Below, piece by piece: positions 1 through 47,097 of a stretch of DNA of 47,097 nt. A model generated the notes under the pieces. The model was not told the origin of the DNA. It did no database searches and worked only from the letters and a program-made list of their open reading frames with translations. Numbering within the stretch: the first letter of the stretch is position 1; every line of letters starts with the position of its first letter. Origin of the DNA: Bacteroidaceae bacterium. Its GTDB lineage: Bacteria; Bacteroidota; Bacteroidia; Bacteroidales; Bacteroidaceae. The position numbers and the translations under genes are program-made. Where the stretch lies: contig JAKSLJ010000028.1 of the NCBI GenBank assembly GCA_024401275.1, positions 1 through 47,097 on the forward strand. Reading direction: 5' to 3'.

Positions 1-2691
<2,691 letters not shown>

Positions 2692-2699
2692 GAGCGGAT

Positions 2700-3158
2700 A
2701 TAAATAGCGGGCTGAAAGCCCAGCAAGCCCCTAGCCCAGGGCAAGCGAAGCGACACCCTGGGTTTATACGATTGTCGGACGAACGCCCTGAAAGGGCAAA
2801 AGCATAAACCGTCGCACAAATAGCGCTTTTGCCCTTTCAGGGCGCTTCCCCACAAACCCATTTAACACCCAAGGCGCCGCTTCGCTTGCCATTGGGCTAT
2901 GTGCGCTTCGCGAATGCCCTTTCAGGGCGCTTTCCCCTAATAATCGCAAAACGACAATCCCATAGGGGAAATACAAACGGGCTGAAAGCCCAGCAAGCCC
3001 CTAGCCCAGGGCAAACGAAGCGACCGCCTTGGGGTATCAGGGGGAAATACAGCGGGCTGAAAGCCCAGCAAGCCACTAGCCCAGGGCAAGCGAAGCGACA
3101 CCCTGGGTTTATATGGGTGCCAGACGAACGCCCTGAAAGGGCAAAAGCATTAAATTCT
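2700..3158. repeat. REP/BIME cluster upstream of RAYT gene
   Basis: This non-coding cluster contains several palindromic units. GCGGGCTGAAAGCCCAGCAA begins at 2707 and 3052, with a variant at about 2977, each followed by CTAGCCCAGGGCAA and CGAAGCGAC. A second unit, GCCCTGAAAGGGCAAAAGC, lies at 2784-2803 and 3129-3148, and appears inverted at 2822-2844. A third, inverted unit at 2871-2937 contains CGCCGCTTCGCTTGCC and GCCCTTTCAGGGCGCTTT. The units alternate in orientation, as in a BIME. The last one ends 8 bases before the transposase ATG. Open frames across this stretch are repeat translations, not genes. Confidence 0.9.
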
Positions 3159-3614
3159 ATGGCACAATCTTTATGTAAAATATACTTGCATGTCATCTTC
3201 CATATCAAGACAACTAGTCCTAACATCCATGAAGATGACCTCAACCGACTTCATGCATATATCGGACAACTGATCAACGAAACTGGATGTCAGACGATAC
3301 GTGTTGGAGGTGTGGGTGATCATATTCATGCATTGCTATTGTTGTCTCGTGAGGAAACCGTTTCGCACCTTGTTGAGGAAATGAAGAGGAATAGCAGTAG
3401 GTGGATAAAGAAGTTATCATCACGTTACGCTTTGTTTGCATGGCAAGGTGGATATGCGGCATTGTCGGTCAGCCAGTCCGTAGTAGATAAGACATTAGCC
3501 TACATTGAAAATCAGCATGAGCATCACAAGAAGAGAACCTTCAAGGAAGAGTATGTGGAATTTTTAAAGTTATATAACATTGATTTCAATGAACAATATG
3601 TTTTCCGTGATTAG
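3159..3614 (+). CDS. REP-associated Y1 transposase (IS200/IS605 TnpA-like, RAYT)
   Basis: This 151-residue protein belongs to the IS200-like HUH/Y1 single-strand transposase family. Seen: the N-terminus MAQSLCKIYLHVIFHIKT, the HUH motif in VGDHIHALLLL (HxH), KRNSSRWIKK, and the catalytic Tyr followed by Gln in LAYIENQHEHH. Length is normal for the family. The start at 3159 is chosen because the family begins MAQSL and because upstream codons of the longer frame are REP sequence. The gene is bracketed by inverted copies of the GCCCTGAAAGGGC palindrome, ending 8 bases before the ATG and starting 11 bases after the stop, the arrangement expected for a RAYT and its substrate repeats. Family proteins cut and rejoin hairpin DNA as single strands. 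It appears intact and is the likely mobiliser of the REP units here. Confidence 0.9.
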   Translation: MAQSLCKIYLHVIFHIKTTSPNIHEDDLNRLHAYIGQLINETGCQTIRVGGVGDHIHALLLLSREETVSHLVEEMKRNSSRWIKKLSSRYALFAWQGGYAALSVSQSVVDKTLAYIENQHEHHKKRTFKEEYVEFLKLYNIDFNEQYVFRD

Positions 3615-3619
3615 TGCTT

Positions 3620-3740
3620 TCACATAGCGCTTTTGCCCTTTCAGGGCGTTTGCAACTTTCGCCATTATACCCAAGGCGCCGCTTCGCTTGCCGTTGGGCT
3701 ATGTGCGCTTCGCGAATGCCCTTTCAGGGCGCTTTCCCCT
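3620..3740. repeat. REP unit downstream of RAYT, overlapping the next gene
   Basis: This is the inverted partner of the upstream cluster. AGCGCTTTTGCCCTTTCAGG starts at 3626, and a second segment at 3672-3739 (CGCCGCTTCGCTTGCC then GCCCTTTCAGGGCGCTTT) repeats 2871-2937 almost exactly. Bases 3699-3740 serve as the final codons and stop of the minus-strand gene. Confidence 0.88.
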
Positions 3741-4646
3741 CAAATACTCCTCATAGCTCACTGCCTTCCGCTTCGACTCCTCGATCTCGCGCCACATCTC
3801 TGCCTGTCTTTTCTCCTCCGCCTTGCGCCATAGCTCCCTTTGCTTATGCTGACGGAAGGAGTTGAGGTACTTGCGCACCTTCTGCGGCGACTGGAACTTC
3901 AGCCAACTGAGGAAATGGCGGCAGAAGTCGTCGTTGGAGAGCCAGGTCTTGTTCGGCTGCTCGGTGCGCATCTGCTCGTAGAAGGCGATGGCATAGCGCT
4001 GCACATGGTCGAGTGGGAGAGAGTAGGTCTTGCAGCAGAGCTCCAGCCATGCCGTGTTCTGCCATAGGGCGGTGGCGAAGGTGCGGAGCTGGGAAACAGA
4101 ACCAGAAGCTGATGCTTCAGGCACAGGGACCGGCTGAGCTTTGGCCTTGCATTCGACCGTCGGCGTCGTTTTAATCTCTCCGTCAGAGAGATTTTTATTA
4201 TTATATTTATTATTATTTATTCCGATGCTGTCGTTTTGCTTGTTGACGGGCTTGTTGTTTTGCTTGTCGGAAGGCTTGTTGGAACGGGTGCTGACAGCAG
4301 TCTCTTGTGTGTTGTAAGATGCCTGATAATCAGCGTAGTGTGTGATTTTTATGAGCGTGCGGTTGCATGCTCTTTTGCGTGTTATTTCGCCTGCTGTTTC
4401 GAGTGTTGAGATGCATGTTCTCATCTGTCCGATGGAGATGCCTGTTTGCTGTGCGAGCCATTGCAGCGAAACGAGACATTCGCCGCGACGGATGGTGATC
4501 TTTCCGTGCTTCGGATCGCAATACTCCGTGTCCTCATACTCTGCGAGGAGCAGGAGGTGCATCCATACCGTCATCATGGTAGGGTTGTTGTGCCATTGCC
4601 AGGTCAGTAGCTGGCGGTGAAGGCTGATGAATCCGTTTGTTTTCAT
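3699..4646 (-). CDS. Winged-helix replication-organizer-like protein with DUF7833-like domain
   Basis: This 315-residue cytosolic protein has an N-terminal domain (about 1-110: GFISLHRQLLTWQWHNN, TVWMHLLLLAEY, GECLVSLQWLAQQTG) resembling the winged-helix N-terminus of phage replisome-organizer/DnaD-like proteins. A polar Asn/Lys linker follows (about 120-165). The C-terminal helical block (about 190-265: FYEQMRTEQ, CRHFLSWLKF) resembles the DUF7833 family of Bacteroidales. A charged helix follows. The last residues, GKRPERAFAKRT, are translated from a REP element, so the original C-terminus has been replaced or extended. A Bacteroidetes-type promoter sits about 225 bases upstream, giving a long G-poor leader. 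It probably binds DNA; whether it acts in replication or is a stranded mobile-element gene cannot be told. Confidence 0.75.
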   Translation of the reverse strand: MKTNGFISLHRQLLTWQWHNNPTMMTVWMHLLLLAEYEDTEYCDPKHGKITIRRGECLVSLQWLAQQTGISIGQMRTCISTLETAGEITRKRACNRTLIKITHYADYQASYNTQETAVSTRSNKPSDKQNNKPVNKQNDSIGINNNKYNNKNLSDGEIKTTPTVECKAKAQPVPVPEASASGSVSQLRTFATALWQNTAWLELCCKTYSLPLDHVQRYAIAFYEQMRTEQPNKTWLSNDDFCRHFLSWLKFQSPQKVRKYLNSFRQHKQRELWRKAEEKRQAEMWREIEESKRKAVSYEEYLRGKRPERAFAKRT

Positions 4647-4679
4647 TGTTGTTCTTGTTGTTTTTTGTTGTTGTGAGTT

Positions 4680-4844
4680 TAGTGTGTGATAATTTTGAGC
4701 TGTTGTGTGTTTGTTGTGTGTTTGTTGTGTGCTTGTTGTGTGATAATTGTGAGTTTATTGTGTGTTTGTTGTGTGATAATCGTGGGTGGTTGTGTGTTTA
4801 CTGTGTGATATTTGTGAGTTTATTGTGTGATAATTGTGAGTTTT
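4680..4844 (-). repeat. CA-rich, G-poor tandem repeats in the leader of the minus-strand gene
   Basis: Read on the minus strand, this stretch is built from reiterated CACACAACAAA and TCACAATTATCACACA words and is almost free of G until shortly before the ATG at 4646. With the promoter at 4871-4902 it would form an unstructured 5' leader of about 220 nt. It may be a translation-enhancing leader or a binding array. A plus-strand frame reading VCCVFVVCLLCDN across it is low-complexity artefact. Confidence 0.7.
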
Positions 4845-4870
4845 GGGGATGGAAAAACTGTTTCCGGCGG

Positions 4871-4902
4871 CAAAGTTAGGAAAAGCTTTTTAATTGTGCA
4901 AG
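4871..4902 (-). promoter_or_regulatory. Bacteroidetes promoter for the DUF7833-like gene
   Basis: On the minus strand CTTG (4902-4899), a 20-base spacer and TAACTTTG (4878-4871) match the TTTG-N19/21-TAnnTTTG consensus with one change in the -33 box. The predicted start is near 4865. Confidence 0.6.
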
Positions 4903-5024
4903 AGCTGGGAATGTTCAGGGAATGTTTCGGGAAAGTTTTTTATGGAGGTGTCCTGCCCTCTCATCTGGTGGGATAAATCTTCTCGCCAGATCGTATGAAC
5001 GCTCTCGCCGGCTCGGACGATGAA

Positions 5025-5084
5025 TTTTCTTACTAGAAAAAATATTTTTTCTTATAAGAAAATAAAATTTTTCTTACTAGAAAA
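5025..5084. promoter_or_regulatory. Three 16-bp palindromes at exact 22-bp spacing (operator array)
   Basis: TTTTCTTACTAGAAAA occurs at 5025-5040 and 5069-5084, and the variant TTTTCTTATAAGAAAA at 5047-5062. Start-to-start distance is 22 bp both times, about two helical turns, so bound dimers would sit on one DNA face. The array lies in the gap between the minus-strand DUF7833-like gene and the plus-strand phosphatase gene. The binding protein is unknown. Confidence 0.75.
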
Positions 5085-5170
5085 TTATTTGAAATGCCCT
5101 GGATTATGGTTCGTGAGCTTTGGCGATAGGAAGTTTTTCCCCCAATGGTAAAATAGTAAATTCCAAGGGT

Positions 5171-5334
5171 AAGTAGGTGTGCAAAATGATTTATACAATC
5201 CTTGCACTCCCTACTGTGCATCTTCAATACCAAATAACAGTCGAGTAGGAGTCACTACACTCCTTTTTATTTGGCGTTAAATATGCATCACTATTGAACA
5301 CAACTATTATAAAAAATATTTTGCACACCTACTT
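5171..5334. repeat. 164-bp element with perfect 17-bp inverted ends and nested hairpin
   Basis: AAGTAGGTGTGCAAAAT (5171-5187) is perfectly inverted at 5318-5334. Inside are nested inverted pairs: TTCAATA/TATTGAA, CCAAATAA/TTATTTGG, and AGGAGT/ACTCCT around a six-base loop. No coding frame is present. It could be a MITE-like element, an invertible segment, or a structured RNA or recombination site. It ends about 45 bases before the phosphatase promoter. Confidence 0.75.
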
Positions 5335-5379
5335 AAAATGGAAATTTTCAAGGGTAAAGCAGAAAAATGGCATTTTCTT

Positions 5380-5410
5380 TTTGTTGTTTGCTCAGTTATT
5401 CGTAACTTTG
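5380..5410 (+). promoter_or_regulatory. Promoter of the SpoIIE-type phosphatase gene
   Basis: TTTG (5380-5383), 19 bases, then TAACTTTG (5403-5410) match the Bacteroidetes consensus fully. Transcription should begin near 5416, the first base of the triple repeat. Confidence 0.75.
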
Positions 5411-5415
5411 TCGCC

Positions 5416-5490
5416 GTAAATGAAAGATAGTCTGACGAAAGTAAATGAAAGATAGTCTGACGAAAGTAAATGAAAGATGGTCTGACGAAA
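5416..5490 (+). repeat. Three tandem 25-bp repeats, each with an ATG
   Basis: Copies at 5416-5440, 5441-5465 and 5466-5490 begin GTAAATGAAAGAT and differ at one base in the third. Because 25 is not a multiple of 3, the three ATGs (5420, 5445, 5470) fall in three different frames, and only the third opens the phosphatase. The first ATG frame stops after 11 codons, inside the array; the second overlaps the true gene out of frame. Confidence 0.9.
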
Positions 5491-7545
5491 ATATGGCGAT
5501 GGCTTTACGACAGTTTCCTCAAGAGGGAGAGATCTGCCGTTAAGCGCCCTTGGTATTGGAGGGTTCTGCCGTCGTTTACGGGGAAGATTGTTATCTTCGT
5601 CGGACTGATCTTTGCCCTTCTCTTTACCATCATCGTGGGCTTCATGATGTTCAATATCTGCGTCGCTAAGGTGAGCGATGAGGACAATAGGTCGAAGATA
5701 CTGATACAGCAGATCTCCGACAGCATAACGGCGAACTACATGCTCGTGGAGGGTAATATACAGTGGCATGCCGTGCCTGTGGCAGAGCGCTGGCAGGACA
5801 TTGAGGAGGAGAAGACGCTCCTCAACGACATGCTGCGTGGCGACTTCATCCACTCGTCTTCGCTGACCGTCCTGCCGGACAAGTCGCGCGGTGTTACTGC
5901 GCCGATGATGTACCGCGTGGTAAGGCAGAAGGACGGCAGTACGAAGTTTGATGTCATACGCAACCGCTACGACATACCGATGCGCCTTGACACCATGCAT
6001 CTCACGCAGCTCACGTTCAACAAGCCGTTCATCACGAACGGCGACACGCTGATGCCCGTCACCACTCCTTACCTGAACGCACAGGGCAAGCCAGTGGCGT
6101 ATATTTCATATACGGTGGATGTGAACCGCTATCTTGACTGCCTGAACAACCTGCCAGATTCTACGGAGGGAAGAGTGATTTTTGTAGTTGCGAAAGACGG
6201 CAGCTACCTGATGAATCCGAACAGGGAAAAGGTGCTGAATATCAACTATGAGAAGGATACCGACGCATCGAACGAGTTCCGCTATATTGTGGAGAACAAG
6301 GGCGAGGGCGATCAGTTCAGCATAGACTTTGAGGAATTTGAAACCGGACTGGAAGACGAGGATGAGGAGGAAACCGTGCTTGATCCAGAGACAGAGGCGA
6401 AGCTCAACGCCATGATAAACATTGCCAAGCGCTCGGCAAGATACAAGAATGTGCGCTACCTCTTCACTACCTACCACGAGCCAAGTAGCGGCATAACCGT
6501 CCTGATAGGCAAACCGATGGAGCAGTTCTCCAACCGACTGAAAGAAAACCTCGTGGACACTCTAAAGCTCGCCTTCATTCTGCTGCTTATCTTCCTGATA
6601 ATCTTCCGCTTCCTGATGGTCTATATGATGAAGCCTATCCGTCGCTATTCGATGGCTTCGGAGCATATAGCCACCGGCGACTTCGACACTCCGGTGAAGG
6701 TGCGCAAGACACTCGACGAGCGCCAGATCCTGGGCGAATCGCTCGACTACATGCGCGTCTCACTGCGCGACTACATGAACCGCGTCACTGAGGAGAGTGC
6801 TGCCCGCGAGGCTATGCAGAAGGAGCTCTCCATTGCCCATAAGATACAGATGAACATGCTGGCAAGGAAGTTCCCTGACCGCACTACCTGTCCGCATATT
6901 GACCTCTACGCCTACCTCCGCTCGGCAAAGGAAGTGGGCGGCGACCTCTACGACTTCCATCTCCACGACAATATCCTCCACTTCATCGTGGGCGATGTCA
7001 GCGGAAAGGGTGTGCCAGCTTCGCTTGTCATGGCGAAGACCATCACCATCTTCCGCCTGGTGTGCGATGACGGCAGTTCGCCGGCTACCATTGTTCGCGC
7101 CATAAACCGCTCCGTAGCGGAGAATAATGTCAGCAACATGTTCGTGACGCTCGTCGTGGGTTCCATAGACATGAATACGGGCGAGCTCAGAATCTGCAAT
7201 GCCGGTCACGATCCGATAATCCTTATGAGAGAGGGCGAGAAACCGCGTACGCTAAAGGTGAAACCAAACCTCCCTGTGGGCTTGATGGACGATTTTGAGT
7301 ATGCCGATGAGACTCAGCAGCTAGTCAGTGGCGACCGTCTGATGCTCTATACCGACGGTGTTGCCGAGGCTGAGAACGTGCAGCAGGAGCTCTACACCAT
7401 CAATGCGTTCCTCGGTTCGCTCAAGACAGACGAGCCTTTGTCTGCCGAGGCTACCGTGCGCCATGCCGTGAGCAAACTTGAGGACTATACGCGAGGCGCA
7501 GAACAGAACGACGATATTACCATGATGTGTGTGTGCTACGAGTAG
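5470..7545 (+). CDS. Membrane sensor with HAMP and SpoIIE/PP2C serine phosphatase domain
   Basis: This 691-residue protein is an RsbU-type serine/threonine phosphatase. Seen: a short cytosolic N-terminus, TM1 (about 39-62), a long extracytoplasmic region with a Cache-like look and an acidic insert (ETGLEDEDEEETV), TM2 (about 364-386), a HAMP region (KPIRRYSMASEHIATGDFDT), then a SpoIIE/PP2C domain (about 460-691). The metal-binding motifs are present: EVGGDLYDF, VGDVSGKGVPA, CNAGHDP, LYTDGVAEA and NDDITMM. In this family an external signal controls dephosphorylation of an anti-sigma antagonist or similar partner. No kinase or STAS partner gene adjoins it, so the substrate is unknown. The start at 5470 follows a full-consensus promoter and lies in the third copy of a tandem repeat, so an upstream out-of-frame start may compete. 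Confidence 0.9.
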   Translation: MKDGLTKIWRWLYDSFLKRERSAVKRPWYWRVLPSFTGKIVIFVGLIFALLFTIIVGFMMFNICVAKVSDEDNRSKILIQQISDSITANYMLVEGNIQWHAVPVAERWQDIEEEKTLLNDMLRGDFIHSSSLTVLPDKSRGVTAPMMYRVVRQKDGSTKFDVIRNRYDIPMRLDTMHLTQLTFNKPFITNGDTLMPVTTPYLNAQGKPVAYISYTVDVNRYLDCLNNLPDSTEGRVIFVVAKDGSYLMNPNREKVLNINYEKDTDASNEFRYIVENKGEGDQFSIDFEEFETGLEDEDEEETVLDPETEAKLNAMINIAKRSARYKNVRYLFTTYHEPSSGITVLIGKPMEQFSNRLKENLVDTLKLAFILLLIFLIIFRFLMVYMMKPIRRYSMASEHIATGDFDTPVKVRKTLDERQILGESLDYMRVSLRDYMNRVTEESAAREAMQKELSIAHKIQMNMLARKFPDRTTCPHIDLYAYLRSAKEVGGDLYDFHLHDNILHFIVGDVSGKGVPASLVMAKTITIFRLVCDDGSSPATIVRAINRSVAENNVSNMFVTLVVGSIDMNTGELRICNAGHDPIILMREGEKPRTLKVKPNLPVGLMDDFEYADETQQLVSGDRLMLYTDGVAEAENVQQELYTINAFLGSLKTDEPLSAEATVRHAVSKLEDYTRGAEQNDDITMMCVCYE

Positions 7546-7704
7546 CATTTTGTGGCGTTTTATTCGTGAATTTTGCAACCTACAATTTGCAAAATGAGTA
7601 GCGAAAAAGTGCGGAATCAGCTGTTCGTAACATGCTATTTTAACAAAATAGAACAAGAAAGGGGGCTATTTGTGATTTCTAGATAGCAATTTTTTTAAAT
7701 TTAA

Positions 7705-7736
7705 TTTGCTTATATATTAATAAATGTATAATTTTG
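7705..7736 (+). promoter_or_regulatory. Promoter of the susCD-type locus
   Basis: TTTG (7705-7708), 20 bases, TAATTTTG (7729-7736) match the Bacteroidetes consensus. The start would be near 7743, leaving a leader of about 75 nt. The rest of the 272-base gap is AT-rich with nothing else recognisable. Confidence 0.75.
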
Positions 7737-7740
7737 TGCC

Positions 7741-7762
7741 GTGCAAATGTGCATTTTTGCAC
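7741..7762 (+). promoter_or_regulatory. Hairpin at the predicted 5' end of the susC transcript
   Basis: GTGCAAA (7741-7747) and TTTGCAC (7756-7762) form a stem with an 8-base loop right at the predicted transcription start. It could stabilise the mRNA 5' end or serve as an operator. Confidence 0.5.
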
Positions 7763-7817
7763 GATGCCACGAAATACGCGAATACAAATAAATCATAACT
7801 AATAATAACTCAATCTA

Positions 7818-10800
7818 ATGTTAACCAAACAAAGAAAACATTTCGGATGGCTTATCGCTATGGTAGCTTTTGCAGTGATGTCTTTCATGCCTCAGTCGGC
7901 TTTGGCTCAGGACGTGAAGGGTGTTATTACAGACGCTCAAGGTGAACCTGTCATCGGTGCTACTGTTCAGGAACAGGGCACAAAGAACGCAGTGATTACT
8001 GATTTTGATGGTAACTACTCTATCAAGCTTAGTAAGAAGGGTGCTTCTATCGTTGTCTCTTATATCGGTATGAAGACACAGACTATCCCTACTGCAGGTA
8101 AATCAACTATCAACGTGAAGCTCGAGGACGAAGCAACAGCCCTCAACGACGTTGTCGTTATCGGTTACGGTTCTGTTAAGAAGAAGGACATCACCGGTTC
8201 TGTTGCCACTGTAAGCTCAGACGCTCTCGCAGTTGTTCCTGTAGCATCAGCTTCAGAGGCCCTCCAGGGTAAGATGGCAGGTGTGCAGATCAGCGCTACT
8301 GAAGGTTCTCCTGACGCAGAAGTAAAGATTCGCGTGCGTGGTGGTGGTTCTATCACACAGTCTAACGACCCTCTCTACGTTGTTGACGGTTTCCCAGTAG
8401 AGTCTATCTCTGATATCCCTGCAAACGAAATCGAAGACATCACTGTCCTCAAGGACGCTTCTTCTACTGCTATCTACGGTTCTCGTGGTGCTAACGGTGT
8501 AATCCTCGTTACTACAAAGAGCGGTAAGAGCGGCAAGGTGAACGTATCTTACAACGCTTACTACTCTTGGAAGCAGAACGCTAAGAAGCTCAACGTTCTC
8601 GGTGCTTACGACTACGCTAAGTGGCAGTACGAGCTCGCTATGCTCAAGAACAATGGCGATGTGAGCAAGATCGATTCTTACACAGACTACTTCGGTAACT
8701 ATGATGACATCGACCTCTACCAGAACTGCCCTACTAACGACTGGCAGGACATCACTTTCGGTCGCACTGGCAAGACTTTCAACCACAACATCAACATCAC
8801 TGGTGGTTCAGACAACATCCGCTACGCTGCTAGCTACGCTCACATGAACGACAAGGCTATCATGTACGGTTCTTACTTCCAGCGTGACAACATCTCACTC
8901 AAGTTGAACACTAAGCCTACAAAGAAGACTACTCTCGACTTCCAGGCTCGTTACGCTCGCGTGAAGGTGCTCGGTGCCGGTGCAAACGAATCTGCTGGTG
9001 CTTACGACACAGACCGTCGTCTTAAGTACGCTATGATCTACACTCCAATCCCATTGAAGAACCTTGATTCCAGCGCAGGTACTGACGACGACCTCGGTAA
9101 CCTCTTCAACCCAATCGTTTCTACTGACGACAACGACCAGAAGAAGACTCGTAAGAACCTCAACCTCTCTGCTGCCTTCGGATGGGAAATCGTAAAGAAC
9201 CTCAAGGCTAAGACTGAGGTTGGCTACGACTTCTACAACAACTACAACCAGCGCTTCTGGGGTACTACTGCTTACTATGTTAAGAACGTACCACCAAAGG
9301 ACTATCAGAACATGCCAGCTATTCGCCTCGTGAACTCTAACCGCGAGCGTCTGCGCAATACTAATACTCTCTCTTACGACTTCAAGAACATCATCACTAA
9401 CAAGGACCACAGCCTCAATGTTCTCCTCGGTCACGAGTACGTGATCACTAAGCAGAACACTAACAGCAACGAGGTTCACGGTTTCCCTGTTGACTACGAT
9501 GCTGACACTGCATGGCGCCTCACTAACCAGGGTGGCTACAAGCACGAGGTTTCTGACATCTACTCTCCAGATGACAAGCTCCTCTCTTACTTCGGTCGTG
9601 CTAACTACAACTTCATGGACAAGTACCTCCTCTCAGCTACATTCCGTGCAGACTGCTCTTCCAAGTTCGCTGAAGGCAACCGCTGGGGTTACTTCCCATC
9701 AGCAGCCGTTGCATGGCGTATCTCTGCTGAGCCATTCATGAAGGGTACAGAGAAGTGGCTCGACGACTTGAAGCTCCGTCTCTCTTTCGGTACAGCAGGT
9801 AACAACAACATCCCTACTGGTCAGCTCGTTCAGGAGTATAGCTCAGGCTCTACTACTTGGGTAAACGGCTTCTCTACTACATGGGCTCCATCAAAGACTA
9901 TGGCTAACCCTAACCTCAAGTGGGAGACTACTATCACTCGTAACGTTGGTCTTGACTTCACTCTCCTCGGTGGTCGCATCAACGGTAGCGTAGAGGCTTA
10001 CCTCAACACTACAAAGGACCTCCTCATCCAGTTCCCTACTGCTGGTACAGGTTACGACAACCAGTATCGCAACATGGGTAAGACTGAGAACAAGGGTGTT
10101 GAAATCACAGCTACATGGCACGCTATCAACAAGAAGAACTACGGTCTCGACATCTCTGCTAACATCGGCTTCAACCAGAACGAAATCAAGGACCTCGGCG
10201 AAATGAAGGACTTCGGTTGGAACACAGGTTGGGCTTCTACAGAAATCGGTTACGACTACAAGCTCGCTGTTGGCAGCCAGCTCGGTACTATCATCGGTTA
10301 CAAGCTTGACGGCAACGGACGCTACGAGGTGTCTGACTTCACTGGCTACGACAAGGCTAAGGGTTGGATCCTCAAGGAAGGTGTTGTAAACAACTCTAAC
10401 ATCATCGGTGAAGTTCGTCCAGGTTCTATCAAGTTCCAGGATGTTAACGGCGACGGCTCTATCGGCGAAGAGGATATCGTGGAAATCGGTAAGACTACTC
10501 CTAAGGCATTCGGTGGTTTCACTCTCAGCGGACGCGCTTATGGCTTCGACCTCACAGCTAACTTCACATACTCAATCGGCAACGACGTTTACAACGCTAA
10601 CAAGATTGAATATACTTCTACAGGTAAGTACCAGTACCGCAACATGATCGACATCATGGCTGACGGCAAGCGCTGGACAAACCTCAACGCTGACGGTACA
10701 CTCTGTAACGACCCAGAACAGCTCGCTGCTCTCAACGCAAACACTACTATGTGGTCGCCTTACATGAGCAAGATGGTTCTCACTGACTGGGCTGTCGAGG

Positions 10801-11048
10801 ATGCTTCATTCCTCCGTCTCAACACACTCTCTCTCGGATACACTATCCCACAGAATCTCACTAAGAAGGCTGGCATCAGCTCTCTCCGCTTCTACGTAAC
10901 AGCTTACAACGTGTTCACTCTCACAAACTACACAGGTATGGACCCAGAAGCTGACTGTATCCGCAAGACAAACCTCACTCCAAACTGTGACTACTCAGGT
11001 TACCCACGTAGCCGCTCAATCACTGTTGGTTTGAACCTCAACTTCTAA
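7818..11048 (+). CDS. SusC/RagA-family TonB-dependent outer-membrane transporter
   Basis: This 1076-residue protein imports glycan fragments across the outer membrane with its SusD partner, driven by TonB. Seen: a signal peptide ending ALA-Q (about 30), a CarboxypepD_reg-like domain (about 33-115: VKGVITDAQGEPVIGATV), a TonB-box region (VVVIGYGSVKKKDITGS), the plug (PLYVVDGFPVE, VLKDASSTAIYGSRGANGV), and a long beta-barrel ending in the aromatic VGLNLNF. There is no STN domain, so it is not an anti-sigma-linked transducer. Codon use is strongly biased (CTC, AAC, CGT, ACT), suggesting high expression. The start is 75 nt after a consensus promoter. It is first of a probable five-gene operon. 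The glycan is not set by this gene alone. Confidence 0.96.
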   Translation: MLTKQRKHFGWLIAMVAFAVMSFMPQSALAQDVKGVITDAQGEPVIGATVQEQGTKNAVITDFDGNYSIKLSKKGASIVVSYIGMKTQTIPTAGKSTINVKLEDEATALNDVVVIGYGSVKKKDITGSVATVSSDALAVVPVASASEALQGKMAGVQISATEGSPDAEVKIRVRGGGSITQSNDPLYVVDGFPVESISDIPANEIEDITVLKDASSTAIYGSRGANGVILVTTKSGKSGKVNVSYNAYYSWKQNAKKLNVLGAYDYAKWQYELAMLKNNGDVSKIDSYTDYFGNYDDIDLYQNCPTNDWQDITFGRTGKTFNHNINITGGSDNIRYAASYAHMNDKAIMYGSYFQRDNISLKLNTKPTKKTTLDFQARYARVKVLGAGANESAGAYDTDRRLKYAMIYTPIPLKNLDSSAGTDDDLGNLFNPIVSTDDNDQKKTRKNLNLSAAFGWEIVKNLKAKTEVGYDFYNNYNQRFWGTTAYYVKNVPPKDYQNMPAIRLVNSNRERLRNTNTLSYDFKNIITNKDHSLNVLLGHEYVITKQNTNSNEVHGFPVDYDADTAWRLTNQGGYKHEVSDIYSPDDKLLSYFGRANYNFMDKYLLSATFRADCSSKFAEGNRWGYFPSAAVAWRISAEPFMKGTEKWLDDLKLRLSFGTAGNNNIPTGQLVQEYSSGSTTWVNGFSTTWAPSKTMANPNLKWETTITRNVGLDFTLLGGRINGSVEAYLNTTKDLLIQFPTAGTGYDNQYRNMGKTENKGVEITATWHAINKKNYGLDISANIGFNQNEIKDLGEMKDFGWNTGWASTEIGYDYKLAVGSQLGTIIGYKLDGNGRYEVSDFTGYDKAKGWILKEGVVNNSNIIGEVRPGSIKFQDVNGDGSIGEEDIVEIGKTTPKAFGGFTLSGRAYGFDLTANFTYSIGNDVYNANKIEYTSTGKYQYRNMIDIMADGKRWTNLNADGTLCNDPEQLAALNANTTMWSPYMSKMVLTDWAVEDASFLRLNTLSLGYTIPQNLTKKAGISSLRFYVTAYNVFTLTNYTGMDPEADCIRKTNLTPNCDYSGYPRSRSITVGLNLNF

Positions 11049-11069
11049 TTCATAACGCAAGAAACAGCA

Positions 11070-12884
11070 ATGAAAAAGTTTATTAAATATTCTATATTGT
11101 CTATTGCCGCCATTGGTCTTACCACTTCTTGCGACATGGACGCACCAACAAAGTCATCTCTCGATGCTTCTGGTGTTTACAGCATCTACTCTGCTGCCGA
11201 GCAGGAGATCATGTCTATTCACGTGTCTTTCGGTGAGACTAACTCTTACCGTGGACGTTTCCTCCCTTACTACGGAGTGAACACTGACTGCGAATGGATC
11301 ATCTCTGGTCACGGCTACGCAGACCGTCTTACAGACAAGAACAGCCTCGGTAACTACGCTACCCTCCCTAACAACGGTCAGATGAACACTGACAACAATG
11401 CTTACGCTAAGTTCTACGAGGGTATCGAGCGTGCCAACCTCGCTATCGAGGGTATCAAGAAGTACGGCGACGTTGAAAACAACCCTGATATGGCACAGCT
11501 CCTCGGTGAGGCACTCACTCTCCGTGCCGTTATCTACTGCGACCTCATCAAGGCTTGGGGCGACGTGCCTGCACGCTTCACTCCTAATACAGCAGACAAC
11601 CTCTACATGCCACGTTGCAACCGCGACGTTATCTACAAGCAGCTCCTCGCTGACCTCCTTGAGGCAGAGGACTACTGCTACTGGCCAAACGAGAACAAGA
11701 TCACTAAGACTACTGAGCGCGTAAGCAAGGCGTTCGTTAAGGGTCTCCGTGCTCGTATCGCTCTCTACGCTGGTGGTTACAGCCTTCGCAAGGATGGTTT
11801 CCGCAAGAGTACTGACCCAGAACTCGCTCCAGAGAAGATGTATCAGATCGCTAAGGACGAGTGTGTAGATATCATCAACAAGGGCTGCTGCAAGATGGGT
11901 AGCTTCAAGGAGAACTTCGACAAGCTCTGTAAGGACAACGTAACTGCAGGTGGCGAGTCTATCTGGGAAATCCCATTCTCTGATGGTCGTGGCCGCGTGC
12001 TCTACACATGGGGTCTCCGTCACCAGGCTGTCGACCAATATACTGGTCAGGCTCAGGGTGGTGTGAATGGTCCGCTCCCTTACCTCTACTATGACTATGA
12101 CGCAGACGACGTTCGTCGTGACATCACTTGCTCTCCATACCAGTGGAGCAAGACTCTCGTAAACGGTAACTCTAAGCAGGAACTCAACAAGATCACTGGT
12201 TGGAACTTCGGTAAGCTCCGCTACGAGTGGATGAATCGCCGCGTAACTTCTACTAACGACGACGGTGTAAACTGGCAGTACATGCGTATGGCTGACGTTT
12301 ACCTCATGGCTGCTGAGGCTATCAACGCACTCGAAGGTCCTACTACTCAGGCAAGAAACTATATGAATGAGGTTATCGGTCGTGCTATCCCAAATGGTGT
12401 AAAGGTTAAGGGCCTCTTGGATCAGTACTGCGCTTCTCAGGATGCATTCTTCAAGGGCATCGTTGACCAGCGCGCGTTCGAGTTCGCTGGCGAGGCTCTC
12501 CGTAAGGCTGACCTCATCCGCTGGGGTATCATCGACGAGAAGATGGCTGAGGCTAAGGCTAAGCTCACTCGCCTCGCTAACCGCGAAGGTGAATACGCTG
12601 ACCTCCCTGCTAAGCTTTACTTCAAGTATGCTGCTGACGGCGAGACTCTCCAGATCTACGGTCTCAACCACGGCGATACTGACGAATATGGCAAGACTCT
12701 CAAGGACGAGCAGGGCTACGAAGAGAAGGGCTGGTTCCTCTCAAACGGCGAAAACAACCTCAAGCAGGACGACATCGATGGTCTCTACGTTGTTGACAAG
12801 CCAAGTATGAACAGCCTCTGGCCTATCTGGCAGACTTTCATCGACAAGGGTAACGGCGTCCTCCTCCAGGAACTTGCTGACTAA
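11070..12884 (+). CDS. SusD/RagB-family surface glycan-binding lipoprotein
   Basis: This 604-residue lipoprotein partners the transporter 21 bases upstream and forms the lid that captures glycan at the cell surface. Seen: a lipoprotein signal with TTSC (Cys21), the TPR-like helical SusD fold with LLGEALTLRAVIYCDLIKAWGDVP, and the C-terminal block DQRAFEFAGEALRKADLIRWG typical of the family. Charged residues after Cys21 (DMD) fit surface export in Bacteroidetes. Codon bias is like susC. A stem-loop follows the stop. Confidence 0.95.
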   Translation: MKKFIKYSILSIAAIGLTTSCDMDAPTKSSLDASGVYSIYSAAEQEIMSIHVSFGETNSYRGRFLPYYGVNTDCEWIISGHGYADRLTDKNSLGNYATLPNNGQMNTDNNAYAKFYEGIERANLAIEGIKKYGDVENNPDMAQLLGEALTLRAVIYCDLIKAWGDVPARFTPNTADNLYMPRCNRDVIYKQLLADLLEAEDYCYWPNENKITKTTERVSKAFVKGLRARIALYAGGYSLRKDGFRKSTDPELAPEKMYQIAKDECVDIINKGCCKMGSFKENFDKLCKDNVTAGGESIWEIPFSDGRGRVLYTWGLRHQAVDQYTGQAQGGVNGPLPYLYYDYDADDVRRDITCSPYQWSKTLVNGNSKQELNKITGWNFGKLRYEWMNRRVTSTNDDGVNWQYMRMADVYLMAAEAINALEGPTTQARNYMNEVIGRAIPNGVKVKGLLDQYCASQDAFFKGIVDQRAFEFAGEALRKADLIRWGIIDEKMAEAKAKLTRLANREGEYADLPAKLYFKYAADGETLQIYGLNHGDTDEYGKTLKDEQGYEEKGWFLSNGENNLKQDDIDGLYVVDKPSMNSLWPIWQTFIDKGNGVLLQELAD

Positions 12885-12897
12885 GAACCAATATTCA

Positions 12898-12930
12898 TGC
12901 CCCTCCGCTATATATAATAAAGGAGGGGCA
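12898..12930 (+). terminator. Stem-loop between susD-like gene and FN3/beta-helix gene
   Basis: TGCCCCTCC (12898-12906) pairs perfectly with GGAGGGGCA (12922-12930) around an AT-rich 15-base loop. No T-run follows, so it is more likely an mRNA-stabilising or partial attenuating hairpin that lowers downstream expression than a full terminator. Confidence 0.6.
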
Positions 12931-12956
12931 GATAAACAACTCAAACATCTAACAAA

Positions 12957-14582
12957 ATGAAATTCAACAAATATTATATCTTTGCAGGTATGTTGGCTCT
13001 TGGTTCTCTCGGCTTGACATCTTGCGACGATCCAGCAGAGGAAATCAAGGATTTCACTCTCGACCGTCTTCTTTCGCCTATCGACATTGAGGTTAAGGGC
13101 ATCACTGTTGACGGTGCTAATGTCAGCTGGAAGGCTACTGAAGGCGCATCAAAGTATATCGTTGAGGTATTCGCTGATGACAGCCTCACATTTGCCGGCG
13201 AGCCTGTCGAGACTCAGGAGATTTCTGGTACAACCACTAGCCTCGTTGCTCTTACTTACGATACTGACTATAGCGTAAGAGTTTCTGCTCGCGATGCAAA
13301 CAACTCTAACCGCAACTCTAAGTATGCAAAGGCTTACTTCCGTACTTCTGCTCAGCAGATTCTCTCTAACCCTAAGGAAGTGGATATCCTCGACACAAGC
13401 GTTGACCTCAAGTGGCAGGAAGGCGAGAAGGATGTTACTGTCCTCGAACTTACAGGCTCTGACGGTGAGATCATCACTTACACACTCTCTGCTGATGACA
13501 TCGCTAACAGCAAGGCTACTGTTCCTGGTCTCTCTCCTGAAACTGAATACACTGCTAAGCTTTACTACGTGAATAACGGCATTAAGAAGCAGCGCGGTAA
13601 CCGTACATTCAAGACTATCATGAGCCTTGAGGGTGCTATCGTTGTTTCTGAAGGCGAGAACCTCGCTTCTATCATCGCGAATGCTGAGGCTGGTTCTGTC
13701 ATAGCTCTCCGTCCTGCTACTTACGTCCTCAACCCTAACGACGAGGGCCAGGCTGGTGCTGCTAAGGTTAACCAGACTCTCAAGATCCAGTCTATCTATC
13801 CTACAAGTCCTGCTAAGATCAAGGGTCGCTTCGAGGTTTACGCTGGCGCTGGTCTTGAACTCGGACAGGTTAAGCTCGATGGTTCAGAGAACGCTACTAC
13901 TGACCAGCTCGTAAACTACAAGGAGGCTGGCGAGTTCAAGGCTCTCAACATCCACGACTGTGAGCTCGTTCACCCTGCAGGTAAGGGTCTCATCTACGTA
14001 AACGTAGCTGCTGACATTGAGTCTGTTACTTACAAGAACAATGTTATCCACGACGTTGTCTGCGACGGTGGTGACGCATTCGACTTCCGTGCTGGTGCTG
14101 CTCGCGCATTCGTATTCCAGAACAACACTGTTTACAACGTAGCAACTACTCCTCGTGATGTGTTCCGTATGGATGCTGGTGGCAATAAGGTTGTCGCTGC
14201 TGGTACTATCACTATCACTAACAACACATTCAACAATGTTGGTGGTAAGGGCAAGCGCCTCCTCTACATCCGTCTCGGTGAGACATTCCCTATCACTTTC
14301 AAGAACAATGTTGTTTCTAACACTGAAGTATATATCTCTAACCAGTCAACTACTTGCCTCGGTCAGGACGCTAAGGCTGAAGGTGCCACTACTAGCGCCA
14401 TCACTAGCAAGGCTCAGGTTTCTGATAACAACTACTTCAATGCGCCTAACATGACAGCTTGTACTACTGACAACGCTATCAATGACAAGACTGGTGCTAC
14501 ATCTTACGACCCTAAGTATGACTCTGCTTTCAACATCACAAGCGAAGAGCTCATCAAGGCTAAGATCGGTAACGTGAAGTAA
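12957..14582 (+). CDS. FN3 plus parallel beta-helix lipoprotein (DUF4957/DUF5123-like)
   Basis: This 541-residue surface lipoprotein has a lipobox at LTSC (Cys23). Two fibronectin type III-like domains follow (about 38-115, with VSWKATEGASKYIVEV, and about 118-205, with VDLKWQEG). A right-handed beta-helix (about 215-525) has repeated NN and NNTVYN/NNTFNN ladders. This architecture is common in pectin and other plant-polysaccharide loci of Bacteroidales as DUF4957/DUF5123 proteins. The helix fold is shared with pectate lyases, but no lyase Asp/Arg set is evident, so binding rather than cleavage is as likely. It is third in the susCD operon and shares its codon bias. Confidence 0.8.
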   Translation: MKFNKYYIFAGMLALGSLGLTSCDDPAEEIKDFTLDRLLSPIDIEVKGITVDGANVSWKATEGASKYIVEVFADDSLTFAGEPVETQEISGTTTSLVALTYDTDYSVRVSARDANNSNRNSKYAKAYFRTSAQQILSNPKEVDILDTSVDLKWQEGEKDVTVLELTGSDGEIITYTLSADDIANSKATVPGLSPETEYTAKLYYVNNGIKKQRGNRTFKTIMSLEGAIVVSEGENLASIIANAEAGSVIALRPATYVLNPNDEGQAGAAKVNQTLKIQSIYPTSPAKIKGRFEVYAGAGLELGQVKLDGSENATTDQLVNYKEAGEFKALNIHDCELVHPAGKGLIYVNVAADIESVTYKNNVIHDVVCDGGDAFDFRAGAARAFVFQNNTVYNVATTPRDVFRMDAGGNKVVAAGTITITNNTFNNVGGKGKRLLYIRLGETFPITFKNNVVSNTEVYISNQSTTCLGQDAKAEGATTSAITSKAQVSDNNYFNAPNMTACTTDNAINDKTGATSYDPKYDSAFNITSEELIKAKIGNVK

Positions 14583-14592
14583 TAACTATGGT

Positions 14593-14614
14593 GGTGCGGT
14601 GCCCTCACCGCACC
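14593..14614 (+). terminator. Stem-loop after the FN3/beta-helix gene
   Basis: GGTGCGGTG (14593-14601) and CACCGCACC (14606-14614) form a perfect 9-bp stem with a 4-base loop, 10 bases past the stop. The following ATTCTATAT is only weakly T-rich, so termination may be partial. Confidence 0.55.
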
Positions 14615-14636
14615 ATTCTATATCGCAATCCCAAAT

Positions 14637-14758
14637 GTAGGGCGAAGATTTGGCTTTCCCTATCGGCCGCCGACCACGGTTCTGAGCCGCCCCCATCGGC
14701 CGCCGACCATTGTTCTGAGCCGCCCCATCATAAAACGGCTCGGAAATCCTCGCCCTAC
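14637..14758. repeat. 122-bp dispersed repeat with inverted ends and two internal 32-33-bp units
   Basis: Ends GTAGGGCGAAGATTT (14637) and AAATCCTCGCCCTAC (to 14758) are inverted copies with one mismatch. Inside, two near-identical units (14662-14694 and 14695-14726) begin ATCGGCCGCCGACCA and end TTCTGAGCCGCCCC. The same end plus TCTGAGCCGC recurs at 31511-31534 inside a TIR gene. It is GC-rich compared with its surroundings and has no convincing gene. Confidence 0.75.
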
Positions 14759-14782
14759 AATAACAAAAAATACAACCATAAA

Positions 14783-14835
14783 CTTCCCCTCCAGATGGAA
14801 TCTTCCCCCTTTAAGGGGAAGAAGAGGGGGCTTAA
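14783..14835. repeat. C-rich/G-rich palindromic repeat
   Basis: CTTCCCC (14802-14808) pairs with GGGGAAG (14815-14821) around CTTTAA, within flanking CCCCTCC and GAGGGGG. It resembles the hairpins at 2465 and 24394, so it is probably a member of one dispersed family. It lies 15 bases before the next ATG. Confidence 0.55.
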
Positions 14836-14849
14836 AAAACAAAAACTAT

Positions 14850-16001
14850 ATGAAGAAAATCTTTACTCTTATTGCTGCTGCTCTCATGGCAGTTAGTGCT
14901 GTTAATGCAGCTACACTTATCAACTACAAGGGAACAAATGATCGTCCTGCTGGCGTTGCAATCAGCGGTACTACAGTAATGGCTTCGCAGAAGATAAATG
15001 CTAACACTACTTCCCAGAGCTGCATCCAGCTTAAAAACGGATATTCAACAAACGACAAGTTTAATGATAACGCTATCATCCTTACTACTGAAGGTGGTTT
15101 CAAGGCAGGCGATGTTCTTTCTATCACAGGTTTCTTTAATAATTCTGACGATACAAAGAAAGCATTGGCAGCAGTCTTCACTGTTGATGGCGAAAACACT
15201 CCTACACTCCTATGGACTTCTGAGCCATTCATCAACGGTAAAACTGTAGCTGAAACTCCAGAAGCTCAGACTTACACTCTCGAGCAAGACATGGAGAAGA
15301 TCTACATCGGTCGTGACCTTACTGGTAACACAAATACTAACATCATGGCTATCACTGTAGTTCGTGGTACTCCTGATGCTGATGACGACGAACCACAGGG
15401 TGGTGAAGGCGGCGATGACGGCGCTCTCGTTAGTTATAAGGGAACAAATACCGCTCCTGCTGGTGTTACTCTCAGCGGTACAACAGTAATCAAGAGTGTC
15501 AAGATTAAGACTAACACAACTGCCGTAGATTGTATCCAGCTCGCTAATGGCTATACTAAAGACGGCGTGTTTAATGAGAACGCTATCATCCTCTCTACTG
15601 ACGGTGGTTTCAAGGCAGGCGACGTTTTCTCTGTAACAGGTTTCTTCAACAACGATGACAACACAAAGGTTGCTAAGGCTGAAATCTTCACTCTCAATGC
15701 TGACAATACTGTTAATGTCATTTGGACTTCAGACCAGTTCATCAACGGACGTCTTGTAGATGACGATCCAAATACAAGCACTTACACTCTCGAGCAGGAT
15801 ATGGAGCAGATCTACATCGGTCGTAACGGTGGTACAGGAACAAACATCACAGCTCTCTCTGTAGTTCGCGGTGGCACTACTGTCATCAAGAACATTACAG
15901 TAACTGCTAACGGCGCTATCTACAACCTCGCTGGTCAGAAGGTTTCTGCTGACTACAAGGGCGTTGTTGTAAAGAACGGCGTTAAGGTAATGCAGAAGTA
16001 A
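14850..16001 (+). CDS. Secreted protein with two tandem homologous domains
   Basis: This 383-residue protein has a signal peptide (cleavage near AVNA-ATL, about 20) and two clearly homologous domains of about 150 residues (about 23-173 and 191-342). Each runs YKGTN, PAGV, SGTTV, FN.NAIIL, GGFKAGDV and TLEQDME.IYIGR, joined by an acidic Gly linker (DADDDEPQGGEGGDDG). The tail IYNLAGQKV with KGVVVKNG is a short C-terminal signature I associate with secreted Prevotella proteins. I do not recognise the domain; the length and beta-rich pattern suggest a carbohydrate-binding-like sandwich. Its codon bias matches the susCD genes and it lies downstream of them, so it may act on the same glycan. Confidence 0.75.
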   Translation: MKKIFTLIAAALMAVSAVNAATLINYKGTNDRPAGVAISGTTVMASQKINANTTSQSCIQLKNGYSTNDKFNDNAIILTTEGGFKAGDVLSITGFFNNSDDTKKALAAVFTVDGENTPTLLWTSEPFINGKTVAETPEAQTYTLEQDMEKIYIGRDLTGNTNTNIMAITVVRGTPDADDDEPQGGEGGDDGALVSYKGTNTAPAGVTLSGTTVIKSVKIKTNTTAVDCIQLANGYTKDGVFNENAIILSTDGGFKAGDVFSVTGFFNNDDNTKVAKAEIFTLNADNTVNVIWTSDQFINGRLVDDDPNTSTYTLEQDMEQIYIGRNGGTGTNITALSVVRGGTTVIKNITVTANGAIYNLAGQKVSADYKGVVVKNGVKVMQK

Positions 16002-16040
16002 TCCTAGCTATATATTATCTAATCTTAAAAACTAAAAACT

Positions 16041-16385
16041 ATGAATTGGTATTTAAAGGTCCTCAAGCAGTACGTTGATTTTAATGGACGTGCTCGCAGA
16101 CAAGAGTTCTGGATGTTTGTATTGTTCAATATGATCATCGGTGTGGTTCTCTCTGTCATTGATTCCGTTATCGGCACAGGCTCTCTTATCGGCGGTCTGT
16201 ACAGCCTTGCAGTATTGCTCCCAAGTTTGGGCGTCAGCGTTCGTCGTCTTCACGATATTGGCAAGAGCGGCTGGAACTGCCTATGGGCATTCCTTCCAAT
16301 TGTCGGCGCTATCTTACTCTTGGTTTGGTGCGCTAAGGATGGCCAGCCAGGTGATAACCAGTGGGGACCAAATCCAAAGGCATAA
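16041..16385 (+). CDS. DUF805 small membrane protein
   Basis: This 114-residue inner-membrane protein matches DUF805: an aromatic start (MNWYLKVLKQYVDFNGRARR), TM helices at about 25-45, 47-65 and 82-97, the RRLHDIGKSGWN motif, and the tail GDNQWGPNPKA. Function of the family is unknown; it is often linked to stress or osmotic response. It lies 39 bases after the previous gene and is followed by a strong terminator, so it probably closes the operon. Confidence 0.9.
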   Translation: MNWYLKVLKQYVDFNGRARRQEFWMFVLFNMIIGVVLSVIDSVIGTGSLIGGLYSLAVLLPSLGVSVRRLHDIGKSGWNCLWAFLPIVGAILLLVWCAKDGQPGDNQWGPNPKA

Positions 16386-16415
16386 TTCCCTGCTTAGGAA
16401 ATACTCTCTATAAAC

Positions 16416-16457
16416 AACACCCGCATATTCTCCACGAATATGCGGGTGTTATTATTG
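16416..16457 (+). terminator. Strong intrinsic terminator
   Basis: AACACCCGCATATTC (16416-16430), loop TCCAC, and its perfect 15-bp complement (16436-16450) are followed by ATTATTG. It ends the region begun at 7.7 kb. Confidence 0.85.
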
Positions 16458-16657
16458 TTAAGGTGGGTTCTATAAATTAGCTTTGTTAGCTTGCGAGTTT
16501 ATTTTTGAGTTCAAAATGTTAGTTAAAGATGGAGTGTAGCGGGCTACACGACTGATTTAACTGACAGTTTGAGCCAAAAAGAAACCGAAAGATGACAAAA
16601 CGTAACCCATTAATCATTAAAGAAAATCTCGGTGGTAATTTATAGAACCCACCTTAA
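16458..16657. mobile_element. 200-bp MITE-like foldback element
   Basis: Perfect 22-bp terminal inverted repeats, starting TTAAGGTGGGTTCTATAAAT (16458-16479 and 16636-16657), flank a 156-bp core that is itself an imperfect palindrome. GAGTTCAAAATGTTAGTTAAA-type sequence faces TTTAACTGACAGTTTGAGC, with GTGTAGCGGGCTACAC in the centre. No coding frame is present. The layout fits a non-autonomous transposable element; an autonomous partner is not in the window. Confidence 0.8.
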
Positions 16658-16687
16658 ATCCAAAGCCTATCTCGATGCCTCTATCCC

Positions 16688-16858
16688 TTAATGCTTCATA
16701 TCCAGCCAGTAAAAAAAGTATAGCAATCCACACAAAAGAATTGTGCAAACAATAAATAGCAGGTAAGTCTTTGCGCGGCCATGCTCCCGCCTGAATCCAC
16801 CGATTGCTGGACCGTAGATACTGAATCTGTCCCTTGATCGTCTTCTTTTCTTCGCCAT
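16688..16858 (-). CDS. Small basic single-pass membrane protein, 56 aa
   Basis: This is a short frame reading MAKKRRRSRDRFSIYGPAIG, a basic middle (RREHGRAK), one hydrophobic helix (about 32-51: YLLFIVCTILLCGLLYFFYW) and LDMKH, then stop. The start has an A-rich upstream stretch, usual for Bacteroidetes. It lies 88 bases after the Ca2+ ATPase gene on the same strand. Positive-inside charge puts the N-terminus in the cytosol. It could be a regulatory small subunit of the ATPase or an unrelated small protein; I do not recognise a family. Confidence 0.6.
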   Translation of the reverse strand: MAKKRRRSRDRFSIYGPAIGGFRREHGRAKTYLLFIVCTILLCGLLYFFYWLDMKH

Positions 16859-16896
16859 TTTTTATTTGTTTTTAGTTTTATTCCTCGCAACCGTTC

Positions 16897-16915
16897 CCGA
16901 AAGTTTCGCTTTCGG
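16897..16915 (-). terminator. Hairpin between the ATPase and the small membrane gene
   Basis: CCGAAAG (16897-16903) and CTTTCGG (16909-16915) form a 7-bp stem around TTTCG. No T-run follows on the minus strand, so it is probably a processing or stabilising stem. Confidence 0.35.
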
Positions 16916-16946
16916 CTCATGTTCTCAGCGCCGATCTCGGCGCCGC

Positions 16947-19721
16947 CTATAGCCTCTTCACCCAGCGCCATCCCTCTCGTGCCCAAAGCACGAGCGATGA
17001 AAGCCCAATAATCACCGCCAGGTCCAAAGCTCCCGACGGGTGCTCCTCATTATGCAGCATCGGCTCCACATTAAAGAAGTTATACATGCCTTCCGTGATC
17101 AGCAGCTGTCCCACCACAATCACAGTCACTATCGTCCAGAAGCCCTTGCTCATCGGCAGTTTGAATACGCTCTGCCCTGTTGCGAAAGCTCTCGCATTGA
17201 ACATATAGAAGAAGTGCGTCCACACGAATATCGAGAACAGCAGCGTCTGTTCGTATGGCGTCACATGGTGCGTATCCACTATCTTCAGGTTCCATAGATC
17301 AGCCATGGAATTCACCTCTGCATGCTGGAACAGTACCAGCAGCGCGAAGAGAATCAGGAAGAAGAATATGCCTACGTTCAGTATCTCGGTCAGCATAGGC
17401 TTGTTCACGATGAACGACTTCATCTGCCATTGCTCGCGGAAGAATTGCCAGTTGCTCAGTTCCTCCGGTTTTTTGTTGCCGCGTTTGCGCGGTTTTTCCT
17501 TCATCACGCCTGCCGCTGGAGGCAATGAGGCGAGAGCCATGGCACCGAAGGTGTCCATGATAAGGTTTATCCACAGCATTTGTGTCACGCTCAGCGGTGA
17601 GTCCGTTCCAACGAATGCACCCACGAGAACTATGCAGCATGCTGTCACGTTCACTGTCAGCTGGAAGAGCAGGAAGCGCTGTATGTTCTTGTACAGCGAG
17701 CGTCCCCACATCACCGCCTTTCCTATGCTTGAGAATGAGTTGTCAATGATTGTTATGTCAGAAGCCTCCTTTGCCACGGCTGTACCGTCACCCATCGATA
17801 GACCCACGTTTGCCTGGTTCAGTGCCGGCGCGTCGTTTGTGCCGTCTCCCGTAACTGCCACCACCTGATTTCGTGCCTGCAATGCCTCCACCAGTCGTTT
17901 CTTGTCCATCGGTCGTGCTCTCGCAATGATCTTCAGGTCCATGACGCGTTCTTGCAGCTCCTCGTCAGTCAGCGCCGCCAGCTCCGCTCCCGTTATAATA
18001 TATCTGCCGCCGCTCTCGGCACCTATGCCGCTGCTCTCGGCACCAAGCCCAATCTGCCTACCGATCTCCATCGCCGTTCCCGGCGTGTCGCCAGTAACAA
18101 TCTTCACATCTATTCCCGCGTTCAGGCATTCCGCCACAGCTGCCGGCACGTCCTCCCTCACAGGGTCGCTTATAGCCACCAGTCCGAGGAAGTGCTTATC
18201 CCGTGCAAAGCCAAGAGTGCGGTAAGCCTTTCCCTGGTATTCCTTCAGTCGGCTCTCTAGCTCTTCTTTATTTATATCCGAGCTCTCGCACATTGCAAAT
18301 ACAATCTCCGGCGCCCCTTTCGTATAGACCACCTCAGTGCCATCTGCCGTTGTCACAGCTGTCGCCATGTATTTCTTCTCCGTACAGAACGGCACTTCCT
18401 TCGTGATTTCCGCTTTTCCCTTCAGCTCTCGGTAGTCATAACCCTCGCTGTTCAACCAAAGGAGAAGAGCTCCTTCTGTAGGATTACCCACAGGCTTCGG
18501 CTCTTTCTCGGAAAAGTCCAGCGAAGCCGTTGTGTTCACGGCTATGCCCATAGCCACCTCTTCCGTCAGTCTGCCGAATGTGTTCTCTGCCACCTGCATC
18601 TTGTTTTGCGTCAGCGTGCCAGTCTTGTCCGTACATATCACCGTTGTTGCGCCCATTGTTTCGCACGCATGCATCTTGCGGACGAGGTTGTTCGTGCGCA
18701 GCATGGCACGCATGGAGTAGGCGAGACTCAGCGTGACAGCCATAGGCAATCCTTCCGGCACAGCCACCACAATCAGTGTTACCGCCACCATTATCTTCTG
18801 CAGCACATATGCCACGAACTCCATGTCAAGCCCGTTGCCCTGTACGAACCACCACACGATATGACCGAAAACTATCAGCACAGCTATCACATAGCTCACT
18901 GTTGTTACCCAGTGTCCCAGTCCGTCCAGCTGCTCGTTCAGCGGAGTCTTTATACTGTCGTCTATCTGCGCTTCCTCAAAGACCTTTCCGAATTCCGTTT
19001 TCTCTCCGACCTTCTCCACTCTCATCACGCCGTGTCCCTCCATCACCTTAGTGCTTCTCAGCGCGTAGTTGGTAGGGTAGGTCGCGTTCTCGTCGAAGTC
19101 TTCCTCGTTGACCGATTTCCTGCATACCGGCTCTCCCGTCAGCGACGATTCGTCAATCTGCATTGCCGTAGCCTCAAGAAGTGTGCCGTCAGCTGGCACC
19201 TCGTCGCCTGTGGCAAGGATCACAATGTCCCCAACGACCACATCCTGCTTCTCTATCTTCGTTACGCTACCGTTGCGCACCACCTTCACCTTCTCCTCGT
19301 CGTTCTTCTCGTTCAGCGCCGAGAATGCTTTGTCCGCCTGGAATTCGAAGTAGAAAGCAAGCATTGTCGCCAGTATTATCGCTATTATGATGCCCATTGG
19401 TTCGAAGAACACATGCGCATCATGCTTCCCTGCAATGCCGAGCAGACCGTAGTATTCAATGAACGAAATGCAAACCGATAGCACAGCCGCAATCTCCAGA
19501 ACGAATATCAGCGGATCGCCGTCGCTGTATCGCTTTCCGGCATTCCTTCCCTTCGACCGCTTGAAGTGGTGACCGAACGGTCCCGCGAATCTCACCAGCA
19601 GATCCTTCCACACAGGGTCAGATTCCGGCGCTACAAGCGTGTTCGCCCCGTTCTGCCTTCTGCTTTCTGCAACCTCCGCATCCGTCAGTCCTATATAATG
19701 CTTCTTTTTGTTCTTTCCCAT
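16947..19721 (-). CDS. PMCA-type calcium-translocating P-type ATPase
   Basis: This 924-residue inner-membrane pump exports Ca2+ at the cost of ATP. Seen: the actuator motif SLTGEP, TM4 with VAVPEGLPMAVTLSLAYS, the phosphorylation motif ICTDKTGTLTQNK (Asp about 365), KGAPE in the nucleotide domain, VTGDTPGTA, VAVTGDGTNDAPAL in the hinge, and TM6 with NLIMDTFGAMALASLPP, which together fit P2-type Ca2+ pumps. The start at 19721 (MGKNKKKHY) is preferred to a longer frame because the extra residues overlap the promoter. It is transcribed divergently from the UpxY-led island. Confidence 0.93.
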   Translation of the reverse strand: MGKNKKKHYIGLTDAEVAESRRQNGANTLVAPESDPVWKDLLVRFAGPFGHHFKRSKGRNAGKRYSDGDPLIFVLEIAAVLSVCISFIEYYGLLGIAGKHDAHVFFEPMGIIIAIILATMLAFYFEFQADKAFSALNEKNDEEKVKVVRNGSVTKIEKQDVVVGDIVILATGDEVPADGTLLEATAMQIDESSLTGEPVCRKSVNEEDFDENATYPTNYALRSTKVMEGHGVMRVEKVGEKTEFGKVFEEAQIDDSIKTPLNEQLDGLGHWVTTVSYVIAVLIVFGHIVWWFVQGNGLDMEFVAYVLQKIMVAVTLIVVAVPEGLPMAVTLSLAYSMRAMLRTNNLVRKMHACETMGATTVICTDKTGTLTQNKMQVAENTFGRLTEEVAMGIAVNTTASLDFSEKEPKPVGNPTEGALLLWLNSEGYDYRELKGKAEITKEVPFCTEKKYMATAVTTADGTEVVYTKGAPEIVFAMCESSDINKEELESRLKEYQGKAYRTLGFARDKHFLGLVAISDPVREDVPAAVAECLNAGIDVKIVTGDTPGTAMEIGRQIGLGAESSGIGAESGGRYIITGAELAALTDEELQERVMDLKIIARARPMDKKRLVEALQARNQVVAVTGDGTNDAPALNQANVGLSMGDGTAVAKEASDITIIDNSFSSIGKAVMWGRSLYKNIQRFLLFQLTVNVTACCIVLVGAFVGTDSPLSVTQMLWINLIMDTFGAMALASLPPAAGVMKEKPRKRGNKKPEELSNWQFFREQWQMKSFIVNKPMLTEILNVGIFFFLILFALLVLFQHAEVNSMADLWNLKIVDTHHVTPYEQTLLFSIFVWTHFFYMFNARAFATGQSVFKLPMSKGFWTIVTVIVVGQLLITEGMYNFFNVEPMLHNEEHPSGALDLAVIIGLSSLVLWAREGWRWVKRL

Positions 19722-19746
19722 AGAGATAATAGATGTATTTAGGCTG

Positions 19747-19778
19747 CAAAGTTCCACAAAATTTGCCTCTTCTGCAAA
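19747..19778 (-). promoter_or_regulatory. Promoter of the Ca2+ ATPase gene
   Basis: On the minus strand TTTG (19778-19775), 20 bases, then GAACTTTG (19754-19747) match the Bacteroidetes consensus with one change. The leader would be about 20 nt. Confidence 0.6.
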
Positions 19779-19817
19779 CTTTTCCGCCGTTTTCTGCTTT
19801 AGTTTAGATATTTTTGT

Positions 19818-19825
19818 TAATTTTG
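19818..19825 (+). promoter_or_regulatory. -7 element of the UpxY-led island
   Basis: TAATTTTG lies 8 bases before the UpxY ATG, so the transcript would be leaderless or nearly so. No TTTG is found at the -33 spacing, so strength is uncertain; activation by a regulator is possible. Confidence 0.45.
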
Positions 19826-19833
19826 CACCTATA

Positions 19834-20568
19834 ATGAAGGACAAGTCAAGTATCGCATTGCTTAATGCGCACGAGATTGGAGGTGGCGACGTCCCTCCCT
19901 GCGTTGGAGCTAAATCCAGCGCCCTCCCCGAAGTTCAAAAGCCATTATTGGCAGAGAACTCAGATACAGGGGTGTCCATCAACAATGCGCATCGCCAAAC
20001 CCCACCCCCTTCATCAACAGCCCCTCAGAAGCATTGGTATGCCATGCGTACTACCTATGGTCGTGAGCAGAAAGCTTACGACTTTATTGTTTCTAATGGT
20101 GGAACAGCTTTCTTGCCACTTATCAAGCAAGAAAAGGAGGTCAATGGCAAGAAAACCATAGTCGAGGTAAGTCGCATTCCGAACATATTCTTTGTGTATG
20201 GCACAAGGGACGAGGTGCAGTCCTTCGCCTTCGACAATGTGCATCTCCCATATCTTCGGTTCTACTATACGTCTCACCATGAAGGAGTAAAACTGATAAA
20301 GGAACCACTCATCGTTCCCGACCGTCAGATGCGAAGCCTCCAGATACTTTGTCAGGCAGAGGCAGAGGATATACGGTTTGTTCCGGACAAAATGGTCAAG
20401 AAGTTTAGGGAGGGAGATACGGTTCTGATAACCCAAGGCGAGTTCAAGGGCATTGAAGGAAAGGTTGCGCGCTGGCATGGGCAGCAGCGTGTAGCAATTA
20501 TTATCGAAGGACTATGTGTTATGGCAACTGCCTATGTTCCTTCTGCATATCTGGAAAAGAAAGAATAG
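19834..20568 (+). CDS. UpxY-family NusG-like transcription antiterminator
   Basis: This 244-residue protein has an NGN-like domain (about 68-175: HWYAMRTTYGREQKAYDFI, PLIKQEKEV, RIPNIFFVYGT) and a C-terminal KOW segment (FREGDTVLITQGEFKGIEGK). This matches UpxY-type NusG paralogues, which join elongating RNA polymerase and prevent early termination of long operons, classically capsule loci. Here no capsule gene follows; a 34-base gap leads into RyR, FHA, CHAT and TIR genes. Oddity: a Pro/Ser-rich, apparently disordered extension of about 66 residues precedes the NGN domain. The start at 19834 is the first ATG after a -7 element; a longer frame would run into the divergent promoter. Confidence 0.85.
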   Translation: MKDKSSIALLNAHEIGGGDVPPCVGAKSSALPEVQKPLLAENSDTGVSINNAHRQTPPPSSTAPQKHWYAMRTTYGREQKAYDFIVSNGGTAFLPLIKQEKEVNGKKTIVEVSRIPNIFFVYGTRDEVQSFAFDNVHLPYLRFYYTSHHEGVKLIKEPLIVPDRQMRSLQILCQAEAEDIRFVPDKMVKKFREGDTVLITQGEFKGIEGKVARWHGQQRVAIIIEGLCVMATAYVPSAYLEKKE

Positions 20569-20602
20569 GGCGATATGTTTCCCCCTATAATTAAAAGTCA
20601 AT

Positions 20603-22876
20603 ATGAACAATCCGTTTTTACATAGAGCACGAAGACAATGGTATCTCTTTGTTATTATAGTTTTGCTTTCTGCGGTTATAGCAGGAAGCGTGTGGGGCTT
20701 ATGTGCCATTCATAACGATGAGTCACTTTGTGGATTCACTCTGGCGCTTCAGTGTCTCATCCCATTGCTAAGCATCGTATTAGCCGGAGTTTTTGTTTCA
20801 CTTCCCGGAAAAATAGTGAGAAGTAAGGCAATACTTGTCTTGATGTTTGTGGTATTGCTATGTTTGGGCATTAGTGTTTATGCTAATATAGAACCAAATG
20901 AGCCGCAAAGCCTAATCGAAAGAATTCTCTTTCCATTCGTCAGCACGTTGGCATCGTTCTTCCCTTCGAGAGGCGACTATTCGCTTACGGATGCAAATGG
21001 AAGTGAGATCTACCAGCATCCGGGATTATATCTCCTTTTCCATGCCCTCTGCTATTTCTATGTGGCGTGGTTGGGATTCTCCGTCTTCGGAAGGAAAGTT
21101 CTCAATCGTGTAGCCTCGTTCTTTATGCCTTGGAGAAACAAAAACATTATCTGGGGGTATAGTGAAGGAACGTTGGAACTGGCAAAGGACATGATAGCAA
21201 ATACGGAGAAAGACGAGCCAATCTTCATTCTAGACGACGATATCGAGTTTGACTCGGAGAATGAGAGTCGCATCTTCGACATCCTAAGCAACGAGAATAT
21301 ACTGGCATTCAACAGCCATTATGAGAACCTGTCAAAAACTTCTTTGGACTTCAATGCCTATAGATATTACTTTATCACGGAGAACCAAGACTTCAACGTA
21401 AAATACGCCTTGCTGATTCTCAATCAGTTGTATTCCCAGAAAGATAGGCTCTCGGACAAGAGACATATCTTTGTCAGAACCGAACAGGAGGGAGTAGATG
21501 TATTCTTCCAAGAGAAACTAAACGATGGATTGGCGGATTTTGTTGAAGTGCACATCTTTAGCCAGTCGGATATTACAGCAAGACAATTCGTGGCAGAGCA
21601 TCCTATACTTGCCCTAACGGATAGGACAAACCCCGTAACCGGCGAAAAGTGGTTGACCATCAATCACGAAACGCTCCATGTAGATGGAGAGATAAACATA
21701 CTGCTTTTAGGACTTGGATGGACAGGATACGAATTGCTGAAGAAACTTGTATCGGACGGGCAGTTCGTCGGCGACTACAAGACCAATATCGTAGTTATAG
21801 ACAATGACTATAAGCAACACCACGGACGCTATCAATACATAGTTCAGGAAGCCGCGCGTTTCGGCGTGAATATTTGCATCAACCCATTGGTATGGATAGA
21901 CGATAGGCATAAGATATGCCATCAATGGTTGAAGGGCGAGGAGTGTTCTAGAAAAGAAGGACTCGAAGAGAAGCGTGTTCATCAGGCAAACAGCCATCTG
22001 TTCTATGAGTGGCTCGGCTTTGCTCCTGAAGATGATAATGTGGTGAATATACTCCGTTTCAACAGAATAATTGTTGCTCTTGGTTCTGACGAGCTGAATA
22101 TCAATACAGCCCTTCAGATGACCAATTTCCGTAACCATTACTTGGGCGCAAAGGAAACCATCGACCCGACTCTGATGCCAGAACCAATCTTTGCACACGT
22201 CAGAGATAAGGACGGCTATTCATATTATGAAGACTGCAAAGGCAAAATGGAACAGCCAATCCATATCTTCGGAGGACTCAAAAGTATTTACAATGCCAAG
22301 ACTTTGGTAGAGGAGATGATGGACATAATCGCCAAACTCGTTAACTACGTATATTCTACGTCTGGTGAACTGACGGAAGAACAGCTGATAGCTGCTTTGC
22401 AAAATGATAGTGCAGAGGAGGCGTGGGCAAAATGTTCCATCTTCGACCAGGATTCAAGCCGTGCCGTAGCAATGAATATAGACAACATGGTGAGAATTGC
22501 TGGTGATATCGAAAAGTTGGAGGAAATGATAAAATCCCCTGAATATGCAGACATTCTCTCAGAAATGGAACACAAGCGCTGGAATGCGTTCCATTATATG
22601 CGTGGAATAGGGGCATGGAAAATAGAGGAAGTACAGGAAGCACGCAATCGGGACGGAGAGATAAATGCTGATGGTAAGCTGTTCTTTAACAGAACATTAG
22701 TGCGTCATATCTGCCTCGTAGATTATAAAGATCTTGATGCTGCCACTGATAGAGTACATGCTTTAGGCAGTAAAAAGAAGGACTTTAAAACTGCTGACAG
22801 GCGAATCATCCGTCATTTCCCGAAATTCTATCAGATAAAGAAATCTAAAGGTGAGGACTATAAAAACAATGAATAA
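20603..22876 (+). CDS. Membrane protein with two Rossmann (TrkA-N-like) domains and RyR domain
   Basis: This 757-residue protein has four predicted membrane helices (about 13-36, 45-67, 75-95, 141-161) and then a cytosolic region. A first NAD-binding-like Rossmann fold starts near 181 (NIIWGYSEGTLELAKDMI, FILDDD). A second has the classic GLGWTGYE at about 370-378. A C-terminal RyR domain (about 650-745) has MEHKRWNAFHYMRG. The layout recalls ion channels gated by cytosolic RCK/TrkA-N domains. RyR domains of this type are known in bacterial conflict gene sets. Basic residues at the N-terminus place both ends inside. It overlaps the next gene by 8 bases. Pore function is an inference; no selectivity filter is recognised. 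Confidence 0.8.
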   Translation: MNNPFLHRARRQWYLFVIIVLLSAVIAGSVWGLCAIHNDESLCGFTLALQCLIPLLSIVLAGVFVSLPGKIVRSKAILVLMFVVLLCLGISVYANIEPNEPQSLIERILFPFVSTLASFFPSRGDYSLTDANGSEIYQHPGLYLLFHALCYFYVAWLGFSVFGRKVLNRVASFFMPWRNKNIIWGYSEGTLELAKDMIANTEKDEPIFILDDDIEFDSENESRIFDILSNENILAFNSHYENLSKTSLDFNAYRYYFITENQDFNVKYALLILNQLYSQKDRLSDKRHIFVRTEQEGVDVFFQEKLNDGLADFVEVHIFSQSDITARQFVAEHPILALTDRTNPVTGEKWLTINHETLHVDGEINILLLGLGWTGYELLKKLVSDGQFVGDYKTNIVVIDNDYKQHHGRYQYIVQEAARFGVNICINPLVWIDDRHKICHQWLKGEECSRKEGLEEKRVHQANSHLFYEWLGFAPEDDNVVNILRFNRIIVALGSDELNINTALQMTNFRNHYLGAKETIDPTLMPEPIFAHVRDKDGYSYYEDCKGKMEQPIHIFGGLKSIYNAKTLVEEMMDIIAKLVNYVYSTSGELTEEQLIAALQNDSAEEAWAKCSIFDQDSSRAVAMNIDNMVRIAGDIEKLEEMIKSPEYADILSEMEHKRWNAFHYMRGIGAWKIEEVQEARNRDGEINADGKLFFNRTLVRHICLVDYKDLDAATDRVHALGSKKKDFKTADRRIIRHFPKFYQIKKSKGEDYKNNE

Positions 22877-24392
22877 GTCAAGAAACGTCTTAATTATTGG
22901 TGAGCATCCAATAAAAGACAGTATAAAGAAACAGTTTTGCCAACAGAGGTGTGAGGTCACAGAAGTGCTAAAGCCTACTGAGAGTGAGTTGCGCGGCTTG
23001 TGGCACGAGATAGTCGTGCTGTCGTCTGCTGATAATGACGCCGATGCAATAAAGACAGTAGAAACACTTGCGGAGGCTATTTCGGGTGCATCGCAGCTTC
23101 GCCCTACGGTTCATCTGTTGCTACAGCGACAAGAAACTCTCCGACTGCTTAATACTCGCGATCACAACGATGAGTGGCATCGCTGTTTCGAACTCAATGC
23201 GTTTACCATTGAGGATTTGTGGGCAAAGAACATGCTCTGTCTGAACCAGATAGACAGCCGCTTCCCGGGATTGGATTACAAGCCAATAACCTTAGAGAGC
23301 AACCGTGTTGTTCACCTCGTAGTGTTTGGACTTTCCTACCTTACCACATCACTGGCAGAGCATGCAGCACTTGTAGCCCATTATCCAAACTATACCCGCA
23401 ATCATTCGCTTCGCACGCGAATCACCATCATCGATAGTGATATGAGCGAGTGGAGCCGGAAGTTTGTCAGCATGCACAAGCCGCTGATGGATAACTCGTA
23501 TTACCGATACATAGACACGAAGAAGCAGCAATGCGACCTTCACAAACCGATGTATGAGGGACAGCGAGAGGACTATGTTGATGTGGAATGGGAGTTTGCC
23601 GGCGGCAGCATTCACGACATTGTTGTTCAGGACAAGCTGCAAGGTTGGGCTGACGATGAGAATCAGGTGCTGTCCATCGCTCTTTGCCACGACGATGATT
23701 CAAGGAATCTTGCAGAAGCAACACTTATTGCGGACATGCTTTGCAACCAGGAAATCCCTGTGTATGTAAAGCAGAGTACAAGTGTGATGCAGAACATAAT
23801 ATCGCAGTCGCCTCGTATGAGAAATGTCATTATGATAGGCATGGAGGATAGCGGCTATGATATCAACCTCCCTCTGCTCAGAATGGCTAAAAGAGTGAAC
23901 AGCGTTTACGAATATTGCTACAATAACAATATTGCATCGCAGACCGAAGGATGCATTACCGCACCATCTTACATAGACGATAAAGAAGCTGATGCCTATT
24001 GGCTGAATGTCAGGAAGGCCATCAAGAGATATTCCAATATATGCAATGCTATGACACTTGCAACAAAGATGCGTTCGCTTGGCCATTCGGCAGAAGAGAC
24101 AGGCACGTTCTATGCCATAACAAAGCAGGAAATAGACATTATAGCAGAGGTGGAGCACAATCGTTGGAGCGTAGAGGAACTGCTACTCGGTTTCCGTCCT
24201 TGTACGGATGAAGAGCAGGCGGACATAGAGACTGACATCAGCAAGAAGAAAGCAGAATACAAGAACCGTCTGGTGCATTACGACCTGCGTGCATACAACG
24301 ACCTGCGTGCAGACGATACCGGCAAGAACGTAAACACCTACGATATCTGTATTTCGGCAAGTATTCCGCTCATAGCATATAAGACCCTCTAA
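22869..24392 (+). CDS. Soluble Rossmann-like protein with C-terminal RyR domain
   Basis: This 507-residue cytosolic protein starts in ATGAATAA, overlapping the previous stop; a GTG at 22851 in the same frame is an alternative start. An N-terminal Rossmann-like strand (NVLIIGEHPIKDSIKKQF) and a second one near 140-190 (RVVHLVVFGLSYLT, RITIIDSD) suggest the same double-nucleotide-fold plan as its neighbour without the membrane part. The RyR domain is at about 423-507 (EVEHNRWSVEELLLGFRP), with an internal YDLRAYNDLRAD duplication. Tight overlap implies translational coupling and a joint complex. Ligands are unknown. Confidence 0.78.
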   Translation: MNKSRNVLIIGEHPIKDSIKKQFCQQRCEVTEVLKPTESELRGLWHEIVVLSSADNDADAIKTVETLAEAISGASQLRPTVHLLLQRQETLRLLNTRDHNDEWHRCFELNAFTIEDLWAKNMLCLNQIDSRFPGLDYKPITLESNRVVHLVVFGLSYLTTSLAEHAALVAHYPNYTRNHSLRTRITIIDSDMSEWSRKFVSMHKPLMDNSYYRYIDTKKQQCDLHKPMYEGQREDYVDVEWEFAGGSIHDIVVQDKLQGWADDENQVLSIALCHDDDSRNLAEATLIADMLCNQEIPVYVKQSTSVMQNIISQSPRMRNVIMIGMEDSGYDINLPLLRMAKRVNSVYEYCYNNNIASQTEGCITAPSYIDDKEADAYWLNVRKAIKRYSNICNAMTLATKMRSLGHSAEETGTFYAITKQEIDIIAEVEHNRWSVEELLLGFRPCTDEEQADIETDISKKKAEYKNRLVHYDLRAYNDLRADDTGKNVNTYDICISASIPLIAYKTL

Positions 24393-24418
24393 ATCTCCCT
24401 TGAAGGGAGACTTTTTAA
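24391..24418. repeat. Short palindromic repeat between RyR and FHA-protease genes
   Basis: TCTCCCT (24394-24400), TTGA, AGGGAGA (24404-24410) and then CTTTTT form a hairpin resembling both an intrinsic terminator and the dispersed C/G-rich repeat at 2465 and 14802. If it terminates, an antiterminator such as the UpxY protein would be needed to read on. Confidence 0.55.
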
Positions 24419-24428
24419 AGAGCAAAGC

Positions 24429-25775
24429 ATGAAATATTATAGTATAACAATAAAGAACAACTACGGCAACCTACATGCGGGAGAATGCTTCTGCAATGCC
24501 ATCAAGCCGTTGACCATCGGACAACTCAATTCCTCCAACATCGTTCTGCCATGTGCCGACGATCTACTGCCACAGAAATTCTGCGTCATAAAAGCAGCTG
24601 ATTCGGGGGCTTGGATTCTGGTGAAGCAGACAGATTTCTACTCGATAGAAGTGAATGGCAATGCCGTGGATTGTGTTTGCCAGCTATCGGATGGAGATGT
24701 TATCTCACTGAATGGAGTGGAGTTTCTGTTCAATACGCATGAGGATGATAATTACACGGAAGCACAAGGAATAATACGAAGCACGTCCCGAAAAGACAAA
24801 AAGCAGATTCTGCTGTGGTGTTGTTCGCTCCTCGCCGTGCTTGCAGTGAGTATAGGCTATCCGCTGTTGAGAGAAAACAGGAACGCATTTACCAGTAGCG
24901 ACGACAACGCTATTCGTGCTTCACTTTGTAAAATAGAGGTGGAAGAAGTGATCCTTCAGATGCATACTCCAGAAGACAATGACGGCGAATATCGTGATGT
25001 AGACTCATATATGTTGGACAGCAAATCGGTAGGCACATGCTTCCTTACTACTGACAGCCTGATAGTCACCGCTCGCCATTGCGTCGAACCATGGCTGGAT
25101 TTCAATAATTGGGAGGACAATACCAAACTGACGGATCTTCCGCAAGACGTCTATTGGGCAGTGATAGCCGAACAAAGCCAGTTGGAGCAGGCAGATACGT
25201 TGTATCGTGTAGTTTCCAAGTGTCAGATTATCGCAAATGACAGCGTTTGCATCGACACCTTTACCTCAGACCAATTCTCGTATAATCGTTCGCGCGATAT
25301 CCTCACACACATGGGAGCGGCGCGCCTGCCTTGGCGTGTTATCTATCCTTTGTACCACAAGAAGGATGTCGAACTGGGAGATTTTGCTTTCGTCAAGACT
25401 AATCACAAGGGAGAAATGACACTTGCCACAAAGGAGTACATCTCTGATATTAAGGACGCGGAAGAAGCCGACGTAAGAGTGTATGGATTTCCAAAGAAGA
25501 TTCACGGCAACCGTTGTGAATATCAGGAGGCAGCACTTGTGTTGAGAGAAAGTGATATCAGTAAGGAATGCATTCAGCTGAAAGTAAATGGCACGACTGG
25601 CTATAGTGGTGCGCCTGTCATAGAAAAGAGAGACGGAAGGATGCTTGTGGTTGGTGTGTTCTCAAAGATAGACGACTTTGACGACAGTAAGAATACGTTC
25701 TATGCCGTACCGGCAAATGAAATTTCACAATATAACGCAAAAGAGGCAAATGAGCAAAAGCAATATCGCAGATAA
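24429..25775 (+). CDS. FHA-like domain, TM helix, periplasmic trypsin-like serine protease
   Basis: This 448-residue protein has a cytosolic FHA-like beta-sandwich (about 1-105: PLTIGQLNSSNIVLP, VEVNG-like IEVNGNAV, LSDGDVISLNGVEF). A basic stretch (RKDKKQ) and one TM helix (about 127-147) follow. A trypsin-fold protease (about 160-435) carries a complete triad: His217 in VTARHC, Asp318 in LGDFAFV, Ser393 in TTGYSGAPVI. FHA domains usually bind phosphothreonine; proteases of this fold cleave peptides. Topology places the sensor head inside and the protease outside the inner membrane. It overlaps the next gene by 26 bases. The FHA call is by pattern (GxxxxSN-like GQLNSSN) and less sure than the protease. 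Confidence 0.82.
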   Translation: MKYYSITIKNNYGNLHAGECFCNAIKPLTIGQLNSSNIVLPCADDLLPQKFCVIKAADSGAWILVKQTDFYSIEVNGNAVDCVCQLSDGDVISLNGVEFLFNTHEDDNYTEAQGIIRSTSRKDKKQILLWCCSLLAVLAVSIGYPLLRENRNAFTSSDDNAIRASLCKIEVEEVILQMHTPEDNDGEYRDVDSYMLDSKSVGTCFLTTDSLIVTARHCVEPWLDFNNWEDNTKLTDLPQDVYWAVIAEQSQLEQADTLYRVVSKCQIIANDSVCIDTFTSDQFSYNRSRDILTHMGAARLPWRVIYPLYHKKDVELGDFAFVKTNHKGEMTLATKEYISDIKDAEEADVRVYGFPKKIHGNRCEYQEAALVLRESDISKECIQLKVNGTTGYSGAPVIEKRDGRMLVVGVFSKIDDFDDSKNTFYAVPANEISQYNAKEANEQKQYRR

Positions 25776-26904
25776 TCTATCCGCAAAGAATATCGTTGGC
25801 TGCACAACGGAAATGACATTATGGCGCTTCGTAAAAGACATAGCAAGCCAATTGTCAAGTCTGCACGAAACGAAGAAGGCACACGGCAAAGTAGCCCTAA
25901 CAAGCATAGCCGTCTCCGGGAAAGAATTCTTCCTTGAGAAGGGCAACGGCGAAGGTTCACCTTCGGCAGATATCTGGCATTTGGGCGCCTGTATTTATGA
26001 ATTAGTCACGGGTAATGCTCCTTTTGGCGGAAGGGGTAGGGTAGGCCAGAGCGAGTTGTCTCCGCTCCCTGCGTTCAGTGAGTCAAAGGCATCAAAGCCG
26101 CTCAGCGCATTGATGCAGCGCTGTCTTGAGTACAGGGAAGACGAACGGTGTACGGCAAGGGAAATCGTAAAAATAGCGGAGAAAGAACTCGCGGTGGTGG
26201 AACAATACGCGTCCAACAGCGAGAACCTGAAGTATAAGAAACCGCAGAACAGACAAGTCAGGATGAAGACCTACAGCTTTTGGCCAGAGGTAATGGCAGG
26301 TATAGCCATAATGTTTTTGCTGGCTATTCCGCAAAGCGTTTCTGCTCAGTATAATGCGGAAATGGAAAAACTAATCCGCCTTACTACTACGATGCGCGAC
26401 CAGAAAAAGCGCACGCAAGTATTGAACGAACTGAAAGCCGACACGAAGTGGACTCTCATGGATGAGCTGACGGTTGACGCTAACGAATGTACCTACAAGG
26501 ATAAGGTGAACATGTTTGGCATAAACGACATTGCTGCGGAGATAGCCCAGCGCGAGAAGGGCGTTGTCAATGTGGGCGGACGATTCAAGCATAGTGCTGA
26601 CGGCAAGCATAACTATTCGTTCATAGAACTGACAGCAAAGGCTGGAGCTGCCGTCATGTACACGGTAAAAGCGCATGTGGGCACGCAGCAGGTTGCCGTT
26701 GTACCTTTCGATAAGAACCAGGCGTATGTGGCTGTCTTTATAACGGAGAACGGCAAGGAAATAAATGCCCATACGAAGAAGGAAGGCATTTCTTATTTTA
26801 CTGTCCCTATTGGCAGCAAAGCAGCAAGCTATTCCTTCGAAATAACCAACAATGGCACGAAGAATGCTGCGTTCGCTGTGATAACATATAATCCGATGAA
26901 GTAG
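25750..26904 (+). CDS. Degenerate kinase C-lobe, TM helix, periplasmic beta-sandwich domain
   Basis: This 384-residue protein begins inside the protease gene (ATG 25750). Residues about 20-150 look like the C-lobe of a Ser/Thr kinase: LHETKKAHGKVALTSI where HRDLKPxN is expected, then SADIWHLGACIYELVTGNAPF and an LMQRCLEYREDERCTA ending. The N-lobe, the catalytic Asp and DFG are absent, so it is a pseudokinase fragment. After basic residues (KYKKPQNRQVRMK) comes a TM helix (about 178-198), then a periplasmic part (about 200-384). Its end (YTVKAHVGTQQVAVVPF, SYSFEITNNGTKNAAFAVI) resembles the secreted protein at 39409. It may be a docking partner for the FHA-protease. Confidence 0.72.
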   Translation: MSKSNIADNLSAKNIVGCTTEMTLWRFVKDIASQLSSLHETKKAHGKVALTSIAVSGKEFFLEKGNGEGSPSADIWHLGACIYELVTGNAPFGGRGRVGQSELSPLPAFSESKASKPLSALMQRCLEYREDERCTAREIVKIAEKELAVVEQYASNSENLKYKKPQNRQVRMKTYSFWPEVMAGIAIMFLLAIPQSVSAQYNAEMEKLIRLTTTMRDQKKRTQVLNELKADTKWTLMDELTVDANECTYKDKVNMFGINDIAAEIAQREKGVVNVGGRFKHSADGKHNYSFIELTAKAGAAVMYTVKAHVGTQQVAVVPFDKNQAYVAVFITENGKEINAHTKKEGISYFTVPIGSKAASYSFEITNNGTKNAAFAVITYNPMK

Positions 26905-26917
26905 AAAACTATTCCTT

Positions 26918-26939
26918 GGTGTCCTGAGGGCAGGACACC
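26918..26939. repeat. Hairpin upstream of the first CHAT gene
   Basis: GGTGTCCT (26918-26925), GAGGGC, AGGACACC (26932-26939) form a perfect 8-bp stem. GGTGTCCTGCCCTC, the complement of 26926-26939, also occurs at 4946-4959, so it may be a dispersed repeat. It lies 11 bases before the CHAT ATG. Confidence 0.5.
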
Positions 26940-26950
26940 CCCATAATCAG

Positions 26951-29521
26951 ATGAAAAAACTATTATTGAATATCTGTTTGTCTGTTCTTTCCTTCTTGCC
27001 ATTGTATGCACAAGATGCGGCGCCTCTGTTTTCCTCAAACAGTTACGAGACTCGCTATTACAGTGCGATAAGGCTGAACAACAGCGGTCAATACGTGGCT
27101 GCCTATGATGCCTTCAAGGCTTTGCACGACGATATGCTTTTGGCTATTAAGGAAAAGAACTACAAGCCTTCGCTGCTGCCCAGTGAAGCCGACTTCAAGT
27201 TGTATCTGAATGTCGTGAGCAGTCAGGCTGAGTGTGCTTATAAACTCAATCTATGGAGGGAGATTACTCCTCTCTTCGATGAACATGTATCGGCTTACAA
27301 CGACCGCTTTGATCATGGCTTGATCAACAGCGCCGACTTTAGCAGTCAGATAGCAAACTTCTACAAGATATGTGGCGATTACTATTACATTAGAGGAATA
27401 CAATCGCCAGAGGCTTACGCTTATGCGCAGAGGGATTATGAAACTGCAATAAAGTACTACGATGCTGCGCATGACACTCAGGCAAAGGTGAAGGTTTATC
27501 TCGACCTTGCTCAGTTGAAGTACGCCCAATGTCTTTACGATGAGGCTCTTGAGCAGACGGAGGAGGCTCTCGCCATTAATACGACTCGCCGCGGTGCGGG
27601 TTCCAATGCGGAGGAGTCTTTCAATGACGAAACGAACGAAGACTTGGACATCAAGCTGAAGTCTGTTTACGCTATGTGTCTTGCGCGTACGTATTCGGCA
27701 GAGAATCCAATGAATTTCAGAAAGGCTCTGAACACGATAAACGGCTTGATTTCCCAGCTGCCTAAGAAGGATAAGCATATCTCCGAACTGCAACGAATGA
27801 AGGCGAAGATTCTTCTGCTTCAGCATGAGCAGACAGGTGCTGACATACAGGATGCTGCAAGTCTCTACGAGTTGCACTTCAAGGCTGTCAAAGATGAGGT
27901 CAGCACTGATTTCCTGCAGATGACTGCCGACCAGCGTGAGGAATACTGGATGCTGCAACGTCCGTTCGTGGTTGATTGCTATCTGCTGGAAGATCGCAAC
28001 GCTGAACTTCTTTACGATGTTACCTTATATAATAAAGGCATGCTCCTGCAGACGGCTCGCTCTTTTGAGAATCTGCTAAAGCCGGGCGAGAATACAAAAC
28101 TCCTGCAACTAAAGCAGCAGGATGCGCAGAATGCTCTTGAGGGCAAGACTACGGCGCTTGCTGACGACTACGAGAAGGCGCTGCTACAGGCTATAACTGC
28201 CGACGGTCGCCGAAAGAAGTTCTTTGCTCCGCTGAATCATACATGGAAGAATGTGCAGAAGGCTTTGCCTGCCGATGGTTGCGCCATAGAATTTGTGGAA
28301 TACGAAAAGTGCGATTCCATGCACTTCGGTGCCTTGGTGCTAAGAAAGTTTGGCAAACCGCAGTTCGTTCATGTGTGCAATGCTGAGGAATTGGCTGACT
28401 ATTGTCCTGGCTCTTGGTGGTTGTCCCTGAAAAGCTTGCTGAAGACAACCGACGGCAACTATAAGAACGATATTTACGAAGACGACGTAATAGGCAATAC
28501 TATTTGGAGTGCCGATTTGGTTTCAGCCATAGGCAGTAGCAAGAAGGTGTATTTCTCTGCCGACGGCTATCTCCATCAACTCGCCATAGAGTATTTGCTT
28601 CCAGAGCGTCTGCAGGGCAAGAGCTTCTATCGCTTGTCTTCTACGAGGGTCTTGGCCGATGGAAACAAGATTGATGCGAAGAAAATCAGGAGTGGTGCGG
28701 CTTTTGTGCTTGGCGGTATTGTCTATGACTCTTGGACCGACGATGACGATTATCACGACAGCGGCAATGATGCTGATGCGTATAACTTGCTTCAGGAGAA
28801 GGGCACTTCGTTCAGCTACATGAAGGGCGCTAAGCTTGAGTGCGATAGCATCGTCTATTACCGAAACAATCCTAACGACCTGTACTTGGACAACCTGAAC
28901 GCCACAGAACAGGCGTTTTATGCACATTGCGGTGAATATCCTATTCTGCATCTCTCTACCCACGGCTGCTTTAGTGGAGACAAATCTGTTTACAACGAAC
29001 TGCTTGCTTCTTCTACGAAAGACGTTTTGTCTGAGAGTGTTATGGCTCTGTCAAATGCGGGCACTCATCTTCGCAACAAACGATTTGATGCCTTCAACAA
29101 GGACGGACTTCTTTCTGCACGAGAGATTGCAAGGCTGAATCTCGAGAACCTGGAGCTTGTAACTACTTCCGCATGCCAGACCGGACTGGGCTACATTACA
29201 GCCGATGGCATCTATGGCATGGAGCGAGGCTTCAAGAGTGCTGGTGTCAAGGGAATGGTCGTGTCGCTATGGAGCGTCAACGTGGAGTCGGCAAGAATAT
29301 TCTTCACCTCACTGTATAAATATATTGGCGAAGGGGAGTCTGTCCATTCTGCTTTCAATCATGCCCGTAACGATTTGCTGACCAAGCAATTCCCAGTCTC
29401 CTCTACCACATCCAAGTTTAATGGTGCAACAATGAGTCGTAAGCCTGAAACCATCATCGAGACTAAGAGTTACAGTGCTCCGCAACACTCCTGCCCATAC
29501 ATACTGATTGATGTCTTCTAA
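26951..29521 (+). CDS. Exported TPR-CHAT caspase-like protein 1
   Basis: This 856-residue protein has a signal peptide (MKKLLLNICLSVLSFLPLYA-Q), helical TPR-like repeats (about 35-330), a coiled linker and a C-terminal CHAT peptidase domain (about 600-830). The Cys/His dyad is seen as His671 in LHLSTHG and Cys742 in VTTSACQTGLG, followed by GIYGMERGFKSAGVKGMVVSLWSV. CHAT domains are caspase-fold proteases (separase/caspase clan) used in bacterial immunity and death. Unlike the other three CHATs here it lacks the DPKYWASFIL ending and instead ends CPYILIDVF. Export puts the protease in the periplasm or outside. Confidence 0.88.
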   Translation: MKKLLLNICLSVLSFLPLYAQDAAPLFSSNSYETRYYSAIRLNNSGQYVAAYDAFKALHDDMLLAIKEKNYKPSLLPSEADFKLYLNVVSSQAECAYKLNLWREITPLFDEHVSAYNDRFDHGLINSADFSSQIANFYKICGDYYYIRGIQSPEAYAYAQRDYETAIKYYDAAHDTQAKVKVYLDLAQLKYAQCLYDEALEQTEEALAINTTRRGAGSNAEESFNDETNEDLDIKLKSVYAMCLARTYSAENPMNFRKALNTINGLISQLPKKDKHISELQRMKAKILLLQHEQTGADIQDAASLYELHFKAVKDEVSTDFLQMTADQREEYWMLQRPFVVDCYLLEDRNAELLYDVTLYNKGMLLQTARSFENLLKPGENTKLLQLKQQDAQNALEGKTTALADDYEKALLQAITADGRRKKFFAPLNHTWKNVQKALPADGCAIEFVEYEKCDSMHFGALVLRKFGKPQFVHVCNAEELADYCPGSWWLSLKSLLKTTDGNYKNDIYEDDVIGNTIWSADLVSAIGSSKKVYFSADGYLHQLAIEYLLPERLQGKSFYRLSSTRVLADGNKIDAKKIRSGAAFVLGGIVYDSWTDDDDYHDSGNDADAYNLLQEKGTSFSYMKGAKLECDSIVYYRNNPNDLYLDNLNATEQAFYAHCGEYPILHLSTHGCFSGDKSVYNELLASSTKDVLSESVMALSNAGTHLRNKRFDAFNKDGLLSAREIARLNLENLELVTTSACQTGLGYITADGIYGMERGFKSAGVKGMVVSLWSVNVESARIFFTSLYKYIGEGESVHSAFNHARNDLLTKQFPVSSTTSKFNGATMSRKPETIIETKSYSAPQHSCPYILIDVF

Positions 29522-29593
29522 GGGACGCAATGGAAACGACGCCCCATGGCGTTAAACTGCCGCAAAAGAAATTTAAATAATAAACACAAAAAT

Positions 29594-31030
29594 ATGAAAG
29601 TTTTACTAACATTTCTCGCAGCCATCGTATCATTGAACGTTATGGCTCAAGGTCAGAAACCAGGCTCAAAGAGCGTTAGGGTAAGTCCTAAGTATCAGCT
29701 TCTTGTTGAACTCGATAAGAAGGACAACATTCTCCAAAACAATCACGAAATCAAGATTGCTTCAGACAAGGCTAAGGCTGCGGCGAATGCTTCAGATGGA
29801 GAAAAGGGTGCTTTTCTGGATGCCTTAAGTGCTGGCTTCGGAACATCGCTCGTCCAAAAGACTCAGAATGCCACCACAAACCTCATGAGTGTTGGCGTGA
29901 ACTACCTCGTGGAGTCTATGAAGAGTAAGTCAAAGAAGTGGTATGCTACAGCACAGTCACATTGCTCTCTTTCAAAGAAACTGAAGTCTGAGATTGACAT
30001 CAAGGATTTCTATGCAGCTCCTTCAAACTTAGGCGCTATGGATCCTCAGAACATTCAGTTCAAGGGATTCGGATGCCACCATTATCTAGCCGTAGCAAAC
30101 AACGAAAACAAAGGAGACGAAGTGTTCTTCATCTTCTGCAGCATGCGTAGAGACTCCGTAGGTATCAGCAGCATCGTAAACCACTCCAAGTTCCTCGTTC
30201 AGCTTGACAGCCTTATGTTCAAGCCAAAGTACTGCGGACTTCCAAACGACTCCCTCGATGTTCGTACGCCTTTCGATTTCTCAAAGCGTAAGGACCTCAC
30301 GCTCTCACTCAAGGCGCGTATTTATTCGTCGTGGATAAATGAGGCGATAATGATAACCAACGATCAGCTCTTGGGCGAGTTCACCGTTACTGCGCGCATC
30401 GACCCTTCATTGCTCAACGAAGACTCTGTATTCATCTACAAGAAGGGCGACCCTCGTTATGAGAAATTGGTAAGCGTTTCTGGCGACTGCTTCATCGTGC
30501 CTCGTTCCTTCACCGGCACCATCGATGGCAATACGTATTCCAGCACATGGGGCACAGGACAATATCGCATAGAAATGGATGTCAACGAAACCTGCAAGAT
30601 TGTCGATAGCTATTACTACAAGCAGAAGTACCTGCAAGAGCAAGTCCCTATTCGCCAGTCTGGCAATGGAGAGCAGATAGCCTTCGCCGGAATACCTGAA
30701 TACAAGAAGTTTGACAAGGCAAAATGGAAGGTGGAATGGACTCCTATCAAGCAGCGTAAGCGCAACAAACCATTGTGGAAAACAGCCTGGGACGGTATTG
30801 TCACTGCATACAAAGGATCAGGATGGGTACAGACCTTCACCGACCCTCTCACAAATGTCATCGTAAGCTTTGAAGGAAAAGAACTTAACGACTGGCTCGG
30901 CCTGACTGGAACTTCAAGCTCATCCGGAGCAAGTTCCGCAGCAAGGTCTTCAGCAGCGTCACAATCTGGTGCCGGAGGTTCCTCAGGAGCCCCTACCGGA
31001 GGAGGAATGCCACAAGGAAGAACTAAATAA
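29594..31030 (+). CDS. Secreted protein of unknown function with Ser/Gly-rich tail
   Basis: This 478-residue protein has a signal peptide (MKVLLTFLAAIVSLNVMA-Q, cut near 18). It has no domain I recognise. A helical segment with Ala/Lys (about 50-100) precedes a beta-rich body with FKGFGCHHYLAVANN and DPRYEKLVSVSGDCFIV, then a WTPIKQRKRNKPLWKTAWDG stretch. A low-complexity Ser/Ala/Gly tail of about 45 residues ends GGGMPQGRTK. The start at 29594 is chosen over an in-frame ATG 48 bases upstream because it opens the signal peptide. It lies between CHAT1 and the first TIR gene in the same direction, so it probably works in the envelope with them. Confidence 0.65.
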   Translation: MKVLLTFLAAIVSLNVMAQGQKPGSKSVRVSPKYQLLVELDKKDNILQNNHEIKIASDKAKAAANASDGEKGAFLDALSAGFGTSLVQKTQNATTNLMSVGVNYLVESMKSKSKKWYATAQSHCSLSKKLKSEIDIKDFYAAPSNLGAMDPQNIQFKGFGCHHYLAVANNENKGDEVFFIFCSMRRDSVGISSIVNHSKFLVQLDSLMFKPKYCGLPNDSLDVRTPFDFSKRKDLTLSLKARIYSSWINEAIMITNDQLLGEFTVTARIDPSLLNEDSVFIYKKGDPRYEKLVSVSGDCFIVPRSFTGTIDGNTYSSTWGTGQYRIEMDVNETCKIVDSYYYKQKYLQEQVPIRQSGNGEQIAFAGIPEYKKFDKAKWKVEWTPIKQRKRNKPLWKTAWDGIVTAYKGSGWVQTFTDPLTNVIVSFEGKELNDWLGLTGTSSSSGASSAARSSAASQSGAGGSSGAPTGGGMPQGRTK

Positions 31031-31050
31031 TTTCAACATCCCTTTTACTC

Positions 31051-32259
31051 ATGTCCCGCATATTCATTTCCTACAAGCGAGTAGATAAAGATAAGGTCTT
31101 TAAGATTAAGGACCAGATAGAATCCGCACTTGGCGAAAAGTGCTGGATAGACCTTGATGGCATCGAGAGTGATGCGCAGTTCAAGAACGTCATCATTAGG
31201 GCGATTAATAATGCTGAGATTGTGCTGTTTATGTATTCAAAGACACATTCCAATATCGTTGACTTTGAAAAGGACTGGACGGTACGCGAACTCAACTTCG
31301 CCCAGGCAAAGAACAAGCGAATAGTGTTTGTAAACATAGACGGCAGCAAACTCACCGACGCCTTCGCCTTTGATTTCGGCACAAAACAGCAGGTGGACGG
31401 CCGCTCACCTGCTGCCATCGACAAGCTCTGCAAAGACATCAAGACGTGGCTCGGCATCAAAGAGACGCCAGAGCCCGTCCAAGAACCATTGGACCAAGTA
31501 CAAAGTCCTAGTAGGGCGAAGATTTCTGAGCCGCAAAGTCAAGGCATCTCCTACTGGCTAAAGCGTATCAAGAGTATTGTCTTAAAAGGCTGTCTCGTAT
31601 ATGTAGTCATATCTATTGTGCTTTTAGTTATAGGCATTGTTGATATGTGCGAAGGCGAAAAACAAGTTGAGGCAATAAAGGCAAATCCATTCGTTTACCT
31701 TGACAGCAGAAACAAAACCCCTAAGGATTCTATCAAGATAACCTGGCCTGAAAGCGTTGAATATGATTATGACGTGACCTTCATACGCAACATTTTCGGA
31801 GAAATGCGAAAGGTGGAGGGCTCAGACGGCAAGTCCTTTTACATCTGCAGTAAGCCTGTAAACAATGAACTTTGGGATTACGCCATGGGAAATGGATACA
31901 CAGAATCTAATGCAAACACAGCCAAGACGGGTGTGTCATGGAACGAATGCGACATCTTCTGCAATCATCTGAACGAGAAGTTGGGAACCAATTTCTCACT
32001 TCCGACAAAAGAAGAATGGAAGCAAGCTATCATAACCAACAAGGCTGCCATCAACTACAATCCTCTCACTGACAAGCCTGAATACAGCTGCGATTGGGCT
32101 ACTGATGCCAACGGCAACCAATTGCCCGAGAAAATCATCTGCGGCTTTGATGTCGTAGAAGGCGACGCCACCTCCAATCTGCAATTCCAGGAAAGTAGCA
32201 TAGCACCAACAGAAAAGCCCGACACCATCACCTTCCGCCTGGTGCTGAGAAGCAAATAA
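31051..32259 (+). CDS. TIR domain, TM helix, periplasmic FGE-fold domain (1)
   Basis: This 402-residue protein has a cytosolic TIR domain (about 1-132: RIFISYKRVDKDK, CWIDLDGIES, VLFMYSKTHS, DWTVRELNFAQ with candidate catalytic Glu80). A linker contains repeat-derived residues (about 152-161), then basic residues and a TM helix (about 179-198). The periplasmic region (about 215-402) fits a reduced formylglycine-enzyme/sulfatase-modifying-factor fold: YAMGNG, VSWNECDIFCNHLNEKLG, FSLPTKEEWKQAI and FRLVLRSK. The typical NVWEW signature is missing, so the fold is probably used for binding. TIR domains often cleave NAD+ or transmit signals. It sits 20 bases after the secreted gene. Confidence 0.82.
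   Translation: MSRIFISYKRVDKDKVFKIKDQIESALGEKCWIDLDGIESDAQFKNVIIRAINNAEIVLFMYSKTHSNIVDFEKDWTVRELNFAQAKNKRIVFVNIDGSKLTDAFAFDFGTKQQVDGRSPAAIDKLCKDIKTWLGIKETPEPVQEPLDQVQSPSRAKISEPQSQGISYWLKRIKSIVLKGCLVYVVISIVLLVIGIVDMCEGEKQVEAIKANPFVYLDSRNKTPKDSIKITWPESVEYDYDVTFIRNIFGEMRKVEGSDGKSFYICSKPVNNELWDYAMGNGYTESNANTAKTGVSWNECDIFCNHLNEKLGTNFSLPTKEEWKQAIITNKAAINYNPLTDKPEYSCDWATDANGNQLPEKIICGFDVVEGDATSNLQFQESSIAPTEKPDTITFRLVLRSK
31511..31534. repeat. Dispersed-repeat fragment inside the TIR gene linker
   Basis: GTAGGGCGAAGATTT at 31511-31525 is identical to 14637-14651, and the following CTGAGCCGC matches the internal units of that repeat. In this gene it encodes part of SPSRAKISEP between the TIR domain and the membrane helix, where extra residues are tolerated. 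Confidence 0.65.
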
Positions 32260-32281
32260 ATAATTCTTTACATGTATTAAA

Positions 32282-32545
32282 ATGAAAAAGCATTATTATA
32301 AAAACGAAGCGCAAGAAAATCTGAAAATGGGACTAATAACAAGTGCTTTGATAGCTTGTATGGGCGCATTGTTTATCGTTCTTATGGAAATAATAGATGG
32401 AGAAAGTGCCATAATAAAACATTACTTAGGACGTGAATACTTCATGCTTCCATTTGTTGCAATAGGTACGATTATTTTTCTAATTCTTCGTATTCGCATG
32501 AGAAAGAAACTATATAATCAAGTTGAATCGGCATTAGATGACTAA
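32282..32545 (+). CDS. Small two-helix membrane protein
   Basis: This 87-residue protein has two hydrophobic helices (about 17-37 and 52-70) and basic ends (MKKHYYKN, RIRMRKKLYNQ), which place both termini in the cytosol. It is AT-rich relative to the flanking genes, is followed 3 bases later by another membrane gene, and has no family I recognise. Confidence 0.6.
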   Translation: MKKHYYKNEAQENLKMGLITSALIACMGALFIVLMEIIDGESAIIKHYLGREYFMLPFVAIGTIIFLILRIRMRKKLYNQVESALDD

Positions 32546-32548
32546 AGT

Positions 32549-33109
32549 ATGAAACATCTTCATTTAGGTTTTTATATAGCTGCATTAGCATATTTGTGCT
32601 CGTTTGCCCTCAATTTGCTGGGAGCGTTTGGGCATTATTTTAATATAGGGCATTTTGCATCGGTCTTCTTTTTTGCAGAAATGCTTCCTTTGTTTATGCT
32701 CATTATTCTATCTCCTCGAAGAATGCCTATGCGCAAGACGATTAATGTATACCTTTTCTTGAATGTATTGATTTTTATTATAGAAAATGTGTTCCTAGAG
32801 GAGATAACTTCGAACAAATTATTCGATTTACTCTGCAATGTGGCGTTGGAAGGTTACTTATGGATAGTTTTGTTTCGTTTACTTCGCCTATCACAAAGGT
32901 CCTCCTTTATTTGGTGGTCAACTGTCAGTTTTCTTTTTGTCAGGGTGGCTGCTTTCTTTTGGACAATGATAGATGACTTCGTATTACACTTCTCTATAAT
33001 AGACCATTCGTATGTAGAATATCTTTCTACAATAAACGCTATTAAATATATACCACCTATCGCATTATGCATTTCATTGGCACAATTCTATAAAACATTT
33101 AGGACATAG
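32549..33109 (+). CDS. Polytopic membrane protein, unknown
   Basis: This 186-residue protein has about five to six hydrophobic segments (near 7-28, 33-52, 63-82, 92-110, 119-137, 158-180) and short loops. No motif is recognised. It lies 3 bases after the previous gene and 2 bases before the next, so the three form one translationally coupled AT-rich block. Confidence 0.6.
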   Translation: MKHLHLGFYIAALAYLCSFALNLLGAFGHYFNIGHFASVFFFAEMLPLFMLIILSPRRMPMRKTINVYLFLNVLIFIIENVFLEEITSNKLFDLLCNVALEGYLWIVLFRLLRLSQRSSFIWWSTVSFLFVRVAAFFWTMIDDFVLHFSIIDHSYVEYLSTINAIKYIPPIALCISLAQFYKTFRT

Positions 33110-33111
33110 AT

Positions 33112-34035
33112 ATGGAACTAGCTATCTCTTTCATCGTAATCATATTCGTGGCAACAGTATGTTGGCTTCTATCTTCTATTTATATGCTGGTATTATACAA
33201 CCATTATGTTAATAGGATAGCAAAAAGTCAGTCTGCCGAAGAATCTTGCAGTTATAGAAAACGATATCGCCTATTTACACGTTTAGAGAGAGTCATCTTT
33301 TTAGTTGCATCTACAATAGGAACCTTCTGCATCTTTGAATTCATAACGCATGACATGCTGCATCTAGGTACTCCTGGCATGCCAGACAAATACGCCTCAA
33401 GTATAGAGTTTTGGATTATCTTTGGATTAACACAATTTTATTACGAGGTTTTAAGGCTTACCAATACTATATCCAATCCAACAATTTCCATTACAGCACT
33501 TAGCAAAGAGGATGTTAAAGGCAATTATGTGCTATTTTTGCGCGGTTTTGGATGTGATAACTACTTGCCAGAGAACTATCAAGAGAAAAATAAGAAATTA
33601 TTTTTCTCTGAACACAAATTCTACCAGTGTCTTTCTTTTCTCACAGAAACCATCGCAATCGGACGTCCCGAGGAACTGATAAACCCAGGAGGTGCATCAC
33701 GTGTATATCTGGATAATACCACATGGAAAGACGATGTCCTCCACTTGATGAGAATGGCGAAGTGCATAATAATTCTGGTTAACGACAAGGAGCATTGTAT
33801 ATGGGAAATACAGCAGGCAGAGAATTTCAAGGAAAAAACTGTATATATAGTAAACAATACGGATAAATTCAGAAACGTAAAAAAAATATTACCTACAAAT
33901 CATTTAACCCAATATGTATCTCCAAAGAAGAGTTTCGTATCCTTCTATAAGAACGGTATGCTGACTGAGATTCCTCTTGAGAATAATAAAAATGGATATT
34001 GGCGAGTCATAAAGTCAATAAGCCACCTTTTATAG
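33112..34035 (+). CDS. Membrane-anchored protein with conserved FLRGF cytosolic domain
   Basis: This 307-residue protein has TM segments near 3-29, 62-82 and 98-116, then a cytosolic domain (about 130-307). Conserved-looking features are YVLFLRGFGCDN, IAIGRPEELINPGGASRVYL, TTWKDDVLHLMRMAKCIIIL and WEIQQAENF. I have seen this pattern (LRSF...IGxPxE...GAxRxY...W...V..L...A) in many unannotated bacterial membrane proteins. The strand-helix order suggests a TIR- or SLOG-like nucleotide-binding fold, but that is inference. Its place at the end of the first island half suggests a sensor or effector role. Confidence 0.6.
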   Translation: MELAISFIVIIFVATVCWLLSSIYMLVLYNHYVNRIAKSQSAEESCSYRKRYRLFTRLERVIFLVASTIGTFCIFEFITHDMLHLGTPGMPDKYASSIEFWIIFGLTQFYYEVLRLTNTISNPTISITALSKEDVKGNYVLFLRGFGCDNYLPENYQEKNKKLFFSEHKFYQCLSFLTETIAIGRPEELINPGGASRVYLDNTTWKDDVLHLMRMAKCIIILVNDKEHCIWEIQQAENFKEKTVYIVNNTDKFRNVKKILPTNHLTQYVSPKKSFVSFYKNGMLTEIPLENNKNGYWRVIKSISHLL

Positions 34036-34312
34036 GTTGTAGTTGCAAGTGGCTGTAAGTTTCCGTAGATGGGCGAAGTTATTTTGACAAAGCCATCAAG
34101 CGACTGAAAGGATAAAGGTAGCACATAGAATATGGACGAAAACTAAAATCTACAACCATACGCGACTCCACCAAATGATATGGCAGAACACTATCATTTT
34201 GAGAAGTTGTAATCCCAAAACCTGAAATTTATCGTATAAAAGACTGACCTGAATTCTGGCTCAAGGCGACCTGTCTTCATCACCCGGAATAACAAGAAAA
34301 TACAGATTAAGT
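34036..34312. other. Gap without recognisable gene
   Basis: No frame of useful length and no strong hairpin is seen. With the DUF4143 remnant to the right, it is probably decayed sequence between the two halves of the island. Confidence 0.5.
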
Positions 34313-34431
34313 GCAGAAAAATGTGTGATATGCGCTGATTTATCTGCGGATTTTTGTAATTTTGCACCGAAATATCTGCGGAAAAATGTGAAAACTACGG
34401 GTTTTTATCTGCGGAAAAATGTAAATTTGCG
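34313..34431 (+). repeat. Tandem ~32-bp-spaced promoter-like repeats
   Basis: TATCTGCGG starts at 34341, 34373 and 34406, with a degenerate copy near 34313, a spacing of 32-33 bp. Two copies continue into promoter-like -7 boxes, TAATTTTG (34357-34364) and TAAATTTG (34422-34429); the other is altered. The last abuts the ATG of the DUF4143 remnant. Confidence 0.65.
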
Positions 34432-34707
34432 ATGGAGAAGGCTGATCGAGAATTACAGATTGGGGATGGAAGGAAAAACCTAGAAGATCTCTGCTTCAGT
34501 GGATGTGTAGTTCGCCTTGAAATTGACTTCTTGATACAACGAGAAGGCAAATTACTTCCTATAGAGGTAAAGGCAGAGGGCAATGTGCGCAGCAACTCTC
34601 TCTCAATGCTCTTGCAATCACGCAAGGAACTACATGCCGAGCGCTATTCCATGCTTCCATACAAAGAGCAAGAGTCAATGACCAACGTTCCTTTGTATGC
34701 AGTATAA
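34432..34707 (+). pseudogene. Remnant of a DUF4143-family ATPase
   Basis: This 91-residue frame keeps only the C-terminal part of an AAA/DUF4143 protein: EIDFLIQREGKLLPIEVKAE, NSLSMLL and an ending MTNVPLYAV. Full proteins are about 380-450 residues with a Walker A near the N-terminus, which is absent. The first about 25 residues may be the former N-terminus joined by an internal deletion. Intact relatives are common in Bacteroidales. It is probably non-functional. Confidence 0.75.
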
Positions 34708-35015
34708 GAGTCTTAGTGATAACGATTTCAAGTTTCGCATGTTGATTTTTTAGATTTTTATAAAGATTTTTATTATGGATTATCGTAGGGATTAAAATCT
34801 TAAACTAAAATCCTCACAAAAATTCGCTCTAGTGCGTCGCTCTAAGGAACGATTTTATTTTGGATCGCATCTAAGATGCTCGAACTTGTCAAAGACCAGT
34901 CGCGAGTCGATAGCGAGTCCGAAGGATGCGAAGCACAAATCTCAACTAAAATCCTAATAAACATCTTGACATCAACAACATACGAACTTGCGAAAGTTGA
35001 ATAATATAACAACGT
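34708..35015. other. Intergenic region before CHAT2
   Basis: AT-rich sequence with a direct repeat AACTAAAATCCT (near 34804 and 34945) and several GATTTT words. A promoter for the second island half is expected here, but no clear TTTG/TAnnTTTG pair is seen. No gene. Confidence 0.45.
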
Positions 35016-38000
35016 ATGAAAAAGATAAGCCTTATATTTTTTCTGGCAATATTGCCTGTGTTTGCTCTTGCACAGAATGCTGCCAGGTTGCTGGAACTGG
35101 GAGACAGTGTGCGCGAGGCAGAGAAATGGGATGAGGCCATTGCTCTATATGCCAAGGCTGAGAGCACACTGAAGTCGGAGGGCAAGGAGAATAGTGCAGA
35201 ATACGCATTATGCCTGCATAATCTCGCGAGGACATATGTAGCCAAGGAAGACTTCAAGAAGGCAATGGCATATTCGGAGCAGGCAATGGCACTCCGAAAG
35301 CAACTGCTGGGCGAAGTGAGTGAGGACTATATCAATTCGCTCAACACATACGCTATAGCCGTATGCAACGAAAGGGACTTCAAGAAGGCGGAAGACCTGC
35401 AGAGGGATGTTATGAAACTCTGCGACCAGCTGCCATCGCAACACCCAAGATATGGCGTGTATGCAGAAAACATGGGCAGATACCTGTATATCAACGGAAA
35501 AAAGAAGGAGGCAGCAGAGATATGGGAAAAGGCACTGCCATGTGTAGAGAAATTCGGAGAGAACTATGAGTTCATGCTCAAGTATCTGGGATACATATAT
35601 GAGGATTCCGGAGACAAGAAGAACATGAAGCGCATACTTGCCCTGATGGAGGAGCACAATCAGCATGAGCTGACCAAGGAATGCAACGATCCCGAATGCA
35701 TGGTGGAGCGAGCGGACTATTATGCTGCCACGGGGGATAATGCCATGGCGAAGGAAAACTACCTGAAGGCTTTGCAGATGCCGATGACTGACAAGCAGAA
35801 AGTAAAGGTATATGAATCGTATGCAATGTTCAATGGCGGCGCGCGTGAGTTTGCTTTGGCTGCGGATTATTACCTGATGGCAGCTAATGCCAAGAAGGCG
35901 GTTGAAGGCGAAACGGAGGATTATATTCAGTTGGTTTATAAGACAGCGATGTATAGCTATCTTGGAAAACTCTTTGAGCAGTCGTTAGGCTATTATCGCC
36001 AAGTGATAGCATTCTATGAGAAGCACGACAGTAATGCTGCAAGGAAGAACATTGCGCAATGTCATAAGGGCATGGGCAACTCGCTGTCTGCCCTACAACG
36101 CTATGCTGAGGCACGCGATGAGCATAAGCTCGTTGTGGCTTACTACGAGAAATATGACAAGGAGAGCGAGGAATATCCAAACGCCATCACTCGTGTGGCA
36201 ACGGCAGAGAAGTTCAACAAGGAGTACGACATCTCTATTGAACATTACAAGCAAGCCATCGCCATCTACACGGAGCGCGGAATGAGCGAGAAGGCACACG
36301 ACACGCAGAACTCCCTCAATCTCTGCTATGCGTATGCTGGCAGGCAGATGGAGACCAACGATGAGGTGGAGAATGCTGCCAGAGAGGCTCAAAAGGCTAA
36401 GCTGGATGCCAGCATCAAGGAGGAAATAGAAAACTTGGATATCTACAAGACGTATCTCGGCAAGATGCAATATGCCAGTGCGTTGGGCACTATTGCAGGA
36501 AATTACTATCTTAAGCAAGACTACCAGCAGAGCGTATCGTACTTTAAGCAGTATATGGAGGCGGTGCGTGATGCCATACGCGATGAGTTCCGTATGCAAA
36601 GTGAAGCAGAGCGCATGACTACCTGGGCAGATGAACGTAGCAATATTCAAGAGATAATGGAAATGCTGACCACTCTTCCTGTTGGCAACGAAGCGCTTAT
36701 GCCGGATCTTGCAGCTTTGGCATACGACTGTCAGTTGCTTTCCAAGGGTATTCTGCTGAACTCTTCCATTGAGTTTGAGAAGATAGTTAATGCCAGCAAC
36801 GATGCCAAGCTCAAGGCAACCTATGAGGAGACGAAACGAATAAACGAAAGAATCACGGAACTCCGTCAGACGGCAAATACAGATGAAGAGCTTGATAATA
36901 TCGTAAAACTGCAGCAGCAGAGCCAGCAGTTGCAGTTGGAACTCAATCGCAGTTGTGCGGAAATTGCAGACTTCACCGATTATATAGGCTACTCATGGCG
37001 TGATGTGCAGTCAAAGCTCCAGAAGGATGACGTCGCTATAGAGTTTGCGGCTATCAAGGTGGGAGTGTTTGACAATTCAAACTATATGGCAGCCATCGTG
37101 CTCACGAAGGATATGACGCAACCGGTTGCCGTGCCTATCTGCAACTTTGCTCAGGTGAAGGCTATGCAGAAGGATTCCCTGATTTATTTGACTCCAGTCG
37201 TAGGAAACCTTGTTTGGGGCAATCTCGCACAATATATAAAGGACAAGAAGCGCATCTATTTCTCTGCCGATGGGGCATTCAACCAGATTGGCATAGAGTA
37301 TCTGCAATGGGAGGGCAAACCTCTATCGGAGCTGAAGGATATGGTTCGCCTTTCTTCCACAAAGGAACTATGCTATAATGTGGCAAAGGCAAAAGTAGAT
37401 CATGCCGCCATTTTTGGTGATATCAACTATACGGAAGAGGGCAATTATTCTGCCGATGCAAAGCGAAGCGTAGCTACTATGCGAGGCTCTGCCCAGACGG
37501 CTGACGATGGTGATATCCAGTTCGGCAACCTTGATGGTACACGCAAGGAAATGGACGAGATAAGCAAGACCCTCAAGTCTTCGGGGGTAAAGAACGTCCA
37601 GACGTTTGCTGACACGAAAGCCAGCGAGGAGGCTTTCCTTGCACTGAGCGACAGCAAACTCAATCTGCTCCATATTGCCACCCATGGTGCTTATTTGGTG
37701 AAAGACAAAGTTACGGATGCAGAGTCAATGCAGCAGAGCATTCTCGCCTTTGCAGGAGCCAACCTTGGAAACGAAGGTACACAGACTGACGGTTACGTGA
37801 CCGCAGCCGATGTTTCAAAGATGAACCTCCGCAACTGCAACCTTGCCGTACTCTCCGCCTGTGAAACAGCCCTTGGCAAGATGGGCGATGATGGTGTCTT
37901 CGGTCTTCAGCGAGGCTTCAAGAACGCCGGCGTCCACACCCTTCTGATGAGTCTCCGTCAGGTAGATGACAAAGCCACCACCGAGCTCATGACCCAGTTC

Positions 38001-38129
38001 TATCATCATCTCATGGCAGGCAGCACTCCAAACGAATCACTCCGCAAGGCGCAGCAACACCTCCGCAAGCATGGCTATGACGACCCACAATACTGGGCAT
38101 CCTTCATCATCCTGGACGGAAACAAATAG
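35016..38129 (+). CDS. Exported TPR-CHAT caspase-like protein 2
   Basis: This 1037-residue protein has a signal peptide (MKKISLIFFLAILPVFALA-Q). An extended TPR array (about 25-540) includes EYALCLHNLARTYVAKEDF and ALGTIAGNYYLKQDYQQ. A coiled segment (about 600-660) precedes a C-terminal CHAT domain (about 740-1037). The dyad is His890 in LHIATHG and Cys949 in VLSACETALG, followed by GVFGLQRGFKNAGVHTLLMS and the ending DPQYWASFIILDG. It is the largest of the four CHATs and starts the second half of the island after a 980-base gap. TPRs probably bind a partner that controls the protease. Confidence 0.9.
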   Translation: MKKISLIFFLAILPVFALAQNAARLLELGDSVREAEKWDEAIALYAKAESTLKSEGKENSAEYALCLHNLARTYVAKEDFKKAMAYSEQAMALRKQLLGEVSEDYINSLNTYAIAVCNERDFKKAEDLQRDVMKLCDQLPSQHPRYGVYAENMGRYLYINGKKKEAAEIWEKALPCVEKFGENYEFMLKYLGYIYEDSGDKKNMKRILALMEEHNQHELTKECNDPECMVERADYYAATGDNAMAKENYLKALQMPMTDKQKVKVYESYAMFNGGAREFALAADYYLMAANAKKAVEGETEDYIQLVYKTAMYSYLGKLFEQSLGYYRQVIAFYEKHDSNAARKNIAQCHKGMGNSLSALQRYAEARDEHKLVVAYYEKYDKESEEYPNAITRVATAEKFNKEYDISIEHYKQAIAIYTERGMSEKAHDTQNSLNLCYAYAGRQMETNDEVENAAREAQKAKLDASIKEEIENLDIYKTYLGKMQYASALGTIAGNYYLKQDYQQSVSYFKQYMEAVRDAIRDEFRMQSEAERMTTWADERSNIQEIMEMLTTLPVGNEALMPDLAALAYDCQLLSKGILLNSSIEFEKIVNASNDAKLKATYEETKRINERITELRQTANTDEELDNIVKLQQQSQQLQLELNRSCAEIADFTDYIGYSWRDVQSKLQKDDVAIEFAAIKVGVFDNSNYMAAIVLTKDMTQPVAVPICNFAQVKAMQKDSLIYLTPVVGNLVWGNLAQYIKDKKRIYFSADGAFNQIGIEYLQWEGKPLSELKDMVRLSSTKELCYNVAKAKVDHAAIFGDINYTEEGNYSADAKRSVATMRGSAQTADDGDIQFGNLDGTRKEMDEISKTLKSSGVKNVQTFADTKASEEAFLALSDSKLNLLHIATHGAYLVKDKVTDAESMQQSILAFAGANLGNEGTQTDGYVTAADVSKMNLRNCNLAVLSACETALGKMGDDGVFGLQRGFKNAGVHTLLMSLRQVDDKATTELMTQFYHHLMAGSTPNESLRKAQQHLRKHGYDDPQYWASFIILDGNK

Positions 38130-38132
38130 TAG

Positions 38133-38153
38133 CATTTACCATTTACCATTTAC
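38133..38153. repeat. Three tandem CATTTAC heptamers
   Basis: CATTTAC is repeated three times without gaps, 12 bases before the next ATG. It may be slippage-prone and could affect translation initiation; such tracts are frequent between genes in this group. Confidence 0.5.
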
Positions 38154-38165
38154 AAAGTACGATTT

Positions 38166-39395
38166 ATGGCAAACAAATATGATATATTTATAAGTTATAG
38201 GCGAGATGATGGTCAGCAGTATGCTCGCCTTATAGAGAAAGAACTGAAATCAAGAGGATACAATGTATTCCTTGATTATGAGGAACTCGACAAGGGATTG
38301 TTCGACGAGAAGATTGTTGGGGCAATTGCACACTCCAAGATATTTGTGATGGTACTTACCCCACTATACCTATCTCGTTGCAATAAAGCAGAAGACTGGG
38401 TAAGAAAGGAGATTCAATTGGCTATAGTCCAGAAAAAGGAATTCGTTCCTGTGGTACCTGATGGACTGTTTAAGGCTATTCCTGAAGACCAAGAAAAGGG
38501 ATTGCCAGAAGATATAAGGGATTATGTTGAGCATATCCAGCGTACAGAGGTATATATGGGACAGATGATGAAGCCGTCCTTTGACTATCTGGTTAAGCAT
38601 AGAATCCGTCCGTTCGTGCGTCCAAAATTGATGTTCAAGACATGGATGGCTATTGTTCTTGGGATGGTTCTTGTGGCAATTGTTGGTTCCTATCTGGCGA
38701 TTGATTATATGGGCAATAAGAACGAAGAACATCGAAAGACGCTTATGCATCAACTTGAAGACCGTTATGCTTCTTGGGGACTTAATTTCGGCGAAAGTGA
38801 AGATGTCACAATAGGTCAGCTAAATGCCATTGCAAGCATTCTTGATGGTATGCATCCAGTAAAGGGTGATTCTCTTCGTATGGGGGCATTCGAGGTGACC
38901 AATGCTCAATGGTATGACATCCAGAAAGAAGATTACAATCAGGCAGATTCGCTCTTGCCAAAGACAAATGTAAATCTTGGCGATTGCATGGACTTCTGCA
39001 TGTTGCTAAGCGACCTGACTTCGTTGGAGTTCGATTTACCTCTTGAAGATGAATGGCTGTTTGCTGCCAAAGGTGGAGTGTCTGCACAAAACACAATCTA
39101 TTCGGGAAGCAACGCTGCAGATAGCGTGGCATGGTACAAGGATAATGCCAAAGGACGTGTTCAGAAATGTGATGGTGAGAAGTACCCTAATGCCCTCGGA
39201 CTTTACAATATGAGTGGTAACGTGAGTGAATGGTGCAATTCGCCATTTGATGCATCAGGCAACATTGCTTTGAAGGTCGTAAAAGGCGGCAACTACCTTT
39301 CAACCGAACAGGAAGTTGCCATAGAGCATAGAGTGTCAATGGAAGAGAATGTCCATAACGAGAAAGTTGGACTCAGATTAGTCATCAGAAAATAA
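38166..39395 (+). CDS. TIR domain, TM helix, periplasmic FGE-fold domain (2)
   Basis: This 409-residue protein has a TIR domain (about 4-125: YDIFISYRRDDG, YNVFLDYEELDKG, VMVLTPLYLSRC, DWVRKEIQLAI with candidate catalytic Glu82). Basic residues (RIRPFVRPKLMFK) and a TM helix (about 158-178) follow. The periplasmic FGE-sulfatase domain (about 225-409) is better preserved than in TIR 1: GAFEVTNAQWYDI, FDLPLEDEWLFAA, LGLYNMSGNVSEWC, VKGGNY and VGLRLVIRK. The GFRC-like end reads GLRLV, so no catalytic Cys is seen there and the domain is more likely a binding module of the C-type-lectin-like fold. It lies between CHAT2 and a secreted protein. Confidence 0.88.
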   Translation: MANKYDIFISYRRDDGQQYARLIEKELKSRGYNVFLDYEELDKGLFDEKIVGAIAHSKIFVMVLTPLYLSRCNKAEDWVRKEIQLAIVQKKEFVPVVPDGLFKAIPEDQEKGLPEDIRDYVEHIQRTEVYMGQMMKPSFDYLVKHRIRPFVRPKLMFKTWMAIVLGMVLVAIVGSYLAIDYMGNKNEEHRKTLMHQLEDRYASWGLNFGESEDVTIGQLNAIASILDGMHPVKGDSLRMGAFEVTNAQWYDIQKEDYNQADSLLPKTNVNLGDCMDFCMLLSDLTSLEFDLPLEDEWLFAAKGGVSAQNTIYSGSNAADSVAWYKDNAKGRVQKCDGEKYPNALGLYNMSGNVSEWCNSPFDASGNIALKVVKGGNYLSTEQEVAIEHRVSMEENVHNEKVGLRLVIRK

Positions 39396-39408
39396 GTAAC
39401 AGCAAAAT

Positions 39409-40059
39409 ATGAAGAAGATTCTTTTTACCCTGTTCGTGTCCGTGTGTTCAATGTGTGTTTCTGCACAGGAAGTAACTGATAGTATGAGCATAGACGATGT
39501 GATGGATGCATGCATCAGTATGCAGGAAGCGTTGGAGAACAATGACGCCGCAGCATTGAAAAAGGCGGCAGAGGCTCTTCGCGAAACCCAAACGACAGCA
39601 TTCACTTCATTGCGATGCAAGGACGATACTATCTCTTCTCTCAATGGGCACTTCGTCTTTAACGATGTTTTCGTTGACAGCCTTGTCGTTGGAGCCAATC
39701 CCTATGATAATGCAGACGATATCAATCGCTCAACTATCCATCGTGGTCAGATGACGAATGGATCCAAGCTCATTAAGACCTGTATGGTCAAGGCAGGACA
39801 AAGTACAAAATATACCTTTGCATCAAGAGGTCGCCAGGAACTTGGCATTGTTGCCGAACCAGGAGGACTTATCACCACTCGCATCCATGTTACCAATACA
39901 TCTGGTCTCAACGAGTGGCACAACGACACCAAGAATCCTAACGGAACCCGCCGCTATAAAACTGCATTCGACCTGCCATCCGATAAGCGCAATACAGTTG
40001 AACTGGAAGTTATAAACAAAAGCGGCAAGGACATTAGTTTCGTGGTGATAAGTAACTAA
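39409..40059 (+). CDS. Secreted protein sharing the periplasmic domain of the pseudokinase
   Basis: This 216-residue protein has a signal peptide (MKKILFTLFVSVCSMCVSA-Q), a short helical region (about 25-65) and a beta-rich domain (about 80-216). The latter contains KYTFASRGRQELGIVAEP, RIHVTNTSG, an HNDTK stretch and VELEVINKSGKDISFVVISN. The order of these blocks matches the C-terminus of the protein at 25750, indicating homology. No enzymatic motif is evident; a beta-sandwich binding module is likely. It begins 13 bases after TIR-FGE 2, so translation is probably coupled. Confidence 0.7.
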   Translation: MKKILFTLFVSVCSMCVSAQEVTDSMSIDDVMDACISMQEALENNDAAALKKAAEALRETQTTAFTSLRCKDDTISSLNGHFVFNDVFVDSLVVGANPYDNADDINRSTIHRGQMTNGSKLIKTCMVKAGQSTKYTFASRGRQELGIVAEPGGLITTRIHVTNTSGLNEWHNDTKNPNGTRRYKTAFDLPSDKRNTVELEVINKSGKDISFVVISN

Positions 40060-40143
40060 ACTTTCCCCCCGCCTCAACCTTGAAAGGGTGAAATGTCTTA
40101 GGATAGGGTAGGGGTATGAACCCTAAAAACATGCTGTATAGAT
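40060..40143. repeat. Short palindromic sequence before CHAT3
   Basis: TAGGG (40109-40113) and CCCTA (40121-40125) form a small stem, and the preceding CCCCGCCTCAACCTTGAAAG resembles the C-rich repeat family. It may be a degraded family member. Confidence 0.35.
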
Positions 40144-42759
40144 ATGCGAAAACTTTTGCTCATAATCATTGCGGTTTGCATGTGCCAGGTGGCGTGTGCA
40201 CAATCTGGTTTGCTGAACTTTGCGAATATGTATGCTCAGCAGGGTGACATCTCCAAGGCTATGGAGTATGCCGACAAAGCCCTTGATTTTTGCAAGCAGA
40301 ATTATGGGGAGGAGTCTAATGAGTACGCGAAAGTCCTTCTGACGAAGGCGGAATACTTGCACTATAGCGGGAAGACGCAAGAGTCTATTGCCGTTGCCAA
40401 ACAGGCTTCTGCGATATTCAAGGGAAATGTAGGAAGCAATTCCGCCGAATATGCCTCTGCTCTCAATAATCTGGCAGAATACTATAAAAGCCTGGGAAAC
40501 TATCAGGAGGCCCTCAGTGTTGGTGCTGAGGCCTTGGGTATATGCAAGAAAGTGTTCGGGGAGACGCACGAGGTCTATGCCATGTCTTTAAGCAACCTTG
40601 CAAGCTACCATAACGAACTTGGCAACTATCAAGAAGCCATAAAACTGGGGAAGGAGGCTGTGGATATCTTGCGAACCACGGTGGGCAGGAATCATGCCAA
40701 CTATGCTCAGTCGCTCAATAATCTAGCCCTTTTTTATCGCAGTGTACGCAATTATAAGGAGTCTGAAAGATTGGGAACGGAGGCAGTGAGTATTGCAAAA
40801 GCAACTCTGGGAGAGCGATCTCCATACTATGCCATGGCACTTGGTAACCTTGCTGGCTATAAGGCGTGTCTTGGGGATTTTCAGGAAGCCATCAGATTGG
40901 TTACTGATGCTTCGGATATTCAGTTGAGGATGTATGGCGAATTGAACACGGACTATGCTCGTTTTCTGAACAATCTTGCCAGTTATTATTTCCAAGCCAA
41001 CAAATGTCATGAGGCTGTCAGGATAGCTGAGCGTGTACTGAAAATCCGCAAACTGCTGCTTGGCGCTGAGCATCCTTCCTATGCCTTGACTCTTTCCAAT
41101 ATTGTCCTCTTCTATCACTATGATGGCAATCTGCCTGAAAGGGACAAGCGCGGTAAGGAATGCTTTGGACTTGGAAAGAAGCTTATAACGGAAAACTTTG
41201 CGACGATGACGCCGTCCGAGATGGATAACTTTCTGAACTTGAACGCTCATTTGATCCGAGAGCAGCATAGCCCAACTGTAGCCTACGATGCTTTGCTCTT
41301 GAACAAGGGTATGCGACTGACTGCCGAAATGGGTATCAACGAACTTATAAGGGAGAGCGGCGATAAGGAAGCATTGAAGATGTTTGAACGTATCAGGATG
41401 AATACCGTAGTAATGAACAAGCTGCTGGAGAGGCCTATAGCAGAACGCAATCTGGATGTTGATTCGCTGAGCGATGAGATTGAGAAGGAGCGAAAACTGC
41501 TTGCCGTGCAGTCAAAGGATTTCGGAGACTTCACCCGCTTCTTCTGTACTTCATGGCAGGATGTACGGGATAACCTGAAGAGTAGCGAGGCGGCGATAGA
41601 GTTCGGAACATTGCCAAAGGGCGAAATCTATGTTTCAGACCATTGCACCCGCGCCCTCCTCCTTAAACGCGATTCCGAAGAGCCGATAGACATTTATCTT
41701 GAGCTTGACTCCACGAAGGATTTCAAGACGAACATTTTGGCAAACTGGCCTACAATCCAGCAGCATCTGAAAGGCATAAAGACTGTATATTTCTCTCCTT
41801 CAGGCGAACTTTACAGTAATCCGATAGAGAACTACATAAGCGATGGCAGAGAATATGTCCGTGTGTCTTCCACGAGAACCATAGTGACAGATCGACTTGC
41901 CGCTGCCTCTGTAACCAAAGGCAAACCGATGAAACTCTATGGTGGTCTGGTTTACGATATGACGCTTGACGACCTTGCAAAAGCGAACATGCCATATAAA
42001 CTGACGGATAATAAGCCTTCGGAGTTGTATGCAAAGCGAAGCAGTGGTCGTGAGGTGGTCGGACAGATTGGTTTCGATTATCTTAGAGGTACATTGGATG
42101 AAGTGAATAGCATAGAAGGCATAGCACAATCGCATAAGAGAAAGTGCGAAGTGCTTTCGGGAGAACTCGGTACAGAGGAGTCTCTCCGTACAATAGACGG
42201 CAAGAAATACGGCATTCTTCATTTTGCTACCCATGGCTTCTATTGGACGGAGAAAGAAGCGGAAGACCTTGCAGAATGGAACCGACTTTCGTTTCTTATG
42301 ACAGATAACAACTCCCCAAAATATGTGGAGGACAAGTCGATGACTCGTTCGGGCTTGATATTCAGCGGAGCAAACATCGCTTTAGGCGGCGAGGAACTGC
42401 CAGAGGGGACGGAAGACGGCATAGCTACGGCACAGGAGATTTCTCACCTTGACCTCCGTGGTTGCGATCTCGTATCGCTTTCCGCTTGCCAAACAGGACT
42501 CGGTGAGGTCTCTGGCGAGGGGGTGTTCGGTCTCCAACGCGGCTTCAAGAAAGCGGGTGTGAACAGCATCCTCATGTCATTATGGGAAGTGGACGACCGT
42601 GCCACGCAGATGCTGATGACAGAGTTCTACAAGCATTATCTCAGCGGCAAGTCGAAGCGAGTATCGCTACGCAAAGCACAGGAGTATGTGAAATCACAAC
42701 CTGGCTACGACGACCCTAAATACTGGGCATCATTCATCCTGCTGGACGGATTGGATTGA
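40144..42759 (+). CDS. Exported TPR-CHAT caspase-like protein 3 (kinesin-light-chain-type TPRs)
   Basis: This 871-residue protein has a signal peptide (MRKLLLIIIAVCMCQVACA-Q). Regular 42-residue TPR_12-type repeats (about 20-340) contain YASALNNLAEYYKSLGNYQE, YAMSLSNLASYHNELGNYQE and YAQSLNNLALFYRSVRNYKE. The C-terminal CHAT domain (about 560-871) has His697 in LHFATHG and Cys782 in SLSACQTGLG, then GVFGLQRGFKKAGVNSILMS and DPKYWASFILLDG. The repeat regularity differs from the other three, suggesting a distinct partner or recent repeat expansion. Confidence 0.92.
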   Translation: MRKLLLIIIAVCMCQVACAQSGLLNFANMYAQQGDISKAMEYADKALDFCKQNYGEESNEYAKVLLTKAEYLHYSGKTQESIAVAKQASAIFKGNVGSNSAEYASALNNLAEYYKSLGNYQEALSVGAEALGICKKVFGETHEVYAMSLSNLASYHNELGNYQEAIKLGKEAVDILRTTVGRNHANYAQSLNNLALFYRSVRNYKESERLGTEAVSIAKATLGERSPYYAMALGNLAGYKACLGDFQEAIRLVTDASDIQLRMYGELNTDYARFLNNLASYYFQANKCHEAVRIAERVLKIRKLLLGAEHPSYALTLSNIVLFYHYDGNLPERDKRGKECFGLGKKLITENFATMTPSEMDNFLNLNAHLIREQHSPTVAYDALLLNKGMRLTAEMGINELIRESGDKEALKMFERIRMNTVVMNKLLERPIAERNLDVDSLSDEIEKERKLLAVQSKDFGDFTRFFCTSWQDVRDNLKSSEAAIEFGTLPKGEIYVSDHCTRALLLKRDSEEPIDIYLELDSTKDFKTNILANWPTIQQHLKGIKTVYFSPSGELYSNPIENYISDGREYVRVSSTRTIVTDRLAAASVTKGKPMKLYGGLVYDMTLDDLAKANMPYKLTDNKPSELYAKRSSGREVVGQIGFDYLRGTLDEVNSIEGIAQSHKRKCEVLSGELGTEESLRTIDGKKYGILHFATHGFYWTEKEAEDLAEWNRLSFLMTDNNSPKYVEDKSMTRSGLIFSGANIALGGEELPEGTEDGIATAQEISHLDLRGCDLVSLSACQTGLGEVSGEGVFGLQRGFKKAGVNSILMSLWEVDDRATQMLMTEFYKHYLSGKSKRVSLRKAQEYVKSQPGYDDPKYWASFILLDGLD

Positions 42760-42788
42760 TATAACCTGAACAAACTATTTCCAAAATA

Positions 42789-43949
42789 ATGAAAACAAAC
42801 AGAATAAACGTGGCGATATGTGCAATGCTTTTGCTGTTATTGCCTGCTTTTGCAAACCTCTCTGTGCTCAATGCTTCTACGCAGAGTAAGCAGGATGGTG
42901 GTTCACTGACTGTGGCTTTTGACAATCTGTCAAAGTTGGCAACTTTTGAGAAAGTAGAGCCTAAGGAATATGAACATCTGTTTCCCGAAGAATTGGGAAC
43001 AGCTCAAGGTGTCATTGCTCCTAATTCGCATTTGCGTGACGAAATTCTGAAAATCTTAAAGGAAATACCATACACATATTTATATAGTGAAGCGAGGACT
43101 CAGAATGATAAGATATCCCGTTGTTACATTGAGCAACTCCCTTCTGGCAAATGTCAGATGATGTATGTGTTGGTTGGAAATGGAAGCAATGATGTGGTTG
43201 CCGCCCTATTCACTGATGCTCCGATTAAGAAGTATGAAGATTTCGGCGACACCTTTAAGCAAGCTACCTTTGAGGAGGTTGAGGAGGCTGTAGTCAAAAC
43301 AAATGCGGAATGTCCGATCGTTGTCGGCTCTGGTATGGAGATGTCTTCCATGGCTATCAACGATAGATTCTGGACGATAAGAATGAAGCTTAACACATTA
43401 GGCAAAGGCTTGTCTGGAATTAACAAGGAACAAGGGAAGACTACGCTGAAAGGTGTTGGGAAATATCTGATATCACAAGTCTTTAACTTGAACATCGGGT
43501 TCAGAATGGTGTTCACCGACGAAACGGGTGAGTCAACGACATTGATTCTTGAGCACCAGGATTTGGCAGAGATTCTGAATGACACTGATATTACTCCAGA
43601 CGACGTTTTACAGACATATATTGAGAATAGCAAGAAAGCGTGTCCATTGGAGATAGCGAAGGGAATGACTATGACGGACATATCGTTGGTAGAGGATGTT
43701 CTCTGCCAAGAGATAACTGTTGATGAGGATGCCTATTCCATAGACTTGCTGAATGCTAACAGGGCTTCCATAAAACAAAATATGGCTGCACTCATTTCTT
43801 CTGGTCAGGATCAATCTCTTTCCCTTATTGCAGAATGGCTTGTGAAGGCGAACAAAGGACTTGGATATATGTACATCGGAAATAAGTCGGAAAAAACAGC
43901 TTTGATTGTCTTCTCTTGTGAAGAATTGAAAGAACTATTGTCTCTCTAA
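42789..43949 (+). CDS. Secreted protein with internal duplication, unknown function
   Basis: This 386-residue protein has a signal peptide (about 1-22 or up to NAS at 30). Two related C-terminal segments are seen. One has CPIVVGSGMEMSSMAINDRF and ends TTLILEHQDLAEIL (about 175-265); the other has CPLEIAKGMTMTDISLVEDV and ends TALIVFSCEELKELL (about 285-385). An earlier segment (about 110-150: GKCQMMYVLVGN) may be a third, weaker copy. No catalytic motif is recognised. It sits between CHAT3 and CHAT4, 29 bases after one and 14 before the other, so it may be a substrate, inhibitor or partner of them. Confidence 0.68.
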   Translation: MKTNRINVAICAMLLLLLPAFANLSVLNASTQSKQDGGSLTVAFDNLSKLATFEKVEPKEYEHLFPEELGTAQGVIAPNSHLRDEILKILKEIPYTYLYSEARTQNDKISRCYIEQLPSGKCQMMYVLVGNGSNDVVAALFTDAPIKKYEDFGDTFKQATFEEVEEAVVKTNAECPIVVGSGMEMSSMAINDRFWTIRMKLNTLGKGLSGINKEQGKTTLKGVGKYLISQVFNLNIGFRMVFTDETGESTTLILEHQDLAEILNDTDITPDDVLQTYIENSKKACPLEIAKGMTMTDISLVEDVLCQEITVDEDAYSIDLLNANRASIKQNMAALISSGQDQSLSLIAEWLVKANKGLGYMYIGNKSEKTALIVFSCEELKELLSL

Positions 43950-43963
43950 CATTTTGCCCAAAT

Positions 43964-46495
43964 ATGTTTTGTCTTCGGAATAGGCTTAGAGCTGGTGTCG
44001 TATTATTTCTTGTAACTATCTCCCAGTTTGCGTTCTCTCAGGAAATCTCCCAAAAGAGAGCCGACGCGATTAGTACCGCTGAGAGAAAAATGGAGGCTGC
44101 AAAGAAGAATATGACGCTGGATCCCGAAAACTATCTGGCAAGTCTTCTTGATTTGGCAGATACATATTATGCTACGCAAGAGTATGCCTCTGCCAGAACT
44201 GCGTATTGGGAATATTATCTGCAAGCTACAAGGAAAGGGTTCTACGATGATGATAATCCGAGAGACTTGGACGTGTTGATGAGACATTCAATGTCGAGTT
44301 ATTATCTGGGTGATTATGATGAATGTATAGAAATGTTCCGTGGGTATTTGGGGCAGTTGGAAAGCAAGGGGACTTTACATGAAAGGGAGGTGATTGCTTT
44401 ATGCTGGATGTGCGACAGCTATATCAAAGCAAAAGACTACACATCTGCCAAATTCGTTGTTTTGTCAATTAAAGAGAGAATAAAGACTAATGAGATTAAG
44501 GACGCGCATGTCCTTTCATTGGTAAAATACGTGGAGGCTGATCTTTTGGTTCAAACGGATCCAGCAAATGCTATTGATTTGATATTGTCTTTATCCGATG
44601 AAGGGATAGACGATTCGATTGACGGAATCCAATTGCTAGTTGCTCAGTATTGCTTAATGGCAAATTGCACTATGAGGCTAAGCCAATTTGATTTCTCGAT
44701 TGAAATCTATCAGAAAGTAATAGGCATAATGGAGGAGTATGATTTGACGGGAAGTTATGATTACTACGATGCGAACTATAACCTCATGTTGTGCTTTGCC
44801 TTGAATGATAAAGATCTCTCGGCAATTTCATCAAAACTGAATCGGATTATTGTGAAAAACATTCATGATAATTTCCCGCGCATGACTGATAAGCAGAGAT
44901 TCTCATATTGGGAACAGTTCGATAGATGGTTCTTCTTCTATCTGCCAAGATTAGCAAGCAATAACCCTACAGCCGCTGTAGGCATGGTTTCTCGCAATGC
45001 CTATACCGGTCTCCTTGTTGCAAAAGGGCTGCTCCTGCGAAGTGCAATCTCTATTCAGGATTTTGTGGCAAGATCACAGAATGAAGAATTGCAGGAAATC
45101 CAGGAACAGATAGAATATCTTCAGAAGAAAATACAGAAGTGGCAGAATTCCAATGCGGAAGAAGCCCACCAGGAAATCTTTAATAATAAAACCAATTTGG
45201 ACAGATTGCAGCAGCGTATATTGTCTGGCATCCGGCAATATGATTATATGCAGGATATCTTTATTGATGTTGATTCTGTCCAGAAAAACCTTTTGAACGA
45301 TGATGTCGCTATTGAATTTGTCGCTTTGGATAGAGAAATAAGCAATAGCGACTCTGGCAAGCAGACCATTCAGGAGTATTATGCGTTTGTCATAAAGAAG
45401 AACTATGCACATCCTCATGTGATAAAGGTCTGCGATAGTAGGGATTTTCCCGCTGGTAATAGTGATGTCCAGTCTTTATACAGCGTTGTCTGGAAACCTC
45501 TTGAAAGAGAACTGAAAGGGGTAAAACGTGTTTTCTTCTCTCCTGACGCCTCTCTCTATAACTTGCCTATTGAATATGCTGTTACCCCAAAAGGTTCTGA
45601 TTTGTCAAATAGTTTTACTATTTATCGCCTCTCTTCAACAAGAGAATTGGCAATTGAACGCCCCTCAAAGCAGAATAACAGAATGTCCTTGTTCGGCAAT
45701 ATTGATTATTATAATTCGGTCGGGAAATCTGCAAAGCCGAGTAGGTATGTTGCGGAGATGACAGCAAAGGAAAAGGGTAATGGGACATCCGCATCGCGTG
45801 GAGCTGCTGACATCGAAACAAACACATTCCCTGACTTGGAGTTCTCGGCAGACGAGATTTATAGGATGGCAGAAATTGCTACGTCCAACAACTATAATGT
45901 ACAGATATTTGAGAAGGCTAATGCTTCTAAAGAGATTTTCAAGAAGTTGTCCAATTCCTCTCCTGGGGTTATAGTCCTTAGTACACATGGCTACATGCTT
46001 TCGGATAAAGATTCTACAAGTCTGATACCTGTTGATAATGCTGAGGCGGAAGGTGTTCTGAAGGAGGATATCTCTTTGAGCAAATCTGGACTTGTGCTTT
46101 CTGGAGCGAATCGTCTTTTGCTTCATGAGCCATTGGACGGTACTGAAAATGGCTTCATTTCTGCAAGAGAGATTTCAAGCATGAACTTGGAACAAACAAA
46201 TCTGGTTATACTCTCTGCTTGTGAATCTGCACTTGGAGATATCTCCTCTGAAGGTGTCTTCGGGCTTCAGCGCGGTTTCAAGAAAGCTGGTGCCAACTCC
46301 ATTCTCATGTCTCTTTGGAAGGTTGATGATGCTGCCACCTGCAAACTCATGACGGAGTTCTACTCCAACTGGATCTCCAAGAAGATGACGAAGCATGATG
46401 CCCTGGAGGCGGCAAAGAATACTATACGCAAAACAAGAGGATGGGAAGACCCTAAATATTGGGCTGCGTTCATTCTTTTGGATGGATTGGATTGA
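43964..46495 (+). CDS. Exported TPR-CHAT caspase-like protein 4
   Basis: This 843-residue protein has a signal peptide (MFCLRNRLRAGVVLFLVTIS-QFAFS-Q, about 25), divergent TPR-like helices (about 35-330), and a coiled-coil (about 365-420, EELQEIQEQIEYLQKKIQK). The C-terminal CHAT domain (about 520-843) has His675 in VLSTHG and Cys753 in ILSACESALG, then GVFGLQRGFKKAGANSILMS and DPKYWAAFILLDG. Codon use is more AT-rich than in CHAT1-3. It is the last gene of the island; a hairpin follows. Confidence 0.9.
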   Translation: MFCLRNRLRAGVVLFLVTISQFAFSQEISQKRADAISTAERKMEAAKKNMTLDPENYLASLLDLADTYYATQEYASARTAYWEYYLQATRKGFYDDDNPRDLDVLMRHSMSSYYLGDYDECIEMFRGYLGQLESKGTLHEREVIALCWMCDSYIKAKDYTSAKFVVLSIKERIKTNEIKDAHVLSLVKYVEADLLVQTDPANAIDLILSLSDEGIDDSIDGIQLLVAQYCLMANCTMRLSQFDFSIEIYQKVIGIMEEYDLTGSYDYYDANYNLMLCFALNDKDLSAISSKLNRIIVKNIHDNFPRMTDKQRFSYWEQFDRWFFFYLPRLASNNPTAAVGMVSRNAYTGLLVAKGLLLRSAISIQDFVARSQNEELQEIQEQIEYLQKKIQKWQNSNAEEAHQEIFNNKTNLDRLQQRILSGIRQYDYMQDIFIDVDSVQKNLLNDDVAIEFVALDREISNSDSGKQTIQEYYAFVIKKNYAHPHVIKVCDSRDFPAGNSDVQSLYSVVWKPLERELKGVKRVFFSPDASLYNLPIEYAVTPKGSDLSNSFTIYRLSSTRELAIERPSKQNNRMSLFGNIDYYNSVGKSAKPSRYVAEMTAKEKGNGTSASRGAADIETNTFPDLEFSADEIYRMAEIATSNNYNVQIFEKANASKEIFKKLSNSSPGVIVLSTHGYMLSDKDSTSLIPVDNAEAEGVLKEDISLSKSGLVLSGANRLLLHEPLDGTENGFISAREISSMNLEQTNLVILSACESALGDISSEGVFGLQRGFKKAGANSILMSLWKVDDAATCKLMTEFYSNWISKKMTKHDALEAAKNTIRKTRGWEDPKYWAAFILLDGLD

Positions 46496-46497
46496 AC

Positions 46498-46530
46498 TAT
46501 ATATATATAATAATGTATATAGCATTTTTT
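46498..46530 (+). terminator. Probable terminator of the island
   Basis: CTATATA (46498-46504) pairs with TATATAG (46516-46522) and is followed by CATTTTTT. The stem is weak because it is all A/T apart from one G/C pair. Confidence 0.5.
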
Positions 46531-46663
46531 GTGCCCTTCTCTGCGCCCCTGAATCCGCCTCTCCCGAAAATGTGCTAAAAACGCCCTCTTTGCCCCTTTA
46601 GAAAACTCGCTGCTTGATAATTCTCAATTAAATACTAATTTTGGCAACTTTTTCTCCGAAAAG

Positions 46664-46695
46664 CTTGTGAGGTTTCCGGGATAGTCGTACCTTTG
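46664..46695 (+). promoter_or_regulatory. Ribosomal RNA operon promoter
   Basis: CTTG (46664-46667), 20 bases, then TACCTTTG (46688-46695) fit the Bacteroidetes promoter, with an AT-rich UP-like stretch just upstream (46617-46652). It lies about 250 bases before the 16S start. Confidence 0.7.
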
Positions 46696-46946
46696 CACTC
46701 GTTCCGCTGAAAAAACGGGGCATTTTAAAGAAGCGATCTTTGAAAGATTTACATAGACAGAAGTAGTACAAGAAGCAAAGGAAAATGATTTTTTTGCACC
46801 TTGTCAATTCGTTTAAGACTGCACATATATTATTATATGTTTGCAGTTCCCTATTAAATGAATAATGGATGATCATTCTGAAACAGACAAACGGTCTTGT
46901 TCTCGGAGCCTTGGGCTCTGAGCTCAAGTCTAATTATAAAGAAACT
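46696..46946 (+). other. 16S rRNA 5' leader
   Basis: Transcribed pre-rRNA leader with GATCTTTGAAAGATTTACAT (46736-46755) and an AT-rich middle. Such leader sequence carries processing sites in this group. No gene. Confidence 0.65.

Positions 46947-47097
<151 letters not shown>

Follow-up and report, generated by a model that had tools for sequence, protein, structure and literature searches.

Among the described systems closest to the locus considered here, type IV Thoeris carries a caspase-like effector, i.e., it has a caspase-fold protease as its output. Phage-encoded RyR proteins bind 2'/3'cADPR, and one of them cleaves these molecules, according to the available portion of the study describing them (PMC13232231), and Ca2+, ATP/ADP or NAD are common ligands of RCK gating rings, as stated in the accessible parts of PMC6697748, PMC3510474 and PMC6987127. 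The island presented here, spanning positions 19834..46495 of the window (by which the whole analysed stretch of 47,097 nt is meant, positions 1-47,097 of the forward strand of contig JAKSLJ010000028.1 from the Bacteroidaceae bacterium assembly GCA_024401275.1), seems to join an RCK ring and an RyR-like domain within a single protein, the product of gene B (Table 1), in the company of genes for TIR proteins and CHAT proteases. The chances seem roughly even (a probability of about 0.5) that its five core genes, B-C-D-E-F, constitute a nucleotide-gated, trans-envelope protease relay.

Table 1. Features of the island (the NusG-like head gene and genes A-O), with positions in the window; domain, export and membrane assignments are predictions.
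Gene	Position	Strand	Predicted product	Profile match (E-value)
NusG-like	19834..20568	+	UpxY-type antiterminator; heads the first run	Pfam NusG 8.8e-7, over cut-off
A	20603..22876	+	Gated-channel-like, 4 hydrophobic segments, TrkA_N-like part, C-terminal RyR-like domain; divergent	
B	22869..24392	+	Soluble tandem-RCK gating ring, C-terminal RyR-like domain; core	
C	24429..25775	+	FHA (degenerate), single TM and, in the periplasm, an HtrA/Do-like protease of trypsin fold; core	
D	25750..26904	+	Pseudokinase (remnant of a kinase C-lobe) with juxtamembrane WPExM motif, then TM and Dp domain in the periplasm; core	
E	26951..29521	+	Exported TPR-CHAT protease (CHAT1); core	CHAT 2.8e-33
F	29594..31030 (alternative start 29546)	+	Exported beta-rich protein of unknown fold; core	
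G	31051..32259	+	TIR-TM-FGE (CLec-fold) protein	TIR_2 1.7e-13
H	32549..33109	+	Multi-pass membrane protein, in AT-rich insert	
I	33112..34035	+	Membrane protein, two TM segments	
Remnant	34432..34707	+	DUF4143-type gene remnant	DUF4143 0.0009, below cut-off; covers the final 21 of 160 positions
J	35016..38129	+	Exported TPR-CHAT protease (CHAT2)	CHAT 4.2e-49
K	38166..39395	+	SARM1-like TIR-TM-FGE protein	FGE 4.1e-23
L	39409..40059	+	Exported paralogue of D's periplasmic part (Dp)	
M	40144..42759	+	Exported TPR-CHAT protease (CHAT3)	CHAT 8.1e-49; TPR_10 1.9e-51
N	42789..43949	+	Exported protein, unknown family	No family over cut-off
O	43964..46495	+	Exported TPR-CHAT protease (CHAT4)	CHAT 1e-54

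All of the named genes are on the + strand, where the preliminary description of this DNA had put them, and the co-directional arrangement and domains that it reported are real: the curated Pfam cut-offs are exceeded in the island by NusG/UpxY, Trypsin_2, CHAT (PF12770, four times: E, J, M and O), TIR_2 (twice) and FGE (gene K). What had been depicted as one array under an UpxY-type leader, however, is two operon-like runs, NusG-A-B-C-D-E-F-G (intergenic gaps of at most 72 bp) and J-K-L-M-N-O (at most 84 bp), their genes joined by tight gaps or overlaps, and the runs being separated by a non-conserved AT-rich insert (2.76 kb; 36% GC vs. 45-46% on the flanks) that holds H, I and the gene remnant. 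The leader itself does head the first run; its product matches a PHROG transcription antiterminator (2.3e-14), and NusG-like genes are also found upstream of the core in two other loci (L122 and L153). We take its start codon to be uncertain, as some 60 extra residues precede what is presumably the usual N-terminus. No Pfam or PHROG family matched H, no Pfam family matched I over the cut-off, and both probably lie outside the system.

The conserved unit is B-C-D-E-F. These five genes are found again, their order mostly retained, in the surroundings of B at 56 loci, with C after B, or fused to it, in 51 of them, a CHAT/E match in 48, F in 35, and the order B-C-D-E maintained in most; gene fusions of both B to C and Dp to E occur among the relatives. 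Because this order recurs in dozens of genomes, and is thus by no means confined to one strain, the observation goes beyond chance, and concerns a set of conserved, little-known genes in gut Bacteroidales. The same cannot be said of the whole ~27 kb, which had been treated as one unit: H, I and N had no match anywhere in the 56 loci, A had no BLAST match there (and a single relative, at E 8e-5, among 149 genomes), accessory genes vary between loci, and K-L and J accompany the core in some loci only. Full-length homologues of K lie near the core in five loci, homologues of L (41-56% identity, labelled by a Dp profile that has L itself among its six seeds) adjoin K homologues in five loci, and J shows 53% identity to a gene of L137 and 44-51% to genes of L159. 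When the 149 genomes (the source genome included) were searched, B was matched in 13; 10 neighbourhoods were read among the other 12 (all except G072 and G092), four of which contained the core. B homologues were absent from 72,556 plasmid and 50,697 phage records, and no PADLOC-DB 2.0 (2023) system was matched as a whole, there being matches to single models only among the 10 of 17 island ORFs covered by the scan: C resembled protease parts (RT-Protease_XI, 4.2e-11; LmuA, 2.1e-8), G and K matched TIR models (ThsB, SAVED_TIR and others), J and M matched one TPR model, and A, B, E, I and O matched no model in that scan.

The model of B (pLDDT 92) has the gating rings of DMI1/CASTOR channels as its best structural matches, and the part previously noted as Rossmann is a tandem RCK gating ring, also like those of GsuK and TrkA, so that B is, as modelled, a CASTOR/DMI1-type ring without a pore. 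Hydropathy revealed no TM in the B of the window, and the one or two weak hydrophobic stretches seen at a single place in 6/46 homologues are read as Rossmann strands or helices. The reported RyR domain is a less straightforward matter: Pfam did not find it in the window's own proteins (nor was there a PF02026 match in the genome at E 0.001), and it matched one of 28 B members, at E 0.075; it is, however, over the cut-off (27.4 bits) in four of the 14 A-type relatives scanned (L092, L093, L118 and L133). The link between B and RyR runs through the A-type proteins, whose C-termini, in profile-profile comparisons with pairwise E-values and a strict set of 14 proteins (B-like rows excluded), match both RyR (prob 97.5, E 5.2e-12) and the C-termini of B (prob 96.5, E 8.3e-10), the direct comparison of B with RyR being weak (prob 4, E 0.0097, 22 columns). 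The window's A, grouped with the A-type proteins by profile, has a TrkA_N match under the cut-off (0.0024) and, by hydropathy, its four hydrophobic segments, and is predicted to be a gated-channel-like protein. The ligand residues, as defined for the phage RyR proteins in the available part of PMC13232231 and matched to them by motif (H430, W433, H470 and D492 in B), are kept in 47, 47, 47 and 46 of the 47 rows of the B-set alignment, which includes one A-type protein, and three of them are present in 26-27 of the 27 A-set rows.

C exceeds the Trypsin_2 cut-off barely (3.2e-6; 28.4 vs. 27.6 bits), but its family profile reaches Do-like proteases (best E 2.3e-9), its closest solved relatives are Do/HtrA, and both the His-Asp-Ser triad that marks HtrA/Do proteases (H217/D318/S393) and a single TM are present in 45/45 homologues. 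FHA and kinase-like domains, also claimed earlier, persist as traces. Pfam found no FHA in the window's C; there is a weak match in 5/11 C proteins (best E 0.0034), and the C-family profile weakly matches FHA domains in the PDB, yet the Arg after the first Gly, presumably the phosphothreonine contact, is replaced by Q/E/D/H/N in all 45 homologues. D, similarly, is just under the cut-off of Pkinase (31.3 vs. 31.7 bits) and barely over that of a second kinase model (23.5 vs. 23.1), and the profile of its family can be aligned with the C-lobes of kinases (such as Nek7, 133-298), yet the catalytic HxDxKxxN motif, absent from the window's D, is lost in 42 of the 44 homologues (exceptions being L114 and L119), the WPExM motif being present in 40/44. 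Such degeneration of both domains makes phospho-signalling look unlikely in most members. D is fused in 17/44 and split in 27/44 homologues; 24 of the 27 separate kinase parts are devoid of a hydrophobic segment, and a signal-like start is seen in all 26 of the Dp proteins encoded separately. When D is split, nothing joins its kinase part covalently to the periplasm.

Signal peptides and TM segments were called by our own hydropathy/charge rules, including positive-inside, rather than by a trained predictor, and the signal rule was negative throughout its controls (0/47 of the B-set, 0/46 C, 0/27 split kinase and 0/36 TIR proteins). In the window it is positive for E, F, J, L, M, N and O, though no 19-residue segment of the last passes the hydropathy check. 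The His/Cys dyad is aligned in all nine CHAT proteins compared, and among the homologues of E, H671 is present in 38/38 and C742 in 37/38 (one gap), with a signal-like start in 36/38. The F homologues have such a start in 27/28 cases, and the model of F (pLDDT 70) gave no confident PDB match. Execution in the periplasm had been regarded as unusual, described CHAT effectors being mostly cytosolic, but in the relatives export of CHAT proteins appears to be the norm: of 20 such proteins sampled, 18 have signal-peptide-like N-termini, which in 15 of them begin at the earliest start codon of the frame. The initially proposed topology, with sensors in the cytosol, proteins that span the membrane once and proteases that are exported, is borne out by these predictions, and is supported by the split and fused forms of D and by the natural B-C fusion of locus L164, in which a single open frame, without FHA and kinase, encodes B, a single TM and the protease domain, and is followed by Dp and CHAT genes.

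G and K carry the only two TIR_2 domains of the genome, both over the cut-off. SARM1 is the closest solved relative of the K TIR (1.9e-19), in which the Glu of WVxKE, the signature of a putative NADase, is aligned with the SARM1 Glu that we take to be catalytic; K also matches the NCBIfam Thoeris type III ThcB4 model (5.9e-13, far under its cut-off). The TIR of G matched no solved chain at E 0.01, its FGE match is under the cut-off (0.00035), and its one TM has a positive N side. TIR domains occur in 28/56 loci, at a density of 37.7 per Mb vs. 0.34 per Mb in 60 genomes (~100-fold enrichment), and 22 of the 38 TIR domains there have WxxxE. PF02026 RyR matches were obtained in 13 of the 60 genomes, with a TIR within 4 kb in 9/13. 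In TIR-TM-FGE proteins, the TM would place the CLec-type domain outside.

The ligand, signalling direction, cleavage order and outcome that we infer for the relay would be as follows. A triggered TIR protein (K or G here, TIR-TM or SIR2-TIR proteins elsewhere) would make an ADP-ribose-type nucleotide from NAD, which would bind the RyR of the pore-less ring B and, in parallel, that of the channel-like A; rearrangement of the ring would pass via the degenerate FHA of C, with the D pseudokinase as a scaffold, altering the HtrA-like domain of C in the periplasm; C would then cleave or release the exported CHAT proteases (E and, here, J, M and O), aided by Dp/L and F, and these might go on to damage envelope or cell-surface targets. 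Antiviral or other self-sacrificing defence is the likely, if putative, biological role. A more exacting version, in which the RyR-bearing RCK ring reads TIR-made cADPR and, its pore having been traded for a protease, drives a membrane-spanning HtrA-like enzyme instead of a channel, thereby firing exported caspase-fold proteases, is offered tentatively; such a bacterial cADPR-RyR axis would have trans-envelope proteolysis as its output and would operate alongside the RyR-bearing, channel-like A. The relay is suggested by features read from sequence or models, namely the conserved gene order, the gating-ring model of B and its near-invariant RyR ligand residues, the invariance of protease sites while FHA and kinase sites were lost, the B-TM-protease fusion, the topology of split D, the TIR density, the TIR genes close to RyR matches in 9 of 13 genomes and the SARM1-like K, and accords with the binding of 2'/3'cADPR by phage RyR proteins; it is weakened by the weak direct B-RyR profile, the small number of PF02026 matches among B members and A-type relatives, the divergence of A, the presence of TIR in half of the loci only, with WxxxE in 22 of the 38 domains, the ions or ATP/ADP/NAD usually sensed by RCK rings, the covalently unlinked kinase part of split D, the lack of a whole PADLOC system and the absence of B from plasmid and phage records.

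Envelope homeostasis, with B sensing ions or adenine nucleotides in the manner of TrkA, KtrA, GsuK or CASTOR and adjusting the HtrA-like and CHAT proteases for periplasmic quality control next to TIR genes that are just neighbours, would suit the common RCK ligands, the Do/HtrA kinship of C and the TIR-less half of the loci, but seems unlikely given the patchy distribution (B in 13 of 149 genomes; core in 4 of 10 read neighbourhoods), the TIR enrichment, the near-invariant RyR ligand quartet and the conflict-type accessory genes seen in L147 at least (one for an nSTAND ATPase, another for a SIR2-TIR protein). We would also assign a low probability to signalling in the opposite direction, whereby phage adsorption or damage to the envelope is sensed in the periplasm by Dp, F, FGE and CHAT parts, and cleavage at that site sends a signal inward through D and C to B, the RyR of which would be an enzyme or sponge ending or tuning the TIR signal, or would open the channel-like A. 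The outward CLec-type domain of the TIR-TM-FGE proteins would make sense in such an alarm, as would the glycosidase activity of one phage RyR protein and the binding of the signal by others that act as sponges (accessible part of PMC13232231), but the active sites of CHAT and HtrA are intact, which speaks for output and not for sensing; the single-chain sensor, TM and protease of L164, without FHA and kinase, fits either direction. That a variable locus simply gathered unrelated conflict genes which share no pathway is improbable: the unmatched H, I and N, the AT-rich insert and the varying accessory genes would be expected of such a gathering, but hardly the B-C-D-E order of most loci, the B-C and Dp-E fusions and the tight gaps or overlaps in the window.

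If the relay reading is true, bacterial TIR signalling would reach proteases beyond the inner membrane by way of a gating ring of the channel type, in a compartment where, to our knowledge, no nucleotide-triggered execution step has been described. Outside phages, RyR domains would acquire a role in bacteria, that of reading signals of the ADP-ribose type; this would echo the cADPR-RyR link of animals, a matter of long debate, and could be put to the test in a simple system. For the exported CHAT proteases, common in the sampled relatives, there would be a candidate trigger. Direct tests are made possible by the defining residues, by the B-C fusion that occurs naturally and by hosts in culture, the operon being present in the records of Prevotella sp. 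tf2-5 (L138) and Bacteroides ilei Marseille-P3208 (L139).

Set against known systems, the island resembles the vWA-MoxR ternary and other conflict systems in its trypsin, CHAT, TIR and FGE/CLec neighbourhoods (as far as the available parts of PMC7159879, PMC8195603 and PMC10907252 go), but would differ in its exported execution, and Pfam scans of the island found no vWA or MoxR domain; RyR does not occur in those parts of the three papers, "ryanodine" being present in the references of one only. B shares with the phage RyDEP/R12 RyR family (PF02026) the H, W, H and D ligand residues and a probable ADPR-type ligand (PMC13232231, available part), but those are small anti-defence enzymes or sponges of phages, whereas here the domain is the C-terminal part of a ring encoded in a bacterial operon. 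The tandem RCK fold is shared with CASTOR/POLLUX/DMI1, as well as GsuK and TrkA (PMC6697748, accessible part), but B has no pore, adjoins a membrane-spanning protease (with which it forms one chain in L164), and adds an RyR-like domain. K, for all its likeness to SARM1, is anchored by one TM, with an FGE domain beyond it. Thoeris, finally, likewise comprises a TIR protein, an NAD-derived nucleotide (there, cADPR isomers made by TIR) and a downstream effector (PMC13232231, in the part available); when the 17 island ORFs were scanned with Pfam at E 0.1, no SLOG or Macro domain of a ThsA-type effector was found, and in the island the sensor would instead be an RCK ring with RyR, and the proteases exported and linked to it through a membrane-spanning HtrA-like protein.

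The window represents an entire contig (C21) of a 3.2 Mb, 71-contig genome, in which the genes of the island follow each other in the order NusG, A, B, C, D, E, F, G, H, I, J, K, L, M, N, O. Intergenic gaps do not exceed 72 bp in the NusG-to-G run and 84 bp in the J-to-O run, the pairs A-B and C-D overlap, and the 2.76 kb, 36% GC interval between G and J holds the membrane protein genes H and I along with a gene remnant. Four of the five CHAT matches in the whole genome, and both of its TIR_2 matches (E 1e-5), fall inside the island; another contig, C26, carries a second exported caspase-fold locus of the same genome.

Coordinates of the island and of individual observations (G000 is the window's own genome; other G-handles are genomes, L-handles are loci)
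Locus	Position	Strand	Feature
Window	19834-46495	+	Island, NusG to O
Window	2829-3614		Outside island: IS200-like Y1 transposase adjoining beta-galactosidase gene
Window	33112-34035	+	Gene I; C-terminal stretch by eye reminiscent of TIR/Rossmann-like domains, without family match over cut-off
G000:C26 (L007)	23-415	-	Short caspase-like frame, 130 aa, signal-like start, 23 bases from contig end
G000:C26 (L007)	489-3179	-	Genome's fifth TPR-CHAT protein, exported
L137	9260-9925		Recurrent exported protein, ~220 aa, just upstream of B; PPC-like C-terminus (Pfam match 0.0074, under cut-off)
L147	9005-9670		Same recurrent protein (similar genes elsewhere)
L147	1-1386, 1373-4795		Upstream of core: SIR2-TIR protein, then large nSTAND1 ATPase and large exported protein
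G025:C1 (L041, L103)	~53-77 kb		Dense cluster, nine TIR domains, near RyR genes
L114	2974-3729		Kinase with catalytic Lys, HxD, DFG/DLG where pseudokinase otherwise sits
L119	12852-13676		As in L114
L164	6216-7133		Caspase (Peptidase_C14, 1.1e-18), signal-like start, directly after minimal three-gene system

B, a tandem-RCK gating ring with a RyR-like domain, was matched in 13/149 genomes (the window's own included), and the order B-C-D-E(-F) recurs in four (G022, G028, G039, G044) of the ten neighbourhoods examined among the other 12 matching genomes (G072 and G092 being left out). A wider scan, in which an alignment of five B proteins was compared with 84,980 species, each represented by a single genome, yielded 56 loci, 54 of them titled as Bacteroidales or its families, genera or species and two (L115, L119) only as Bacteroidia; the host of L164, Candidatus Minthenecus, belongs to Paludibacteraceae. 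Among 395 genomes sampled evenly across the phylum, none matched besides the window's own. When core genes were counted by family profiles over all open frames of the 56 loci, several of which are cut by contig ends (e.g., L114, L150), C was found in 51, always directly after B or fused to it (L164), the kinase part of D in 49, its periplasmic domain Dp in 49, CHAT/E in 48 and F in 35. When a single ORF set was used for each locus, C lay immediately 3' of B in 46/56. The gene neighbourhood is conserved beyond the strain, contrary to the outcome that the preliminary description named as refuting. Variation is seen as well: five loci carry B without C (L109, L136, L155, L157, L163), and E and F precede B in L112, L115 and L156. 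Outside the core, full-length homologues of K (TIR-TM-FGE) and L (exported Dp paralogue) stand adjacent and close to it in five loci (L113, L118, L126, L151, L159), close J homologues occur in L137 and L159, and NusG-like genes lie upstream in L122 and L153, in the former directly before an A-type gene, as in the window; no BLAST match in the 56 loci was obtained for H, I, N or the A of the window (E 1e-6).

The nearest solved relatives of C are Do/HtrA proteases; its triad (H217, D318, S393) is conserved in 45/45 rows, all of which have one TM between the FHA-like N-terminus and the protease, the N side being more positive in 37/45. An FHA fold may tentatively be assigned to this N-terminus, in which the position of the FHA phosphothreonine arginine is occupied by Q, E, D, H or N in 45/45 rows. 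In L164, a single open frame leads from B across one TM to the protease domain; it lacks FHA, and Dp and CHAT genes come next, making a “minimal” system of three. This fusion is the best evidence for B acting on C, and, together with the conservation, supports the B-to-C step.

The D profile aligns with the C-lobe of kinases, and the catalytic motif is retained in 2/44 relatives (L114, L119), so D descends from a kinase; the kinases of these two loci are intermediates in the decay of the pseudokinase. D is fused in 17/44 rows, a TM separating the kinase part from Dp in all 17, and split in 27/44, where 24/27 kinase parts are without a hydrophobic segment; where Dp is a protein of its own, its start is signal-like in 26/26 cases. 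A WPExM motif marks the kinase/Dp junction in 40/44, split forms included. It precedes the TM or, in split D, closes the kinase part, is retained also in proteins that have lost the TM, and is possibly a docking peptide. The best evidence for Dp acting with E comes from L119, where Dp reads into the start of E in a frame truncated by the contig end.

Signal-like starts were called by a rule devised in this analysis, which fires in 0/47 B-set, 0/46 C, 0/27 split kinase and 0/36 TIR proteins, and in 135/301 unlabelled neighbours of >=200 aa. It fires in 36/38 E homologues, whose CHAT dyad is conserved (His 38/38; Cys 37/38, one gap), and in 27/28 homologues of F, for which no confident fold match was found. 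CHAT was matched in 34/100 genomes, the window's included, and when one well-scoring gene was taken from each of 20 other genomes, 18/20 proteins started signal-like, 15 of them <=15 residues from the first start of the frame. The preliminary description called described CHAT effectors mostly cytosolic; among these relatives, exported CHAT proteins are the usual state. Gene order and fusion suggest that C may act on E.

TIR domains number 38 in 28/56 loci (1.009 Mb, i.e., 37.7 per Mb), 22/38 with WxxxE, against a background of 65 TIR_2 matches in 60 genomes of ~189 Mb (our own sum of listed, rounded genome sizes), or 0.34 per Mb; the resulting ~110x enrichment is a rough ratio, since the two counts rest on different profiles. 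Among these 60 genomes, a TIR lies <=4 kb from a PF02026 (RyR) match in nine (G006, G018, G022, G025, G028, G032, G034, G109, G111) of the 13 with such a match, and none lies within 4 kb in G015, G092, G097 and G110. The TIR of K aligns with SARM1 (E 1.9e-19) across the catalytic Glu; that of G matched no solved chain at E 0.01. The FGE domain of K, similar to the Treponema variable protein and to sulfatase modifying factor 2, sits beyond the TM, where it may serve as a sensor on the outside. L147 carries an nSTAND ATPase and a SIR2-TIR protein, an arrangement by eye similar in L151 and G022 (L090). In the G025:C1 cluster, some TIR proteins seem by eye to bear WD40-like repeats, and a gene that by eye resembles an MscS-like channel gene is nearby.

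In the proposed relay, TIR products would bind the RyR domain of B, the ligand-bound ring would change, the protease domain of C would be switched in the periplasm, and the exported CHAT proteases would act after C. Co-location and the work on phage RyR proteins binding 2'/3'cADPR (PMC13232231) support the RyR-TIR link; all steps after C, the direction of signalling and a role in defence are what we infer. PADLOC models, compared with 10 of the 17 island ORFs, named no whole system, and no paper on the system was found in open-licence PMC text. As no SLOG/Macro effector of the Thoeris kind was found in Pfam scans of the island, the system is classed outside Thoeris, as a novel form of TIR-nucleotide-protease signalling.
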